The position numbers and the translations under genes are program-made. Source: Vibrio tapetis subsp. tapetis (GTDB taxonomy: Bacteria; Pseudomonadota; Gammaproteobacteria; Enterobacterales; Vibrionaceae). From it: a stretch of 64,000 nt of DNA. Numbering within the stretch: position 1 is the first letter of the stretch; each line of letters opens with the position of its first letter. Where the stretch lies: NCBI RefSeq assembly GCF_900233005.1, contig NZ_LT960611.1:1984001-2048000 (forward strand), in the 5' to 3' direction. The notes below the pieces were generated by a model, which made no database searches, had not been told where the DNA came from, and worked only from the letters and a program-made list of their open reading frames with translations. Below, piece by piece: positions 1 through 64,000 of the stretch.

Positions 1-1261
1 TTTGCATGCCCTTTAAACGGTAACTTTGAATGGTATCCACCATCACCACCGCATTATCCACCATGATTCCGAGCGCCACAATGAAACCCGTCAGGGACAT
101 TTGGTTAATGGGAATAGCAAAGTACTTCATCAACGACAAGGTAAACAGCATGGTTAATGGCAGAGCGAGGGCAATGATGATTGCGGCTCGAATGCCTAGC
201 GTGAACAACAGCACGAACAAGACCAAACAAAAGCCAATGAGCAAGCTCTCACCTAATTCAACCAAACGTTGCTCGGTGTAACCTTGTTGGCTATACAACA
301 CGTTCACTTTGATGTCGCTTGGCAGTTCTAAGCGAAAATCATCAACCAACTTCATCGCGGCTGGTGTCCATTTATCCACACGTAATGTCGACTGCATACG
401 AGCGCCCACAATGACACCCGGCTTGCCATCCACTAATGCTAATTCGTCGTAAGGCGTTTTCGCTGCACGTTGTACATTGGCGACATCACCAACGCGTACT
501 GTATGACCATTTTCATCAATGGAAATCGGCACTTTTCTGACACGTTCAATAGAATCTAGGCTTGAAGACAACTCCAAACCAAAGCGTGTTGATGAATTGA
601 CCAATTCTCCTGCTGAGTTTTTTGCATCTGCGCCCTCTAACGCCGCGGCTAGTTGCTGCGCTGAAACCCCCAACGTCGCCGTATCGTTAATATCAAAATT
701 AACCACAATTTCTTCGTCAGATAGACCATATTGATCAACAAACTCCGTACCGGATAAAGTGCGTAGCCGTGTCGCTAGCTCTTTTCCATAACGGCCTAAC
801 GTCAGTAAGTCGGCTTCCCCTTCCCCCTGCCAGCCTAGCGATAAAATAGTGGTAAATGCATAGGTATGATCGCTGTCTAATTCCGGAGAAAGTGCATCAC
901 GGGGTAGTTCCCGTTCCACGTCGGAAAGTTTGTCACGAATTTTCGACCAAATCGGTTCGGGATCGGTGATCTCATCTTGCAATTCCACACCAATAACCGC
1001 GATGCCAAGACGAGAAGTCGAAGTGATCTGGTTAATCTCGTTCACTTGACGAAGCTTGTTCTCGATGACTTCAGTAACTAATGATTCGACTCGTATGGCA
1101 CTGGCTCCGGGGAAGACCGTCGTAATGGTGGCATTTCGATTAGAAATAATCGGATCTTCTGCGCGAGGTAACGTATTAAAAGCCGATAAACCGCTCACAA
1201 TTAAAAACGCGATAACCAGCACCATAAGGCGCGTATTTGAAAGTATCGATGCGTATTTCAT
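1..1261 (-). CDS. RND efflux permease (partial)
   Basis: This is the N-terminal ~420 codons of an AcrB-type inner-membrane RND pump; the 3' part lies outside the window. The ATG at 1261 is preceded by a strong GGAGG site. The translation opens with a membrane helix (about residues 10-28), followed by the typical TTVFPGAS porter-domain segment, a long periplasmic porter domain, and then helices around LLIGFCLVLFVLLF and the TM4 motif VDNAVVMVD. AcrB has two adjacent Asp residues at that TM4 proton-relay position; here the second is Asn, as in some other RND branches. It starts 8 bp after the adaptor gene on the same strand, so the two form one operon. Substrate cannot be read from sequence. 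Confidence 0.93.
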   Translation of the reverse strand, partial: MKYASILSNTRLMVLVIAFLIVSGLSAFNTLPRAEDPIISNRNATITTVFPGASAIRVESLVTEVIENKLRQVNEINQITSTSRLGIAVIGVELQDEITDPEPIWSKIRDKLSDVERELPRDALSPELDSDHTYAFTTILSLGWQGEGEADLLTLGRYGKELATRLRTLSGTEFVDQYGLSDEEIVVNFDINDTATLGVSAQQLAAALEGADAKNSAGELVNSSTRFGLELSSSLDSIERVRKVPISIDENGHTVRVGDVANVQRAAKTPYDELALVDGKPGVIVGARMQSTLRVDKWTPAAMKLVDDFRLELPSDIKVNVLYSQQGYTEQRLVELGESLLIGFCLVLFVLLFTLGIRAAIIIALALPLTMLFTLSLMKYFAIPINQMSLTGFIVALGIMVDNAVVMVDTIQSYRLKGMQ

Positions 1262-1269
1262 CTTACCTC

Positions 1270-2355
1270 CTACTTCGCGATTGAAACGGATTGGCCGGGC
1301 ACAACTTTGTGTAACCCCGTCGTAATCACTTGATCGCCATTAGTTAGGCCACCCTTCACGTACACCGATTCGTTATTTGCAAATAGCACGTTGATCACTC
1401 GGCGTTCTACTTGGTTTTCGTCCGTTTCCGAATTCAAGGCATAAATGTTCCAAGTGCCTCGAATACCATCAATGAGCGCCGTGGTCGGTAACCAAAAACC
1501 TTTTTCAGGGTAGTGCTTTTCAAACGTAAGATAAGCCAGTTCACCATCTAACACAGCATTATTATCGTCCAATGAGAAGCGCAAACTGATGCTTCTTGAT
1601 TTTGCGTCGATATTGGATGCTTTTGAGATTAAATGAGCAGGATATACTTGGTCTCTCACGCGAATGACATAGTCACTTTGAGCTTGGATATCTTTTAGAT
1701 CTTGGCTATTCACACCAATAACCGCTTCTTTTCCTGACGTCGACAGCAGAGAAAAAGTGGATGTTCCTACCCCAACAACATCACCCAGCGAAACAAAACG
1801 CTTGCTAATGATGCCGTCATACGGGGCTCTAATGGTCGACTTTTGTATTTTTAGCCTGTTGGCTTCTACGGCAGATTGAATACGTAATAGGTTTGCTGTC
1901 TGCGCCTCTTTTTGGCTCACTAATGAATCGATTTCTGAATCGGAACTGAAGCCTTTTTTCTTCAACGCGTGCTGGCGCTTTAAGTTCGTTTGAGTCAGCT
2001 TTTGCTGCGCTTTCACTTCATCAAGCTGGGCCTGTAGCTCTTTAAGCTCGGAACCTAGCAACTGAGTATCAAGGGTCACGAGCTCTTGGCCTTTCGTTAC
2101 CGTTTGACCAACATCGACTCGAATATCAGAAACCTTTCCCGATAATTCAAAGCCTAAATTTGCTCGTTGGACTGAGTTGATGACACCAACATATTCACGA
2201 TCAACCGAATAGCTTTCGTGTTCTACCACTGGCTGGGTTTGGACGGTCAGCAAAGTGTGCGGTTGTTCTTCAACTTTCTCTGTTTCCGAACACGCCGATA
2301 ATAAAAGCGTCGCAAAGAGCACGAAGCAGAAGGAAGCAAGTTTTTGATACCGCAT
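1270..2355 (-). CDS. RND periplasmic adaptor lipoprotein
   Basis: Membrane-fusion (HlyD/AcrA-family) adaptor that would link the downstream RND permease to an outer-membrane channel. The 361-residue product begins with a lipoprotein signal: hydrophobic residues 8-19 and lipobox LLSAC, with Cys22 as lipidation site. A biotinyl-lipoyl-like half (GKVSDIRVDVGQTVTKGQ) precedes a coiled-coil hairpin (about residues 110-165), a second lipoyl half (IRAPYDGIISKRFVSLGDVV) and beta-barrel domains. It is the first gene of a two-gene efflux operon and is divergent from a TetR-family gene. The 156-bp divergent gap has two palindromes suited to TetR-type repression. Confidence 0.93.
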   Translation of the reverse strand: MRYQKLASFCFVLFATLLLSACSETEKVEEQPHTLLTVQTQPVVEHESYSVDREYVGVINSVQRANLGFELSGKVSDIRVDVGQTVTKGQELVTLDTQLLGSELKELQAQLDEVKAQQKLTQTNLKRQHALKKKGFSSDSEIDSLVSQKEAQTANLLRIQSAVEANRLKIQKSTIRAPYDGIISKRFVSLGDVVGVGTSTFSLLSTSGKEAVIGVNSQDLKDIQAQSDYVIRVRDQVYPAHLISKASNIDAKSRSISLRFSLDDNNAVLDGELAYLTFEKHYPEKGFWLPTTALIDGIRGTWNIYALNSETDENQVERRVINVLFANNESVYVKGGLTNGDQVITTGLHKVVPGQSVSIAK

Positions 2356-2402
2356 AAGACACCTTTACCCATCAATTTATGTAACACTTTTATGACAATC
2401 AA

Positions 2403-2417
2403 ACTAGACAGTCTAGT
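2403..2417. promoter_or_regulatory. TetR-type operator 1
   Basis: ACTAGACAGTCTAGT is a perfect inverted repeat with 7-bp arms and one central base, in the gap between the efflux operon and the tetR-like gene. Its partner is centred 44 bp away, about four helical turns. Assignment to the adjacent regulator is inference. Confidence 0.75.
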
Positions 2418-2446
2418 CTTCTTTGTAAGCATTAAACACGAACAAA

Positions 2447-2461
2447 ACTAGACTGTCCAGT
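2447..2461. promoter_or_regulatory. TetR-type operator 2
   Basis: ACTAGACTGTCCAGT is a near-perfect copy of the palindrome at 2403-2417 (one arm mismatch), on the tetR-proximal side of the divergent gap. Two like sites in one divergent promoter region fit a local repressor controlling both directions. Confidence 0.7.
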
Positions 2462-2511
2462 TTGATGTTGATATTCTTGCGACCAGAATAATACGTAAAG
2501 CAGAGTTAACG

Positions 2512-3111
2512 ATGAGCAGCGCCAGTGAACTAAAACGCCAAAGAATCCTTGAAGCCGCAACCACATTATTTGGTGAGCATGGCTACGCGGCCAATATGGA
2601 GAGCATTGCCAAGTTAGCGGATGTGTCTAAACAGACGGTCTATTCGCATTTTAAAACCAAAGACATATTGTTTGAGCTTTGTATGAAGACCAAGTGCCTA
2701 GAGTTTCAGTCCGATGAGGGCATGTTAGATTTGGTAAAACCAATGGACGAAGCAATACTGCAATTCGCTCAAGGGTTACAAGAAACACTGCTGAGATCTG
2801 GGTCAATTCACACCTTCCGTAATGCCGTCAGTAATATAGACAACCACCCTGAATTTGCCGCCACTTATTTACGTTTTGGGCCAAAGCAATCGACGGACGT
2901 TCTTGCCGATTATTTGCAGAAAAAGCACGATACCGGTGAAATAACGTTGGATATATCAGCCCAAGAAAGTGCTTCTCAGTTACTCCTGATGTTCCACGGA
3001 AAGCCTGTTTATTGGAAGTACTTAGGCGAAGATCTCAAGCAAAGCAAGGCTGAACGTGATACCTACCTTAAAAGCTGTATTGCGATGTTTTTGTCTTTTG
3101 TTCGAAAGTAG
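2512..3111 (+). CDS. TetR-family repressor
   Basis: A 199-residue TetR/AcrR regulator. The N-terminal helix-turn-helix is clear: RILEAATTLFGEHGYAAN, then SIAKLADVSKQTVYSHFKTK (about residues 10-55). The remainder is an all-helical ligand-binding and dimerisation domain resembling the TetR_C domains of multidrug-pump repressors. It is transcribed away from the RND operon, and the shared 156-bp gap contains two matching palindromes. The likely role is repression of the pump and of itself, relieved by an unknown ligand. No unusual features. Confidence 0.92.
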   Translation: MSSASELKRQRILEAATTLFGEHGYAANMESIAKLADVSKQTVYSHFKTKDILFELCMKTKCLEFQSDEGMLDLVKPMDEAILQFAQGLQETLLRSGSIHTFRNAVSNIDNHPEFAATYLRFGPKQSTDVLADYLQKKHDTGEITLDISAQESASQLLLMFHGKPVYWKYLGEDLKQSKAERDTYLKSCIAMFLSFVRK

Positions 3112-3255
3112 GCCTTACCATGTACATAAAGGCAAATATCTAAAATTAGCTATCTGTTTTTACTGAGTATATTGCTAAAAATCATCAAACAACTTTAATC
3201 AACTAAGCTACCTATGGCTTAGCGAAGTTAACATAAGACCTTAATTGCACATAAA

Positions 3256-3283
3256 ATCAAAGTCAGTTATCCCTGACTTTGAT
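3256..3283. terminator. Hairpin after tetR-like gene
   Basis: A perfect 11-bp stem (ATCAAAGTCAG with its complement) around a 6-base loop lies in the 327-bp gap between the tetR-like gene and torC. There is no T-run on the + strand but a short one on the - strand, so it could be a weak or bidirectional terminator. The rest of the gap holds the torC regulatory sites and no gene. Confidence 0.5.
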
Positions 3284-3385
3284 GCTGCCCTTCATCTCTT
3301 TTTTCATTAATAATTCGATTTGTGATTGCCCGCTCGATTCAAATAAATATCCATAATATTTTTATGGTTTATATCTCAAAGGTAA

Positions 3386-3401
3386 TACCTCTAAAGGGGT
3401 A
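3386..3401. promoter_or_regulatory. NarP/NarL-type 7-2-7 site
   Basis: TACCTCTAAAGGGGTA fits the NarP/NarL heptamer pair (TACYYMT, two bases, AKRRGTA) exactly. It sits 38 bp before the torC start. This suggests nitrate/nitrite-responsive control of the TMAO respiration operon. The site is seen directly; which regulator binds is inference. Confidence 0.65.
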
Positions 3402-3410
3402 TATTCATAT
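3401..3410 (+). promoter_or_regulatory. Possible tor-box-like decamer
   Basis: ATATTCATAT matches 8 of 10 positions of the E. coli TorR box CTGTTCATAT and abuts the NarP/NarL-like site. Only one copy is evident and the region is AT-rich, so chance is possible. Confidence 0.25.
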
Positions 3411-3438
3411 CGAGTTATCTATCAATTAACTGAAGATC

Positions 3439-4542
3439 ATGCCTATGACGTCCATAAAAAAAACATCAATCGTACTCATCTCAATGGTGGGTATTGCCAT
3501 CGGTTGGTTAACTTTGGGCGGCACAGCAGCCGTCATGCATTACACCTCTAGTACCGAATTTTGCCTATCTTGTCACTCCATGGAAATTCCATATGAAGAG
3601 TATCAAGGCTCTATTCATTTCAGTAACGCCAAAGGCATTCGCGCCGAGTGTTCAGACTGCCATATCCCCGAAGCCCCACTAGACTATGTCATTACAAAAA
3701 TCCGGGCGACCAAAGATATTTATCATGAGTTTATCACTGGAAAAATTGATGACGAAGAGAAGTACGAACAGCACCGTATGGCCATGGCTGAAACGGTCTG
3801 GGAACAATTACGAGCCAACGACTCCGCAACTTGTCGCTCATGCCACACATTAGACGCCATGGACACCTACGAACAAACTGAAGACGCTGTAAAAATGCAT
3901 GCTTATGGCGAAGAAAATAATGTTACGTGTATTGACTGCCATAAAGGAGTTGCGCACTTCGCGCCAGAAGCTGAGATGGACAGAGCTGCATTTGACAACC
4001 TGATGGCATTTACGGAAATGAGCGATCCTCAAGCTACGAAAGTCTACTCGGCACAAACTATCAGTATTGGTGAGCTGGGTTCAATAAACCCCACAGCAGA
4101 ACTACGCGTCCTCTCGTCGAATGGCAATCAACGAATCATTGAGCTTCACGCTTACCAAATGAAAGGAGCAGAGCAAGTTCTCTACTACGGCCGTGGACAA
4201 CGATCTATTGTCGCAGTACTCACCGCTCAAGGCCAAAACAAACTAGCAGTTGGAGAATTCTCTGCCGACGAATATGACAATGAATGGCGCAGTGCTGTCC
4301 TCACCGCTGAGATAGACGTACCTGTTTTAGACTCTCTGGCACCAATATGGGATTACGCAGAAGAACTAGACACCGTGTACTGCTCAACATGTCATGCAAA
4401 AATTCCAGCGAATCACTTTACGGTGAACGCTTGGGGCCCAGTCGCTAAAGGTATGGGCGAACGTACAGATATTTCTAATGAAGATTTAGAACTCCTAACG
4501 AAATTCTTCCAGAACCACGCAAAAGATGTGGCTGGCCACTAA
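3439..4542 (+). CDS. torC: TorC-type pentaheme cytochrome c
   Basis: Membrane-anchored c-type cytochrome that would carry electrons from menaquinol to the TMAO reductase encoded next. The 367-residue product has an N-terminal anchor (about residues 8-33) and five CxxCH haem motifs: CLSCH, CSDCH, CRSCH and CIDCH in a NapC/NirT-like region within the first ~170 residues, and CSTCH near residue 317 in the C-terminal domain. Four plus one haems is the TorC/TorY architecture. Two in-frame ATGs (3439 and 3445) are possible starts; neither has a strong ribosome site. torA follows after 20 bp. Confidence 0.92.
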
Positions 4543-4562
4543 GTGAAATGAAGGATATCACC

Positions 4563-7010
4563 ATGAATAACATTACTCGCCGCGGGTTTCTAAAAGGAAC
4601 CAGCATCACCGCCGGAGCGCTTGCTGTCACGTCACTAACCCCTATGTCTGCTATCGCCGCCAACAAACGAGGTTCCGGTGTGCTAACAGCTGGCCGGATG
4701 GGCCCTATTGTCTGCGACGTCAAAGACGGCAAATTAGTGGCCACTAAGAATGCACTCGCACAGACCGTACCCAACAGCCTGCAAACTACAGGGCCTGATC
4801 AGGTTTATACCAAAGCCAGAGTTGTGCATCCTATGATACGTAAAGGCTTTTTGGCTAACCCCTCAAAGCCAGAAGGAGTACGGGGCAAAGATGAGTATGT
4901 GCAAATATCATGGGATGACGCATATAAGCTGATTCACGAACAACACTCTCGGATTCGTAAGGAAAACACACCGGACGCGATCTTCGCAGGCTCTTACGGG
5001 TGGCGCTCAAGCGGTGTTCTTCATAAAGCACAAACCCTGTTGCAACGTTACATGAGCATGGCTGGCGGATATTCAGGCCACCTAGGAGATTACTCAACAG
5101 GTGCCGCACAAGTCATCATGCCGCATGTGATGGGTTCTATTGAAGTATATGAACAACAAACAACACACCCAATGGTGCTTGAACACAGTGATGTTGTCGT
5201 GTTGTGGGGAATGAACCCATTAAACACCTTAAAAATTGCTTGGAGTTCTACTGACTGTTCGGGCCTTGAGTTTTTCCAACAGTTGAAAAAATCGGGTAAA
5301 ACAATCATTGCCATTGACCCTATGCGCTCAGAAACGGTCGAGTTCTTTGGCGATAACGTCCAATGGATAGCCCCCCACCCAATGACAGATGTTGCAATGA
5401 TGATGGGTGTCGCTCATTCACTTGTAACCAATAAAAAACATGATAAAGCCTTCCTAGACAAATACACCATCGGCTACGACAAATTCGAAGCTTATCTCTT
5501 AGGTAAAGAAGATGGCGTAGAAAAAACGCCAGCATGGGCTGAAAAAATCACCGGTGTTCCAGCCAAACAAATGGAACTTTTGGCCGATATTTTCAGTAAG
5601 AATCGCACCATTTTAATGTCTGGTTGGGGGATTCAACGCCAACAATATGGTGAACAACGCCACTGGATGCTGGCAACCCTAGCAGCAATGTTAGGCCAAA
5701 TAGGTTTACCTGGCGGTGGCTTTGGTCTTTCTTATCATTATTCTAATGGGGGCAATCCGGCAAGAGATGCGGGCGTTCTACCTGCTATTTCGTCTTCTAT
5801 CGGTGGCGGATCATCGGCTGGAAATGACTGGGCCGTTTCTGGTGCAGTTAATAGCTTCCCTGTCGCTCGAATTGTTGAGGCGTTAGAAAATCCGAATAAG
5901 AAATACCATCACAATGGTCATGATCTTTCCTTCCCAGATATTAAGATGATTTGGTGGGCCGGCGGCGGTAATTTTACCCACCACCAAGATACAAACCGTT
6001 TGATTAAAGCATGGCAAAAACCTGAACTGGTCGTCGTTTCTGAACCTTATTGGACAGCGGCTGCAAAACACGCCGACATCGTGCTGCCGATCACTACATC
6101 ATTTGAACGTAACGACATGACCATGACCGGCGACTACAGTAATCAACACCTTGTGCCAATGAAGCAAGTCGTAGAGCCTCAGGGCGAAGCCCGCAATGAC
6201 TTTGATGTATTTGCCGATATGGCAGAGTTACTCAAAGCAGGTGGCCGCGACGTATTTACTGAAGGCAAAGACGAAATGGCTTGGCTAAAAGGCTTCTATG
6301 AAACGGCTCAGAAAGGGGGACGTTCAGCCCGTGTTCGCATGCCTAAATTTGGTAAGTTCTGGGATGATAACCAACTAATTGAAATGAAATTCAATAAAAA
6401 GGCGGCTCAGTTTGTGCGTCATGCTGAATTCCGCAAAGACCCGGTGATGAATCCTCTTGGGACACCAAGCGGAAAAATTGAGATTTACTCAAAAACTATC
6501 GAAAGCTATAAACTCGAGGACTGCCCTGCGCATCCAACATGGATGGAGCCAACGGAATACCGTGGAACCGCAAAAAAAGGCGAGCTTCAGCTAATGACAG
6601 CGCATGCTGCTCACCGCTTACATAGCCAATTCAATTACGCAAAACTGCGCGACGAATACGCAATAGCTAACCGTGAGCCTATATCAATCAACAGCCAAGA
6701 TGCAGCTGAACGTGGCATAAAAACGGGCGATCTCGTTCGCGCATTTAACGATCGTGGACAAGTCCTCGCGGGCGCCTTAGTAGCAGACGGTATAAAACAA
6801 GGTGCGGTTTGTATTCACGAAGGGGGATGGCCCGATCTAGACCATAAAACAGGCATCTGCAAAAACGGAGGGGCTAACGTGTTAACACTCGATATCCCAA
6901 CCTCTCGTCTTGCCAATGGCTGTGCGGCAAACTCTGCACTAGTACGTATTGAAAAATACACTGGCCCCGAACTTGAACTTACCGCGTTCGTACCACCAAA
7001 AATGAGCTAA
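4563..7010 (+). CDS. torA: Trimethylamine-N-oxide reductase
   Basis: Periplasmic bis-MGD molybdoenzyme of the DMSO reductase family that reduces TMAO to trimethylamine in anaerobic respiration. An upstream in-frame ATG exists at 4548, but AAGGA lies 7 bp before the ATG at 4563, which also puts the Tat motif RRGFLKG near the N-terminus. The segment [11 protein letters not shown] holds the Ser (about residue 178) that ligates Mo in TorA. There is no N-terminal Fe-S cysteine motif, as in TorA/BisC rather than FdhF/NapA. The [15 protein letters not shown] segment is also typical. The 815-residue length fits. No torD chaperone gene is in the window, so maturation would need one elsewhere. Confidence 0.93.
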
Positions 7011-7038
7011 ATTTCATTTAAAGCTCAACCTTGAACTT

Positions 7039-7065
7039 AAGTCCAGCCAACGCTGGGCTTTTTAT
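7039..7065 (+). terminator. torCA terminator
   Basis: AAGTCCAGC and GCTGGGCTT pair around CAAC (one G-U), followed by a T-rich tract, 29 bp after the torA stop. Confidence 0.85.
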
Positions 7066-7243
7066 TATCAATATTGCACCACAAACAATCACAGCAATCT
7101 CGCTAATACAAAATTATAGAACGACTTGCCTTCGCTTGATCCCGCTCATTACTTCCACACCAGTAACTATGATTAAATCTTTCATAAATATCGAATTTTT
7201 ATTTATACCTGAAGTCATATCGCTTTGGAGAAAGTGGATTCTT

Positions 7244-8149
7244 ATGGAAAACAACACTGAAATCGGACAGTTTTTAGATTTCTTAGCTGATGCTATTTTG
7301 ATCATCGATGAAACTTCAAAAATTGTTTATACCAACAGGTCTTGTACTAAATTATTTGGCTATGAAAAAGACGCGCTTATTGGGCTTTCCGTTGAAAGGT
7401 TGATGATCAGAGCTGCCACTAAAAACCATGACCATAAGGTCACCAACTTCATCAAAAATCAATCTAGCGCTAAGGTCATGATGTCTCGCAACATCATGCC
7501 CTGCATTAACGCTGACGGTACTGAATTTAATGCCCGTATATCCATTGCTAATATCGTGTATCAGGGGAAAGCTTGTGCCGTCGCGACAATACAAGATTAT
7601 TCAACCGTTCAAAATATGATTGATGACCTCACGAACGAAGCAAGTACCGACCCGCTTACCGGGCTCTTTAATAAACGTCACTTAGAGTGCATCCTTGATA
7701 AAGATTATTTTTCTGTCAACGGCTCGACGACATGGGGCGTTGCCTTCTTAGATCTCAATGGCTTTAAGGTCATTAATGACACGTATGGTCATGATGTAGG
7801 GGATGAATTGTTGGTGGAGATATCACGCCGATTAACTCAAGACCTCCGCGCAGGAGATTTCAGTTTCCGTGTCGGTGGGGATGAGTTCTTATTGATGTTT
7901 GGCATCAACACGCCGGAAAAGTATCAAAATTCGGTTGCTGTCTTTGGCCAAAAGATCCAAAAGCTCATCACACAACCTATTTACATCGAGTCGGTGAATA
8001 AAGAACTCAGTATCGGAGTCAGCATTGGCCTTGGCGTGATGCCATTTGATGATAAGGACTTAGCAACACTTATTACGAAAGCTGATAAAGCGATGTACGA
8101 ATCTAAAGTTTATAGCTTGCCGTATGTAATGGTTGAAAGCATTGGCTAA
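7244..8149 (+). CDS. PAS-GGDEF diguanylate cyclase
   Basis: Probable diguanylate cyclase making c-di-GMP. The 301-residue product has a PAS domain (about residues 10-125; VYTNRSCTKLFGYEKDALIG) and a GGDEF domain. The catalytic signature VGGDEF is intact near residues 211-215, and RAGD lies five residues upstream, matching an inhibitory I-site (RxxD). No membrane helix is seen, so it should be cytosolic. The reading frame is open back to 7031, but that extension runs through the torA terminator, so the ATG at 7244 is preferred. Position after torCA suggests, without proving, a link to redox or respiratory sensing. Confidence 0.88.
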   Translation: MENNTEIGQFLDFLADAILIIDETSKIVYTNRSCTKLFGYEKDALIGLSVERLMIRAATKNHDHKVTNFIKNQSSAKVMMSRNIMPCINADGTEFNARISIANIVYQGKACAVATIQDYSTVQNMIDDLTNEASTDPLTGLFNKRHLECILDKDYFSVNGSTTWGVAFLDLNGFKVINDTYGHDVGDELLVEISRRLTQDLRAGDFSFRVGGDEFLLMFGINTPEKYQNSVAVFGQKIQKLITQPIYIESVNKELSIGVSIGLGVMPFDDKDLATLITKADKAMYESKVYSLPYVMVESIG

Positions 8150-8192
8150 CGCATGGCTTTCCTGACAAGAAAAGCGGCTGTTTCCTCTAAAC

Positions 8193-8224
8193 AAAAAACC
8201 CTGTAACACAATGCGACAGGGTTT
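8193..8224 (-). terminator. galE terminator
   Basis: AAACCCTGT and ACAGGGTTT form a 9-bp stem. On the - strand it ends in a T-run, 20 bp past the galE stop. Confidence 0.85.
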
Positions 8225-8245
8225 ATCTCATTCTAAGCTTAACAA

Positions 8246-9256
8246 CTAATACCCTTCAGGGTTCTTTGACTGCCAATTCCATGTATCTGCGGTCATCTCT
8301 GTTACGCTGCGTGTGGCCTTCCAGCCCAAATCTTGCTCTGCTTTGGACGTGCTCGCCCAACATTCAGCGATATCACCAGGGCGACGAGGACAAATTTCGT
8401 AAGCCACTTCCTTGCCACAAGCTTCGCTAAATGCGTTCACCATATCGATAACACTTGAACCGTTACCAGTACCAAGGTTGTAAATGTGCAAGCCTGCTTT
8501 TTCACCGACAGACTTCAGCGCCGCGATGTGGCCGTCTGCAAGATCCATCACGTGAATATAATCTCGAACGCCGGTACCATCCGGCGTTGGGTAATCATCA
8601 CCAAATACCGAAAGCTTTTCACGGCGACCAACAGCCACTTGTGCGATAAACGGCATCAAGTTATTTGGAATACCTTGCGGATCTTCACCCATGGTGCCTG
8701 ACGGATGAGCCCCAACAGGGTTGAAATAGCGCAACAATGTGATGCTCCAATCGCTTTCAGCTGCGAACAAATCACGGAAGCACTCTTCTACCATGTATTT
8801 ACTGCGCCCATACGGGTTGGTTGTCGCTCCCGTCGGTGAATCTTCAGTAATTGGCACGACCTCTGGGTCACCGTACACGGTCGCAGAAGAACTGAACACA
8901 ATGCTCTTCACGCCAGCTTTTCGCATGGCGCGAGCCAAAACTAATGAGCCATTAACGTTGTTATCATAGTATTCAAGAGGCTTAGCGACAGACTCTCCGA
9001 CGGCTTTCAAGCCAGCAAAGTGGATCACTGACGTAATATCATGATCGGAAAAAACAGAATCAAGGAAGGTTTCGTTTCGAATATCGCCAAGATAGAAAGT
9101 CGGTCTTTTGCCAGACAATGCCTCAATTCGATTCAGTACTTCTTCGCTTGCGTTACATAAATTATCAACAATGATCGGCTCCATTCCTGCTTCAATCATT
9201 TGTACGCAAGTATGACTGCCGATATATCCCATACCGCCGGTTACCAGTACTTTCAC
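8246..9256 (-). CDS. galE: UDP-glucose 4-epimerase
   Basis: Interconverts UDP-glucose and UDP-galactose (Leloir pathway and glycan precursors). The 336-residue extended SDR has the NAD-binding motif GGMGYIGSHT at the N-terminus, SSSATVYG in the active-site strand, and the YGRSK form of YxxxK. A GTG start is used, with GGGAGA upstream. No galK/T/M genes lie nearby, so it is either a stand-alone copy or serves surface polysaccharide. A good terminator follows. Confidence 0.95.
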   Translation of the reverse strand: MKVLVTGGMGYIGSHTCVQMIEAGMEPIIVDNLCNASEEVLNRIEALSGKRPTFYLGDIRNETFLDSVFSDHDITSVIHFAGLKAVGESVAKPLEYYDNNVNGSLVLARAMRKAGVKSIVFSSSATVYGDPEVVPITEDSPTGATTNPYGRSKYMVEECFRDLFAAESDWSITLLRYFNPVGAHPSGTMGEDPQGIPNNLMPFIAQVAVGRREKLSVFGDDYPTPDGTGVRDYIHVMDLADGHIAALKSVGEKAGLHIYNLGTGNGSSVIDMVNAFSEACGKEVAYEICPRRPGDIAECWASTSKAEQDLGWKATRSVTEMTADTWNWQSKNPEGY

Positions 9257-9442
9257 TTTCTATCTCCCTAAATTAGTCTAAAGCCGTGATCACGACTTAA
9301 ATCAAATATTGCTATGCAACCAAGTTTAACGTGATTTTAATTATAATGTTAGCAAGGATTTAGAGTTAGAAACCGTGACCAACCGCTCAAGTGTAAACGT
9401 TTCCACTCATTTAATAACCACAAACCATTCTTCGAGGCGGCT

Positions 9443-9652
9443 CTATTTGTACTCAATTTCTTGTTCAATGTAATCTGACTCACTAAACCAACTTACGGTT
9501 CCTACGTAGCCACTCTCTTTGAGCCTAGTATCAATTTGTGCAGCAATTCGCACCGTCATTTTGATCCAGCTATCGTCATTTTCCAATCCATCAAGCAGAT
9601 CGCCAACCAGACTCAATGCTTGCTCATCGAGTTGTAAGCTCATTAAATTCAT
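9443..9652 (-). CDS. Small hypothetical protein
   Basis: A 69-residue acidic, probably helical protein with no recognised family. It has a plausible ribosome site (AAAGGTAA) before the ATG at 9652, and the reading frame fills a gap between galE and the methyltransferase gene on the same strand as both. It has no Cys, signal or membrane helix. A Trp/Tyr/Glu-rich tail ends the protein. Its reality is likely but not certain. Confidence 0.55.
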   Translation of the reverse strand: MNLMSLQLDEQALSLVGDLLDGLENDDSWIKMTVRIAAQIDTRLKESGYVGTVSWFSESDYIEQEIEYK

Positions 9653-9719
9653 TCAATATTACCTTTGTTCTACTTGTTACGGGCTTTGTATCGTGGGCAC
9701 TTTACAGAGATTCACTGAC

Positions 9720-10622
9720 TTAACCAGCGATATTTTTCTTCCAGTCGGATAACGCTTTAATGTGATCCGGTCCTATGCCACAACAGCCACCGATCACATC
9801 TGCGCCACCTTGATGCCAGCGTTTGGCGTAGAGCAGATAGTCCGCAGGTGAAAGTTCTCGCATAGACTGTAAAGTGCCGTTCGCTTCGTGGCCTGAGACG
9901 ATTGGCATAAAGTTATTGGCATACACACCAATCGTGATGTCGCTATCTTGTTGCTCGATCACTTGTTTTGCGTCTCTAATGGCTTGATCCATCGCTTCTG
10001 GCACAGAGCAATTGAAAAAGAGCCCTTTCACCTTCATCGAACAAGCGAGCTTCACCATCTCTAAAACCGATTGCCCAGAACGCAAAGTCGCGCACTCTAT
10101 CGCTTCATCTTGCAAACTGAATGCGTAATAACTGTCTTTTGTCGACTGTTTGAGTACTGAATACGTTGCTTCAAATTCCTCTAAACTTGAGATTGTCTCT
10201 GCCATCCAAATATCAACGTATGGATCTTGTGCTTTAAACAATGTACTCATGATTTCGATTGCTTGCTCTTTTTCAAACAAGTCTGGTCGGTAACTGCCAA
10301 GCGGTGGTGGAATGGCCCCCGCTACGATGACACTTTTCGTCGAATTATTTTCAACAACCGAGCGAGCAATAATGGCAGCGTCACGAGCGAGCTTGAATCC
10401 GGATGACAAGTAAAGCTCATGACCTAAATGAAATGGGACACACGCGTAACTATTGGTGATGATGATCTCCGCACCGGCATCAATGAAGTTTTGGTGCGCT
10501 TGGTGAACATGTTCAGGCGACTCGATCAGCGCTTGGGCACTCCAAAGCGGTTGTGAGAATGGCGCACCAATGTCTTGCAACTCTCGCCCCATGCCACCAT
10601 CAAGTATGGTTAGTGTTTTCAT
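9720..10622 (-). CDS. Homocysteine S-methyltransferase family
   Basis: A 300-residue Zn-dependent methyltransferase of the hCys (Pfam S-methyl_trans) family, resembling MmuM. The zinc-binding Cys residues are visible in FFNCSVPEA and in the C-terminal GGCCGIGPDHI motif, and the N-terminal LDGGMGREL motif is typical. Family members transfer a methyl group from S-methylmethionine or betaine to homocysteine; the donor here cannot be told. No permease or other met gene is adjacent. Confidence 0.88.
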   Translation of the reverse strand: MKTLTILDGGMGRELQDIGAPFSQPLWSAQALIESPEHVHQAHQNFIDAGAEIIITNSYACVPFHLGHELYLSSGFKLARDAAIIARSVVENNSTKSVIVAGAIPPPLGSYRPDLFEKEQAIEIMSTLFKAQDPYVDIWMAETISSLEEFEATYSVLKQSTKDSYYAFSLQDEAIECATLRSGQSVLEMVKLACSMKVKGLFFNCSVPEAMDQAIRDAKQVIEQQDSDITIGVYANNFMPIVSGHEANGTLQSMRELSPADYLLYAKRWHQGGADVIGGCCGIGPDHIKALSDWKKNIAG

Positions 10623-10905
10623 TATTTACTTATGTCGCCTTAAAAATACGGTGTTATTTATCACAATAGCAGACAGGCAATTCGAACGCCATGGGCTTAC
10701 GTTCAGGCTGGTTGAAGCAAGGTTTCTCCCCTCATCCCCCCTTCCAAATCGCTATAAACCCTTGTGCTTATAAAGTCTGAAATCGGTGTTAAAACAGCAA
10801 TTATTTTCATTTCTGTGTAATTTTTTTATCCTTCCGCCTGTCTATATCTCTACATTCGCGTTAACCAGTTCGCGATCAATGAAAAACTAAGGCCAAGAGG
10901 TGCAT

Positions 10906-12048
10906 ATGAATAAACTGTCTAAAATCCTGATACCTCTATTGGTGGCGTTGCCACTGTTTTCTGTCCTGTTCAGCCAAACCAGCACAGCCGATTCGATGAA
11001 AAGCCAAGCACCAAAAGGGACGCTTGAAGTTGCGACATTAGCAGGAGGGTGTTTCTGGTGTACTGAATCTGATTTGGAGAAACTCAAAGGGGTGACTGAC
11101 GTTGTATCAGGTTACTCAGGTGGAACGCTGGAAAACCCAGCCTATAAACAAGTCTCTTCTGGCAAGTCTGGCCATATCGAAGTCATTAAGGTCACTTACG
11201 ATTCGTCCGTTGTAAGCTATGAGCAAGTTCTGGATCAATTCTTTCGTCATATCGACCCTACAGATGATAAAGGCTCGTTTGTTGATAGAGGCCCTCAATA
11301 TCGCCCTGCTATCTTCTTCCACAATCAAGAGCAGAAAATGATTGCTGAAAATTTCATGGCTGAAATCGAAGACACCATGATCTTTAAAAAGCCATTAAAA
11401 ACGGAACTGATTGAGTTTAAGAAGTTTTGGCCTGCGGAAAATTACCATCAGGACTATTACAAGAAAAGTAAGGTTCGCTACAGCTACTATCGCTATGCGT
11501 CTGGCCGTGACCAATATCTAGACGAGATTTTTGGCGATGATCGTGAAGAAAACCCAAAAACATTACGTCAGATTATCGATTCGAAAAACATGGTTAAGAA
11601 TCTAAAACCTTATACCAAGCCTTCACAGTCAGAAATAAAGACGAAACTCACCTCACTTCAATACGACGTGACTCAAGAAGATGCCACTGAGCGCCCTTTC
11701 AATAATAAGTATTGGGACAACAAACAAGAGGGGATTTATGTCGATATCGTGACAGGTGAACCGTTGTTTTCTTCAACTGATAAATACAAGTCAGGGACTG
11801 GTTGGCCGAGTTTCACTAAACCTATCAATGAAGGTTACGTGGTGACAAAGGTTGATTACAAACTTGTTTACTCTAGAACGGAAGTCCGTAGCCGTTTCGG
11901 AGACTCTCACTTAGGCCATGTTTTTAAAGATGGCCCAGCCCCAACCGGGTTACGTTATTGTATGAACTCAGCAGCCATGAGGTTTGTGCCTGCCGACAAG
12001 TTAGCTGAAGAAGGGTATCAAGATTACTTGCCGCTGTTTGAAGGCTAA
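10906..12048 (+). CDS. msrAB: Periplasmic MsrA-MsrB fusion
   Basis: Bifunctional methionine sulfoxide reductase repairing both S- and R-Met-SO, probably in the periplasm. The ATG at 10906 has AAGAGG 5 bp upstream. An N-terminal signal segment (about residues 1-27) is followed by MsrA with catalytic GCFWC near residue 48, then MsrB with GTGWPSF and catalytic RYCMNS (Cys about residue 352). The MsrB zinc CxxC pairs are absent ([13 protein letters not shown]), so it is the zinc-free form. The thioredoxin-like domain of Neisseria PilB is missing, so an external reductant is needed. Confidence 0.93.
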
Positions 12049-12080
12049 AGGTTGAAGGTTAAAGCTCAGTTAATCTTAAT

Positions 12081-12115
12081 GTAAGGAAAGGTTTGCGCCT
12101 TTCCTTACTTATTTG
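12081..12115 (+). terminator. msrAB terminator
   Basis: GTAAGGAAAGG and CCTTTCCTTAC form a perfect 11-bp stem around TTTGCG, followed by a T-rich stretch, 33 bp after the stop. Confidence 0.8.
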
Positions 12116-12130
12116 TCTATCACAATATCT

Positions 12131-12176
12131 GCACGCCAAATAATGTGTTTCTACCTTTAAAAGCGATAACTGACGT
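12131..12176. repeat. REP-like palindromic repeat copy
   Basis: Contains CCAAATAATGTGT followed further on by GCGATAAC. The same pair recurs at 23,055-23,100, about 11 kb away. The core is a partial palindrome of the same family found beside the RAYT gene at 15.3-16.6 kb. Confidence 0.6.
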
Positions 12177-12182
12177 AAGTAG

Positions 12183-12584
12183 TTATGCAGAGATTGAAAA
12201 CTCTTTCAACGCATTCATTGCTTCGCTCGCTTTCTCTTCTTGCACAAAGATATGGTCATGGTAGTACCCTGCTACGACATTTGCACTGATATCATACGAT
12301 GCCAATTTCGCAGCAAAAGCAGCGGTTAACCCAACCGCTTCAAGACTAGAATGCACCGAGAGTGTGATCAAACTGAATACCGCTTCGAAATCTAACTTAG
12401 CTTCCTTTGCTTTATGAATATCTAACACCAATGTCAGCCCTTCCTTTTCGCGAAAGGTGGCTATGGGATTTAGGGTTAAGTACTCATTTAACGAACCATT
12501 TACGGTACAAAAAACGTATTGCCCTTCAACAAGTTCTGGAGACATCGACTTTAGTAAAATGTCTAAATCGGTAATCGCGGCCAT
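12183..12584 (-). CDS. ACT domain-containing protein
   Basis: A 133-residue cytosolic protein matching the tandem small-molecule-binding ACT type common in Vibrio. The N-terminal half (EGQYVFCTVNG, ATFREKEGLTLVL) is a DUF2241-like strand-rich segment. The C-terminal half (FSLITLSVHSSLEAVGLTAAFAAKL, ISANVVAGYYHDHIFV) is the classical ACT fold. It probably senses an amino acid or similar ligand. It stands alone between convergent msrAB and an unrelated gene. Confidence 0.82.
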   Translation of the reverse strand: MAAITDLDILLKSMSPELVEGQYVFCTVNGSLNEYLTLNPIATFREKEGLTLVLDIHKAKEAKLDFEAVFSLITLSVHSSLEAVGLTAAFAAKLASYDISANVVAGYYHDHIFVQEEKASEAMNALKEFSISA

Positions 12585-12794
12585 GTTCTAATCCTATGCT
12601 TGTATCAGCTTTGCTTTCATTTATATCTACCATAAGAGCCACCAGCGCATAAGTACATCAAATAATATTAATTGCACATTAGCTTTTCTTATAATTTAGA
12701 AAATCCAAGATTAATCAGGTTGTAACCAATCCAGATAAACTGTCTCAGAGTTAGGCGACTTTAGGTATTAAACAGTTTGGAGGTTATATGCGCA

Positions 12795-13169
12795 CTAATT
12801 GCCGTTAGATTTCAGCTCGCCAATACGTTCATAATGAGAAAAAAGACTGCTTTCTAAGTCCATCATAGAGAAGACAGCCATCGCTGTAGGATTGTTCATT
12901 ACCTCAACACTTGCCGCTTTTGCGGACTCTTTGTTTTCCCAAACGACAATATCAGCCCATCGGTTATCATCTCGACTATAGTAAAAATGACGACTTTTAA
13001 ACCCCTTAAATGTAGAAACAACCTGATTGAGCTCTAACATAGAACGATGCTGTTCCTCATAACTGACCCCATCGTTGAATTTTGTATTCACTATTTCGTA
13101 GCTCTCTTTCGCCGCAACTGAACCTGTCATAACAAGTGCTCCAATTAATGCTCCAACTTTTTTCATCAT
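12795..13169 (-). CDS. Exported dimeric-barrel-like protein
   Basis: A 124-residue product with a signal peptide (MMKKVGALIGALVMTGSVAA) and a mature part of about 100 residues resembling ferredoxin-like dimeric alpha/beta barrel proteins (KGFKSRHFYYSRDDNRWADIVVWENKE). The start at 13169 is chosen because AAAGGAAA lies just upstream; a longer frame back to 13268 would bury the signal. It is divergent from a WYL-type regulator with only 75 bp between starts, so that regulator probably controls it. No catalytic residues can be assigned. Confidence 0.7.
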   Translation of the reverse strand: MMKKVGALIGALVMTGSVAAKESYEIVNTKFNDGVSYEEQHRSMLELNQVVSTFKGFKSRHFYYSRDDNRWADIVVWENKESAKAASVEVMNNPTAMAVFSMMDLESSLFSHYERIGELKSNGN

Positions 13170-13244
13170 TCGTTTCCTTTCTTTGTATTCGTTAAGCTGA
13201 AATATTATGATACGGACATATAGGACACTAAATGGCATATTAGT

Positions 13245-13973
13245 TTGCGTGATTTTCACAGTAAGCAAGTACGACTCAACCGAATCATTGGCATGCTGGA
13301 AAATGGCGAAGTTTGGACGACTGAAACGCTTTCATCCACATTGAGTGTCTCAATACGCACAGTCGCAAGAGATCTCACTCTGTTAAAACAGCAGGGATAT
13401 GATATTGAGTCAGAGCGAGGAACGGGCGGTGGCATTTGCTTGAGAAGCAATGTGAAAGCGCCAAGATTAACGCTCAATGATGAAGAAGTGTTGACGACAC
13501 TGATGTCACTCGCCATCACCGAATCATTAAAGTCCCCGGTTCTTGGCAGCAATGTTAACCACATAAGGCATAAGCTAGGGTTCTTCCTTAATGAACAACA
13601 GCGCCAACGCATCAATACGCTTCGTAAGAGAATCTTAGTCGGCTCCCCTGCTTCATCACATGTGTCGCAATCTGTGTTGGAAGTGACCGAAACAACATCT
13701 CAAGCCATCAACAGTGCGTTCATCTTCCAGCAAACCATGAGCATCACTTATCAGGCTGAAAATGGGACGACAACCGAGCGGACAATAGACCCACAGTACC
13801 TACTGCTAAATTGGCCAGCTTGGTATTTACTTGGCTGGGATCACCTGCGTAAGCAACCAAGAATGTTCAGGGTTGATCGCATACTTAGTACTTCGGTCAA
13901 TAAGCAAACCTTCAGATTGCAAAGCGCTAGAATACTGCTTCAAGATTTTGGCCACTACTTCAGCGAATTGTAA
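13245..13973 (+). CDS. WYL-domain HTH regulator (YafY-like)
   Basis: A 242-residue DeoR-like regulator. The N-terminal winged helix-turn-helix (residues 8-60; WTTETLSSTLSVSIRTVARDLTLL) precedes a WYL domain (about 155-225; YLLLNWPAWYLLGWDHLRKQPRMFRVDRI). The start is a TTG at 13245, because the HTH begins almost at once and no ATG fits. It is divergent from the exported 124-residue protein. Its last 18 codons lie inside an 88-bp repeat found again at 17,580-17,666, so the C-terminus is at a rearrangement junction. Confidence 0.82.
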   Translation: MRDFHSKQVRLNRIIGMLENGEVWTTETLSSTLSVSIRTVARDLTLLKQQGYDIESERGTGGGICLRSNVKAPRLTLNDEEVLTTLMSLAITESLKSPVLGSNVNHIRHKLGFFLNEQQRQRINTLRKRILVGSPASSHVSQSVLEVTETTSQAINSAFIFQQTMSITYQAENGTTTERTIDPQYLLLNWPAWYLLGWDHLRKQPRMFRVDRILSTSVNKQTFRLQSARILLQDFGHYFSEL

Positions 13974-14008
13974 TTTTGGGGCGACATCACTTTTCTTCGG
14001 CGCGAAGA
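13921..14008. repeat. Junction repeat, left copy (part 1)
   Basis: 88 bp about 90% identical to 17,580-17,666. It spans the 3' end of the WYL regulator and the last codons (LRAEEK) of the convergent MetAP gene. In the right copy the same LRAEEK codons end the carboxymuconolactone decarboxylase gene. Confidence 0.85.
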
Positions 14009-14760
14009 GTGAGTACTTCATAACCAGTACGGGTTACTAATATCGTATGTTCCGACTGGGCAGACAACTTTTTGTCTCTGGTTACCACTGTCCAACCATC
14101 TTTTTTCGTTCGCACTTTGGCAGAACCTTGATTTACCATGGGCTCAATAGTGAACACCATGCCTTCTTTCAGCGTTAGGCCACTATTAGGTAAGCCATAG
14201 TGAAGCACACTAGGCTCTTCATGCATTTCTCGTCCGATGCCATGACCACAATATTCTCTGACAATACTGTAGCCGTGACTCTCAGCAAAGCGTTGAATGG
14301 CATAGCCTACATCACCTAACCTTGCCCCCGGTTTGACTTGCTTTATTCCAGCCCACATCGCCTTATAAGTCACATCAACCAGCCTCTTCGCTAAAGGCGA
14401 CGCCTCTGGCATGATAAACATCTTGCTAGAGTCGGCAATAAAGCCCCCTTTTTCTAACGTAATATCGATGTTAACGATGTCCCTCGGCTTTAGACGTTGG
14501 CTTGCTTTAGGTATGCCATGGCAGACGACGTCATTGACGGAAGAGTTAAGGACATATTGATAATCATATTGCCCTTTGCTCGCCGGTCGTGCTGACAGTT
14601 CGTCCACAATAAACCGTTCAACGGTATCATTGATGTCCATTGTGGAAATTCCGGATCTAACGTAGGCATCTAGCATCTCAAATACGAGAGCAAGCAATCG
14701 CCCTGATTCTCGCATGAGATCTTGCTCAGCATCGCTTTTTATTGTGACTCTATCGTACAT
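13987..14760 (-). CDS. Methionine aminopeptidase type I (paralog)
   Basis: A 257-residue M24 metallopeptidase that would remove N-terminal Met. The five metal ligands are recognisable: Asp in VNIDITLE, Asp in FIADSSKMF, His in EYCGHGIGREMH, Glu in FTIEPM and Glu in AQSEHT. The ATG at 14760 overlaps the ParD-like gene by 11 bp, so the two are translationally coupled. The last residues (LRAEEK) come from the repeat at 13,921-14,008, so the C-terminus is a recombinant tail. This looks like an accessory copy, not the housekeeping map gene, which usually sits by rpsB. Confidence 0.9.
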   Translation of the reverse strand: MYDRVTIKSDAEQDLMRESGRLLALVFEMLDAYVRSGISTMDINDTVERFIVDELSARPASKGQYDYQYVLNSSVNDVVCHGIPKASQRLKPRDIVNIDITLEKGGFIADSSKMFIMPEASPLAKRLVDVTYKAMWAGIKQVKPGARLGDVGYAIQRFAESHGYSIVREYCGHGIGREMHEEPSVLHYGLPNSGLTLKEGMVFTIEPMVNQGSAKVRTKKDGWTVVTRDKKLSAQSEHTILVTRTGYEVLTLRAEEK

Positions 14761-14977
14761 CGCTATTCCCTTGATCTGTGCTGATATTGGCAAGCGACAC
14801 TTCAGCAGAGGTCATTAAGTCGGCGATGATTTGATTAAACGTTTTCTGTGGATGCAACTCCGCCAACATGCCGACTTTTATCCAAAACTCAGCTTGTGAA
14901 TTGATGGAGCGATGCATAACAGAGCTCGCTTTTCTCAACTCTTCATGCAGTTCATCAGATATCTTAACTATACCCAT
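14750..14977 (-). CDS. ParD-like antitoxin-type protein
   Basis: A 75-residue protein resembling the ParD-like antitoxin family (Pfam ParD_like). The N-terminus MGIVKISDELHEELRKASSVMHRSINSQAE has the short strand and two helices of a ribbon-helix-helix-type protein, and the centre (FWIKVGMLAELHP) is typical of this family. No ParE toxin is adjacent; the overlapping partner gene encodes a methionine aminopeptidase. A strong palindrome lies 21-52 bp upstream, suggesting autoregulation. Confidence 0.75.
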   Translation of the reverse strand: MGIVKISDELHEELRKASSVMHRSINSQAEFWIKVGMLAELHPQKTFNQIIADLMTSAEVSLANISTDQGNSDVR

Positions 14978-14997
14978 TATGTACTCTTAATTACTAA

Positions 14998-15029
14998 ATA
15001 TATACGAAGTGTATACATATCGTATATAT
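14998..15029. promoter_or_regulatory. Palindromic operator before parD-like gene
   Basis: ATATATACGA (14998-15007) and TCGTATATAT (15020-15029) are perfect inverted arms sharing their centre with an inner GTATAC palindrome (15011-15016). The site sits just upstream of the ParD-like start. A dimeric or tetrameric RHH-type repressor would fit. From here to the RAYT start (15344) the only other content is the CMD remnant and a REP-like repeat. Confidence 0.65.
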
Positions 15030-15137
15030 TGTCAATATGAGCGATTACCTCTTCTCAAGCACTATTGGGAGATATCTTGTTTGTTGGGGATGCGTTAGTT
15101 GAAGAGTGAAACGCTCATTATTCCACTCTCTCAGCGA

Positions 15138-15206
15138 GCACTTCTTTAAACGCAAACATGCCATTAAGAGCGGCCGGGAAGCCTGCATACACAGACATTT
15201 GCAGTA
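15138..15206 (-). pseudogene. Carboxymuconolactone decarboxylase fragment
   Basis: 69 bp nearly identical to 17,671-17,739. On the - strand it reads [20 protein letters not shown], matching residues near the C-terminus of the intact protein encoded at 17,645-18,028. It is the missing continuation of the repeat at 13,921-14,008; the MetAP/ParD pair lies between the two parts. Confidence 0.85.
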
Positions 15207-15218
15207 CGCACCTCCAAG

Positions 15219-15238
15219 TGGACACACACCAAATAGTA
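15219..15238 (-). repeat. REP-like inverted repeat, left of RAYT
   Basis: Reads GACACACACCAAATA on the + strand and is the inverted counterpart of the repeat at 16,496-16,515 (about 17 of 20 positions). The two bracket the RAYT gene. Confidence 0.65.
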
Positions 15239-15343
15239 TGAGCATGCGACTGACTTTACGTCGATGGCACTCCAGTTTTTCTCCTCCAGCTTTTCCTTCC
15301 TGACGCAATTGCTATCTTGGTAAAAAACTCACCGAGAAAGTTC

Positions 15344-16303
15344 ATGGCTACTGCTCGAAAACAACTCATTTCAGTCGATGCGACTCCTTACTACCACTGC
15401 GTTTCAAGGTGTGTAAGACAAAGCTTCCTATGTGGTGAAGATAGCGTCACCAACAAGAGCTACGAGCACCGTCGGGAATGGATTGAACACAAAATTCAAT
15501 CACTCACACATACCTATTACATCGACGTATGCGCGTATGCTGTGATGAGCAACCACTACCATTTGGTATTACACATTAATCGTAACAAAGCCCTAAGGTT
15601 ATCGCTTGATGAGGTAGTTGAGCGCTGGAGTCATAACCATAAATTGCCAGTACTGCTCCAACGTTGGCTTCGTCACGAACTAAAAACCCAAGCTGAAAAA
15701 GACAAGTGCGCAGAAATCATCGAAAAATGGCGAGAAAGGTTATGGTCATTAAGCTGGTTCATGAAAGAACTCAACTACGATATTGCTTGTAAGGCTAATC
15801 ACGAAGACCAGTGCTCGGGCCACTTTTGGGAAAGCCGATTCAAAAGCCAAGCATTACTCGATGAAAAAGCCCTAGCTGCAGCCATGACGTATGTAGACTT
15901 AAACCCTGTACGCGCAGGCATTGCACAATCGCCTGAGCAATCTGAGTTTACCTCGATAAAAGCAAGGTTAAGGGCGCTTAATGACAACCTAGAAACCGCA
16001 CCTTGTTTGCATCCATTTATTGGCAGTTCGACACAGAAACTGATGGACGGGATACCCTTTAGCCTAATAGATTACATCGAATTGGTAGATTGGACAGCAA
16101 GGCAGTTTCGAGAAGGTAAAGCCTCGATGGTTTCTAATTTTCCGCCAATTCTAGAAAGGCTCAACTTCAACGAAAGAAATTGGCTAGAAATTTGTACTTC
16201 ACTTGAAAGAAAACGTTTCACAGCAATTGGTTCACCTTGCAGCCTAGATCAAGCAAAAGTAGCGCTAGATAAATCAAGAATTCATTACTATCAGATAGAA
16301 TAG
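15344..16303 (+). CDS. REP-associated tyrosine transposase (RAYT)
   Basis: A Y1/IS200-like single-strand transposase of the RAYT group that acts on REP-type hairpins. The 319-residue product opens with ISVDATPYYHCVSRCVRQSF, has the HUH motif in MSNHYHLVLH (about residues 70-72) and the nucleophile in MTYVDLNPVRAGI (Tyr about residue 183). The ATG at 15344 is preferred over an upstream TTG. Inverted REP-like repeats flank the gene on both sides, and further copies follow downstream. It sits within the scrambled 13.9-17.7 kb patch and may have helped form it. Confidence 0.9.
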   Translation: MATARKQLISVDATPYYHCVSRCVRQSFLCGEDSVTNKSYEHRREWIEHKIQSLTHTYYIDVCAYAVMSNHYHLVLHINRNKALRLSLDEVVERWSHNHKLPVLLQRWLRHELKTQAEKDKCAEIIEKWRERLWSLSWFMKELNYDIACKANHEDQCSGHFWESRFKSQALLDEKALAAAMTYVDLNPVRAGIAQSPEQSEFTSIKARLRALNDNLETAPCLHPFIGSSTQKLMDGIPFSLIDYIELVDWTARQFREGKASMVSNFPPILERLNFNERNWLEICTSLERKRFTAIGSPCSLDQAKVALDKSRIHYYQIE

Positions 16304-16495
16304 ACAGTCCACACTTCATAACCATAAACACTATGCCAGCATTAAGTTGGCTAACGGCGTTTACTGCAAACTCAAACTGAAGTCGTGCTTTGCTAAAAAC
16401 AAGTCACGCCACCCACATTTTCTGTGTAAACAACACCGAACTCGGTGAAGAATAGCTGACTACAGAACCTACTTAACCTCTTCATTTAGAATCGG

Positions 16496-16515
16496 TATTT
16501 AGTGTGTGTCTATTA
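16496..16515 (+). repeat. REP-like inverted repeat, right of RAYT
   Basis: TATTTAGTGTGTGTCTATTA mirrors the left repeat at 15,219-15,238. Related copies follow at 16,525-16,590. The whole 16,304-16,747 gap carries these repeats and no gene. Confidence 0.65.
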
Positions 16516-16524
16516 ATGAGTGTG

Positions 16525-16590
16525 ATGAGTGGTGGTGTGTGTCTGTTAATGATGAGTGATTAATGAGTGGTGGTGTGTGTCTGTTAATGA
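16525..16590 (+). repeat. Tandem GTGTGTCTGTTAATGA repeats
   Basis: A 28-bp unit ending in GTGTGTCTGTTAATGA occurs at 16,525-16,552 and 16,563-16,590 (38-bp period). A weaker first copy is within 16,496-16,519. The core is shared with the REP-like palindromes. Confidence 0.8.
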
Positions 16591-16747
16591 GGAGGAAGCT
16601 ACTTAGTTGTTTTTAACCTCTAGCGACTTCTCTATAAATTGTCGCGGTTTAAAAATATTGGCCCACCAGCATAGATTTTCTTCGTGATCGAACCAAATTG
16701 GATTACCATGCGCCATCCTAATTTTCACATGAAGCGAATAGTCAAAA

Positions 16748-17490
16748 ATGTCGACTAACGCACTATATACCGATCTATCCTGTTACTATGATTTAATGGT
16801 GTTGATATTGATTACCAAGCTCAAAGTAATTGCGTTCGTAGATTGCATCAACTCTTTGGCAACAGTGGTCGAAATCACCTAGATCTAGCCTGTGGAACCG
16901 GGCCACACGTTCGACATTTCATTGATTTTGGCTACCAAAGTCAGGGACTAGATATCAATCAACCGATGTTAGATATAGCGAAAACACGTTGCCCTGAAGC
17001 TCACTTCACCTTACAAGATATGAGTGATTTTAAGGTAAGCGAACCACTGGATTTAATCACCTGTTTTCTTTACTCCATCCACTATAACGATGGTATTGAA
17101 AAACTAAAAGCGTGCTTTGCCAGTATTTATGAGGCATTAGCATTTGATGGGGTTTTCTGTTTTAACGTCGTAGATAAAGATAAGATCAACAATAAATTGT
17201 TTGTCAGGCACACCGCATCACAAGAAGACAGCGCTCTAACATTCAGCTCTGGTTGGGAGTATTGTGGTCAAGGTGATAAGCAATCACTTAGGCTCTGTAT
17301 CGAAAAGAGCACATCAAAAGACGTACAAGTGTGGCACGATACCCACCCTATGGTGGCATTCAACTTCAACGCCTTAATGATATTATTAAAGCCATATTTT
17401 GACGTTCATGTATTTGAACATGACTATGAAAAACTTATTCCATGGGATCAGACATCTGGCAACGCCATTTTCGTCTGTGTGAAGCGATGA
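16748..17490 (+). pseudogene. SAM methyltransferase, frameshifted N-terminus
   Basis: Class I SAM-dependent methyltransferase. The in-frame part from 16,843 has motif I (HLDLACGTGPHVRHF) and motif II (GLDINQPML). The family's usual N-terminus is present but shifted: from the ATG at 16748 the frame reads MSTNALYTDLSCYYDLM, and after a one-base loss at about 16,799-16,803 the next frame continues DIDYQAQSNCVRRLHQLFGN. The first 17 codons are therefore disconnected. A shortened product from an internal start could still fold poorly. Target unknown. Confidence 0.8.
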
Positions 17491-17579
17491 CGAAAGTACT
17501 TCGCACATAGAATTAAACAAGTAAACGGGTAGTACGGTAATTGAGACTGCCCGTCTTAAACTATCTCAAGTCCAAATAC

Positions 17580-17739
17580 AAAGCGCCAGAATACGGCTTC
17601 AAGATTTTGGCCACTACTTCAGTGAATCGTAATTTTGAGGCGCATCACTTTTCTTCTGCGCGAAGATCCAGCACCTCTTTAAACGCAAACATGCCATTAA
17701 GAGCGGCGGGGAAGCCTGCATACACAGACATTTGCAGTA
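17580..17739. repeat. Junction repeat, right copy (parts 1+2)
   Basis: Continuous source-like version of the split repeat. 17,580-17,666 matches 13,921-14,008 and 17,671-17,739 matches 15,138-15,206. The + strand part 1 still resembles the 3' end of the WYL regulator gene but is not an open gene here. Confidence 0.85.
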
Positions 17740-18028
17740 TGATTTCTTTTATTTCTTCTTCGCTACAGCCTACATTAAGCGCTGCATTCAAATGGACTTT
17801 AAGTTGAGGTGCGCAATTTCCAAGCGCCGTTAATGCCGCAACCGTCGCCATTTCGCGAGACTTTAAGTCTAATCCGGGGCGCGCGTAAATATCACCAAAT
17901 GGGTATTCGATGGTGTATTTGGCTAAATCTGGACAGATATCTTGCAAGCTTTCAATGACATTTTCCCCTGCCTGCCCATCAATTTTTGTGAGTAACGCTA
18001 AGCCAGTATCAAAACGTGAATTTTCCAT
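17645..18028 (-). CDS. Carboxymuconolactone decarboxylase family
   Basis: A 127-residue all-helical CMD/AhpD-like protein (KSREMATVAALTALGNCAPQLKVHLNAALNVGCSEEEIKEIILQ). It lacks the AhpD CxxC pair, so it resembles PcaC-type decarboxylases rather than peroxidases. It lies downstream of a merR-family gene on the same strand, and the 58-bp gap holds a promoter with a 19-bp spacer and central dyad, so it is very probably MerR-activated. Its 3' end is duplicated twice at 13.9-15.2 kb. Confidence 0.87.
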   Translation of the reverse strand: MENSRFDTGLALLTKIDGQAGENVIESLQDICPDLAKYTIEYPFGDIYARPGLDLKSREMATVAALTALGNCAPQLKVHLNAALNVGCSEEEIKEIILQMSVYAGFPAALNGMFAFKEVLDLRAEEK

Positions 18029-18063
18029 TTATATGTCCCTTTTGAGTGAATACAGGGACACCA

Positions 18064-18090
18064 TACAAGTTAGAGTTAACTCTAAGTCAA
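18064..18090 (-). promoter_or_regulatory. MerR-type promoter with dyad operator
   Basis: On the - strand: -35 TTGACT, a 19-bp spacer, and -10-like TATGGT. The 16-bp perfect palindrome TTAGAGTTAACTCTAA (18,070-18,085) sits between them. An overlong spacer with a central dyad is the hallmark of MerR-family activated promoters. The -35 overlaps the 3' end of the merR-like gene. Confidence 0.85.
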
Positions 18091-18443
18091 CCCACTTTTC
18101 CGCTTTTATACAGGCAAATCTTTTCATCTAATGCCAGCAGATGCTTTTGCTGCTGCTCGATATAGGAGACCAAGTTATCTTTGTGTTGCTCTAAAAGGGT
18201 TTGACGCTGCAAGACCGACTCAGATCCCGCCTCCCTTAACCTTGAATACTCCAAGATTTCCTCTAACGGCATCGCCGTTTCCTTTAGCCGTTTGACAAAA
18301 CTCACCCACTTAAGATCTTTCTCAGAATACTCTCTATGCCCGCTTATGTTTCTGCGCACATCTTTAAGCAGCCCTATCTTTTCGTAATACCGTAGAGTAT
18401 GAGGAGATAAGCCGACCAAATTGGAAAACTCGCTCATGTTCAT
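18087..18443 (-). CDS. MerR-family regulator
   Basis: A 118-residue MerR protein with the HTH at the N-terminus (MSEFSNLVGLSPHTLRYYEKIGLLKDVRRNISGHREYSE) and a long dimerisation coiled coil. No C-terminal metal-binding cysteines are present apart from one Cys near the end, so it is closer to the organic-ligand or redox-sensing branch. The ATG at 18443 has GGAGG 7 bp upstream; a longer frame to 18470 lacks this. It likely drives the decarboxylase-family gene through the dyad promoter in the gap. Confidence 0.9.
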   Translation of the reverse strand: MNMSEFSNLVGLSPHTLRYYEKIGLLKDVRRNISGHREYSEKDLKWVSFVKRLKETAMPLEEILEYSRLREAGSESVLQRQTLLEQHKDNLVSYIEQQQKHLLALDEKICLYKSGKVG

Positions 18444-18502
18444 TGATTTGCCTCCTAGGCGTCGGTGCATAAAAATGGAGAAACTTCCGTTTGTTTATTG
18501 CC

Positions 18503-18880
18503 CTACTCTTTGCAATTACAACGAGAACGACCAGTGAGCAACAATGAAAAGCGGTAACGATGGGTGGCAAACACTCGGTACAGTTTGTCTGCAATGGGCT
18601 TGATAAGCGGCCATCTCAAAGGTGCATAAAGCCAACCTTTGCCGACAATTTGCCACGCTCGATGCACGCCATCCAGCCCTAGTAGCAGCTTTCTATCTTG
18701 GTCTAACGCATGCAAAATGGTGTTGGCTTCTGTAATATCAATCTCTGGGTAGCCCACCATATCATCACTGAAAATATCGACTGTTTTGATGTTTTTATTG
18801 CTGTCTTTCTTTCTCAATGCCGCCATTTCTTTTGCGCATAGCGGGCAAGTTCCATCATAAAAAATCGTCAGTAATACCAT
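18503..18880 (-). CDS. DCC-family thiol oxidoreductase (DUF393)
   Basis: A 125-residue protein with the thioredoxin-like DCC signature YDGTCPLCAKEM near the N-terminus and the GWLYAPLRWP segment typical of DUF393. The ATG at 18880 has AGGGG 6 bp upstream and puts the motif near residue 8, so it is preferred over 18913. The C-terminus has an extra RCNC pair. It precedes the merR gene on the same strand with a 59-bp gap. Function is inferred redox activity; the substrate is unknown. Confidence 0.85.
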   Translation of the reverse strand: MVLLTIFYDGTCPLCAKEMAALRKKDSNKNIKTVDIFSDDMVGYPEIDITEANTILHALDQDRKLLLGLDGVHRAWQIVGKGWLYAPLRWPLIKPIADKLYRVFATHRYRFSLLLTGRSRCNCKE

Positions 18881-19051
18881 CTTATTCCCCTGAATATTCC
18901 ACTTAATACCCATACGTATTCGCGCTCGTTTCGGATCAGTTTTTGCCCACTATCGCGTCACCCTCATCAAACAAAATGTAACCGAAACCGGTTTAAAAAC
19001 CTATTGCTGAATTTGTGAACAGTTTCTCGATAAATTACCATTAGAACAATT

Positions 19052-19075
19052 ACTCTATTATAGAGTTAATACTCT
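19052..19075. promoter_or_regulatory. Overlapping palindromes before MCP gene
   Basis: ACTCTATTATAGAGT (19,052-19,066) overlaps AGAGTTAATACTCT. The half-site TAGAGTTA is shared with the MerR operator at 18,070-18,085, so the same regulator could act here; this is inference. Confidence 0.4.
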
Positions 19076-19100
19076 AATTGTAATTAAGGAGGCTAGTGCC

Positions 19101-20552
19101 GTGAGACCTTTCACCCTATGGAGCCGATTATTTGGATATCAGCCAAATGATTGGACAGAACAAAAACGATGGCAAGTTGAAATACTACTCTATTTTACTC
19201 TACTCTCATTTTTGACGGGTATTTACAGCCTAATCAAGTGGTATCAAGTGAGCCACTCGCCACTGATGACCAGCTCCATTTACTGCATTGCTGCCGAGAT
19301 CGTCGCAGCAATCATGATTGGAAAATTCAAACAAAGTGGCCTCGCCACCAATATTGGCTTTTCCGGTATGGTAATTCATGCACTTAACCTGATTTACCAA
19401 AGTGGCGGTGTACTTGAGTCTACTCAAAGCTTTTGGATCGCGGTACTTCTGGTCGCCTTTTTTCTAACCGCTAAACTTTCCTTAGCATGGCTATGGAGCG
19501 CGGTTGTCATTTCAGCCTCTTGTCTTATGGTTTATTGGCAGCTCAATGGCGAGCACATACCCAATCTTCAATTAACGGATTCCGCACAATTGATCGACGC
19601 TTGGTCTGGGTTAATTGTGCCTCTCGCCATCATTGTTATCGCGCAAAGCTACAGCGCGAAGCGACGAGAAAGTTATCAGCATGCCAGTTTAATCTCGCAG
19701 CGTCAGATGGAACACACCACCCAAAGCGCCAAGCAAGGTGAGCAGCAACTGGGCAAAGTACTGCAACAAGCCAGCGCGAATGCAGGCCAGCTATCCACCG
19801 TGGCACATTCGTTAGGTCAACAATCGCAACAACTGCGCGCCGAAGTTGGGGTCTTGAACCAAAGCTGCGATTCCCAAACCGTTTCTGCAGAACAATTGTC
19901 TAAGCAATTAAAACAGATGACGCTAGATATCCACACTTCTGATCAATCTGTCGCACAGCTCAAGCAACCCAGCGACACCATCACCCAGCAGGCATCAAAT
20001 AGCATTGCCAGCCTCGGCGCCTCAACACAAGCCATCGAAAAAATTCAAGTCGCTAATCAGCGGATCACAGGTGTCGCCGAGCTCATCTCCAATATTGCCG
20101 AACAAACCAACTTACTCGCGTTAAATGCAGCCATAGAAGCGGCGCGGGCGGGTGAATATGGCCGTGGGTTTGCCGTGGTTGCTGACCAAGTACGAGAGCT
20201 GTCAGCGAAAAGTAACCAATCGGCAGATGAAATACGCCAACTGCTCAATAGCAGCCGAGTAGAAGTCGAAGCGGGTCAACAAGTAATAGGCCAAACAAGC
20301 AAAGAGATCACCGAGATCATTCATCAAGTTAGCAGTACGATGACATCCGTAGAGCAGCTTTCTCTCGCAATGAAACAGCAAGTCACTACCCTTCAAGAAC
20401 TGAGTTGTGCCAGTGATGATGTCGCGACCAATGTCACTCACATTGCAAAAGTGGCTGACCGAGTATCACAACAAGACAATCACCTTCGCCTGCAAGTCGA
20501 CGAGCTAAACAGTTTAGCTCATCAGCTGAGCAGCGTAGTTGCCACACAATAG
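19101..20552 (+). CDS. Methyl-accepting chemotaxis protein
   Basis: A 483-residue transducer. The start is a GTG with AAGGAGG 8 bp upstream. The N-terminal ~185 residues form several membrane helices (about 5-6) with no large periplasmic domain, so it may sense membrane or cytosolic cues. The signalling tip is the conserved [35 protein letters not shown] near residues 333-367, flanked by long coiled coils. No CheW/CheA genes are adjacent. Confidence 0.93.
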
Positions 20553-20575
20553 CGTCAATGACAAAGGACTAAAAA

Positions 20576-21403
20576 ATGACAGAGACAATAACAGTGAATG
20601 GGAACGATGTGTTCATCGACGGAAGCGGAGAAGAAACCATTGTCATGCTACATGGCTGGCCAGATACCTACCGACTTTGGCAGCCGCAAGTCGAGCATTT
20701 AAAAAGCCAATACCGTTGTGTTCGATTCTCTTTGCCTGGTTACGAAAAGCATCACCCAAGAAATTACTACGACCTCGATGCCGTGCTCTCTGTTATCGAC
20801 AGTGTTGTTGAAACGGTAAGTAACGGCAAACCTGTGACCTTGTTACTGCACGACTGGGGTTGTGTGTATGGTTATCAATATTACATGCGTAACCAAGCCA
20901 AAGTGAAACGCATCATTGGGGTTGATGTCGGTGACGCTGGCTCACCGGATATGACCCTATCGACCAAAGCAAAGCTGGTGCTTGTTAGCTATCAACTCTG
21001 GTTAATGGCCGCGTGGAACATTGGCGGCGGTGTGGGTGATTGGATGACACGCAAAGTCGCCACCTTGTTTAATGCTCCGGCTCCTAGCGAGCTTGTCCAT
21101 TCAGGCATGACTTATTCCTACCACTGGCGCTGGAGCTCTACCTTTATGCGTCGCCCGCTTGGCACTAAGCCTCTTGATATTCAAGTACCTTTCTTGTTTA
21201 TCTATGGTGGCAATAAAGTCGGTAATTTCCATTCTAAGCCTTGGCAAACCAAAATGGCCAACATAGAAGGAAATCAAGTCATTGAACTGCCCACCCACCA
21301 CTGGGTCATGGTAGAACAGCCTGACGCGTTTAATGAAGCAGTGATGGACTGGTTGAATCACTCAGAAACTCTAGAAGCTGAACCCGAGCGTGAAGCTTCT
21401 TGA
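20576..21403 (+). CDS. Alpha/beta hydrolase (Asp nucleophile type)
   Basis: A 275-residue alpha/beta hydrolase with oxyanion motif HGWPDTYRLW and nucleophile elbow LLHDWGCVYGY. Asp in the elbow, followed by Trp, is the pattern of epoxide hydrolases and haloalkane dehalogenases rather than esterases. The catalytic His is in PTHHWVMVEQP near the C-terminus. It starts 23 bp after the MCP gene on the same strand, so co-transcription is possible. Substrate unknown. Confidence 0.88.
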   Translation: MTETITVNGNDVFIDGSGEETIVMLHGWPDTYRLWQPQVEHLKSQYRCVRFSLPGYEKHHPRNYYDLDAVLSVIDSVVETVSNGKPVTLLLHDWGCVYGYQYYMRNQAKVKRIIGVDVGDAGSPDMTLSTKAKLVLVSYQLWLMAAWNIGGGVGDWMTRKVATLFNAPAPSELVHSGMTYSYHWRWSSTFMRRPLGTKPLDIQVPFLFIYGGNKVGNFHSKPWQTKMANIEGNQVIELPTHHWVMVEQPDAFNEAVMDWLNHSETLEAEPEREAS

Positions 21404-21464
21404 TAACACAGACTCGATGGGTGCCTGTCATCCATTTAGTCTCTCATGATAGTTCAACTAACTG

Positions 21465-21487
21465 AGTGCCCATGCTTTATGGGCGCT
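21465..21487. terminator. Hairpin after hydrolase gene
   Basis: AGTGCCCAT and ATGGGCGCT pair around GCTTT (one G-U). There is no T-run, so terminator function is uncertain. Confidence 0.4.
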
Positions 21488-21627
21488 GCTCGATGATAGG
21501 CAGAACTCAGAGATATTACGGCGTACAACAACAGTTTTTTCAAAAAAATAATAAAATTTTCGTCTTTTTTAAGTGTTGCTCGTCTTATTAGGTGTAAGTA
21601 AAAAATAACCTGATTTGGAGCAACACA

Positions 21628-22338
21628 ATGATAAAACTGATTAGCTTTAAAAACTGCCCATTTGTTCAACGAGTAATGGGAGCGCTAATACTAAAGAATG
21701 TACCGTTTGAAATTGAATACATTGAATTAAGTAACAAGCCGCAATGGTTCTTAGATATTTCTCCAAATGGTCAAGTGCCCGTGTTGATCACGGAAAATGA
21801 CACCGTGCTGTTTGAATCAGACGCCATCGCCGAATACCTAGATGATAAATACGCCCCCATAGAACAGCTATCACCCGAGCAAAAAGCGTTAGATCGTGCG
21901 TGGACATATCAAGCAACGAAACACTACATGCCACAATGTGGAACGATGGGGAGTAAGGACAAAGAAACATTTGAAACCCGTTTAGCCAATCTATCTAAAG
22001 CGTTCGCAAAGGCCGAGAATAAACTCGGTGACTCTTTATTTTTCAAAGGGAATGACATCTCTAACGTGGATATTGCGTGGCTACCATTGCTGCATCGTGC
22101 GGCAGTCATCAAAGATCAGTCCGGTTTTGACATGCTAGCGTCCTTTCCAAAAGTTCAAAAGTGGCAAGCAGCGCTTATCGAATCTGGCCTTACCGACAAA
22201 ACGGTACCACAAGATTTCGTCGCGACCTTTAGTGGCTTTTACTTAACGAATACCTACCTAGCAAGCTTAATCGATGGTCATGAAACCACGTGTCCGCCGA
22301 GCAATTGCTCTGCCTCTTCTCATTCATGTTGCAACTAA
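21628..22338 (+). CDS. Glutathione S-transferase-like, Cys-rich tail
   Basis: A 236-residue GST-fold protein. The N-terminal thioredoxin-like domain has SFKNCPFVQRV (possible Cys active site, omega/DHAR-like), the cis-Pro segment NGQVPVL and the GSH-binding FESDAIAEYL. A helical domain follows. The unusual C-terminus CPPSNCSASSHSCCN carries four Cys and a His beyond the fold. sigZ follows in the same direction. Confidence 0.88.
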   Translation: MIKLISFKNCPFVQRVMGALILKNVPFEIEYIELSNKPQWFLDISPNGQVPVLITENDTVLFESDAIAEYLDDKYAPIEQLSPEQKALDRAWTYQATKHYMPQCGTMGSKDKETFETRLANLSKAFAKAENKLGDSLFFKGNDISNVDIAWLPLLHRAAVIKDQSGFDMLASFPKVQKWQAALIESGLTDKTVPQDFVATFSGFYLTNTYLASLIDGHETTCPPSNCSASSHSCCN

Positions 22339-22379
22339 AAAAGAGACTATGATTGAAGTTAATAGTATTGTTTAAGTGA

Positions 22380-22440
22380 AATACAGTCGCTCAGGGCAAA
22401 TCCGCATTCAGTTCTGAACCTCGTCCTGAGTAGCTGTATT
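22380..22440. other. Long imperfect hairpin before sigZ
   Basis: A 16-nt arm at 22,380-22,395 pairs with 22,425-22,440 (13 Watson-Crick, 2 wobble, 1 mismatch), enclosing a 29-nt loop with its own TTCAGTTCTGAA dyad. It lies 51 bp before sigZ. It could be a GST terminator, a leader structure or an intergenic repeat. Confidence 0.6.
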
Positions 22441-22491
22441 ACTCATGTAAAGTCAGCGGATAACATCGCATTGTAAGGGTAACTAAATCAC

Positions 22492-23037
22492 ATGAAATTT
22501 GAATCTATCTGGTCGGCATATCAATCCAGCTTGAAAGCGTTTTTACACAGCAGAATTGCCAATCCAGAAGATGCTGAAGATCTATTTCAAGAAATTTTGA
22601 TTAGAACTTATCATGGTTTTCAAACGGTGACAGATGGTAGCAAAATCAAACCCTGGCTGTTCCAAATAGCCAACAACACCATTATTGATTTCTATCGCAA
22701 GAACAAGAAACAGAATGCGTTAACAGAAGATGACTTGTGGTACAGCGAGCAAAATAGTGAGCAAGTTATCCATGATCTTTCTCAGTGCCTTCTGCCGTTT
22801 ATTAACCAACTGCCTAACCAAGACGCTGAACTGTTGATTGCTATCGAAATCGAAGACGTTTCGCAAAAAGACTATGCATATAAGCACGGCATCAACTACT
22901 CAACGCTGAAATCACGAGTAAAGCAAAGCCGCGCAAAGCTGTTCAATTTGTTCAACAACTGCTGCGATTTTTCCATCGATTCACGGGGAAACATCATGGA
23001 ATACCAACCCAAGTCTGGCAATTGCGACCGCTGTTAA
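22492..23037 (+). CDS. sigZ: ECF sigma factor SigZ-like
   Basis: A 181-residue ECF sigma factor. Region 2 is visible (AFLHSRIANPEDAEDLFQEILIRTYHGF ... IKPWLFQIANNTIIDFYRKNKK) and region 4 (KDYAYKHGINYSTLKSRVKQSRAKLFNLF). The C-terminal tail with NNCCDFSID and a terminal CDRC is characteristic of the SigZ subgroup and may bind a metal or sense redox state. No anti-sigma gene is obvious; the next gene encodes a small membrane protein. Confidence 0.88.
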   Translation: MKFESIWSAYQSSLKAFLHSRIANPEDAEDLFQEILIRTYHGFQTVTDGSKIKPWLFQIANNTIIDFYRKNKKQNALTEDDLWYSEQNSEQVIHDLSQCLLPFINQLPNQDAELLIAIEIEDVSQKDYAYKHGINYSTLKSRVKQSRAKLFNLFNNCCDFSIDSRGNIMEYQPKSGNCDRC

Positions 23038-23054
23038 CATTCGAACGCAAGCGA

Positions 23055-23100
23055 GCACACCAAATAATGTGTGTCTATTATAATTACAAGGCGATAACGT
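23055..23100. repeat. REP-like palindromic repeat copy
   Basis: ACACCAAATAATGTGTGTC forms a hairpin core (CACA/TGTG arms). The 3' flank with GCGATAAC matches 12,131-12,176. It belongs to the family bracketing the RAYT gene. Confidence 0.65.
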
Positions 23101-23167
23101 CTTCGATACAGAAAAATCAATGAATTAGACGCGGGGTTTCTCTGCAAATTTTAAAAAGGAGATCCAT

Positions 23168-23603
23168 GTGAAGCAAAAGCGTTTTTATATTGAAGTGGCT
23201 GTGAGGCAAGTGATGATTCTTATCTTCATTCTGCCAATATTGTTTAGTGCCACCTTTGATAGTATGCGTCAGATGGAGCAGAGTAACCAAAGCGCTATAC
23301 TCACGGTAATCGGGCTTTTAATGGCTGCCGGTATTATTGGCGTTTTTGAAGCGACCTATCAGAAAACGCAGCTTACTTTCCCGCTTCAGCGTACACTCGC
23401 CCACCTCACTAAACTGCTACTGTTTGTTGGTATCTCTGAACTTAGCCATCGCCGCCGTTGGCGTTACGTTTACGGTGTGGGATGACCCATTACTTTGGGC
23501 CATCCTCCCTATTTACGCCTCTTTATTCGTTTACGATTGGTGGGACGCTCTAATTGCTGCATCTGGGCTTGAAACCCAAGATGAGGTTAAATCTGAACAT
23601 TAG
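23168..23603 (+). pseudogene. Small membrane protein, frameshifted
   Basis: A protein of about 145 residues with four predicted membrane helices, split by a one-base insertion near 23,441-23,446. The first frame starts at a GTG with AGGAGA 5 bp upstream and runs to KLLLFVGISEL; the next frame continues AIAAVGVTFTVWDDPLLWAI and ends DEVKSEH at 23,603. Either a recent pseudogene or a base-call error. The family is not recognised. Its position after sigZ suggests a possible functional link, such as a membrane partner, which is inference. Confidence 0.7.
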
Positions 23604-23742
23604 CCTTGAGTATACGTTTGCTTAGAAGTCGCTCACTGATTTGAAAACGTCTAGACTTGGGGGCGCCATCTTAAGACAACGCCCACCCATTACTCCAGCG
23701 CATTCTATGGGCAAAAAGGCAAACATAAATACCAACTACAAT

Positions 23743-24180
23743 TTACATCACTAACGACTCCGTTCTTGCCATTCTTCTCACGAATACCGCCCTTACATTG
23801 TCGTATACCCAGTTAAAGGTGAATGCATAAATGGTGATGAAAGCGGTAACGCCAATATCCATCATAAAAGCCTGCCAGAGATTAACATTGAGTAAATAAG
23901 CCATGACAGGAACGGTTGCAACCAGTAAGCCTAATTCAAACAAAACAACGTGAAAAACACGTAACGAAATGGTCCGGTGTGTTTTCTCTCCGGTAAAAAA
24001 CCGATCGAAAATCCAGTTATAAATAAAATTCCAAACCATGGCAATGGTCGCAACAACTATCATGGTTCCTGATAGAGCGGTGGTATCATGATTGGTAAAC
24101 AGGGCTAACCCCAGGATAGACAGAGATACCGCCAATACTTCAAATAATACGGCATGGAAAATTCGTTCCGGTGTTTTCAT
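23743..24180 (-). CDS. PACE-family efflux transporter (AceI-like)
   Basis: A 145-residue, four-helix protein made of two bacterial transmembrane pair (BTP) repeats: RIFHAVLFEVLAVSLSI and RVFHVVLFELGLLVATV, each followed by a WNFIYNWIFDRFF / FNWVYDNVRAVF motif. This is the PACE family typified by Acinetobacter AceI, which exports biocides or polyamines. The acidic residue in helix 1 (FE) is present in both repeats. It is divergent from a LysR-type gene, the usual arrangement for AceI/AceR. Confidence 0.93.
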   Translation of the reverse strand: MKTPERIFHAVLFEVLAVSLSILGLALFTNHDTTALSGTMIVVATIAMVWNFIYNWIFDRFFTGEKTHRTISLRVFHVVLFELGLLVATVPVMAYLLNVNLWQAFMMDIGVTAFITIYAFTFNWVYDNVRAVFVRRMARTESLVM

Positions 24181-24317
24181 AGCATGGCTCTTGATGTTTA
24201 TTAATGTAGCAAAAATGAATAAGCCGCGATTATAGAGAGCAAGGAAAAGAGATAAAGTTAACAGCCATCACCAATCGTGATAGGTTGAATGAATAACCTA
24301 TTTAATAAGCGAATCGC

Positions 24318-25199
24318 ATGTACAGTTTTGAACAGCTAAAAATCTTTGTCACCGTATGTGAAAGCGGGTCATTCTCGGCGGCGGCTCGTCAATTAAAGCG
24401 CGCTCAATCGGGTGTGAGTCAAGCCATTGCCAACTTGGAAATTTCCATTAACCAAGAACTGTTTAACCGCGAGAAAAATACACCGGTACTGACAGAAAAA
24501 GGCCACGCGTTATTACCTATCGCTCAATCAATTTTGCATCAACAAAAGTATTTTGATCAAAAGGTAGAATCACTAGAAAGGGACCACGAATACGAGCTGG
24601 TTATCGCAATAGATGAAAGCCTAATTGACGACGAGTTATTGCACACATTGGCACAGTTAGCTGATAAATACCCTGTAACTAATATGGAAGTCATCACCAC
24701 TTCAACTTTTGATGTTGAAGAGCTGGTTCGGGAAGGGAGAGCGCAAGTAGGTATCGTATATTTAAATGGTGAACTTAAAGTCGATATGGATTTTTCCACG
24801 TTAGGCCAAGCCCGATTTTTAACTGTGGTAGCACCTGAACACGAATTAGCAGCGTTGACCTTAGTCAATGGTAGCGACTTAAAAGGCCATCGCCAGTTGG
24901 TGCATCGCAGTTCAGAGCGCAAAGAGTTGTGGTTCAGTTATGGAATAAGCTCGAAGCGATGGTATGCCAACACTCACCAAACCTTACTTGATTTAGCGTG
25001 CAAAGGCATTGGGTGGACAATTGCACCAGAGCAAGCAATAACGGATCTGTTGGCCGCAAAAAAGCTTGTCGCACTGCCCGTCGCTCACGAATTTGATGGT
25101 TGGTTAACGCCTATTGGCTGTTTAGTGTCGCGTCGTCATGCCTCAGGGCCAGTGCTAGAAGACTTGTTATCTTCGTTACAAACATGGAAGCAAAAATGA
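24318..25199 (+). CDS. LysR-family regulator (AceR-like)
   Basis: A 293-residue LTTR. The N-terminal winged HTH is YSFEQLKIFVTVCESGSFSAAARQLKRAQSGVSQAIANLE, followed by a periplasmic-binding-like effector domain. It is divergent from the PACE pump with a 137-bp gap, so it most likely activates the pump gene in response to its substrate. A GTGTGTGTCT tract near 25,237 just downstream resembles the REP-like repeat core. Confidence 0.9.
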   Translation: MYSFEQLKIFVTVCESGSFSAAARQLKRAQSGVSQAIANLEISINQELFNREKNTPVLTEKGHALLPIAQSILHQQKYFDQKVESLERDHEYELVIAIDESLIDDELLHTLAQLADKYPVTNMEVITTSTFDVEELVREGRAQVGIVYLNGELKVDMDFSTLGQARFLTVVAPEHELAALTLVNGSDLKGHRQLVHRSSERKELWFSYGISSKRWYANTHQTLLDLACKGIGWTIAPEQAITDLLAAKKLVALPVAHEFDGWLTPIGCLVSRRHASGPVLEDLLSSLQTWKQK

Positions 25200-25425
25200 C
25201 GCGCCCATATCGCCTTCCTTTACGAACTTTGTTTTGTGTGTGTCTCTTCTATAACATCTTTAATAACAATCAATTATTAGAACCTAATCACAGCAATTTA
25301 ATGCTCATATGAGCACTATATGCTCGAACGAAGGTTTCTTTCATAGTTACGCTCCGTGTTTAACATTATAAATAGTGTTGCTTTTCTGCTTTTGTCCCTC
25401 TGTTATAAGAGGCTTTGATCGTGAT

Positions 25426-25441
25426 AATCGAATGTTCGATT
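25426..25441. promoter_or_regulatory. Palindrome before glpQ (GlpR-like)
   Basis: AATCGAATGTTCGATT is a perfect 7-bp inverted repeat with a 2-bp centre. The half AATGTTCGAT equals the half-site of the E. coli GlpR consensus; the second half does not follow the consensus. No gene lies in 25,200-25,536; another palindrome, GCTCATATGAGC, is at about 25,303. Confidence 0.45.
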
Positions 25442-25536
25442 CGTTTAGGTGAGTAGTATTTTCCATTTTTTGCAGTAAGTAATTAATCCGTTTGTTGGCT
25501 GGTTATAAAAATAGCGATAATAAAAAGGACGAAAAA

Positions 25537-26631
25537 TTGAAAAAACAACTTATTACTACTGCGATACTTATTTCAGTATCCGGACAGGTGTTTGCCAATG
25601 CAGATAAATTAGTCATCGCGCACCGTGGTGCCAGTGGCTATCTTCCTGAGCATACGCTTGAAGCGTACTCTGCGGCCTACTTTATGGGGGCTGATTATAT
25701 AGAGCAAGATGTCGTGATGACCAAAGATAATCAGTTGGTTGTTTTACATGATCATACTTTGGATCGAACGACGGATGTGATGAATCGATACCCAAATCGA
25801 TTCCGTATGATTGATGGGGTAAAACGTTGGTTTGCTATCGATTTTACGTTAGCTGAAATAAAAACCTTACGAGTAACTGAAGGGTTTAAAATTCCAGACA
25901 ACTCAGAACCAAATCAGGTGCAAGATCTGTCCAAAGCTGGCTTTCCAGATCGCTTCCCTTTGTGGAAGTCAAATTTTCAAGTCGCTACATTTGAAGAAGC
26001 TATTGAGTTAATTCAAGGGCTCAACCACTCCACCAAACGTAATGTCGGTATTTATCCGGAAATAAAAGCGCCTTGGCTTCATCAAAATGAGGGTAAAGAC
26101 ATCTCTTTGGCGGTATTAAACACGCTTAAAGCCTATGGCTACGACAGTAAAGAAGATATGGTTTACGTGCAGTGCTTTGATCCTACTGAAACCAAACGCA
26201 TCTCTGAAGTATTGATGCCAAAGATGAATATTGATCTTAAAGTTGTACAGCTTTTAGCGGAAACCAGTTGGAATGAGACGATGGTCGTGGATAAAGAAGG
26301 AAATATAACCCCTTATAACTACGACTGGATGTTTAAAACTGGAGCAATGACGGAAGTCGCAAAATATGCAGACGGTATCGGGCCATGGAAACCGATGCTA
26401 GTTGATGATCAATCGACCCCCGACAATATCATTATTAAGCCTTTAATGACTGAAGCAAAAGCAGCAGGACTAGAAGTTCATCCATATACTTTCAGAGCAG
26501 ATAAAGGTCGAATTCCTGTTTATGCAGAGAATTTTGATGACATGCTAGATGTGTTTTACTTCAAAGTCGGTGTTGATGGCGTCTTTACTGATTTTACTGA
26601 CAAGGCCGTTCATTTTTTGAACAGCAAGTAA
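25537..26631 (+). CDS. glpQ: Glycerophosphodiester phosphodiesterase
   Basis: Periplasmic GlpQ hydrolysing glycerophosphodiesters to glycerol-3-phosphate and alcohols. The best start is a TTG at 25,537 with AAGGA 7 bp upstream, giving a clean signal peptide (KKQLITTAILISVSGQVFA) and a 364-residue product. Catalytic and metal motifs are intact: AHRGASGYLPEHT, the EQD pair, VLHDHTLDRTTD, and Glu in YPEIKAP. The C-terminal DGVFTDF motif closes the TIM barrel. It is single with its own terminator. No glpT is in the window. Confidence 0.94.
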   Translation: MKKQLITTAILISVSGQVFANADKLVIAHRGASGYLPEHTLEAYSAAYFMGADYIEQDVVMTKDNQLVVLHDHTLDRTTDVMNRYPNRFRMIDGVKRWFAIDFTLAEIKTLRVTEGFKIPDNSEPNQVQDLSKAGFPDRFPLWKSNFQVATFEEAIELIQGLNHSTKRNVGIYPEIKAPWLHQNEGKDISLAVLNTLKAYGYDSKEDMVYVQCFDPTETKRISEVLMPKMNIDLKVVQLLAETSWNETMVVDKEGNITPYNYDWMFKTGAMTEVAKYADGIGPWKPMLVDDQSTPDNIIIKPLMTEAKAAGLEVHPYTFRADKGRIPVYAENFDDMLDVFYFKVGVDGVFTDFTDKAVHFLNSK

Positions 26632-26653
26632 CTCTACGATTAGATAAGACAAT

Positions 26654-26682
26654 AAAACCAGCACTCACTACGCTGGTTTTAT
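26654..26682 (+). terminator. glpQ terminator
   Basis: AAAACCAGC and GCTGGTTTT form a 9-bp stem around a 9-base loop, with T-rich 3' side, 22 bp after the stop. Confidence 0.88.
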
Positions 26683-26834
26683 TGGTGAAGATTCCATAAT
26701 GGTAACATTACGTAGGCTAATGGTGGTTGTTTAAAAACTCAGAGTAACGCCGACACTCCCCCTAAAACGAACAACTCCATGTTCAATGAAGAGCAGAAAA
26801 TCGCTTAATATCTTGCTTTAAGCTTCAATACTGG

Positions 26835-27488
26835 CTAATCAATTGGAAGATGACCCGTTTTCACTAAAATAACGGTCTCTTCTTCCACATAAGGAAAATG
26901 CTCGCTCATGTGAGGGCTGCGTATCCAAGTGTGTTTTGGGTACTCGGCATGTTCATCTTTAAAGGTGCCATATAACACAAAGATCTCTTCACCACCGAAA
27001 TGACGATGCGGTTGAAAACGTTCACCCACCGGCCATTTCACCAACGCAACGTGCTCATGTTCGAACTGGTGCAGTGGCATCACTTGCAATCCACCTATCC
27101 CCGGAAGCCAATCCGTTTCCAGAGTATTGATACGAACTTGAGTTAAGTCTCTCGCATCAAACTGATTAAGCTTAACCAAGATCGTGCAGCCACCTTTACT
27201 TGATGGTGAGTGCGCACTACCAGGTGGGTTACGAATATAAGTGCCCGCGGGGAAATCTCCGGTTTCATCAGAGAAGATACCATCTAAGACCAAGATCTCT
27301 TCTCCTTGTGGGTGCGGGTGCTCAGAAAACGAAGATTGTGGATCATACCTCACCACGCTGGTCGTGTGGCCCGACTCTTTGTCTTCTCTTTCTAACGGCT
27401 TACGCCATACCCCTTTCGCTGGGCTCGCAATCCAATCTAGTGGTTCGGTTTCAATAACCAGTCTCTTTGAAAAGTCCATGTTTAACAT
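26835..27488 (-). CDS. Duplicated cupin (ChrR-cupin-like)
   Basis: A 217-residue protein with two cupin barrels. Each carries a metal-type histidine motif: SSFSEHPHPQGEEILVLDG in the first and FQPHRHFGGEEIFVLYG in the second, each followed by a G(T)YIRNPPGSAHSP / HTWIRSPHMSEHFP strand. It resembles ChrR C-terminal cupin domains but lacks the zinc anti-sigma domain, so it is not an anti-sigma factor. The ATG at 27,488 has AAGG 8 bp upstream. Function is unknown; a small-molecule dioxygenase or binding role is possible. Confidence 0.82.
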   Translation of the reverse strand: MLNMDFSKRLVIETEPLDWIASPAKGVWRKPLEREDKESGHTTSVVRYDPQSSFSEHPHPQGEEILVLDGIFSDETGDFPAGTYIRNPPGSAHSPSSKGGCTILVKLNQFDARDLTQVRINTLETDWLPGIGGLQVMPLHQFEHEHVALVKWPVGERFQPHRHFGGEEIFVLYGTFKDEHAEYPKHTWIRSPHMSEHFPYVEEETVILVKTGHLPID

Positions 27489-27650
27489 AGTAACGACCTT
27501 ACTCTTATTATCGTTTTAATTTTATTGTCTTTCTAGTTTCTATTCTGCGCAAATAATCATCAAGGGGGGCCACTTCGCTGCTATTTGCTCACGCCGCCAC
27601 CTCCCAAACGATGATCTATTAAAACTGGGATCTATTATAACTATGCTCCG

Positions 27651-28418
27651 TTAATTACGACCAGCGATCACGCCACCATCCACATCCCAGATCGCGCCCG
27701 TTACCCAATCAGCACTGTCTGACAGTAAGAAAGAGATACTGTTCGCGATGTCTTTCGGTAAACCCACTCGACCAATTGGGTGGAACGCGTTAAAGCCTTC
27801 TAGCGCTTGATCCACTTCTTCTGGCTTGATGAAAGACTCGTAAATTGGCGTTTTAACAACAGCCGGAGAAACCGCGTTTACACGAATGTTGTGATCCGCC
27901 AGTTCCATCGCCATATGCTGCGTTAATGAATGCAATCCAGCCTTCGCCATTGAATATGCAGAAGAGGGGGTCGCTTTGATTGCTTGTTTAGCCCACATAG
28001 AACCAACGTTAACCACGTTGCCTCCACCATTTTTAATCATCAAGTTGCTTACTGCTTGTGTGATAAAGAAAGTCGCTTTGTTAAGCTGCATATATTGGTC
28101 GTAGTCCGACTCTTGGTGCTCGATAAACGCTTTAGGGTTGAAGTAACCTGCCGCATTAACAAGGTAACCAATGCCTTCATCTAATGACTCTAAATGATCA
28201 ATAAGACGTGAGACGCTTGAATCATCATAAAGGTTAGCTTGCCAGCCTGAAGCGTGACCTACTGATTGAAGTTCCAACACCGCTTTATCTAACTTAGTTG
28301 AGTTATTGCCGACCACCAACACATGGATGTTTTGAGCGACTAACTGCTTCGCTGTTTCAAAGCCCATACCACTTGTGCCACCGATTACTACTGCAATGCC
28401 GTTTTTAGTGAAGTTCAT
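27651..28418 (-). CDS. SDR-family oxidoreductase
   Basis: A 255-residue classical short-chain dehydrogenase/reductase. Cofactor motif [13 protein letters not shown] (TGxxxGxG variant), NAAG as NAAGYFN, catalytic Ser in VGSMWAK and YSMAK as YxxxK. The ATG at 28,418 has AGGAGA 6 bp upstream; the frame extends to 28,490 without support. Basic residues after the cofactor loop are weak, so NAD versus NADP use is undecided. It is divergent from an hxlR-type gene, which probably represses it in response to a reactive compound. Confidence 0.9.
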
Positions 28419-28480
28419 TTTGTTATCTCCTAAGTCATGTGAACGTGGTAATCTTAGGCTTTCAACTAACACTATGAATA

Positions 28481-28511
28481 GTAAGTACAAATCGGTTAGG
28501 TAGGTACTTAT
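28481..28511. promoter_or_regulatory. HxlR-type operator
   Basis: GTAAGTAC (28,481-28,488) and GTACTTAT (28,504-28,511) are inverted half-sites in the gap between the SDR and HxlR genes. GTAC-type arms are typical of HxlR/YodB operators. Binding by the adjacent regulator is inference. Confidence 0.6.
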
Positions 28512-28523
28512 TGGTACATCTTT

Positions 28524-28862
28524 ATGAAAAATCAGGAAAACTTTTTTTCAAGAAAGTCAGCGCCAGAGCGCTCAGCTCGTATGGTAGAAACCATCTACGG
28601 CTGTAAATGGTCGCTAACGGTTTACCAATTACTAGCAAATGGTGTCAATCGCCCGGGTGAAATGGTGCGCTTGGTCGAAGGGTTATCGACCAAGGTATTG
28701 AATGAATGTTTGAAGCGAAATGTAGAGTTTGGGATTTTAAATAAACAAATATTCAACGAACTCCCACCAAGAGTTGAGTACCAAGTGACTCCGTTTGGTG
28801 AGAAGTTTTTATTGATTCTGGATCAACTAGAAAGCCTACAAAACGAAATCGACGAAATGTAA
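28524..28862 (+). CDS. HxlR-family regulator
   Basis: A 112-residue winged-helix protein of the HxlR family ([49 protein letters not shown] ... [16 protein letters not shown]). It lacks the N-terminal Cys of redox-sensing members (no Cys before IYGCKW), though Cys in YGCKW is in the usual place. It is divergent from the SDR gene with an inverted GTAC site between them, so it likely controls that gene and itself. Confidence 0.9.
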
Positions 28863-29031
28863 ACCGAAGTTAATCACTCGTTTTTTTGCGCTTGTACTGG
28901 ATGAACAAATTTGGCCGTATAGCTAGAGTTTTTGTCACGAGGAAAAGTACGTCAAATGCCAAACTAAATCTCTACTACGTTCTGCCCCTGATAGTGATAG
29001 AATCTCAGCATCAGAATTACCGAGAAACTCA

Positions 29032-29370
29032 ATGTTTATCCATCATGTTAACGGCATCGACTGGCTGGTTATTACCGCTTTTGAAGAACTGAAAACTATG
29101 TTTATCGAAGACGCCGGAGCGATCCCCTCTTGCTTCTCTACCACCAGCGAATTAAGCCTGATTGATCAAGCCAAACGCACTTATGGATATTTACCTAAAC
29201 TCAGCGGCGTAATCACCGATACCGGAACCTTTCAAAGCCAGAATAACGAAGAAGATTTAAACCCACAACTTGCCTGCCTAGTTGAGGGGCGTGGCCGGGT
29301 GTTTATCTATCACGGTGGCTTTGTGGCTTTTGTGGATGACGAACAAACCTTTATTACCCGAATGGACTGA
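29032..29370 (+). CDS. Hypothetical protein (112 aa)
   Basis: A 112-residue soluble protein with no recognised family. It begins FIHHVNGIDWLVITAFEELKTMF and ends in a strand-rich VEGRGRVFIYHGGFVAFVDDEQTF. Regular composition and good codon use suggest a real gene. It is the last chromosomal gene before the ffs-side terminator region and the transposon, and so belongs to the native ffs neighbourhood. Confidence 0.65.
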   Translation: MFIHHVNGIDWLVITAFEELKTMFIEDAGAIPSCFSTTSELSLIDQAKRTYGYLPKLSGVITDTGTFQSQNNEEDLNPQLACLVEGRGRVFIYHGGFVAFVDDEQTFITRMD

Positions 29371-29460
29371 AAATTATTCAGTCAGTAGGTTCAAGTCGGC
29401 GAATTGGCATCCCTAGTAAGGAATGAGTAACTGTCGCTCAATAGGTTCGGTCATGTACGT

Positions 29461-29581
29461 GGTATTCAAACGTTAGTATTCAGTTTGAATACCAGAGCAC
29501 GAGCCAGCACACTCTTACCATAAACAGATTAAAATCAACAAACTCTAGATAGCAAAAAGCCGCTAATAAAAGCGGCTTTTT
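29461..29581. repeat. Native ffs-downstream region (copy X) with terminator
   Basis: Holds a perfect 11-bp hairpin (GGTATTCAAAC with GTTTGAATACC, 29,461-29,493) and a strong terminator stem AAAAAGCCGCT/AGCGGCTTTTT (29,554-29,581). The same block, diverged, is at 39,125-39,257 directly next to the second ffs copy. It is read as the original 3' flank and terminator of ffs, separated from it by the transposon. Confidence 0.8.
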
Positions 29582-29590
29582 GAATGGTGA

Positions 29591-29683
29591 TGTTTGCAAC
29601 ATAAGTCAACATAAACATCGACCACATTTCAGTCTGTTACAGTCCACTTTGCAACAATAGTTAGCATAAGATTGCAGCAATAG
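29591..29683. mobile_element. Transposon end, CRISPR-distal side (RE)
   Basis: Starts TGTTTGCAACATAAGTCAA. TnsB-type repeats: TTTGCAACATAAGTCAACAT at 29,593 on and TTTGCAACAATAGTTAGCAT at 29,648 on, plus a weaker TTGCAGCAATAG at 29,672. These match the tnsA-side end repeats in sequence and inward orientation. Confidence 0.85.
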
Positions 29684-29845
29684 ATTTCAAATTTTTCATG
29701 CGACAAGAAAGCTGTGTTGTAACTTTACTACAGTTTGTCCTATTCATATTTGTGCATCACATTTTGAAACCAATAAGGATCACACTTTAACTGTTCATTT
29801 CAACTCAGCTTGGATAGGGATGAGGTGATTAGTTGCAACAGCCCC

Positions 29846-29870
29846 TTAAAAAGCCCGCGATTGCGGGCCT
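29846..29870 (-). terminator. Immunity-gene terminator
   Basis: GCCCGC and GCGGGC pair around GATT. On the - strand it is followed by TTTTT, 34 bp past the SUKH gene stop. Confidence 0.85.
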
Positions 29871-29903
29871 TGAACTACAAAAATTTATTGTTACAGCTAC
29901 AAA

Positions 29904-30353
29904 TCAATCTTCAAATAATATTTCTAGCAACAGATCGAAGCTATCAGCCACTTCATAAATATTACCTAAATAATTTCTACTTCTTTCATCTTCAGCATCC
30001 CAAAAAACTATCTTTCCATGTTTAACCTCAGACAATACTAAACAAATTAAATCGTTTGTATCGCTACACGCAATTGGGATATATGAATCAGGCAACCTAC
30101 TTTTATATTCATTGTAATTCCAGTTTAAGCAGCTAGATTCAACCTCCCTGTCTATGCCAAAGAAAACCTGGATGCCTCCAATTTCCTCAGAATGCCCTTT
30201 TATAGGAAACGCATCTGGAGATGGACTGCCGCCGTTAAACTTTAATAGAAATTCTTTATAGCTAGTAGGAAACTCTAACTCAGTATATAAAGCAATTTCC
30301 TTTAACTCTGATTCAGATATAGATCTACCAGGGTTATCAATTGTATCTAACAT
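29904..30353 (-). CDS. SMI1/KNR4 (SUKH) immunity protein
   Basis: A 149-residue acidic protein of the SUKH superfamily, which supplies immunity proteins in polymorphic toxin systems. The family core is visible: ISESELKEIALYTELEFPTSYKEFLLKFNGGSP, then PIACSDTNDLICL and GKIVFWDAEDE. It starts 14 bp after the stop of the Rhs toxin on the same strand, the standard toxin-immunity order. It should neutralise the WHH nuclease tip. Confidence 0.9.
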   Translation of the reverse strand: MLDTIDNPGRSISESELKEIALYTELEFPTSYKEFLLKFNGGSPSPDAFPIKGHSEEIGGIQVFFGIDREVESSCLNWNYNEYKSRLPDSYIPIACSDTNDLICLVLSEVKHGKIVFWDAEDERSRNYLGNIYEVADSFDLLLEILFED

Positions 30354-30367
30354 AGTATCACTCGCTG

Positions 30368-33300
30368 TTATCCTCCAGAAAATCCACCATCGTGACCAGT
30401 TTTCGTATGAATATCACGCGGGACAAGCTGCATCGTTGTACCATCTTGATGGTGATGCCAAACATGGCCTTCTGGGGTCTTTTTATACCCTCCAGCTTCA
30501 TTTGCAGCTTTAACATCTTTCCTCCGACTACCAGTAAATTCGATTTCCACATCCTTTTTCGAAACACTGGAGAAATCTGGATGTCCTTTTTTGTCGAAAG
30601 GAATACCTGTTTTCGGATGCTTGCCGCCAGCCAAATGCCCGTTGCGCCTTGCTCTCTTTGTAACCCTATCATACACACTCTCAGCGACTTCACCCCCTAA
30701 TTTTAACTTACGCTCGACTATTGCAATGCCAATTGAGGTGGCGACACTCGTACCGAATGCGCCAGCCGATATTTTGTCATTAGAATACAGGTCAAGGGTG
30801 TCCGATATGTCATGCATTGCATCATAACTACCGACGACAACTGAGCCCAAACCTGTAAAGCTGAACGCTTCTACAAATGCGTCCGTACAGGTAGAGCCAA
30901 CGCACTTATCTGAATTCCATCCTTGGATAAAACCAAGGTCATTGCCCCAACTGATATCGACACTGCGTGAGGGAGCGAACCCATTCCCATTTTTATAGGT
31001 GGTATAGCCATAATTCGCATGGGAGCCGTCACTATTGCCATTATTGGTATAACTGCCGCTCCCTCCACCACTGAAGAAGTCCGTCACGCTGTCCCATGCA
31101 TCACTCGCCCATTCGGAAAACGTTTTGTAACCCGTTGGGTCCGTGTACTTCAACGGATTATTCCAAACGTACGAATACCGGTTAAAGCTGTTGGTTTCGA
31201 ATGGCGCTTGGATGTAAGGGTCTGCGCTGGTAAATCGGCCCAGCTCGGGGTCGTACACTCGGCCATTCATGTGGATAAGGCCCACTTCAGTGATGGCTTC
31301 GTGCCCTGTGTAGCCTCGGTTGGTTATCGCTTGCTGCAATACTTCTGCGGGGTTATTGCTGTTACGCCAACTGACTTTTCGCTGTTTCCCCCAAGTATCA
31401 TAGCTTCGGCGCTCTACCACGTTGGCGTACCCATCGGTGATTAAATCCACGGAATTGAGCGCGTCGTAGTGCAGGTAACGCACTTGTTTTTGTTTTGGGG
31501 TGTTATTTGCGTTTCGGGTTTGGGTGTTCAGGGCAATCAGTTTGCCATCGGCGTAGATGAAGTGCTGATGCTGCACTTCGCCTGTTTGGGTATCGGTGAC
31601 TTTTTCATAGCTTTTACCGAAGTAGAAGGTCTCTTTGCCGTCACTGGTTTTCTTTCGGTAACGGTTGTGGTTGGCATCGTAAAAGAATTCGACCTTTTTG
31701 CCGTTACGGGTAATGCTCTCTGGTTTATTGAACGCCGTCCAAGTCAGAGTTCGCTCGTCGGTTTGAGCGCCCAATTTCCATGCGCGTTGCATGTTGCCCG
31801 CCGCATCATAAGCGTAATTGAGCCCATTCGCTTGCGTAACCGCATGTGGCCCTGCGTTCTTTTTACTGTATGTATAACCGCCAATGCCTGTCTTGAACTC
31901 GATGTTGCCTACACTGTCATAGCGGTAATCAAATGCACGAGTTAAGTCGGTATTGTTGACCCCGTGCCTTGTTTTGTCGGCTAAGGCAAGGGTATTTCGT
32001 TTCACTCGGTCTAAGGCATCGTACTGCCAGTTGTCCGTGATACCCAACTCTTCATCAAAACGGGATTTGACGTTATTGTGCTGATCATAACGGTAGTGAA
32101 GAGAACGGATCTGTTTTCCAGAATTTGTGGTTTGGATCCGCGCCGCACGGCCCGTATTGGCGTTGTGTTCATACGTATTCACCAACCCATTGCCTAACAC
32201 TTCTGAAAGAGTGTGGTTATAGGCATCGGTATCTCGACGCTGCCAATAGTAAATGTATTGCTGGCCGCCAACAGACGCTTCTAACTCCGCTTGTGTCAGC
32301 ATCAATTGCAACTCATCCGCTTGACCAAATTGAGTGGGCGCGTTGTCGCAAGCTGCCCAGCGGTGAGTTAACGAAACGTGTTTTCCGCCGACATTTTTTG
32401 CATCTTGGCAATAAATACCACTCAGCTGTGCAACCTGTTCCGAAAGACTGATCAGCTTGTCTGCTAAACCGGCAAAGTGTTTTTGCTTCTGCGAGGCCAA
32501 TTTGGCGGCTTGGTCCAAATCATCGGCGGTATAAACCAACGCTTGCTTTGTTTTATCATCCGGTTGTGCGACAAAGACATCGTGTTCACTGTATAACGAA
32601 CGCTGACCGTTACTGGCTGTTTTCACCACAAAGTCGTGCTCTTGCGTGGTCGCATGAGCAGAAAACTCCGCCTTAGTCACTGATATTAGTGACGTGCTAA
32701 AAACTCGCTGGGTTCCACTGTTGTGTGAATACCTGGAATCGAGGCGGTAAATGGGCCCTTTAACCACCGCTTCAATAGGAAAAGACGTCGGCACACCGAT
32801 GATCACCCACCCCATCGGTTTTAGGTAACAATCTCCCTCGGTATTACACCACTGGGCAAATTTGTGTTCATTACCCAGCAAGCCGACAGAAGCGGCGTCC
32901 AGTTGATGCTCGTTGATGGTTGAGTTTCGCAACTGTTGCGCTTTTTGTTTAAAATCGACCGCCTGTGTTTGATATCGCTCTGCACGGGTAAGGTAGCCGT
33001 TGGCTTTCTCTAAGGCTAAGCGCAGAAGCTGACGAATTTCATGAATAAATTTATCGTTGGAATAGTCATCGTCGGCCGCACTTCGTGGGCTTCGCACCGC
33101 CGATTGATAGCCGTAAGGGTTATATACGTACTCGACCTCAAGTCGCCCTGTGTTGTTTGCGCCCCCGTTTGGCCTGATTTCTCGTTGCAGGCGCTCAAAA
33201 CCATCATAAGAATACCCGGTCGCCAGTCGTTCTTGACCACTGGACACCGTCACTTGCTGAGTTAAGCCATTCGCATCGTAGGCGTACTCGGTGGTATTAC

Positions 33301-36300
33301 CATGTCCTGTGAAGCGAGATAACGTCCCTTGCGCACCATTTTCATCATAAACCCAACGTGATGTTTGCCCGCCTTCTTGCTGAGTGAGCTTACGGCCAAG
33401 GGAGTCATAAGTGAGCCGGGTTTCGGCCCCATTCACATCACGTTTATAGGTTAATTCACCCAGTGCGTTGTATTGATAATGCCAAACGCCCATATCGGGA
33501 TCATTGAGATCACTTCGGAAACCGAGGCTGTCATAACGTACATGGGTCGTATTGGATTTAGAGTCCGAGCTGCTGCGAAGTTTGCCATCTGGATAGTAAC
33601 GATAGGTTTGGAAAGCGCCGAGTGGCTCATTCTTACGCAAAATGTAGCCCATGACATTGATCGTAACGTCTCTCTTTTGCATTTTGGCATCAGTCGTCTC
33701 GGTTTTAAGCCCGTCATATCGGGTGGTGAACCGTGACCTATTGCCGTTTGTATCCGGCTCTGACTTACTTATTTCGCGGTTTAACACGTCGTAGCTAAAG
33801 GTGACAAATGGCGGCGTTTTCTGGGTTCGAATGAAGTAAGGACGCGTCACTTGGGTTTTTCGGCCGCTGATATCCCAATGGGTATCCGTGCTCACCCACT
33901 GCCCGTTAAACCCCTGATGTAACTGGCGAATCTCCCGCCCAGCATAATCATAATGGGCAATCTTCTTACCGCCTTCCGCAGGGCTGTAGATGGTGCAACT
34001 GACGGTTTGGGGTAAGGCATAAGAACACGCATCCCCCAATTTGTAATCTGTCGTGCTTGTGTTCCCTTTGCCTGGCAAGGTTTCCTGAGTTACACGTTCA
34101 AAACTGTCATAACCAAATGTGCTGATTCGATTTTTTAATGCGCTTGTTGTCTCAAACAAAAGACCACGTGCATTGTATTTAACGCCTGTACGGTGTCCTT
34201 TCGCATTGACTTGATATGTTAAATCTAGGCCATTTGGATCGTATTCATATTTTGTTATTCTTGGAGTAAACCCCGTGCCTGATAAGGTCTCACTCTTAGT
34301 ATTCCCCCATTTATCATACTGCCAAGCTATGGAGGTCGATTTAGAGGCGAGGGCACCGCTTTCATAGTCCGAGCCTAATACGGTCTGCTGCTTCATAAAA
34401 CCGGTGTTATGGTAATCAAACTGCGTTTTAGTTGTGCGGCTTAAACCTGTGCTGTTATCTTTTAGCACTACCGTTTTTATTTCAGGGGCAAAGAGTGTCC
34501 AAAATTGACCGCCACTTTCCGTCACCAATTTAGGGACAGAAGAAGCCAGTTGCTGTAACTCCCTTTTGCCTCCCTGATTTGTGAATGACATCTGCCCGCA
34601 AATATGGAGATTGGCGCTATCAAATTCTGCTTTCGACGCCGTGCTCAAATGACCCGTGACCACGCTTCGGTCATCAAGGGTTTGTACCTTGGGGGTCGAT
34701 AATCGGTAATAATTGGGGTTTCGCTTCGCTAGGATAGGTGTGGTAACCGGCATCCCTATGAGCACAATCAGATCGTTGGCTTTAAAGTAAACCTCACCAT
34801 TCTCACTGCAGTACCGAGTAAAACCGGCTTTAAACTGAGCCAGCTCAGGTAACAAGTGAGTCGAATTTCGGTCCAATTGATAAACGGTTCTATTCTGGTG
34901 TTGACCGGGGGACAGGTACTGATTGACGGTGGTTTGGGTGTAGCTGCCCGCGTGTGCTTGCTCACCGGTAAACTGACGGACTTCCTTTGTCACATTGCCG
35001 AATCTATCCACATTTCGAGTGATGGTTTCTATCCGCTGTGCAATTTGAGTACCCAGTGTAAAACTTTTTCTCTGCACCTGATTGGCATAGGTTTGATAAT
35101 AGTCTGCGTCATAACCGGGAAAGGTTTTACTGTGATATTGATACGTCGCCTCTGACGTCTTTTTCCCATTTTTAATGACTCGCACTGATTTAACACTTCC
35201 GGCCAGTGTTAAGTCTTCTTGTTCAAATTCTGTTTCCGTGCGGGTGGTGACGGCGGCGATTTCCGTTTCTGTGACCGTTGCAAAGCCGAGAAAACCACCG
35301 CCTTGTAAATGAGAAAGCGCCCCAGCGTAATGGTATTGATAGTGCGTTTTGGCGTAACCTTGCGGCTGTTTTTCTACCGTATAAACCAGCTCGACGGCTG
35401 GGGTGACAGACTGATACGGGAATGACTTAATTGCCGAGCCTTGAGTATAAACGTTGCTATCCGTCGCGGGTAAGTAACGAATGGTGTAACTGACGCCATG
35501 TTCGGTGACTTTTGTTAGCTTATCTTGCTGATGCGCGACAGAAAGCTGCCTATCTACGTTGGCGGTATTACTGCCACGCGAAAGTATGTCTACCCACCCA
35601 TCTCCGTTGATGTCTTGCAACGAATACACTTCTTGGCTTGCTTCGTAGAGAACGGTTTCACTGATCTCACCGAACAGGTTCTGATAGAACGTATTCTTTG
35701 CCACCAACTCTGGGTACCCATCGCCATTAATATCAGCGAAGTTAATGCGATCTGTGCTTTCGACCTTGAATTTCGTTTTGGTCGGTTCGGTAAACGTGTT
35801 TCCTGTAAACAAGTAGACATATAAGTGATCACTCCCGCTCGATGGCCCCATGATCACATCTAGATAGCCATCGCGGTTAACGTCTGCCATGCTTTTGAGC
35901 TCTAAACTTCCCGCAGAGGGCAATGCACCCGATAGACCGCCGGAAATTTCATAGGCATAACCCCCGTTGACCACATCAAAACGATGTTTGTCATCAATAC
36001 CATCGCCATTAAAGTCAGCGATTGAAAATCCCGAAATGGTTTCAGTGATCCCATCCCCGTCGATGTCACCCGCATTCAAACCATTCGATGAGTATTGACA
36101 AGAATTGCCAGTACATTGAGAAAACTGACAATATGGCGTGAATTCACCTTTGCCGTTAACATAGCTTGATGCCAAGTTGTACTTACACTGGTTCAACGCT
36201 AACTTAGGCTCGCCAAGCTTACCTTTTAGCGTAAATGATGCAACGTTACTGTGTGTGTTTCCTTGAAGATCTTTAACTTGGTATTTGCCCGTTTGGGTAT

Positions 36301-37345
36301 TTTCAGACAGGACGCCATACGCGGTAGCCTGACCATCTCGATCCTCATCGTAAAAACGTGGCGCCTTTAATCCCGTGCTTTGAAACCCAGACCATTCAAC
36401 GATTGGACGGCTCTGCCAATCAAACAGGATAGAGGAGGAACATCCCTCTAGTGTGCAGTATTGTATGCGTTCGAGTAAGGTTCGTGAGGTTGCAGAAGAC
36501 ACTTTATGAGTGAGCTGATAGGTGCCGACTTTAACGTGAGCGGCATCAAATGTGTTGATGGTAGACATGAGTCTGTCTTTGACAATCTGGTCCCCACCTA
36601 AATAAAAGCGGCGTACATCGCTTCTTGTTTTGTATTCAAACGTCACCTTCCCGCCAGCATAAACGACGCTTTTTATGAGTGGCACCCCGTTCTTTGTACC
36701 AAAATCGCTGTACTGGTACTGAATGGTATTCTCACCAGAAGCATCGGTATCGGAATTCAGTAGCCATTGATATGCATGCTTACTTTTGGGTAACGTTGCT
36801 CTCGCTTCCGCTTTATGGCCATATTCGCGCACGCGCCCATCTTGCGTCCACACTTTAAAAAATTCGGGGCCGCCTGCATTGCGGCCATATGAGACGACTT
36901 TTGCGTAACCATTTTTCTTCGTGCGATACTCGGTTAAATTGCCACCATCGGAACCGGTAATCGCAATCAGTCTTTGCCCATCAAGACAGTAACGATCTTC
37001 CGCGTCAAATCGAATTCCGCCTCTTTGGTGATCGGTTATCAGATCCTGTCCACAACGCGTAATGGCAGAAACCCCACGCAAACTCCACCCCATACCGAGC
37101 ACGTCACTATTACCATTACTGCGATAAGCCAACCCGAGTTGTGGTTGATGAGCTGCTCTCCCCGGCGAAACAGTTATTGGCAACGTATAATTCGCCTGCC
37201 CACCAGAAGTTTGGTATTGACCAGAAAGGACAATTCGTGCGTCCCCACTGGGAGAAGAAGCGATCGCATGTGGGCCATTCACAACAAAAATAAATACCGC
37301 TGTGAGCTTCAACAGTATATTCAAAATAGGGCGTAATACTTCCAT
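30368..37345 (-). CDS. Secreted Rhs/YD-repeat polymorphic toxin
   Basis: A ~2325-residue toxin delivery protein. N-terminal signal (LRPILNILLKLTAVFIFVV), then an SpvB/TcdB-like module (GQANYTLPITVSPGRAAHQPQLGLAYRS), FG-GAP type repeats (DINGDGYPELVAKN, DINGDGWVDILSRG), many YD repeats and the Rhs core end (GRFTSADPYIQAP, NPLKYTDPTGYK). The C-terminal tip has HVWHHHQDGTTMQLVPRDIH, the signature of WHH nucleases of the HNH/Endo VII superfamily. A SUKH immunity gene follows. The ATG at 37,345 fits the signal best; in-frame starts up to 37,375 exist. It is carried as cargo inside the transposon. Confidence 0.92.
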   Translation of the reverse strand: MEVLRPILNILLKLTAVFIFVVNGPHAIASSPSGDARIVLSGQYQTSGGQANYTLPITVSPGRAAHQPQLGLAYRSNGNSDVLGMGWSLRGVSAITRCGQDLITDHQRGGIRFDAEDRYCLDGQRLIAITGSDGGNLTEYRTKKNGYAKVVSYGRNAGGPEFFKVWTQDGRVREYGHKAEARATLPKSKHAYQWLLNSDTDASGENTIQYQYSDFGTKNGVPLIKSVVYAGGKVTFEYKTRSDVRRFYLGGDQIVKDRLMSTINTFDAAHVKVGTYQLTHKVSSATSRTLLERIQYCTLEGCSSSILFDWQSRPIVEWSGFQSTGLKAPRFYDEDRDGQATAYGVLSENTQTGKYQVKDLQGNTHSNVASFTLKGKLGEPKLALNQCKYNLASSYVNGKGEFTPYCQFSQCTGNSCQYSSNGLNAGDIDGDGITETISGFSIADFNGDGIDDKHRFDVVNGGYAYEISGGLSGALPSAGSLELKSMADVNRDGYLDVIMGPSSGSDHLYVYLFTGNTFTEPTKTKFKVESTDRINFADINGDGYPELVAKNTFYQNLFGEISETVLYEASQEVYSLQDINGDGWVDILSRGSNTANVDRQLSVAHQQDKLTKVTEHGVSYTIRYLPATDSNVYTQGSAIKSFPYQSVTPAVELVYTVEKQPQGYAKTHYQYHYAGALSHLQGGGFLGFATVTETEIAAVTTRTETEFEQEDLTLAGSVKSVRVIKNGKKTSEATYQYHSKTFPGYDADYYQTYANQVQRKSFTLGTQIAQRIETITRNVDRFGNVTKEVRQFTGEQAHAGSYTQTTVNQYLSPGQHQNRTVYQLDRNSTHLLPELAQFKAGFTRYCSENGEVYFKANDLIVLIGMPVTTPILAKRNPNYYRLSTPKVQTLDDRSVVTGHLSTASKAEFDSANLHICGQMSFTNQGGKRELQQLASSVPKLVTESGGQFWTLFAPEIKTVVLKDNSTGLSRTTKTQFDYHNTGFMKQQTVLGSDYESGALASKSTSIAWQYDKWGNTKSETLSGTGFTPRITKYEYDPNGLDLTYQVNAKGHRTGVKYNARGLLFETTSALKNRISTFGYDSFERVTQETLPGKGNTSTTDYKLGDACSYALPQTVSCTIYSPAEGGKKIAHYDYAGREIRQLHQGFNGQWVSTDTHWDISGRKTQVTRPYFIRTQKTPPFVTFSYDVLNREISKSEPDTNGNRSRFTTRYDGLKTETTDAKMQKRDVTINVMGYILRKNEPLGAFQTYRYYPDGKLRSSSDSKSNTTHVRYDSLGFRSDLNDPDMGVWHYQYNALGELTYKRDVNGAETRLTYDSLGRKLTQQEGGQTSRWVYDENGAQGTLSRFTGHGNTTEYAYDANGLTQQVTVSSGQERLATGYSYDGFERLQREIRPNGGANNTGRLEVEYVYNPYGYQSAVRSPRSAADDDYSNDKFIHEIRQLLRLALEKANGYLTRAERYQTQAVDFKQKAQQLRNSTINEHQLDAASVGLLGNEHKFAQWCNTEGDCYLKPMGWVIIGVPTSFPIEAVVKGPIYRLDSRYSHNSGTQRVFSTSLISVTKAEFSAHATTQEHDFVVKTASNGQRSLYSEHDVFVAQPDDKTKQALVYTADDLDQAAKLASQKQKHFAGLADKLISLSEQVAQLSGIYCQDAKNVGGKHVSLTHRWAACDNAPTQFGQADELQLMLTQAELEASVGGQQYIYYWQRRDTDAYNHTLSEVLGNGLVNTYEHNANTGRAARIQTTNSGKQIRSLHYRYDQHNNVKSRFDEELGITDNWQYDALDRVKRNTLALADKTRHGVNNTDLTRAFDYRYDSVGNIEFKTGIGGYTYSKKNAGPHAVTQANGLNYAYDAAGNMQRAWKLGAQTDERTLTWTAFNKPESITRNGKKVEFFYDANHNRYRKKTSDGKETFYFGKSYEKVTDTQTGEVQHQHFIYADGKLIALNTQTRNANNTPKQKQVRYLHYDALNSVDLITDGYANVVERRSYDTWGKQRKVSWRNSNNPAEVLQQAITNRGYTGHEAITEVGLIHMNGRVYDPELGRFTSADPYIQAPFETNSFNRYSYVWNNPLKYTDPTGYKTFSEWASDAWDSVTDFFSGGGSGSYTNNGNSDGSHANYGYTTYKNGNGFAPSRSVDISWGNDLGFIQGWNSDKCVGSTCTDAFVEAFSFTGLGSVVVGSYDAMHDISDTLDLYSNDKISAGAFGTSVATSIGIAIVERKLKLGGEVAESVYDRVTKRARRNGHLAGGKHPKTGIPFDKKGHPDFSSVSKKDVEIEFTGSRRKDVKAANEAGGYKKTPEGHVWHHHQDGTTMQLVPRDIHTKTGHDGGFSGG

Positions 37346-37349
37346 GGCG

Positions 37350-37766
37350 TTATTTGTTCTCATTAATTGCAACAAGAGTGTTAAGGCGAGTGCGCAGTTC
37401 GGTCAAGTTAACTTCTGGGGATTCATTTTCGGGTTTCATTACACCTAATCCAATATTCAATTGGTTAGTCTCTTCTTCAGCATTGACGGCGATCAATTGC
37501 TGTAAACTAATCACTGGTGATGGGTATTCATTTATTGAAACATTCCCATCAGATTCAGCCAATACTAAATTAGAATACTCTGAACGATATTCCAACGTCA
37601 TCAGTTCTAAATAAAACAATTTAGAACAAATAAAGATTGATATCGCAGCGGTTACAAAGAAGACACACTTCCACATACAAACACGAATAAATGAAATAAG
37701 ACGAGACTTTAGCGTTTTAACACGTAACATCAAACAAATTGGAGTGGATTGTGATTCATACCTCAA
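37350..37766 (-). CDS. Small membrane protein upstream of Rhs
   Basis: A protein of up to 138 residues with one membrane segment (about residues 33-52, WKCVFFVTAAISIFICSKLF) and a C-terminal ~85-residue domain that ends NLTELRTRLNTLVAINENK. No family is recognised. It lies directly before the Rhs gene (4-bp gap) on the same strand, so it is probably co-transcribed. A role in secretion or anchoring of the Rhs protein is a guess based on position only. Confidence 0.65.
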   Translation of the reverse strand: MRYESQSTPICLMLRVKTLKSRLISFIRVCMWKCVFFVTAAISIFICSKLFYLELMTLEYRSEYSNLVLAESDGNVSINEYPSPVISLQQLIAVNAEEETNQLNIGLGVMKPENESPEVNLTELRTRLNTLVAINENK

Positions 37767-38602
37767 ATACTAACAAGCTAACTTATTTGCATTGAATATA
37801 CCTCCTATTTCTGCTTAAATTAACTGGAATTAAAAGGCTTAAAAATTAAGATATTACTGATTTTGGTTGTCCCCAGACGGCTATGAATTATACCCTTGTC
37901 ATTACGGAAACCAACAACTTCAACCCTCGTAGCCGTTACCATCTATTTTTCTGCCACTTAGGTTAGTTTAAACATCATCAAGGTGTTCTTCAGGCAAGCA
38001 CGACTATTTACTTCATGCGTTTTTAGTTGCTAAGTTGCAAAAATCGACTCCATCGGGTTATTTTTAATGTGTTCCCAATGTTCTATTGGATAATGGCTTT
38101 GTTACGAAAACCGTTGGAACAATATTAGATTTTTCGGTTTTCTAAGCTACCTAAACCTTCATCAACTATTGCAACAGAATAACCAGAATCATTGCTGAAA
38201 AGTGCGATATTTATCTTTTAATTACCGCCAGGTCAATGAACAAATTCACCCCACCTTCGTGAGTGACTGATTCATCAGAAAAGGTTTCCACTAGTAACAT
38301 TGTCAGCCCCAATAGACAGACTATCTACAGTAATTTTTTTGAGCCAACCCAAATAAAGCTTTTAGATGCAATTAAATAAAGGCAAAAAAAATACTGAACA
38401 TGAGTTTTTACACCACTGCAGGAATGAATTGAATGCGATACTTATCTCACAACTAAATTTAATAAGCTAACTAAAACAATATTCACTTTACAGACAAAGG
38501 ACGCATGGTATAGTTTTTAGCTTTGCTGAACTCCCTCTATTAACTTTATTGGTAATGTATCGGCATATTTATAATCTAATCACTCTCTAGATTGCTAATG
38601 AG
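37767..38602. other. AT-rich gap, no gene seen
   Basis: 836 bp without a convincing gene on either strand. Two short pieces resemble TnsB-type repeats (AAGCTAACTTATTTGCATT near 37,779 and TTGCTAAGTTGCAAAAAT near 38,027), possibly decayed transposon ends; weak evidence. Confidence 0.5.
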
Positions 38603-38623
38603 ATGAATATACGGATCGGAAAT

Positions 38624-38998
38624 ATGAAAAAAATTATTTTGGCGATAATGCTAATCGTTGTAGCACCTTTTTCGCTAGCACAAGAATCGACAGGCCCTAT
38701 TCAAGAGCTAAAAATATGTGCGACTGGTGATAAAGGTATCGGTCAATGGATACGCTTATTACAATTTAAAGTTGACAACAAATGGTACTCAACATTGGCA
38801 GATGCATATGCAGATCCTAGTGCAGATGCGGATAATCCACTAACTACGAGTATAATAATGATGGCATTTTCTCAAAATCTAACTATCAAAATACGTGCTA
38901 CCAACAAGAGTTGGGCTCCCTTACACAGCCGATGTGGAATCACTAACGGAACGGTTTTTCATGGTAACAACGGTGATCACATCACAATCACTCGCTAA
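38624..38998 (+). CDS. Small secreted protein, unknown
   Basis: A 124-residue protein with a clear Sec signal (KKIILAIMLIVVAPFSLA, cleavage after AQ or nearby). The mature part has two Cys (KICATGD and HSRCGITNG) that could form a disulfide, and a strand-rich pattern LTIKIRATNKSW. No family is recognised with confidence. An alternative ATG at 38,603 would delay the signal. It stands alone between the Rhs locus and the second ffs copy and is the only + strand gene in this part of the element. Confidence 0.65.
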   Translation: MKKIILAIMLIVVAPFSLAQESTGPIQELKICATGDKGIGQWIRLLQFKVDNKWYSTLADAYADPSADADNPLTTSIIMMAFSQNLTIKIRATNKSWAPLHSRCGITNGTVFHGNNGDHITITR

Positions 38999-39124
38999 AA
39001 TCTCTTCATAATGACAAAAACAAAAGGTTCTCCATATGCTATTGGGTAGTACTATATGTGTCATTTGGATTTTTCGAACAAGAAATTCACAGGCGTTTGA
39101 TTTACTAAATTATTAAGTCTACTC

Positions 39125-39257
39125 GGTATTCAAACGTTAGTATTCAGTTTAAATACCAGAACAAAAATTAATGATGAGATCCAGCACACTCTTACCTTGA
39201 AAAAATAAAACCCCACAAACTCTAGATAGCAAAAAGCCGCTAATAAAAGCGGCTTTT
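39125..39257. repeat. ffs-downstream region (copy X') with terminator
   Basis: Diverged copy of 29,461-29,581 with the same hairpin (one mismatch) and the same terminator stem (39,231-39,257). On the - strand it immediately follows the second ffs copy, so here the native ffs-terminator order is kept. Confidence 0.8.
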
Positions 39258-39262
39258 CTAAT

Positions 39263-39371
39263 GGGTGGAAACCCCAGCTACATCCCGGCACACAAGTCAC
39301 TCGCTGCGGCTGCTTTCTTCCGAATCTGACCGAGTTCACGAGCTATTGTTGCGAGAGAACCAGGGTCTCCA
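39263..39371 (-). ncRNA. Second, diverged 4.5S RNA gene copy
   Basis: About 80% identical to the ffs gene at 61,809-61,917, including CTTGTGTGCCGGGATGTAGC and the 3' CCACCC. The SRP core, nearly invariant AGG(Y)CYGGAAGG in other bacteria, reads AGATTCGGAAGAAAG here, so it has lost conserved G residues and is probably a decayed copy. Homology to the true locus continues upstream to about 39,523, including the ffs promoter region. Confidence 0.8.
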
Positions 39372-39487
39372 TTGATTTTTGTCTTTGTGAGCATCTCGCC
39401 AAAGAGTGAGGTGATTATCAGCCATCCCTCCCTTCCTTTGCAAGCTGAAAGCATAAGAATTTTAAGCATTTTAGTCTAAGTGCTTAA

Positions 39488-39523
39488 CTATCGTTCACTT
39501 CCAGTCTCTTGCGAAACTGCAAC
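39488..39523 (-). pseudogene. 3' tip of a diguanylate cyclase gene
   Basis: Twelve codons ending SQETGSER-stop align with the last codons (KQESKSE-stop) of the GGDEF gene at 62,037. It marks the outer edge of the duplicated ffs block, abutting the CRISPR terminator. Confidence 0.55.
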
Positions 39524-39555
39524 AAAAAACCACCAAGCCTAAACTCAGTGGTTTT
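39523..39555 (-). terminator. CRISPR array terminator
   Basis: AAAACCAC and GTGGTTTT stem with a T-run on the - strand, right after the last degenerate repeat. Confidence 0.75.
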
Positions 39556-39556
39556 A

Positions 39557-39689
39557 ATTACATTCTGCTTGTTCAGCAGGCTGGATGCTCTCTTCCAGGC
39601 CTATTCTTAACTGCCTATTCGGCAGGTCACTGTTAGGGTCTAATTTGAACGGTTTGTATCGTTTCCTAGCTGCCTATTCGGCAGGTCAC
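39557..39689 (-). CRISPR. Minimal I-F3 CRISPR array with ffs guide
   Basis: Read on the - strand: repeat 1 (39,662-39,689) and repeat 2 (39,603-39,630) share GTGACCTGCCGAATAGGCAG and then vary (CTAGGAAA, TTAAGAAT). Spacer 1 is 31 nt (39,631-39,661), target unknown. Spacer 2 starts AGGCCTGGAAGAGAGCAT and matches ffs. A third, degenerate repeat at 39,557-39,584 keeps the Cas6 hairpin (CTGCTGAACAAGCAG), with a compensating C-to-T/G-to-A pair, leaving spacer 2 only 18 nt long. Variable last repeats and a self-targeting last spacer are the known atypical-guide pattern of I-F3 CASTs. Confidence 0.88.
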
Positions 39690-39807
39690 TGTTAAACATA
39701 GACTCTAATTATATGATTCACAAACTAAACACGCACAATCATGCCAAATACCCTTTTTTCTTTGCGAATTTTAACACTATATTTTTAAACGATAATTTTT
39801 ATTCCAT

Positions 39808-40422
39808 TTAATTAGGGTTAAAGCGAAAGTCTGGAACGGTTCCTCGCCAATCTTTATTTGTGGCAAACCCGTAACAATTAAAACCAGTCGCTACTGACTC
39901 GACTGTCTGCTCTCTTTGTAGGTGTAAGATAAAGTCTTGTCCTGATGAACCACTGGAAATTGGTACTTTGTGAAAATGTTCAAACTCACGGATTTCGTTA
40001 GCTTTAGGTAGGTGTTTTTCGTCAATGGTTTCTGATCGCACTAAGCTCCGCTTGATTCTACGTTTTTTAGAGCCAACAAAACTCTTTCCTATGGCTTGAT
40101 TACGAACAAATCTAAGCTCCGGAAGCTCATTGGGGACTTCATCAACAGTCGATACTTCAAATAGTCCCTCATTTACCATCAATGAAAAATATGGCTGAAA
40201 AGACAGTCCTACCAACAGATCCTTGTTCGCAGCAACAAAAGCTATGCTATGGCCTACAGATTCACTGCACCAGCTCGGAAAACTAACACCAATGCTACTT
40301 TTCGCCTGAGGATTGTTAGCTGCAAAGCCATGCATTTGTTCAATACACCGACCAGCTAAGAGCCCACAGTCTGCACGCTCAGGGATATAACGTATCGTAA
40401 AAAAGTATCGTTTGGGCATCAC
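39808..40422 (-). CDS. cas6: Cas6f crRNA endonuclease
   Basis: A 204-residue Cas6/Csy4 that cuts the array transcript at the repeat hairpin and stays on the 3' handle in Cascade. The N-terminal RYFFTIRYIPERADCGLLAGRCIEQMHGF fits Csy4, with His31 in the place of the catalytic His. The RRIKRSLVRSE stretch is the arginine-rich helix that binds the hairpin, and the C-terminus ends in the typical FNCYGF...PDFRFN. Last gene of the tniQ-cas operon, 13 bp after cas7. Confidence 0.9.
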   Translation of the reverse strand: MMPKRYFFTIRYIPERADCGLLAGRCIEQMHGFAANNPQAKSSIGVSFPSWCSESVGHSIAFVAANKDLLVGLSFQPYFSLMVNEGLFEVSTVDEVPNELPELRFVRNQAIGKSFVGSKKRRIKRSLVRSETIDEKHLPKANEIREFEHFHKVPISSGSSGQDFILHLQREQTVESVATGFNCYGFATNKDWRGTVPDFRFNPN

Positions 40423-40435
40423 GTCATCACTTGCC

Positions 40436-41479
40436 TTACTTAGACTCAGACTTAAACTTAGAGCAGTTAAACAAACCGCCCTTAATCAACACCGACATAA
40501 TAAAATGGACGTCATTAGGAATAGTTTGCGACTGTTCCATAGTCTCAATCCACTTCTCGGTATTACGAAGCAACTGATAAAAATCGTTTCCCGATTTAGT
40601 GTGCCTTCGAGCAATAACATACTCTCTGTCAGCACCATATTCATTAACTCGTAAAGGCTTATCGGCCTCTTGGTGCCACCAATCGTCTATCGACTGTAAT
40701 GCAGCACCGATTTTCTGCGCATGAAACGCAGCCGTCTCTTGTCCAGAGCTTAACTCAACCGTTGCCAATTGTTTGGTTGGCAGGCCTTCTTGACGACTAT
40801 CTAGAAACTCTTGGCTAGGGTAAACCTCATCTCCCCAACCAACACCAATCTTTGCCTTAACGTCCATGTAAAAATACTCAGACTTGTCAGACAGTGCTTT
40901 GGCTAAATAGACAGTAAGACTTTCGAGACTCTCTGTCGCCTCTTTGCCCCAATGCCCATACCAAGAAAGTCTTTCAGCATTTTCGACCGTGATGGTATGT
41001 GAATCACTGGTCGTAACTTCAACCGTTATTCCCCGACACTCTCTATTACGCCAAAGCCATGTGCCTAACAAAATATTTTTGGCATACCGCTGGGCAAGTT
41101 CTCGATACCCATTCAGCTCTTTGTAAATATGGGCCAAATGTGTGAGTTGCTCTCGAACGTTGTCGTCACAGCACACATCAGGACCTAACGAGTTAGCTCT
41201 AATTCGTAATGAAAATGCACAGTAGATCTCATCGACGCCAGGGGTTACATAGCACTCTTCAATGAACTGAGGGTTGGCATAAGCCAAATCTTGAGGCGCA
41301 ACATTTTTGGGTTGAAACTTACTACCCTTGTAGCCTTCAGCATAGCCACCTTTAGGGGCTCGCAAACGAGTTCTATCGATTGAAAGCGGGCATATTTCAT
41401 CACTGTTACCTAAGTGATAGAAACACGCCTTGCCCGATGAAAGTGAACGTACATAATTAAGCTGACTACAGAGTTCCAT
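40436..41479 (-). CDS. cas7: Cas7f Cascade backbone
   Basis: A 347-residue Csy3-type Cas7 that polymerises along the guide. Visible features are LNYVRSLSSGKACFYHLGNS near the N-terminus and the C-terminal DREYVIARRHTKSGNDFYQLLRN. Each Cas7 kinks the guide at every sixth base, which explains the mismatch pattern of the ffs guide. It lies 6 bp after cas8-cas5 and 13 bp before cas6. Confidence 0.9.
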   Translation of the reverse strand: MELCSQLNYVRSLSSGKACFYHLGNSDEICPLSIDRTRLRAPKGGYAEGYKGSKFQPKNVAPQDLAYANPQFIEECYVTPGVDEIYCAFSLRIRANSLGPDVCCDDNVREQLTHLAHIYKELNGYRELAQRYAKNILLGTWLWRNRECRGITVEVTTSDSHTITVENAERLSWYGHWGKEATESLESLTVYLAKALSDKSEYFYMDVKAKIGVGWGDEVYPSQEFLDSRQEGLPTKQLATVELSSGQETAAFHAQKIGAALQSIDDWWHQEADKPLRVNEYGADREYVIARRHTKSGNDFYQLLRNTEKWIETMEQSQTIPNDVHFIMSVLIKGGLFNCSKFKSESK

Positions 41480-41485
41480 AAGCGA

Positions 41486-43582
41486 CTAATTCCTATCCTT
41501 TTTTATAAGAATAGTTTCGCCACTGCATTCTAGCGACCAAAAGGCATGATTAAAAAAGTGATCTCTCCCTGCAAATCGAACTTCTATTGGGTTAACTCGT
41601 TCAGCGATACCTAATGCATTTTCCACATATGCGTGACTCCCCGTTAGGGCGTTCTTACGCGTTTTAGGTTGCTCTAGAAAATGAAAGCCAAGAGAAATAG
41701 GCAGAACATCATGATTCCTCTCTAATGACGCCTCAAGCTCATCGAGGTCCTTTGGTTGTTTATCACACGCATACAACCAACTGCCATAAGCTGGTAAGCC
41801 TTTTAACGAATAGAAAAGATCGGTACAACCGTTAAAAGTACGCAACCATTTCTTGTTCGATGATATAAGCGGTTGAAACAAAGTCCCCCCAGCGAAGGTG
41901 AACGGCAGCGAGGCTTTTAGAGCCGTTGCATAGTCCGATATTCTGTCATTACTTTTGACCTTGATAACCAAGTCTATTTCCAGATCGGTTAACATCTCTC
42001 GCCTAATCGTAGGGCGCATAGCATTAGATATTGTCCTAGCTTTCGCCAACGAATTCGGTTCTGTCAGCTTTGCTGTATTGCGAATCGCTTCACTTCGTAC
42101 ATAAAGAGCGAAACTAGAAAACTCGAAGTTAGCACTACCATCGATTAACTGGTTAAACTCTCTTTGGTAGTGATGCATAACCCCCCAGATAGCCGTCAGT
42201 GACGGCGCACCACAAAGGTAAGGGCTACTCATTGCTACCGCGTCTTGTATTCGCAAAGACGACAGATAAATATACTGTTCTTCATGCACCGGGGTAGTGG
42301 TATTGTGCGGCTGGCTTAGCTTATCTAAAACCCATTTTACTTGGGCCTTAGCGACTTGCATTAGCTTGGGGTGATAGGCAAACTTTCTGGCAAATTCATT
42401 TTCTTGAAACGCAAAGTGCAAACGCTGGTTAAACAATGTCGCTAAAGATTGAAGCTCTGACTCCGGCAGTGTAAGAAAGTTTTGAACTAACTGTTCGGAA
42501 TGCTCAATTAATGGCTTCTTCGGCTCAGATTCAGCCAAGTCTCTTAATTCAATCAATGGCAGTATCCACAACGCAATTTGTCGACGCAGTATCTTTGCTT
42601 GGTCTTTTCGTGCCTTCGTTCGCTGTTTATGTGTTTTTAAAGGTTCTGCGCCAATCAAGTGGCTCAACACCTTACAAATTTTAGAGTTCGTGACCTGATA
42701 GTCATCAAAGTAACGGCCGCTTTTTTGACGGCTAACTGACAAAGTCTTTTCCGAATTGAGCCTGGCACCAATCGGGTAGTTGAGCACTTTCATATAGCCA
42801 CCGACGCTACCACACAAATTGCCGATACTGGCAGAGTTAGGCAGTGACATAGTCACAAAATTAAGGGAACTATTTGGATCTCTGCGCCTACACTCTAATT
42901 CTCTTTGTATTGCATGACTCACAACCGGTGTTACCGATAGGTAATCATTCCCCCAAGGAAATCTGAGTTGCTTACTATATGAGTTAACGTATTCAGGTAA
43001 TGTTGATACCGGCAATTGCGATTGAATCGTTTTTTGAAAAAGTACGAGATCTTTCACATTTAAGCCCAGATCTTGAAGCAGTTCGAGCCAAACGGGATTT
43101 CCTTGCTGAGCCAAAAAGAGAACATTTGCAGGCTTTGACTGCCAATTAAACGAGTTCAAAATCCACTGTGTATGGCGATAATCCGCTGCGTTATGTGCCC
43201 AACCCAAGCTATATTCTGATACTGCACTAGAAATAAATGACTCTGATGTTGGCAGAGGCTTTGCTATTACCCGCTGATCTTTTACACGGCAGTCTGGAAA
43301 TTTCAGATTATGGGTATGAAGCCATTTGATTTCCGCTAGCGAATCTTCAATGTTCTCGGTATTTTTTAGATGTCTTTTTGCCCGTTCTTCATCTAGCCAA
43401 TCGGCACACTTGTCGCCTTTATGGTGTGAGCTTAAATTAACTAATATAGTCAAAGCTTCTTTTTCGCAACCGTCAATATCGACGTTTTCAGAGTACGGCA
43501 TAAACACCTTTTTCAAGGTTGCTTGCTTCACTATGCTATCTTCAATTGCAAGTAAATCACTAAGTTTTTTCATGGTTACCAC
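41486..43582 (-). CDS. cas8: Cas8f-Cas5f fusion
   Basis: A 698-residue fused large subunit and Cas5 of the I-F3 Cascade. It recognises the PAM and binds the 5' handle of the guide. Fusion of Cas8 with Cas5 is diagnostic of I-F3, since in I-F1 they are separate. The C-terminal half with RIQDAVAMSSPYLCGAPSLTAIWGVMHHYQREFNQL resembles the Csy2/Cas5 portion. It overlaps the tniQ end by 7 bp, with ATGs at 43,582 and 43,573 both possible. Confidence 0.88.
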   Translation of the reverse strand: MVTMKKLSDLLAIEDSIVKQATLKKVFMPYSENVDIDGCEKEALTILVNLSSHHKGDKCADWLDEERAKRHLKNTENIEDSLAEIKWLHTHNLKFPDCRVKDQRVIAKPLPTSESFISSAVSEYSLGWAHNAADYRHTQWILNSFNWQSKPANVLFLAQQGNPVWLELLQDLGLNVKDLVLFQKTIQSQLPVSTLPEYVNSYSKQLRFPWGNDYLSVTPVVSHAIQRELECRRRDPNSSLNFVTMSLPNSASIGNLCGSVGGYMKVLNYPIGARLNSEKTLSVSRQKSGRYFDDYQVTNSKICKVLSHLIGAEPLKTHKQRTKARKDQAKILRRQIALWILPLIELRDLAESEPKKPLIEHSEQLVQNFLTLPESELQSLATLFNQRLHFAFQENEFARKFAYHPKLMQVAKAQVKWVLDKLSQPHNTTTPVHEEQYIYLSSLRIQDAVAMSSPYLCGAPSLTAIWGVMHHYQREFNQLIDGSANFEFSSFALYVRSEAIRNTAKLTEPNSLAKARTISNAMRPTIRREMLTDLEIDLVIKVKSNDRISDYATALKASLPFTFAGGTLFQPLISSNKKWLRTFNGCTDLFYSLKGLPAYGSWLYACDKQPKDLDELEASLERNHDVLPISLGFHFLEQPKTRKNALTGSHAYVENALGIAERVNPIEVRFAGRDHFFNHAFWSLECSGETILIKKDRN

Positions 43583-44790
43583 TCTGGTAGATACACACTA
43601 AGACCATCGCTTTCAGAGCACATTCTTGTCAGTTTCGTTTCAATCACGCTTCTCAACGTAAACGCAGATTCATGGCTCGCTATTTTAATGTGCATTCTAG
43701 GGCGGATAGCGGCTTTGATTTCACCAAACTCATAAAGCCGATAGACTTCATCGGTAACACATGAAAGCAAGCTAGACGCTTCTAAAGGGCTTAAAAGAAC
43801 ATCGCCGATGTTTCCTTTAGCGGTTGCTGGGCTATCAGCGACTAAGCGGGTGAGATAAGCCAACACTTCGGTAAGTACGATATTTTTGCTCAATTGGCGG
43901 CTTGGTAACTGCCGACACCCTTTTAACAGGCTTCCAAAGACTTCAGAAAAGAACATCTGCTTCCAGTCTTTCACTCTCACCTGTTCTGCCTTTTTTACTC
44001 GTTCGTCTAGGTCTTCTTTCAATATGTTAGGCCATGAAACACAAGACTGGACGAAAGACTCAAGATTGATGTCATCAAGATCACCATATCGATTAACGTA
44101 CCACAGCATAAATCCATATCGTTCTGATACGGTCATCTCTTGTGCCATGACACCGCTAGAAGCTTCCGTTTTACCTCCAGACAACCAAAGCGCCACCATG
44201 TATTCTGGTTCAGGCGCTTTTCCGCTTTTGCATCCGATCAAATCAAATCCGCACTCGCACTGTGTTGCACTTTCCGTCATTTGATATTCGAGTAATGAAC
44301 TGCACTCTGGGCAGCGATGGAGCAATTTGCAGCCATGAAGATGACAAGCTTGATAGGAAATGAACTGCCACTGCTGCCGAATATATGGTGCGTCTTCTAA
44401 GCACTGAGGGCATATAGGTGTGAATCGCTTTCGAATAAGCGCGTAGGGGTAATCCGTACCAAAACGGTTAAGAGCTTTAAATTCTGGTGAAAATTTTGAC
44501 TTAGAGTGCGCTAAAGATAGCTTGAGCACGCCAAAATTATTGAGTTTGAGCTGCTTTTCAAGATAGATGAAAACGCGAGCACGCATTTGACTGGTGGTTT
44601 GCGCGTGGTAGATATTGACTAGGTTCAGTTCAAGAGGGAATGCACCAGGAATCGCTTCATGCTGCTCCATCGTGTCATGCCAGATGTCTTCCGCGAAATG
44701 AGAAAATCGCTCGTAGCCTTGCTCTTGCGATAAGCGCAACAAGAAGCTTTCGAGCGATTCGTCAGCGTAAAGTTGAATGTCTGTATTCAC
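43576..44790 (-). CDS. tniQ: TniQ/TnsD-family targeting protein
   Basis: A 404-residue TniQ that dimerises on Cascade and recruits TnsC to RNA-guided targets. N-terminal TniQ fold (YADESLESFLLRLSQEQGYERF), then zinc-finger pairs CPQC...HLHGCKLLHRCPEC and CECG. The length matches the short Cascade-bound TniQ, not the long TnsD that binds DNA directly. First gene of the tniQ-cas8/5-cas7-cas6 operon; a 27-bp palindrome just upstream matches the Xre operator. Confidence 0.92.
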   Translation of the reverse strand: MNTDIQLYADESLESFLLRLSQEQGYERFSHFAEDIWHDTMEQHEAIPGAFPLELNLVNIYHAQTTSQMRARVFIYLEKQLKLNNFGVLKLSLAHSKSKFSPEFKALNRFGTDYPYALIRKRFTPICPQCLEDAPYIRQQWQFISYQACHLHGCKLLHRCPECSSLLEYQMTESATQCECGFDLIGCKSGKAPEPEYMVALWLSGGKTEASSGVMAQEMTVSERYGFMLWYVNRYGDLDDINLESFVQSCVSWPNILKEDLDERVKKAEQVRVKDWKQMFFSEVFGSLLKGCRQLPSRQLSKNIVLTEVLAYLTRLVADSPATAKGNIGDVLLSPLEASSLLSCVTDEVYRLYEFGEIKAAIRPRMHIKIASHESAFTLRSVIETKLTRMCSESDGLSVYLPEW

Positions 44791-44799
44791 ATGTCACCA

Positions 44800-44826
44800 C
44801 TAAAACTTAGATAATCTAAGTTTTAG
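44800..44826. promoter_or_regulatory. Xre-type operator before tniQ-cas operon
   Basis: A perfect palindrome with 12-bp arms (CTAAAACTTAGA and its complement) around TAA, starting 10 bp upstream of tniQ. The core AACTTAGA-N3-TCTAAGTT recurs at 57,752-57,770 before the xre gene, so one regulator probably controls both. Confidence 0.85.
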
Positions 44827-44874
44827 TATTACAGCTAACTCTATTAAATCAAATCGATTAAGAGCAAATTGTGA

Positions 44875-45102
44875 CTAGAAACGGATGCCTCGCTTGCCAC
44901 CTTGGCATTGAGGGCACTTTCTTTGAAATACATCGGTCCCATTCGCTCCATAAACAGCCCCACATCCAAATTCAAGGCATTCGAGTTTGTAGGAGGCTTG
45001 GCAATGATCATTGCCATCCATACCCCTAGTACCATGATTCTTCTGGTTATTACGATTTATATAACCGATTTCAGTTGTTTTGGTTGTACCGTTTTTATAC
45101 AT
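44875..45102 (-). CDS. Small zinc-ribbon-like protein
   Basis: A 75-residue protein ending in the conserved-looking LECLEFGCGAVYGANGTDVFQRKCPQCQGGKRG, with four Cys arranged as a treble-clef or ribbon. Similar small proteins occur beside restriction operons. The N-terminus GTTKTTEIGYINRNNQ is also regular. It starts 8 bp after the stop of the 205-residue gene and is the last gene of the RM operon. Confidence 0.75.
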   Translation of the reverse strand: MYKNGTTKTTEIGYINRNNQKNHGTRGMDGNDHCQASYKLECLEFGCGAVYGANGTDVFQRKCPQCQGGKRGIRF

Positions 45103-45110
45103 GGATGACC

Positions 45111-45728
45111 TTAGATAAGTGACTTATAAGATGAGAAGCCAATCAAACGAGTACTGGTTCCTTGGTTCCTAAGTCCCAGTCGAATGCAAATCATCTTGTA
45201 TATATCTGGAGGAAATCCCCCTTTAAAGTCCCACTCATCAGAAGCATTTTTCATACGTGCTACACCAGAAATAGTGGGGTACTTTCCACCCAAATTATTA
45301 TCCACAATGTACTTCGATAACTGCTTGCTCGTCCTAAAATTCAATGGGCGCATCTCTGCAATCAATTCTTCCATTTCTCTTACTTCATCACTTTCTGGCC
45401 TAGATTTTGTCAGACTTAGCTTCGCATAAGATTCTAGTGATTTGCCGAAATTCTGAACTTTTTTTGCTGGTAACTTTCGATTATCGGTTATAGTTTGCTT
45501 GACATGAATTTTGGCGGTCTTGCTAACCTTCGGGTTATATAATCTGCCATCTTCATGTAACTTAGATAAAAATCCGATTTGCGCTTCAAACTTATCTGAC
45601 GTTTTGGAATGCGTGAATACATAACACCCATTTACCTTCAGATTTATTTGGTCGTAAAATAAACCTCTCACACTTAAGGTGATTTTTTTATCGTCCAGAT
45701 CTGCTAGTAACCCTTTTAATTCGTTCAT
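45111..45728 (-). CDS. Hypothetical protein (205 aa), RM operon
   Basis: A 205-residue soluble basic protein, not recognised. The C-terminal ~80 residues (LNFRTSKQLSKYIVDNNLGGKYPTISGVARMKNASDEWDFKGGFPPDIYKMICIRLGL) look like a compact helical domain that could bind DNA or another protein. It is embedded in a six-gene run with hsdM and hsdS (11 bp after the nuclease-like gene), so an accessory defence role is likely by context only. Confidence 0.7.
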   Translation of the reverse strand: MNELKGLLADLDDKKITLSVRGLFYDQINLKVNGCYVFTHSKTSDKFEAQIGFLSKLHEDGRLYNPKVSKTAKIHVKQTITDNRKLPAKKVQNFGKSLESYAKLSLTKSRPESDEVREMEELIAEMRPLNFRTSKQLSKYIVDNNLGGKYPTISGVARMKNASDEWDFKGGFPPDIYKMICIRLGLRNQGTSTRLIGFSSYKSLI

Positions 45729-45738
45729 TAATTCAATC

Positions 45739-46734
45739 TCAATTACTCTGAATTACCTCAAAGCCATCCAGTTCTACACGCTCAATCAAATTGTATATGT
45801 TCCCCACGCCCCATTGGTTCGAGATGGCGATGATTTCACCTGATTCCAATTCAATTGTTTGACCTTCTTTCATGTGGAACCGCTTGCGGCGTTTCTCATG
45901 GATTTCAGAGACAAGGGTGAATACAGACTTTCGCAACACACCGTTAAATGCCGCTTGTAACTTATCTAAGTCTTGCGGGTTGTGTTTCTCGATCCAATCG
46001 CTCAACAATGCGTAGGATAAGTGACGTTTATTATATACGGCCCCTTTGTATTGGTACTCAGAATAATCTTTATCAACATAATTACTACTTACACGCTGCT
46101 CTTGGCGCTTCTCACGAAATTTAACCTGATACTCTTCCACTTCTGGCACGGGAATAATTTGCTCGGCGTTGATTAATACATCATCTTTGTAGCGATAAGG
46201 GGCTAAACGTACACAGCTAATGTCGATGCCTTTGTCACGTAGCCATAGTACCGAGGTAGTCAGCTCTTTACCGAAATCAGCAGATGCTAGAACAATTCGA
46301 ACATCGTTACCAAAATCGTCAAGACTGCCTTCATCTAAATCGACAAAATCAAGAATTTCTTGTCTTGCAACGATATCGAGACCTTCTTTCTCGATATATT
46401 GCTCGAAGTAGTCACACGCTTTTTCAAACGTCATGGTAGAGATCATGGCTGCGTAACGAAGGGCTTGAAGTTCCATATGAGCGCCTACATCATCACGCTT
46501 TAGTTCAATGACCACCAAGTTTGCGTTTCTGTCGATGGCTAACAGGTCAATACGGCGACGACTATCTTCCCAGTCGGAGAACTCTTCAGAAATCACCAGG
46601 CAATCGGGTGCAATGGCATCAATGCAGCCTTTGAGAGCTTCTTGTAAATCTTGACGCTCTTGCAAGCCTTCAGCTGCAAATGTTGTTGGTCTTAAAGCGG
46701 TGAGATTTTTATTAGCAATGTTATATAAGCTCAT
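45739..46734 (-). CDS. PD-(D/E)XK nuclease-like protein
   Basis: A 331-residue protein whose N-terminal ~110 residues show the PD-(D/E)XK fold (NucS/DUF91-like): Glu in VISEEFSDWEDSRRRIDLLAIDRNANLVVIELK, with Asp in RIDLLA and ExK in IELK as the catalytic set. The C-terminal part is a domain with LSYALLSDWIEKHN and a SAND-like or DNA-binding look. It sits 12 bp after the nitrilase-fold gene in the hsd operon. An additional effector nuclease is possible. Confidence 0.82.
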   Translation of the reverse strand: MSLYNIANKNLTALRPTTFAAEGLQERQDLQEALKGCIDAIAPDCLVISEEFSDWEDSRRRIDLLAIDRNANLVVIELKRDDVGAHMELQALRYAAMISTMTFEKACDYFEQYIEKEGLDIVARQEILDFVDLDEGSLDDFGNDVRIVLASADFGKELTTSVLWLRDKGIDISCVRLAPYRYKDDVLINAEQIIPVPEVEEYQVKFREKRQEQRVSSNYVDKDYSEYQYKGAVYNKRHLSYALLSDWIEKHNPQDLDKLQAAFNGVLRKSVFTLVSEIHEKRRKRFHMKEGQTIELESGEIIAISNQWGVGNIYNLIERVELDGFEVIQSN

Positions 46735-46746
46735 AAGTAAATCCTA

Positions 46747-48501
46747 TTAAGCACTCTCTGTAAGTTTTTTGCCCTGAACCTTCGGTAGTTCTAAGTTACT
46801 CAACTCGACAGTATCTCCTACAGAATGGTGATTAAAGTAAAACAATCTTCTTTTATTTTCACCACGACCATCCGCAGACCATTGCTTTTGCTCGGAAAAC
46901 TTTAAAGTGAGTAAAATACCAACTCTACCTTTTTCTAACTCTAGCGTTTGTTGAGCTCCACCAACCTCACTCCAAAGAGCAATATTACTACTGGGTTCAT
47001 AGTTCAATCCTGTAGCCGGGTTAATATCTCCAGTTGATCTTTGTGTCATACCGTAAGGTGAAATAGACAGTACCGAACAACCCGGCTCCTCGGTTAACAT
47101 CTTTGCATATGTACCTGGCCACCTTTGCGGAATTTGAGGACCATCAAGTAAAAGAGCAACGACAAGATCAGGGCCTAAAGATCGTAAAACAGGCGCAATA
47201 GGATCTTGCCTTGCCAAATCTTCACAAATCAAAGGGCATATATGAATGTAATCATCTTGGTAAGAAATTAGTTTTCTCTCTCCAGTTGAGCAATTCTCCC
47301 ACCACTTTACTTTGTCGGTACTAAGTACATGCCCTAAACCGTAGGTATTTAACTGAGTCTCATCAAGAGCCCACCGGTGGTGTTTCTTCTGGTTTTCACC
47401 AACATACCTGTCAACAAATCGGTTCTCATAAAGTAGGTCCAAGCTATTCTCACCATAAGTTCCTCTGCAATCACCTTCACCAAAAATACCAAATATGATA
47501 ACTGGTGGTGTAGTGCCCTTTGCCAAAAAGTGTGCTCTCAAACCTTCCAATAAATTTCTTTTATCATTGGAGTTAACGGCGCACTCAGGAATGACAACAA
47601 GATCGGGGGACTGCTCCTCACAAGACTCTATTGCATATATAACCATCTGACATGTTATTGCGTGGTGATTCACGTATGCGAAGAAGCCAAACCCTTCATC
47701 CATTTGTAAAGTTGGTTTATCGTCCTGCTCGAAAAACTCATCTTTGACCTCTAATGGCCAAGGAAGAATTAACACATTGTATTGATGAGACTCTCGCGAC
47801 TGTGTTGAATTCCCTACAAGTGCTGCTACCTCGACCCCAGGCTTAATATATGCTAAGTCATGGCTTAAGCTATTTAGCGAAATGCCTGCTTGAGGGGTAT
47901 GACTTTTAAACTGAATGACACCATTAGTTTTATCACATTGAGATAAACTCGAAATGATTGACCGCCCTTTTCTCGCAACCAATTTTTCTGAATATTCGTT
48001 AATCAATGGAGGGGAATTGCGATAGAGGTAGCTCTGAATGCGATAAGCACATGCATCGCTTGCGATGTAAAGCTGAAATAGAGCTCTTAAGTATCCTGAG
48101 TCTTCCAAAAGATCTTCTATCTTCATACTTACTCTACTTCGGCTAAACAGTGAGTAAAGTAAACTGTAGAAACGTGAGCTAATAAATATTTCCTGCGATG
48201 TTTCAGCCTTAATCAAAGACTCTCCCCAATTACGACCATGGCCGCTGTGAAACTGACTTAAATAATCAGTTTCGTTTTCAAGGGACACAATTTTCTGATA
48301 CACATCATACGTATCAAAAATTTTCGCCAAAACGTGGAATGTATTCATTGGCCAAATGAGACGTGAGAACAAGTCGTCATCAATGCTGACTGAGTAAAAA
48401 GTTTCTTCATTTTTGATAGGCTTCAATCTAGCAAAACGTCTTGCATCTCCTGAAGCTTCATCATCCCAAAGCATATTTTTCAAAAAAGTAGCCAAAATCA
48501 T
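46747..48501 (-). CDS. Nitrilase-fold protein in RM operon
   Basis: A 584-residue two-domain protein. The N-terminal ~235 residues are helical and unrecognised. The C-terminal part is a carbon-nitrogen hydrolase (nitrilase) fold with a likely Glu-Lys-Cys triad: Glu in LVVIPECAVNS, Lys in NQKKHHRWAL and Cys in ICPLICEDLAR. Nitrilase domains occur in phage defence (for example the DRT1 reverse transcriptase fused to nitrilase); here there is no RT. It lies 3 bp after hsdS, so it is co-expressed with the RM system. Confidence 0.85.
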   Translation of the reverse strand: MILATFLKNMLWDDEASGDARRFARLKPIKNEETFYSVSIDDDLFSRLIWPMNTFHVLAKIFDTYDVYQKIVSLENETDYLSQFHSGHGRNWGESLIKAETSQEIFISSRFYSLLYSLFSRSRVSMKIEDLLEDSGYLRALFQLYIASDACAYRIQSYLYRNSPPLINEYSEKLVARKGRSIISSLSQCDKTNGVIQFKSHTPQAGISLNSLSHDLAYIKPGVEVAALVGNSTQSRESHQYNVLILPWPLEVKDEFFEQDDKPTLQMDEGFGFFAYVNHHAITCQMVIYAIESCEEQSPDLVVIPECAVNSNDKRNLLEGLRAHFLAKGTTPPVIIFGIFGEGDCRGTYGENSLDLLYENRFVDRYVGENQKKHHRWALDETQLNTYGLGHVLSTDKVKWWENCSTGERKLISYQDDYIHICPLICEDLARQDPIAPVLRSLGPDLVVALLLDGPQIPQRWPGTYAKMLTEEPGCSVLSISPYGMTQRSTGDINPATGLNYEPSSNIALWSEVGGAQQTLELEKGRVGILLTLKFSEQKQWSADGRGENKRRLFYFNHHSVGDTVELSNLELPKVQGKKLTESA

Positions 48502-48504
48502 ACT

Positions 48505-50283
48505 TTATACCGCCTGCTCGACAATGGCATCAGTAAGATGTAGTTGTGTTGTTTGAGACTCTTTTAAGCTACCTTTAAGTTGTTCGCAAATGCCCAATAG
48601 TTCATTAGCTTTTTTAACTATTTGTCTTTGTTGACTTAAAGGAGGGACTGCAAGCACTACACTCCACAACTTGTCAGACACCAATTTGCAAGTACCATGT
48701 GAAGAACGGTCTACCAAGTCGACCATCTCATTCTTTATTCCTTTCATTACAACGAGCAGAAACTCTGGCTCAATATAATTGTAAATAAGAGCTTTCATAT
48801 CTTGATTAATTACTACTGGCTTTTTAGTGAGAGCTACAGGGAAAGAATGTGCGAGTATCATTCCCCTAACTACCATCAGTAGACTGTTTTCTGGAATAAG
48901 TTTAATTGTCGTTTCCAATACAGCTTTCTCTGTAACGCTATCGATCGCCGATTCGATATAATCTCTTTTCATATCTTTCGGAGATACCCACGGAATACTA
49001 CCTCCCCAATATTCAGAGTTACCTTTTGATGGAGTCCCACCACCTAAGTCATATCCAAGCTCACCAAAACGACACCACTCCCACCCTTTCGGCAGTTCAA
49101 ACGGCTTTTCATCATCAGCAATCTGCGGCAGTGCTTTCTGCTTTTTGATTTTCTTCTCTTTGATTAACTGCGCTTTTTCTTCTGCAATACGCTCAAGCAG
49201 CTTTGCAGCAGGTTCATCATTCGGGTCTTGTGGGACAAGCTTACCCATAACTGCCAGTTGCAGGATGGTTTGTTTTAGCTGGTCGATACTCGCTTCGGTG
49301 GTGAACAAGGTATCGAAATGCTCGCTGATTCGTGCCCAGTTTTGCATTAGCTCTTCGGCATCAGCAGAGTTGGTTAGCGTGTCCAAAAGCGTTGTAACCA
49401 GTACCTGATGCGCTTCAATGCTGGCTTCGGTTTGTTGCTCTAGTTGGTCGCAGAGTGTCATGAGTTCATCGACTTTGGCGATGATTCGGTGTTGCTCTTC
49501 TAACGGCGGCACTGGAAACTCAAACATTTCTAGAACTTTTTTACTCAGTCCTTCAATCGCCATTCCTACCTGTCTTCCCCAAACAAGCTTTTGCACCATT
49601 GGAGATAAAATCCCTAAATGTACAAATTGACTCATCTGACGTTCTATCAAACGAATAATCGTAACGTGTTGACTAACATTCGCTTCAACCAAGCTTTCTG
49701 GAAATACTGTCGAACGACCAAGCGACGCTCCTGTGATGTTTAATAGAACATCACTGGGAATCACTTTTGTTTTATCCATCTTTTGATGAACTTCCACTGG
49801 TATGTAGGCTATATCATCCAGTTTAATTCCTTCATTTCGTACATTCTGCGATCGTAAAAATGGTATGCCTTCTGTGGTATAAACATTTTTACCTCCCCTA
49901 GGGGTACTGCCAGAACCCAGCTTAGAAGTCAGATTTCCCAATCGAACCATAGACCACCCCTTGGGTAAGTCATTAGGGATATCTTCGTCCAATAATGCTG
50001 GAAGAGCTTTTGTACGAGAGATTGTTTTATCTTTCACCAACTGCTCTTTTTCTTCCGCAATGCGTTCAAGCAAAACAGAAGCAGGCTCATCCGTTGGTTC
50101 TTGAGGTACTAACTTACCACGCACCGCCAATTCTAAAATCAGTTCACGCAGTTTCTTAACGCCATACAGCTCGCGCTTTTTGCTGCTGCCACGACCAGAG
50201 GCTGATTTGGTTTTAACGGTTGAAGTCCAAACGTCGATATTGTCTGTAATCAACTGGTTCATAGAGGTTTGTTCTGCGCTCAT
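48505..50283 (-). CDS. hsdS: Type I RM specificity subunit
   Basis: A 592-residue HsdS with two target-recognition domains separated by conserved helical spacers. The repeated pattern is clear: LPKGWSMVRLGNLTSKLGSGSTPRGG for TRD1 and LPKGWEWCRFGELGYDLGGGTPSKGN for TRD2, each ending with PPLEEQHRIIAKVDELM or PPLSQQRQIVKKANELL. Each half defines part of a bipartite target, which cannot be predicted here. It overlaps the hsdM stop by one base. Confidence 0.95.
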   Translation of the reverse strand: MSAEQTSMNQLITDNIDVWTSTVKTKSASGRGSSKKRELYGVKKLRELILELAVRGKLVPQEPTDEPASVLLERIAEEKEQLVKDKTISRTKALPALLDEDIPNDLPKGWSMVRLGNLTSKLGSGSTPRGGKNVYTTEGIPFLRSQNVRNEGIKLDDIAYIPVEVHQKMDKTKVIPSDVLLNITGASLGRSTVFPESLVEANVSQHVTIIRLIERQMSQFVHLGILSPMVQKLVWGRQVGMAIEGLSKKVLEMFEFPVPPLEEQHRIIAKVDELMTLCDQLEQQTEASIEAHQVLVTTLLDTLTNSADAEELMQNWARISEHFDTLFTTEASIDQLKQTILQLAVMGKLVPQDPNDEPAAKLLERIAEEKAQLIKEKKIKKQKALPQIADDEKPFELPKGWEWCRFGELGYDLGGGTPSKGNSEYWGGSIPWVSPKDMKRDYIESAIDSVTEKAVLETTIKLIPENSLLMVVRGMILAHSFPVALTKKPVVINQDMKALIYNYIEPEFLLVVMKGIKNEMVDLVDRSSHGTCKLVSDKLWSVVLAVPPLSQQRQIVKKANELLGICEQLKGSLKESQTTQLHLTDAIVEQAV

Positions 50284-51800
50284 TATTTACTCTCACCAGT
50301 TGCAGTAACAGACGTTGAATCTACCGATGATTTCAGCGCATCACCTAAAATATCTTTGAGCTGATTGCGAAGCTGTGAGATCTCTTGTTGCTGCTGTTGG
50401 TAGTTCTCTAGTAGCTCGTTTGGATCGTGGCTTATCACTTCACCTTGATACGGGTTTTTAATATCTAGGTTGAAGTTGCGCTCAATAATGTCGGCGATTG
50501 GCACTTTCCATGCGTGATTGTTCTCTACACGGCTAGCAAAACCGTCTTCTTCATTGCCCCACCAATCGATCTCTTGTTGGAACTCTTCAAACTTCATTGG
50601 CTTGGTTTTGCTGTAGTTCTTCACACCTTCTGGATATGGATGTTCGTAGAACCATACATCTTTGGTTGGCTTACCTTTGGTGAAGAACAGAATGTTAGTT
50701 TTGATGCCTGTGTATGGGTTAAACACGCCATTAGGTAAACGCACGATGGTGTGCAGGTTACACTCTTCGGTTAGCATCTTTTTAATTTTGGTTTTAACAC
50801 CTTCACCAAACAAAGTGCCGTCTGGCAGTACTACCCCTGCGCGGCCGCCACTTTGCGTTTCTGAGCCTTCGTCTAACACTTCGATGATCAGCTGTAAGAA
50901 CAAGTCAGCCGTTTCACGCGTCTGCATTTCTGCAGGAAAGTTCTTTTCAATACCGTCTTCTTCTGTGCCACCAAATGGAGGGTTGGTCGCAATCACGTTA
51001 ATGTTGCTGTCCCAGCTTGAAAGCGGTTTGTTTAGCGTATTGCCGTGTTTGATTTGCACAGGTACTTCAATGCCGTGCAGCATCATGTTGGTGATACACA
51101 GCAGGTGTGGCAGTTGTTTCTTTTCAACACCGTGGATCTGCTTTTGCAGTGTTTGGTGATCCGCTGCCGTTTTCACGTAGTTGTCTTTCACGTGGTCAAA
51201 CGAACACGCAAGGAAGCCACCCGTACCCGTTGCTGGGTCCATAATCGCTTCGCCCAGTTTTGGGTCTAGTCGGTTAACAATAAAGCGAGTCACAGCACGA
51301 GGCGTATAGAATTCGCCGGCGTTACCTGCGCTTTGTAGATCTTTTAAGATTTGCTCGTAGATATCACCAAACAGGTGGCGCTCTGAAGAGTCAGTAAAGT
51401 CTATTTCATTCAGCTTGTTGATCACTTGGCGCAGCAGCGTGCCGTTTTTCATGTAGTTAAACGCATCGCTAAATGCTTCTTTAACAACAAAGCCGCGTGG
51501 GTTTAGATCAACAGGTGCGGTTAGGTTTTTCAGCTTGTAGAACAAGTCGTCGTTTACGAATTCAAGCAGCGCTTCACCCGTAATGCCTTCGGCATCTTGA
51601 GCCCAATTACGCCATAGGTATTGTTCTGGGATAGGTGATTTGTAATCGTCCAGTTCTAGCTCTAACTCTTCTTCTTGAGCGTCAAATACTTTAAGAAAAA
51701 GTAACCAAGACATTTGACCAAGGCGCTGTGCATCACCGTCGACACCCGCATCTTTACGCATGATGTCTTGAATGGATTTGATTGCTGAACTGATAGACAT
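50283..51800 (-). CDS. hsdM: Type I RM methyltransferase subunit
   Basis: A 505-residue N6-adenine methyltransferase subunit. The N-terminal helical HsdM domain is followed by SAM motif I (IMDPATGTGGFLACSF) and catalytic NPPF (ATNPPFGGTEED). It is first of the run hsdM-hsdS-nitrilase-nuclease-205aa-75aa, all on one strand with tiny gaps. hsdR is on the same strand but 1.3 kb upstream, with five small genes between. Confidence 0.96.
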   Translation of the reverse strand: MSISSAIKSIQDIMRKDAGVDGDAQRLGQMSWLLFLKVFDAQEEELELELDDYKSPIPEQYLWRNWAQDAEGITGEALLEFVNDDLFYKLKNLTAPVDLNPRGFVVKEAFSDAFNYMKNGTLLRQVINKLNEIDFTDSSERHLFGDIYEQILKDLQSAGNAGEFYTPRAVTRFIVNRLDPKLGEAIMDPATGTGGFLACSFDHVKDNYVKTAADHQTLQKQIHGVEKKQLPHLLCITNMMLHGIEVPVQIKHGNTLNKPLSSWDSNINVIATNPPFGGTEEDGIEKNFPAEMQTRETADLFLQLIIEVLDEGSETQSGGRAGVVLPDGTLFGEGVKTKIKKMLTEECNLHTIVRLPNGVFNPYTGIKTNILFFTKGKPTKDVWFYEHPYPEGVKNYSKTKPMKFEEFQQEIDWWGNEEDGFASRVENNHAWKVPIADIIERNFNLDIKNPYQGEVISHDPNELLENYQQQQQEISQLRNQLKDILGDALKSSVDSTSVTATGESK

Positions 51801-51977
51801 AAATCACTGCTTTTATATAACTGAAATTGGGCGGAATTATAACAGAACTTAGATCGAAAATCTGAAGATAGAACGCTGAATTTATTAGTGGTTTTGTGAC
51901 CAGTATGTATACTATTTTTGTGGGAAAAATAATAAATACAAATAGCTAAAACGTCATTGGTTAATATTAGGGATAAT

Positions 51978-52376
51978 ATGAAAATTGAATGTCCACGCTG
52001 CAAGACTGACAACAAAATCGAGTTTGCAGAAAATATCACCTGTAAAGAGTGTGAAAAGAGCTTTAAAGGGTTTAAGTTTAGTAAGCGGCGGTTTGTTTCA
52101 GCGTCTTCAGCTTTGTTTGTTGGGGTCGTTGGCGGTTATACGGTGAGCGATAAGCTTGAAGAAGTCAGATACCCACTCAAAGTTGAATACGCAATTCTAG
52201 ATACATGCGTTAATGGTTCTGAGAACACTCTTTCGGTTAGATGGTATGAAAGTAAGCGAGACGCCTGTTTATGTGCTCTGACAAAAACCGAACAAGATGT
52301 GTCTTATTCGGTGTACAGTTCAGACCCAAGTACTTTTTTTGACAATTTTCACTTTAACGCTGAAAGTTGCAGTTAA
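51978..52376 (+). CDS. Zinc-ribbon membrane protein, unknown
   Basis: A 132-residue protein. The N-terminus is a zinc ribbon (IECPRCKTDN ... ITCKECEKSF, two CxxC pairs), followed by one membrane helix (SASSALFVGVVGGYTV) and a ~75-residue domain with three more Cys. The ATG at 51,978 has AGGGAT upstream and puts the ribbon first. It is divergent from hsdM with a 177-bp gap. No function is known; the layout resembles small membrane sensors or effectors in defence islands. Confidence 0.72.
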   Translation: MKIECPRCKTDNKIEFAENITCKECEKSFKGFKFSKRRFVSASSALFVGVVGGYTVSDKLEEVRYPLKVEYAILDTCVNGSENTLSVRWYESKRDACLCALTKTEQDVSYSVYSSDPSTFFDNFHFNAESCS

Positions 52377-52399
52377 AAAAGGCAGCTATTGGCTGCCTC
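52372..52399 (-). terminator. Bidirectional hairpin terminator
   Basis: GGCAGC and GCTGCC stem around TATTG, with TTTTTT on the - strand. It ends the two small - strand genes and abuts the stop of the + strand membrane-protein gene. Confidence 0.8.
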
Positions 52400-52410
52400 A
52401 AATTCGCATA

Positions 52411-52491
52411 CTAACGTTTTGGGGTGTTGCCACGGCCTTTGCCTGATGGTCCACCCGTTTTGCTTGGATAGTTCGGATTTTGCTTGGTCAT
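52411..52491 (-). CDS. 26-residue small protein
   Basis: A very short gene: a basic, Gly/Pro/Lys-rich 26-residue peptide (begins MTKQNPNYPSKTGG, ends GRGNTPKR). AGGAG lies 8 bp before the ATG and overlaps the end of the preceding 49-residue gene, so the two form an operon ended by a good terminator. The ribosome site and terminator argue that it is translated. No family is assigned. Confidence 0.6.
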   Translation of the reverse strand: MTKQNPNYPSKTGGPSGKGRGNTPKR

Positions 52492-52501
52492 GATGACGCT
52501 C

Positions 52502-52651
52502 CTATTTAGATTGTTTTTGGTTGTTTTCTGCTGCGCGCTGAGCTCGTCCAGCAAAATCCCCTTTAGGAACTTGGCCACCATTTTTTTTTGCTACATTACC
52601 TTGAATACGAGCAGCGGCTTCCGGTGTCATTGGTGCTTTTGATTTAGTCAT
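52502..52651 (-). CDS. 49-residue SMP-like small protein
   Basis: A 49-residue hydrophilic protein with the motif PMTPEAAARIQGNVAKKNGG and FAGRAQRAA, as in bacterial small seed-maturation-protein-like (SMP, LEA-like) proteins. An AAGGAAAAAT-type ribosome site precedes the ATG at 52,651. It is first of a two-gene operon with the 26-residue gene. Family members are linked to stress in other organisms; here the role is unknown. Confidence 0.75.
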   Translation of the reverse strand: MTKSKAPMTPEAAARIQGNVAKKNGGQVPKGDFAGRAQRAAENNQKQSK

Positions 52652-52727
52652 AATTTTTCCTTTTTAAATTAAGTAATAATGCGTCTTCGCTAAGACAAGG
52701 TAATAATAACTAACGAGGTGGGGACAG

Positions 52728-53093
52728 ATGGGGACACCGAAAAAACAAAAGCAAATTCAGCAAGCTCTGGACGCTTTAGGTTGGAGTCACCTCACATTTG
52801 CAGACGTTCTTTACGATGAATTATATGCTGATGAAAATGATGATTTTAAAGACACTGATAAAGATGAAATTCGAAAACTAGCGCAGAACCTAAAAAAACA
52901 ATTGCAACGTGAATCCACTTCAGAAAAGCGGCTAGATATTTATCTACGAGTACTATTTGAGCATCCGGCTTATCAAGCTTTAAATTTGGATTCAGTGCTA
53001 CCAAAGCATGTAGCTCACAGCTGTCTTTCCGATGAATTATCGCAACGATTGACTCAGCTATCGTCAAATTTAGATCGTTCAAGTAAAAGCTAA
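52728..53093 (+). CDS. Hypothetical protein (121 aa)
   Basis: A 121-residue, highly charged, helical protein (KKQKQIQQALDALGWSHLTFADVLYDELYADENDD...). No Cys, no membrane helix, no recognised family. It is divergent from the 49-residue gene and convergent with hsdR, with a shared terminator after it. Similar small proteins of unknown role are common beside SMP-like genes in marine gammaproteobacteria, which I cannot verify here. Confidence 0.6.
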   Translation: MGTPKKQKQIQQALDALGWSHLTFADVLYDELYADENDDFKDTDKDEIRKLAQNLKKQLQRESTSEKRLDIYLRVLFEHPAYQALNLDSVLPKHVAHSCLSDELSQRLTQLSSNLDRSSKS

Positions 53094-53117
53094 AAAGGCC
53101 GCAAATAATGCGGCCTT
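53093..53117. terminator. Bidirectional terminator before hsdR end
   Basis: AAGGCCGCA and TGCGGCCTT form a 9-bp stem around AATAA, between the convergent 121-residue gene and hsdR. Confidence 0.85.
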
Positions 53118-53144
53118 ATCGTATTTCAATTAGTTCAACAATCA

Positions 53145-55595
53145 TTATGCAGACTGATAAATTGCCGCTTCCAACTCGTGTACAGCCTCTAGATATTGAG
53201 GCTTACCACCAAACCCTTTCTTAATGATCTCCAGCGGTCTTCCCATCTCATCAAAAGGTTTTACTTTAAGTACGTGGATATTTTCAATTTCCTGCACACC
53301 TTCATCTGCATATTTATCAAGTAAGTTGATTAACACCTGCCGCGCAGTGTCGCCATATTTGGTGAAGTAGTTACGCTTCTTCACGTTGTCTGCACGTTCT
53401 TTACGCGTAAGAGCAGGCTGATCATAAACCACATGGCAAATCATATCGAATGGGTCCATATCTTTACCCACTTCATCTTCAAGTGCTTCCCATAAAATGC
53501 CTGCTTCGGCCAACTCATCTATGATGACTTGCTTTCGATCTGAGTCATTCCAGCGTTTGGTAAACTCATCCATAGAGGCAAACTGCTTCACCATGGTTTT
53601 ACGGGTGTAATCTTTGAAAGACTCTGTGACTAGCTTGCCATCTAAATCATAGTATTGAACACGCTCGGCCAATGCTTTCACTGCCACACCATTTACGTGA
53701 AATTTACGCACTCGGTTTTCATCATCCCAATCATCATTTCCTGCTGCGCCACCTTCCGATGACCCGCCAAAATCATCACCATAAGTCGGCTCTGGCTCTT
53801 GGATTGAATCAGGATCGATATCTTCATCACCAAATGGGTTATCGGTGTCAACATCGTCAACACCATCGATGATGTCATCTAAGTCCTCATCATCTTCAAA
53901 CTGTTCTGGTGTGGTGACTTTCACGCGCTCTGGCGTGCCGTCAAAACGTTCATCTGCGAACAGTTCTGTGGCTTTTTTGAAATCTAGAATCGTAAACCAA
54001 AGCTTGCCGTATTTATCGTCTATTCGTGTACCACGGCCAATAACCTGCTTGAACTTGGTCATCGATTGAATGCCTTGGTCAAGCACAACAAGTTTACAGG
54101 TTTTGGCATCTACCCCCGTGCTCATTAGCTCTGATGTTGTCGCTATGACTGGGTATTTCTTTTTCGGGTTTATGAAGTTATCAAGCTGGGCTTTGCCTAT
54201 TTCATCATCACCTGTGATCTTCATAACGTACTTTTCATTTTTCTTAACTTGATCAGGGTTCAAGTTAACCAGTGCTCGGCGCATTCTTTCTGCATGATCA
54301 ATGTCATTACAAAAGACAATGGTCTTTGACATTGGATCGGTACGCTTTAAATAGTTTGTGATGGTTTGAGCAACAAGCTCGGTACGCTCATCTATTACCA
54401 TAGTGCGATCAAAGTCTTTCTGGTTATAGATACGGTCTTCTATCACTTCACCATGTTTATCGACTTGCCCTTTGGTTGGCCGCCAACCTTGGACGTCGAC
54501 ATCAATATCCACACGCACGACTTTGTAGGGGGCTAAAAAGCCATCCTCGATACCTTCTTTTAGGGAGTAGGTATAAACAGGGTCACCAAAGTATTCAATG
54601 TTCGATACTTCATCGGTTTCTTTAGGGGTTGCAGTTAAACCCACTTGAGTCGCAGACTTAAAGTACTCTAGAATCTCGCGCCATGCGCTGTCTTCTGATG
54701 CACTGCCACGGTGGCATTCGTCAATGACAATTAAGTCGAAAAAGTTGGGATCTACTTGCTTGTAGGCTTTTTGATGTTCTTCAGGCCCAGTGAGTGCTTG
54801 GTACAATGCAAGATGAACTTCAAAAGCAGGGTCGACGGTTCGCCCTGTAATCTTAGTCATCGCTGAGCCAAATGGCTGAAAGTCATTAGTTTTGGTTTGA
54901 TCGACCAATATGTTGCGATCAGCTAAAAACAGAATTCGCTTTTTAGCTTTCGCTTTCCATAATCGCCAAATGATCTGAAATGCGGTGTAAGTTTTGCCTG
55001 TGCCCGTTGCCATCACCAGTAGAATTCGGTCTTGACCTGCAGCTACCGCTTCAACGGTTTTGTTTATCGCTTGTAACTGATAATAACGCGGAGATTTGCC
55101 ACTGCCATCATCATGATAATCTTGGGTGATCACGGGTAGATGTTCGGTTTTGTAGCCTTTCCAAACGCAGTATTTGTCCCAGAGTTGCTCTGGAGTAGGA
55201 AAGTCTTCTAAACGAATTTCAGTTTCTAGTTGAGCTTCGTTGGTTAGATCTCGGAAAATAAACCCATCACCATTTGAAGCAAAAACAAATGGCACTTCAA
55301 GCAAGTTCGCATAGTCCATGCCTTGCTGCATGCCTTTACCAACTTCGTGTTTGTTAGCTTTGGCTTCGACCACAGCTAAGGGCATGCTTGGCTTATGGTA
55401 GAGCACAATGTCGGCTGATTTTACTTTCTTACGAGCGGCAGCTTGCCCACGAACGATGACTTTACCATCACGCAATTTTACTTCTTGGCGAATTTGCGTC
55501 ATATCATCCCAGCCTGCATCTTTGATCGCAGGGAGAATAAATTTTGTGATGATGTCGGTTTCGGTTAGTTTTGCTTTGTTAATGTTCGCAACCAT
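53145..55595 (-). CDS. hsdR: Type I restriction endonuclease subunit
   Basis: An 816-residue HsdR motor/nuclease. The N-terminal PD-(D/E)XK nuclease ([20 protein letters not shown]) is followed by a superfamily-2 helicase: Walker [18 protein letters not shown] box VIDECHRGS, motif III GLTATP, motif [12 protein letters not shown]. An acidic linker ([27 protein letters not shown]) precedes the C-terminal HsdM-binding region. The length is at the shorter, EcoEI-like end. Good codon use and no frame break. Confidence 0.95.
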
Positions 55596-55747
55596 ACTGC
55601 AGGCTCAAGGAAATCGAATAGGTAGTCAGTATATAACAAAGTTCATATTATGCCGAGAGTGTTACCTTTACCATCATAGGGTTACTGCGTATTCGCAGTC
55701 ACATTCTCTCAATTTAATGGACGATACCACTACACTATTTATCTTAT

Positions 55748-57127
55748 CTATATAAATGCCGATATCACTCTTTGCCTGAATTGACCTAAGCGCAGTTCAT
55801 CACAAGACGACATTAAATTTATGGTGCTTTCGCTTGATGGCATCATTGAATCATCCCAGTTAACTAAGTGCCGTTGAGTCAAAGTCGATAGACTTCTTTC
55901 TGTATTATCTAGTAATCCTCGTTCGTTAATTGGGAAAGTATTTTGCTTATCAAAGTCCTGTTTTATATATAGACATGTATCAGGAATATCTTGTTCAATC
56001 CGTTCAGAGAATCCAATAAGGCTCTCTTCTGCGAAGGTGAACAACCATGCTTCTTGATTTGGTGAGTCGTTTACTCTCAATATTCGCCCTAAGACTTGTC
56101 TAAAATACAACTCGGTTTTAACCGCGCTCATGTGACAGCATACCTGCAGCCGAGGGATGTCTGTTCCTTCACTGATCATTCCTACGCTCACAATCCACTG
56201 CGTGTCGCCATGCCGAAAGGCTTCTATCTCTTCAAGTGGGGATTCATGATGGTAGGTAACAATGCACGCCGATTGACCAAACTTTTGTATCAGCATCGCT
56301 TGGATGGATTTGGCGTGCTTTACCGAAGCAGCTACAACAAGGCCGCCAGCCTGTGGGGATTGCCGACGAATATGCTCGAGTTTATTACAACCTGATTGCA
56401 ACAAATAACTCATGGCATCTTCATTATGAATTACCGTTTGATATGAGATGTCTGACTTTTGAATTAAGTCGAGTATTGACGAGAATGACAGCCTTTCGCC
56501 ACCTTCGGTAATGCTAAGGTGTTCGTTATCAACCAAGGCAATTTTCGGGGCTCGGCAAACTAACTCTTCAATGGCTTGCTTTAAGCCATACTGAAAATCG
56601 CACACCAATTGACCGTCAGGATCTGTGTACTCCGCCATTGCAATAGGAACGGAATCTGAGCGCCACGGGGTTCCAGAAAGCGCTAACGTATATTTAGCTA
56701 AGCCTTGAATTTTGGTAAGCACTTGCTCACCCCAAACATTAGATCCGCCATGTTCATCGCTTGCGCAATGGTGGATTTCATCAAAGACAGCAAACACTCG
56801 GTATTTTTCGACAGTTCTCCAAAAGTCATCATCCATAAAGCGGATGGTTTGATAGGTGTATGAAACGCCAAGTGAGCCCAGCCCACCATTAAATGAACAG
56901 CCAAGCTTCCAAGCAAAGGTTTTCTTAATCCCTTCTGCTACGGTAAGTGAAGGAGAAAAACACAAAATTAAATCAACTTTGTCTTGCTCAATTAATCGCT
57001 TTGCAAGCTCCGCAGCCATCACTGTTTTGCCAGCACCAGGTGTCGCTTGGCAAAAAAAATGTGACTGATCATAGCTATATTTCTTCAATGCTGCTTCAAC
57101 ACACTGAGATTGCCAGAGCCTTAACAT
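55748..57127 (-). CDS. DEAD/DEAH-box helicase-like protein
   Basis: A 459-residue superfamily-2 protein related to UvsW/ERCC3-like helicases. Walker A CQATPGAGKTVMAA, DEIH box AVFDEIHHC, motif III LALSGTPWR, and motifs V-VI in ISEGTDIPRLQ and FRQVLGRILRV. No nuclease domain is seen. It overlaps the preceding 191-residue gene by 7 bp, and that gene starts beside the double Xre operator, so the pair is probably under Xre control. Role in the transposon unknown. Confidence 0.85.
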   Translation of the reverse strand: MLRLWQSQCVEAALKKYSYDQSHFFCQATPGAGKTVMAAELAKRLIEQDKVDLILCFSPSLTVAEGIKKTFAWKLGCSFNGGLGSLGVSYTYQTIRFMDDDFWRTVEKYRVFAVFDEIHHCASDEHGGSNVWGEQVLTKIQGLAKYTLALSGTPWRSDSVPIAMAEYTDPDGQLVCDFQYGLKQAIEELVCRAPKIALVDNEHLSITEGGERLSFSSILDLIQKSDISYQTVIHNEDAMSYLLQSGCNKLEHIRRQSPQAGGLVVAASVKHAKSIQAMLIQKFGQSACIVTYHHESPLEEIEAFRHGDTQWIVSVGMISEGTDIPRLQVCCHMSAVKTELYFRQVLGRILRVNDSPNQEAWLFTFAEESLIGFSERIEQDIPDTCLYIKQDFDKQNTFPINERGLLDNTERSLSTLTQRHLVNWDDSMMPSSESTINLMSSCDELRLGQFRQRVISAFI

Positions 57128-57696
57128 GAGCTCACCATCGTACCCGATGTTTTGAGAGCTTTAGACAGCGCATTAATTTTGCCAAGTAACCTTGCGGATC
57201 GTTCTTTTGCCTCCGAAAATAACGGCAAGAAAGCATCGCGATTATTGGGGAAGCGTTTAATAAGAGATTGATATTCTTCCACTTCACCAAGGATGATCGC
57301 CAGCTCCCCCTCATGTTGGCTTTTCTCTTTCAGCAACACTGTAAACTCGAATGAGTGCAATTCAGTTGATTGTGAAACTTTATGTTCTTTGCTTTTGGGA
57401 GCATGAGTAACAGAGGTACTGGCACTCTTTGCAACTCGAGGAGTACAGGTCATTTGAAGAAACAAATCTGTTTTTTGGTATCTTTTATTGCGAGCAGAAC
57501 CATTAGCAACGAGCCAGCCTTTACGTTCAAATGAAAGTATTTGCCTATAAACATACTTTCTTGCTTCATCTAGATCGGTATGTTCTTTTGCTACCAACAT
57601 AAGAGCATCTCGCGCTTCAGTAACTAAAAAGTCATCCATCTCTTTTTCTATCAATAGGTTAAACATGTAGGCGTTGATTTTTTTTGATTGCTTCAT
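57121..57696 (-). CDS. Winged-helix/coiled-coil protein, unknown
   Basis: A 191-residue protein. The N-terminal ~80 residues look like a winged helix (DDFLVTEARDALMLVAKEHTDLDEARKYVYRQILSFERKGWLV), and the last ~80 are a predicted coiled coil (KEKSQHEGELAIILGEVEEYQSLIKRF). It is divergent from xre with two palindromic operators between, and overlaps the helicase gene, so the two act together. Possibly a DNA-binding partner of the helicase; inference from context. Confidence 0.7.
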   Translation of the reverse strand: MKQSKKINAYMFNLLIEKEMDDFLVTEARDALMLVAKEHTDLDEARKYVYRQILSFERKGWLVANGSARNKRYQKTDLFLQMTCTPRVAKSASTSVTHAPKSKEHKVSQSTELHSFEFTVLLKEKSQHEGELAIILGEVEEYQSLIKRFPNNRDAFLPLFSEAKERSARLLGKINALSKALKTSGTMVSSC

Positions 57697-57718
57697 TTGA
57701 ACATTTACACAGCTAAAA

Positions 57719-57735
57719 ACTTAGGATTGCTAAGT
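57719..57735. promoter_or_regulatory. Xre-type operator, distal
   Basis: ACTTAGGATTGCTAAGT is a 17-bp palindrome with 6-bp arms, differing from the main operator only at the inner position of each arm. Centre 34 bp from the proximal site. Confidence 0.7.
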
Positions 57736-57751
57736 ATACAAAAATCAGTAA

Positions 57752-57770
57752 AACTTAGACAATCTAAGTT
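57752..57770. promoter_or_regulatory. Xre-type operator, proximal
   Basis: AACTTAGACAATCTAAGTT has perfect 8-bp arms around a 3-base centre, 27 bp before the xre start. The same arms occur at 44,800-44,826 before tniQ. Confidence 0.85.
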
Positions 57771-57797
57771 ATCAAAAGGTTGAAAAGAAATGTGTAA

Positions 57798-58103
57798 GTG
57801 CAAAAAAACAACCCAATCCCAGAGAGGCTCAAAGCAGCTCGTAAAAAAGCCTGTATCACCCAAAAAGATCTAGGGGTGAAAATTGGTATGGAGCAAAGCT
57901 CTGCAAGTGGCCGAATGAACCACTACGAAAAGGGCCGACATGTGCCAGATATAGGCACGCTTGAACGTATGGCCGATGAGTTAAATGTGCCACTGAATTA
58001 CTTCTTCTGTAAAAGTGATTTAAGCGCAGAACTGGCGTGTGCGATTGATAAGATGAGTGATGAGGAGAAAGCTGCATTACTGAAATCGTTAGCTTCTAAG
58101 TAG
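57798..58103 (+). CDS. xre: Xre-family regulator of the transposon
   Basis: A 101-residue Cro/CI-type HTH protein: IPERLKAARKKACITQKDLGVKIGMEQSSASGRMNHYEKGRHVPDIGTLERMADELNVPLNYFF spans the HTH (about residues 7-65), followed by a short acidic helix. The start is a GTG; the nearer ATG is in another frame. Two palindromes lie upstream and a third copy precedes tniQ. In I-F3 CASTs, Xre-family regulators are known to control element expression, and the guide in particular. It is the only gene on the + strand here and is convergent with tnsC. Confidence 0.88.
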   Translation: MQKNNPIPERLKAARKKACITQKDLGVKIGMEQSSASGRMNHYEKGRHVPDIGTLERMADELNVPLNYFFCKSDLSAELACAIDKMSDEEKAALLKSLASK

Positions 58104-58111
58104 ACGCGGCT

Positions 58112-59185
58112 TTACGCTTTCAACCCACCTATGCTTAGCAGTAAATTCAACGGTATTGCATCGCTGAATCGCGGTGGGAGTATTTTATCTTCCGCTGATA
58201 TAGCAGATGTGTTGTATGTAGAGCTGGCTTCTAATTGATGTACCTTCAGCGAGCTAAGGTTGCAGGTAAATGGATTATCCAAATAAGGAAACTTAAAGGC
58301 AAAAGTTCTCTCTAGCACCCCACTATCGATCGTCTCTCTACCTTCTTTAAAACTTATTAACATTGCATCTTTTAAGAAATGCTTGAGTTTCCGACATTCC
58401 CCATTACACACTGAAAAAAGTGGGTAAAGTACGTCATTTGAAGTTAATCTCGGCGCTTTTTGATAGCCCATTCTTTTTGAAAGTCCCGCTACAAACTGGG
58501 CAAAGTGTTTCTTCTGATCTGGGTCAACGTCATACTGCGCACTTGTTGTTTTCGTCGCTTTTGTTATCTTCAGCAACTTGAAATAATTAAGCCCCCGACG
58601 CCAACTCAAACGAGAATTCCATTGCGGTTCTTCTGCCAATACATTGGCATAAGGCAATCCAACGAGCACAAAAGACACACCAGCCTCTTCACTGATATAC
58701 TTAAACGTATTTGCTATGGCTTGCCTTTCCTCGGCTGTTGAAAACTCAACTAGCTCTTGAACTTCATTGACAATAATAAGTTCGACCGACTTCCTCTTTA
58801 AATGTCTTACCACACTCTCTCCTAACGCGATTTCGTTGCGTCTACGAGTTGAACGCCCGCCGGATTTAGAATTTAGATCAACCAAGAACTTATTCAGCGT
58901 GTTTTGCTCATTTACTCGGCTCGGAATTCGAGTACTTAACACGGTTTGAGTTGACCAACTTGAACTTGAACTTGATTCGAAACGCTTAAGGTAGTTATTA
59001 ATCAGAGCTGTTTTTCCGCTTCCCGTTTCACCTGTTAGCAAAAACGATTCGGGCTCTCCCCCTAGAGACTGATTAAAACGAAGCTGATCAAATATTGAAT
59101 AGATCTCTGTTATTTCAGGGTATTCAATAAAGCTGGTCTCGTATTCCATAAGCTGTTTTCGCTGTTGGGAAGTAACATTGAACAT
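58112..59185 (-). CDS. tnsC: TnsC AAA+ regulator
   Basis: A 357-residue AAA+ ATPase that bridges Cascade-TniQ and the TnsAB transposase. Walker A is LLTGETGSGKTALINN near residue 50. The Walker B region reads ELIIVNEVQEL, with Asn where Asp is common; the following Glu is present. The sensor segment FVLVGLPYANVLAEEPQWNSRLSWRR fits TnsC. Its ATG overlaps the tnsB stop (TGATG), so translation is coupled. Confidence 0.93.
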   Translation of the reverse strand: MFNVTSQQRKQLMEYETSFIEYPEITEIYSIFDQLRFNQSLGGEPESFLLTGETGSGKTALINNYLKRFESSSSSSWSTQTVLSTRIPSRVNEQNTLNKFLVDLNSKSGGRSTRRRNEIALGESVVRHLKRKSVELIIVNEVQELVEFSTAEERQAIANTFKYISEEAGVSFVLVGLPYANVLAEEPQWNSRLSWRRGLNYFKLLKITKATKTTSAQYDVDPDQKKHFAQFVAGLSKRMGYQKAPRLTSNDVLYPLFSVCNGECRKLKHFLKDAMLISFKEGRETIDSGVLERTFAFKFPYLDNPFTCNLSSLKVHQLEASSTYNTSAISAEDKILPPRFSDAIPLNLLLSIGGLKA

Positions 59186-61080
59186 CAGTAACCCTCGATA
59201 TCATCTAGGTCTTCATCATTTGTCGATAGGGCGTGACTTAGTATTTGTTGCTCTGTTGGCTGGTCATTACTCGGCTTACTCGCAACAATCGACGTTGGGC
59301 CATTGCTACCTACATCTCTGAACTTGGCTAACTTGGAAGTATTTCCAGTTTTAGATGGGGCCTGCTTCTTGTTTCGAGACCGACTCAATCGCTCTGTTTC
59401 ACCTTCAATACGGCTTTCAATATACAAGTGAGTCTCAGCTAACGCCTCTTCATTTTTTAGCTCTCGCGTATTCAACCTTCGTACCTTTTGAATTCGTTCG
59501 TGCTCAAATAGCGAAAGTCCTTTCGTATAGCCGCTATTGTCTACCGCTGGAACTTTGATATATCGTTTTTCTGGTTCCAAAAAAACGTAGATTGAACTGA
59601 TATCTGATGGGTCTGTTTTTGTTTTAACAAATAATTTGCCGTCTGATTTAACAGGGGCATATTTTCGATACTCTATAAGCTCGTCAGATTGATAGTGTAG
59701 GTTATGAAGACGAATACCTGAAATCCCTATCGTGCGCTCCTTCAAAAGCCCTAATTCAGTTCGTAAAGCCAAAATTTCATCATCATGATAAGCATTAGGT
59801 CGCCACTTTGACTCGTGCCACTTATGATATGGAATTGCACGTTCTCTAGCATCTGGGGACATATGGTAGTAATCAACTACCCATTTATGCAGCAATTCTA
59901 GAAATACTGACACCCGAACAACCGATTCTTTTTTTGGGTCATAGTCCTTTAGCTGAGTAGGATTAGTGAATGTTTTACCTGGTAAAGAGTTGGTCAATCC
60001 TTTGTTCAATTGATCGAACAACTTTTCTATACCCGTCTTTCTCCACGGTTTTGCCGCTTGGCTATATTGGATATCGGTCACAAATGGCCTTAGGGAATCT
60101 TCTAAACTGTCTGTCCAGAACTCAGCACCGTTATCAACAACTAGGTAATCAATTTTCCCATGACATGGCCAATCATTCTTTATGGATGGGTAGCTATCTT
60201 TTAACCAGCTTTTATCTAACAAGGTATTGAGTAATGCCTTTCGTACAGAGTCAAAACTAGGGTCTCTAAAGTTCACGCTTAACCCAACGACGCATTTGCT
60301 AAACCGATCATAGAGCATGGTTAAGTAAGGCCGTCCTAACGGTACATCCAACTCATCGTCAATCAATATAACGGGAAGTGGTGTATGATCTATTTCGACA
60401 TATTCCATTGGTTTTGTCGCTGCAATTTGCTGCCCTACAGAACGAAACTCTCTATCTGCATATCGCTTTCCATACCGGGCAACGGCCACTTCATAAGGAG
60501 GTAATGAATTGACACGATCATAAAAGGTTCGTTCACTAATAGGATCAATTTCCCCTTCAACGATGGTCTGATTGATTGTTATTACTCGACTTTTGTAATA
60601 TCGAAATGCCTCTGCGATGCTTAAACGCTCTTTAGTCAGGTACTTTTTTTCAATCGCCTCATCAACCAATACCTGAGAATCTGAAGATTTATTTCTGTTA
60701 CCTTTTTATGCATGCTTTGGGATAAGTGATTTGATATCTCTACCTGATTCAAAATAGAGTTTTTTCCAACCAGCCAATACTCGCCAGCTTGGTGGTTTTA
60801 GGCTTAGTGTTTGCTCTACAGTACCTAAAATTGGGATTAGATTCTTTTCTGTCCAGCCACCCTCAAGTCGTTTCTCTACAAAATTAATCACTTTGATACG
60901 ACGGAGAGTTTCCTTTTGTACTTCTGAAGGGAAAGTGTCCAAAGAAGGAGGATTGATGTCATTTTCATCAAATACATCTTCAGGAATTTGAAGCTGATCA
61001 GCCGCTTCTTCTTCAGAAGCAGCCATTTCGTCAAAAAGGCCAAAGAATTCTTCAAATTCATTTGCCATTCCTAGCACCAA
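59185..61080 (-). pseudogene. tnsB: TnsB transposase with in-frame stop
   Basis: DDE transposase that cuts the 3' ends and joins them to target. The frame runs from 61,080 to 59,185 except for one TAA at 60,706-60,708: the N-terminal 124 residues end IPKHA, then after the stop the same frame continues KGNRNKSSDSQVLVDEA. Total would be about 631 residues, near the usual I-F3 size. The catalytic core is whole: Asp in YVEIDHTPLP, Asp in LVVDNGAEFW, Glu in TGIEKLFDQLNKG. A TTG restart at 60,669 would lack the N-terminal DNA-binding part. Nonsense mutation, read-through or sequencing error are all possible. Confidence 0.9.
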
Positions 61081-61706
61081 ACATAGCTATTAAGACCAAA
61101 GTCGTTATTTCTTAAGTCTGTTTTGATCCTACCAGAAGAGAGCCAACACAAGGAATGAATGAGAGTCTCGTGCTCTGGTAAGCCGAAGTACTGCGAAACT
61201 TCAAACAACTGCACTTTTTGTTTGCTTTGAATGAATTGCAAAACACTTTTTTGTACTTGTGTCACCGTGTGAAGACCTGAATACCGATGCAGGAGCTTCA
61301 AGTTATTGAATATTGGATTTATTCTTATCTGCTTTTCAGTCACTAAGATAAGTCGTTTTCCATGTTCTTCTAAAGCCGTACGCTGTTTTTCTGCGAATCG
61401 TGCTCTAAAGTCTGGTTTTAGAATTTGGCTTGAGTGCTTCACTTCAACAAAAGAAGATTGTTCTTTTTGGTCGCAGACCAAGAAATCGGGAGTGTAACGA
61501 CACTTACGGCCATTGAAATGATAGTGATAACCGTATGGTTGGGAAGTGTATTCTTTTACGTCTGGGTTATATTCGAGATGGAAACAGAAATCAAATTCTA
61601 AAACAGAGAGGGTTCGTACGACAGCATCGTTTTTCAAGCTCATGAACTTGCAGATGTTGTGAACGTGGGAAGATTTTTTGGTTTGGTCGAACATAGTGCG
61701 CATCAC
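61071..61706 (-). CDS. tnsA: TnsA endonuclease
   Basis: A protein of up to 211 residues that cuts the 5' strands at the transposon ends so the element moves by cut-and-paste. The restriction-type fold is visible: Glu in VLEFDFCFHLEYNP, Asp in CRYTPDFLV and ExK in SSFVEVKHS. The C-terminal part is the TnsC-binding helical region. The annotated GTG start could be replaced by ATG codons a few residues later. It overlaps the tnsB start by 10 bp and lies 96 bp from the element end. Confidence 0.92.
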   Translation of the reverse strand: MMRTMFDQTKKSSHVHNICKFMSLKNDAVVRTLSVLEFDFCFHLEYNPDVKEYTSQPYGYHYHFNGRKCRYTPDFLVCDQKEQSSFVEVKHSSQILKPDFRARFAEKQRTALEEHGKRLILVTEKQIRINPIFNNLKLLHRYSGLHTVTQVQKSVLQFIQSKQKVQLFEVSQYFGLPEHETLIHSLCWLSSGRIKTDLRNNDFGLNSYVWC

Positions 61707-61707
61707 A

Positions 61708-61729
61708 TTTGTTGTAAACCTACAACAAA
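61708..61729. promoter_or_regulatory. Palindrome at tnsA start
   Basis: TTTGTTGTA and TACAACAAA are perfect inverted arms around AACC, directly before the tnsA start codon. It could be an operator or an RNA hairpin that masks translation start; its sequence differs from the Xre operator. Confidence 0.55.
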
Positions 61730-61740
61730 AAATAGACTAT

Positions 61741-61802
61741 GCTGACTTATAGTGCAAATTTGCTAACTTCTTTGCAATTTATGCTAAGTTATTTTGCAAA
61801 CA
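61741..61802. mobile_element. Transposon end, tnsA side (LE)
   Basis: Reading inward from 61,802 on the - strand: TGTTTGCAAAATAACTTAGC. Three TnsB-type repeats begin TTGCAAAATAACTTAGCA, TTGCAAAGAAGTTAGCA and TTGCACTATAAGTCAGCA, spaced about 20-22 bp. They match the far-end repeats at 29,593 and 29,648. Confidence 0.88.
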
Positions 61803-61808
61803 TCAAAT

Positions 61809-61917
61809 GGGTGGAAGCCCCAGCCACATCCCGGCACACAAGTCACACGCTGCGGCTGCTCCCTTCCAGGCCTGACCGAGTTCACATGCTATTGTTGCGG
61901 GAGGACCAGGGCCTCCA
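61809..61917 (-). ncRNA. ffs: 4.5S (SRP) RNA
   Basis: Bacterial small SRP RNA. On the - strand it runs from GGAGGCCCTGGTCCTCCCGC to the 3' CCACCC. The universally conserved hairpin core GGTCAGGCCTGGAAGGGAGC is intact, as is GTGTGCCGGGATG. The transposon end lies 6 bp past the 3' end, so its original terminator is now about 32 kb away (29,554-29,581). The conserved core is also the protospacer of the array's last guide. Confidence 0.93.
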
Positions 61918-62036
61918 TAGATTCTTTGTCTTTGCGAGCATCTCGCTAAAGAGTGAGGTGATTATCAGCCATCCCCTGCCCCTTTGCAAGCCCAAAACTC
62001 TCGAAATTAAGGGTTTTGAGTTCAACTGCTTAACTA

Positions 62037-64000
62037 TTATTCACTTTTACTCTCTTGCTTAGCAGTATACATGGCATGATCGGCTTGCTTAAGCACATCA
62101 TTAAGGCTTTGGCTCTCTTTACTCGCTTTAGATACACCGATAGCAACGACAATAGAATGCTTATTGCCAGAGTGCAACACACTAAAGCTCTCTAACTTTC
62201 TCACCATAGATTGCACAACAAATTCGTCACCGCTACCCACCAAAACAAACTCATCACCGCCAATTCGATAGCCATTACCGTCCCAGAACTTCATGACAAT
62301 TCTAGCTAACTTTTTCAACACGGCATCGCCCGCTTCATGGCCAAACAAATCATTTATCTCTTTAAAATTATTCACATCTAAGTAAATCACCCGTTGATCC
62401 GCTTTAATGCCTCTTCGATATTTCGCGTATAAAGCTCGACGGTTTTTCAGCCCGGTCAGGTTGTCTGTTTGTGATTGAATGTGAAGAAAATAAGCGACCG
62501 ATACCATGAACGCCAACACAATAACAAACAAGATTTGAGTACGATGAGAGAATTTTTTCTGTAAGCCTAGCGTTGTGCGCCAGTCTGGTTTTTTATCATA
62601 GTCATTGATGATGGCCTTGGTGTCTAGCATGGTAATAGCACGAGAAAACAGTGGCGCCAATTTGCTGCCCAGGTCATTTTTTACAAAGCCAATGGCGATA
62701 TCTGAACGATAAAAGCTCCCTATAGACTTAGCCTGAGTAATCGGCAGCATTTCAGACGAGCTGAGTATCGAGTTCAAGGCTGAGGAGTCCATGGCTGCAT
62801 AATCTATGCTGTTGGCAACTAACGAGTCGATCAGCGCTTCTTCATCATCAAAATAGTGCAATGGTTTCTGTGGCAGTAACCGTGTTAACAGCTCATCAAA
62901 AATGGTGTCTCGCACGACGCCTATTCGTTCCGAGATCAACTCAGATACGTGATGATACACCCCTACTTTGTAACCAAGCCTCTTAACCACCATAGATTCA
63001 GGATAATAGTATGGCTCTGAAAAATAGACATAGTGACTACGTTGGGCCGAGATAGTCATTGGAGCAAGTACATCAATCTTTTGATCGATTAGATCTTGCT
63101 TCATACTTTCCCAAGTTTCATCAGCCTCACTCACTACTTCGCACTCTATGCTCAGTATTTTGCAGGACTGCAACAAAATATCGGCCGTTATTCCGACCAC
63201 ATCGCCATTACTTTTATAGCGAACGTATGGATAAGCGTCATCTAACTTGATGCGAAGCGGTCGATCCACGTTTAAGTCACTTTGAAAGACGGATTTTTGC
63301 AGTGATTTTCGACGGATCTCAAACTGATATTGGCTAATGCTTCGCCTTAGATGTTTTTGAATACCTTCTGAATGAATATAATCAACAAACTGCGCCAATA
63401 TATCCTCATGCTTACCTTTAGGACGAATAATCGAAACTGGCTTTATAGACAAGAAATCATTGAGCAACTGTGCGTCCAGCCCCGCTAACAGCATTGGTTT
63501 GAGCTGATTGATTGCGTCAACAACACCATCCACTTCTCCGCTTTCCAATAAGGCGATGGCCTTGCTATAGCCTTGCTATAGCCTTGATATTCTACGGTTT
63601 CAATTTCAGGGTAATGTTCTTCGATCAGTTGGGAATAAATGGTATCTTTCGGTACGCCAATCGTCTTTAGATCGCCCAAGGCGATTTCGCTGTAACTATA
63701 GAGATAGGTGTATTCGATATTGGTTGGTTTGGAGTAATCGAACCGCCTTTCACGCTCGACGGTATAGGTGACATTAGCAGCAAAGTCACTCTCACCTTTT
63801 TCAACGGAATCGAGAATGGCATCGAAACTGGGGTAATCTCGATAAACAATGCTGACGGGAAACTCTTTCTCGATAGCACGAAAAAGAACTCGGGAAACCA
63901 CATCATCAGCCTCGACGGCTACCACATATGTTGGACGCAACTGATCATTACCTGCTGCTGTTGGGAAGATCCACCCAAACAAAAGCAAGCAAATTAATGC
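62037..64000 (-). pseudogene. SBP-domain GGDEF protein, frameshifted, partial
   Basis: Periplasmic-sensing diguanylate cyclase: signal segment (ALICLLLFGWIFPTAAG; the true start is beyond the window), two bacterial extracellular solute-binding type 3 domains, a membrane helix (ILFVIVLAFMVSVAYFL) and a GGDEF domain with RIGGDEF intact and no RxxD I-site. The frame breaks at 63,560-63,581, where an 11-bp unit (CCTTGCTATAG) is duplicated in tandem. Removing one copy restores EYQGYSKAIALLESGEVDG. Downstream stop is 120 bp from ffs. Could be phase-variable, recently broken, or a base-call artefact. Confidence 0.85.
63560..63581. repeat. 11-bp tandem duplication
   Basis: CCTTGCTATAG twice in tandem, followed by a partial third (CCTTG). 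It shifts the frame of the SBP-GGDEF gene by +11. Confidence 0.9.

Follow-up and report, generated by a model that had tools for sequence, protein, structure and literature searches.

Type I-F3 CRISPR-associated transposons (CASTs) inserted at ffs, the SRP RNA gene, among them the Tn6900 type, are the closest described relatives of the element reported here. CASTs are considered mild, as insertion takes place next to essential genes and not within them. Type V-K CASTs with truncated homing guides likewise reserve a short special guide for the chromosomal attachment site, but they belong to another CRISPR type, and in our element the guide is the last array spacer. The function of the target gene is also preserved by integrative elements that enter a tRNA gene and rebuild its 3′ end; here, in contrast, a whole second RNA gene lies away from the insertion point and, in a second genus, is 60–65% identical to the target. 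Gene drives of the synthetic home-and-rescue kind combine homing to an essential gene with a guide-resistant copy, whereas a CAST is natural, bacterial and transposase-based and leaves its target gene uncut, and any rescue by it is presumed. In the parts of PMC11406308 consulted, the reference list includes a title on truncated type V-K homing guides. With the CASTs at ffs, among them the Vibrio elements at SRP-RNA that the consulted parts of PMC6360697 describe, our element shares its Tns and Cas genes, its ends, the TC PAM, its position next to ffs, a restriction-modification cargo and an Xre regulator. Unlike these, our element has an ffs copy after its array and a stop codon in tnsB.

The window analysed, 64,000 nucleotides of Vibrio tapetis subsp. 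tapetis (contig NZ_LT960611.1, positions 1,984,001 to 2,048,000), contains a type I-F3 CAST at ffs spanning 29588–61805. The earlier note had placed it correctly at 29591..61802 but drawn it too short, the real element being 3 bp longer on each side. Matching ends, as that note had reported, are found on the minus strand: a right, tnsA-side end (61706–61805, TGATGTTTGCAA...) and a left end (29588–29800, ...TTGCAAACATCA), both with approximate inner boundaries. They are flanked by the 5-bp direct repeat CCATT, a target-site duplication at 61806–61810 on the tnsA side and 29583–29587 on the distal side (minus strand), and the native ffs terminator (29554–29581) comes next beyond the distal repeat. 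A comparison with relatives lacking the element, which had been proposed, reveals an empty ffs site with a lone CCATT in the relative G167. As far as the consulted text of PMC6360697 goes, the tnsA-side end almost equals the published end of the V. cholerae TP at SRP-RNA.

All core genes named previously are present, tnsB in interrupted form, together with a short array, on the minus strand: tnsA (61071–61706; PF08722, 6.4e-11), tnsC (58112–59185; PF05621 TniB, 6.6e-19), tniQ (43576–44790; TniQ_IF, 4.2e-150), the cas8/5 fusion (41486–43582; Cas85f, 2.1e-285), cas7 (csy3; 40436–41479; TIGR02566, 3.6e-66) and cas6 (csy4; 39808–40422; TIGR02563, 1.7e-25). A 29-bp operator-like palindrome (44799–44827) lies upstream of tniQ. 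The I-F3 assignment at ffs agrees with the TniQ_IF, Cas85f, Csy3 and Csy4 models, with an ffs guide and TC PAM, with the ends and target-site duplication, and with the empty site. The Tns proteins, as far as compared, do not place it outside this clade: the longer TnsB piece is 57–79% identical to 28 other loci, in 26 of which ffs adjoins the element. Cas1 is absent from the whole 5.73-Mb genome by a search that was positive in 9 of 14 control genomes, and none of the scanned ORFs of the element was recognised as cas2-3.

The array (39557–39689, minus strand) has repeats at 39662–39689 and 39603–39630 and a degenerate third at about 39557–39582, which enclose a 31-nt spacer (39631–39661) and, as final spacer, the ~20-nt ffs guide (39583–39602). 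This guide length is common to most Vibrio relatives examined. The guide matches the protospacer (61854–61873, PAM TC) in native ffs (ffs1; 61815–61911, minus strand; RF00169, 70.6 bits) at 18 of 20 positions, the other two being the flipped positions 12 and 18. Insertion has occurred 48 bp past the end of the 20-nt protospacer, between ffs and its terminator, which agrees with the ~48–50 bp expected of an I-F3 CAST at ffs; in 30 loci examined, the distance is 48 bp in 26 and 49 bp in 2 of the 28 with ffs visible. The existence of 20-nt and 32-nt guides, between which the insertion shifts by ~12 bp, is a natural experiment on Cascade length. The earlier note had overlooked the ~20-nt length of the guide, as well as the carried ffs and an Xre-type HTH gene.

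The really unusual part of the element is the ffs copy inside it. A carried ffs locus (ffs2; 39125–39512, minus strand), homologous to the split native locus, follows directly after the array. Its gene (39269–39365, minus strand) scores 69.0 bits to RF00169, and its RNA structure is intact: the 13 differences from ffs1 break 0 pairs and include 4 double compensations. Upstream is a promoter-like TTGCAA-18-GATAAT (39443–39414) with the same hexamers as ffs1, a single site where shuffles average 1.5, so that the number is not above shuffles. An intact terminator hairpin (39231–39257) was read from the sequence, and the promoter/terminator scan does not list it. By analogy, ffs2 would be transcribed and function in SRP. 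In the literature searched, seen partly and with key primary papers (e.g. Petassi 2020) outside its scope, we found no description of a CAST-carried ffs, and priority is not established.

Against 0 pairing-position mismatches with ffs1, the guide has four with ffs2. At two of these (ffs positions 42 and 51) ffs2 has the state that predominates in other Vibrio, and hence special recoding is not shown there. The case for such recoding of the ffs2 protospacer is weak in the window: only pairs 8-87 and 43-50, one of them inside the protospacer, leave the state that is fixed among 45 distinct native loci, a subset of 227 Vibrio genomes. A recent duplication of ffs1 is also unsupported: ffs2 is of another core type, 86.6% identical to ffs1 and at most 92.8% to the native genes compared. 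Its flanks nevertheless resemble those of the host most closely. No donor species was found among the 227 Vibrio genomes, where the longest other match is 84% over 275 bases (G167).

ffs2 probably came in with an ffs-Rhs chromosomal segment from another Vibrio, and for the window passive capture of such a segment is a serious rival explanation. A GGDEF-gene tail, ffs, terminator, Rhs and SUKH genes would have been acquired together by recombination, with ffs2 as passenger beside a useful Rhs toxin–immunity pair. The ffs2 locus indeed includes ~20 nt from the GGDEF gene that lies upstream and, on its downstream side, ~100 bp from the chromosome. Moreover, in G167, whose ffs site is empty, ffs is immediately followed by a fragment of Rhs in the same orientation that has 97% identity to that of the window, and the sequence directly after the array terminator varies among most elements compared. 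Rhs as a general neighbour of ffs is not supported: of the matches with coordinates compared to ffs of their own genome, none is near it on one contig, draft genomes split over contigs not being judgeable, and only the G167 fragment adjoins ffs. We regard capture as less likely than not. It leaves unexplained the second genus, in which 4 of 4 CASTs have ffs behind the array, conserved beyond the transposase genes and with no recognisable chromosomal flanks.

An Rfam scan of 329 Vibrionaceae genomes, one per species and with stricter filters under which weak matches are lost, found two ffs genes in five: the window genome and four of one other genus. Each of these five second copies sits inside a CAST at ffs, directly after the array. 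The second genus is represented by 18 genomes, for which 13 ffs loci were retrieved; a second ffs was present in 4 of 4 loci with a CAST and in 0 of 9 without CAST genes. The four copies lie inside the element as bounded by exact 5-bp target-site duplications. They are 93–97% identical to one another, compared with 76–92% for tnsABC, and higher in 6 of 6 pairs. Relative to host ffs they carry 34–39 substitutions (60–65% identity), yet keep 29–31 of 33 pairs, against a random mean of 16–17 and maximum of 24–27 (2000 draws each), and score 59.5–64.4 bits to RF00169. All carried copies, ffs2 included, fit the SRP RNA sequence-structure profile and have GGAA or GGAG tetraloops, of the GNAR form that we take to be an SRP RNA motif. 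In all five genomes the guide matches the carried copy worse than the native one (4–12 versus 0–4 mismatches at non-flipped pairing positions): 0 native versus 4 carried in the window, 3 versus 9 in G270, 4 versus 9 in G272, and 3 versus 12 in both G274 and G281. No promoter-like site precedes the carried gene of G270, and none precedes its native ffs either, which makes the promoter scan uninformative for this genome; if such a promoter is lacking, expression of the carried gene would rest on read-through from the array.

We propose, with a probability of about 0.5, that certain CASTs homing to ffs contain an SRP RNA gene which resists their guide and is kept by selection, probably because it safeguards SRP RNA supply. 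According to this model, the CAST homed to ffs by its ~20-nt guide and inserted 48 bp past the protospacer, before the ffs terminator, while an SRP RNA gene of its own, equipped with a promoter-like site and a terminator, lies directly downstream of the array. Poor matching by the guide would make ffs2 a poor target itself, and ffs2, presumably transcribed and working in SRP, would be retained as a safeguard at the disturbed attachment site. That related elements in a second genus do the same suggests that these CASTs supply a reserve copy of their target gene. Targets inside an element may be protected by target immunity anyway, which counts against the model. We hold more tentatively, and with some doubt, a wider reading in which some I-F3 CASTs are natural home-and-rescue elements, homed by guide to an essential RNA gene and bringing a diverged, guide-resistant working copy, which in one lineage is a constant part behind the guide array and perhaps co-transcribed with it, the trait having arisen or been acquired at least twice in Vibrionaceae.

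If some CASTs indeed carry a guide-resistant copy of their target gene, insertion there comes at a cost to which selection has responded, and an essential function of the host may pass to the element, which would then be costly to lose. The arrangement also offers a ready natural test of the way in which mismatches to the guide set the target apart from the spare. Against the model, cells remain viable after insertion even where they lack a spare: Cas7 at least 63% identical to that of the window occurs in 49 of 227 Vibrio genomes, and none of the 48 others has a second ffs (a single ffs in 47, and none detected in G095). Nor does native ffs show decay in the carriers (65.5–70.6 bits). The first ffs search of relatives used blastn, which could miss diverged copies, and was hence repeated with profile and Rfam searches. 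By profile, ffs followed the array only in the window's own locus among 55 loci, some of which do not extend beyond the array; Rfam found no ffs in 18 loci (4 of them Vibrio loci already examined) nor in the 20 loci scanned out of 29 other Vibrio loci (L090–L118). The carried gene of G270 had no match in plasmids, the window query matched 16 plasmid records (14 of them along a portion of the ffs gene that makes up 14–19% of the query, the remaining 2 on the side of the array), and 42 pattern matches in viral contigs yielded 0 confirmed.

With Cas7 in so many Vibrio genomes, competition for ffs is likely, and a carried ffs could attract other ffs CASTs, repel them by mispairing or serve as a tandem landing site. 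We consider this improbable: ffs2 directly precedes an intact terminator, no transposon end follows the gene in the other four elements, where the sequence differs except for a part common to G270 and G272, and the guides match the carried genes poorly, which is undesirable in a decoy. Tandem insertion of CASTs at a single site is a known phenomenon, and an assembly artefact might misplace a chromosomal ffs; either origin is very improbable here. The genome has a single TnsB match and a single Cas7 match, one right and one left end share a matching target-site duplication, no second left end lies in the interior barring one chance-like match inside the Rhs gene, and four other assemblies have the identical layout. 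Tandem insertion was rejected since ffs2 keeps its terminator, with no element between the two, and there is a single pair of ends.

The cargo, on the minus strand except where noted, begins with the Xre-type HTH regulator (57798–58103, plus strand; PF01381, 1.7e-8) and a 191-aa protein of no family (57121–57696). The supposed helicase pair reduces to one RadD-like helicase (55748–57127; PF04851, with NF053632 below its cut-off), the second member being HsdR of the type I restriction-modification system (48505–55595; hsdR 55595–53145, hsdM 51800–50283, hsdS 50283–48505). Restriction-modification cargo in CASTs at ffs has been described before, in the part of PMC6360697 consulted. There follow a 584-aa protein of no family (46747–48501), a protein of the PADLOC candidate family PDC-S11 (45739–46734; 1.8e-117, with a weak NucS-like match below cut-off) and a 205-aa protein of no family (45111–45728). 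Beyond the cas genes are a 131-aa ORF of no family (38603–38998, plus strand), the Rhs/SpvB-TcdB-like protein with WHH nuclease tail (30368–37375; PF03534, PF05593, PF14414) and a SUKH immunity-type protein (29904–30353; PF09346, 3.4e-18).

The earlier note had called the element complete, but tnsB (59185–61080, minus strand) is split by an in-frame TAA at 60706–60708 into two ORFs of one frame, 61080–60706 and 60669–59185. The genome has no second TnsB match. In the other TnsB loci listed (L120–L148), 28 at 57–79% identity and one at 37%, the frame is open in 29 of 29, with 547–684 aa, the 547-aa frame starting near a contig end. Because of this stop codon, the window element is probably immobile now.

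The type I-F3 CRISPR-associated transposon (CAST) in the window carries a second gene for SRP RNA (ffs), and counts of genomes and loci show that in one lineage such a carried ffs is constant (four samples), while Vibrio provides a single case. With Rfam, two SRP RNA genes were found in the window genome (G000), both within the window, and one in each of 36 other genomes of the same genus. Under stricter filters and with one genome per species, at least one match was present in 325 of 329 Vibrionaceae genomes and two in five: G000 on the one hand, and on the other G270, G272, G274 and G281, which share one other genus. An exact-pattern search recovered G000, G270 and G272 as two-ffs genomes and missed G274 and G281, whose carried tetraloop is GGAG. 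Cas7 at least 63% identical occurred in 49 of 227 Vibrio genomes (window included, fragments counted), with placement at ffs established for part of them only; among the other 48, one ffs was present in 47 and none was found in G095. A profile search for ffs after the array covered 55 CAST loci, to which two collections contributed some elements twice and some of which stop short of the far side of the array; it found ffs there in the window's own only. Rfam searches of 18 loci from the order (four of them Vibrio loci already in other sets) and of 20 of 29 other Vibrio loci were negative for ffs.

In the window, the minus strand reads from a GGDEF gene into the native ffs (ffs1, 61911-61815), CCATT and the right end (from 61805), followed by tnsA, an interrupted tnsB and tnsC. 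After a divergent Xre-type regulator (57798-58103) come a 191-aa protein, a RadD-like helicase, hsdR, hsdM, hsdS, three more cargo genes, tniQ, cas8/5, cas7, cas6 and a short CRISPR array, all on the minus strand. Behind the array lies the second ffs locus (ffs2, 39512-39125), then a 131-aa ORF on the opposite strand to its neighbours. Next come an Rhs protein gene whose product has a WHH nuclease tail, and a SUKH gene. The left end reaches to 29588, and past it stand CCATT and the terminator of the native ffs. The terminal sequences of the element are TGATGTTTGCAA and TTGCAAACATCA. Both the 5-bp repeat and the terminator, now beyond the left end, place the insertion between ffs and its terminator, and the related genome G167, which has no TniQ match, keeps an uninterrupted ffs site with a single CCATT, which bears out the earlier note in placing the element at ffs. 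The GGDEF gene upstream (62037-63988) consists of two frames that overlap (503 and 167 aa), whereas in G167 it is one 654-aa frame. A 29-bp palindrome between cargo and tniQ (44799-44827) is a possible operator of the Xre-type regulator.

In the second genus, where 13 ffs loci were fetched from 18 genomes, a CAST was present at ffs in four loci, each with a second ffs directly behind the array; no second ffs was found in the nine loci without CAST genes in the fetched stretch. The TnsABC, TniQ and Cas proteins of these elements are only 31–45% identical to the window's. In each of the four, an exact target-site duplication of 5 bp and a left end in ...GGCAACA place the carried gene within the element. 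The conserved stretch begins at the last repeat, takes in ffs and gives way to variable cargo about 8 nt past it. The carried genes are mutually 93–97% identical, compared with 76–92% for tnsABC segments, and are the higher in six of six pairs; between G270 and G272, identity is 97% for carried ffs, 89% for native ffs and 76% for tnsABC. They are only 60–65% identical to their hosts' own ffs. Of 33 pairs, 29–31 are standard in the carried genes (native, 27), far above the mean of 16–17 and the maximum of 24–27 under random substitution (2000 draws each), and their bit scores are 59.5–64.4 (native, 65.5–67.6). Judged by sequence, they resemble genuine SRP RNA genes on which selection acts. Within these elements, cas7 of G270 (L176:9468-10507) is broken into one ORF of 184 aa and another of 162 aa, and CBASS-like cargo, with a SAVED-2TM effector and DncV-like or SMODS nucleotidyltransferases, lies behind the carried ffs in G270 (L176:13992-16867) and G274 (L163:4837-6150). 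In G273, one of the nine genomes without CAST genes, an R-end-like sequence right after ffs (L170), with no tns matches in the 20-kb stretch, is possibly a CAST remnant.

Over 97 positions the window's ffs2 has 13 differences from ffs1, with no pair broken and four double compensations; as many pairs were kept in 14 of 2000 random draws. It has the TTGCAA/GATAAT hexamers of ffs1 at a spacing of 18 instead of 17, such sites being no more frequent than in shuffles, and its terminator hairpin was read by eye from the sequence and is absent from the scan output. The cassette comprises about 20 nt of GGDEF gene tail, the promoter-like site, ffs, the terminator and, downstream, chromosomal sequence of about 100 bp, and is 81–83% identical to the host's own split locus. 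The gene itself largely conforms to the majority type in Vibrio, and an Rhs fragment beside the empty ffs site of G167 (L088:59-1794) is 97% identical to window 32075-33820. These features suggest that ffs2, Rhs and SUKH probably arrived together on a single chromosomal segment of a Vibrio outside the sampled genomes. The G167 fragment lies just downstream of ffs, near a contig end. Such a joint arrival is what would be expected if ffs2 were a passenger of a passively captured ffs–Rhs segment, which for this reason stays a serious, though less likely, explanation.

In the window array, a degenerate repeat comes after the last spacer. This spacer agrees with ffs along 20 nt (AGGCCTGGAAGAGAGCATCC) except at positions 12 and 18; these are flipped-out positions, since every sixth nucleotide is flipped out in class 1 effectors according to PMC12774636. 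A last spacer of this form was present in 45 of 54 other loci (19 of 25 named, 26 of 29 unnamed), the two sets having some elements in common. Array ends are identical in the pairs L013/L117, L014/L118 and L025/L090, each made up of a named Vibrio locus found by Cas7 and a locus of the window's genus set, which identifies this genus as Vibrio. Where ffs was in the fetched piece (28 of 30 tnsB loci), the element starts 48 bp (26 loci) or 49 bp (two loci) past the end of the 20-nt protospacer. The second-genus spacers are 32 nt, judged by distance to the next hairpin, and their elements start 48–49 bp past a 32-nt protospacer, which puts them about 12 bp farther out from the gene; PMC12774636 gives a distance of 49 bp. 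From these distances, the guide of about 20 nt is likely genuine, as is its use by a shorter Cascade. For a V. cholerae CAST with spacers shortened in 6-nt steps, a review (PMC10188703) reports 'little or no effect', which seems to mean little or no integration.

Guide composition was compared in 22 Vibrio elements, window included (27 loci entered, five dropped for lack of a host ffs at hand or of a guide). In 65 of 66 cases, positions 6, 12 and 18 disagree with the host ffs, as do positions 6, 12, 18, 24 and 30 in all four 32-nt guides; pairing positions seldom mismatch (15 of 374). Kinship ignored, the flipped-position mismatches exceed the expectation of free drift, and the pattern looks like avoidance of a perfect match to host ffs. 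In 19 of 22 Vibrio elements, base 4 is that of the host's ffs variant, a count that 5 of 10000 shuffles reach (kinship again ignored), although CASTs are without spacer acquisition. Among the 22, G at position 13 occurs only in the window guide and matches its host ffs.

At pairing positions, mismatches to native and carried ffs number 0 and 4 in the window, 3 and 9 in G270, 4 and 9 in G272, and 3 and 12 in both G274 and G281. Three of the window's fall in guide positions 1–5, and the second-genus carried genes have three or four each in positions 25–29. For an I-F3a CAST with a 32-nt guide, PMC12774636 states that mismatches accumulating at 1–5 lower and finally abolish transposition, and that those at 7–11 severely impair and those at 25–29 abolish it. 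Extrapolated from that CAST, the carried ffs should be a poor target for its own guide. In the window, these mismatches may have been inherited from the donor rather than selected.

The earlier note had called the window element complete and free of cas1. Cas1 is indeed absent from the whole window genome; completeness does not hold, because tnsB is split by an in-frame TAA (60706-60708), 124 codons into the first ORF. In all 29 other loci listed, the frame is open over 547–684 aa (the shortest starting close to a contig end), at 57–79% identity in 28 and 37% in one. No second TnsB match was found elsewhere in the window genome. Barring a sequencing error at the stop codon, the element is therefore probably immobile.

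According to PMC12774636, ffs is one of the four main I-F3 sites and 96.6% of ffs elements use a TC PAM; PMC11406308 gives the same four sites. The restriction-modification cargo is ordinary in view of V. cholerae SRP-RNA elements with such cargo (PMC6360697). No published description of a CAST-carried ffs was among the hits of searches limited to open-licence papers. A Vibrio plasmid (NZ_CP045341.1:66071-66270) is 76% identical to the region around the window CRISPR array and possibly bears a CAST.
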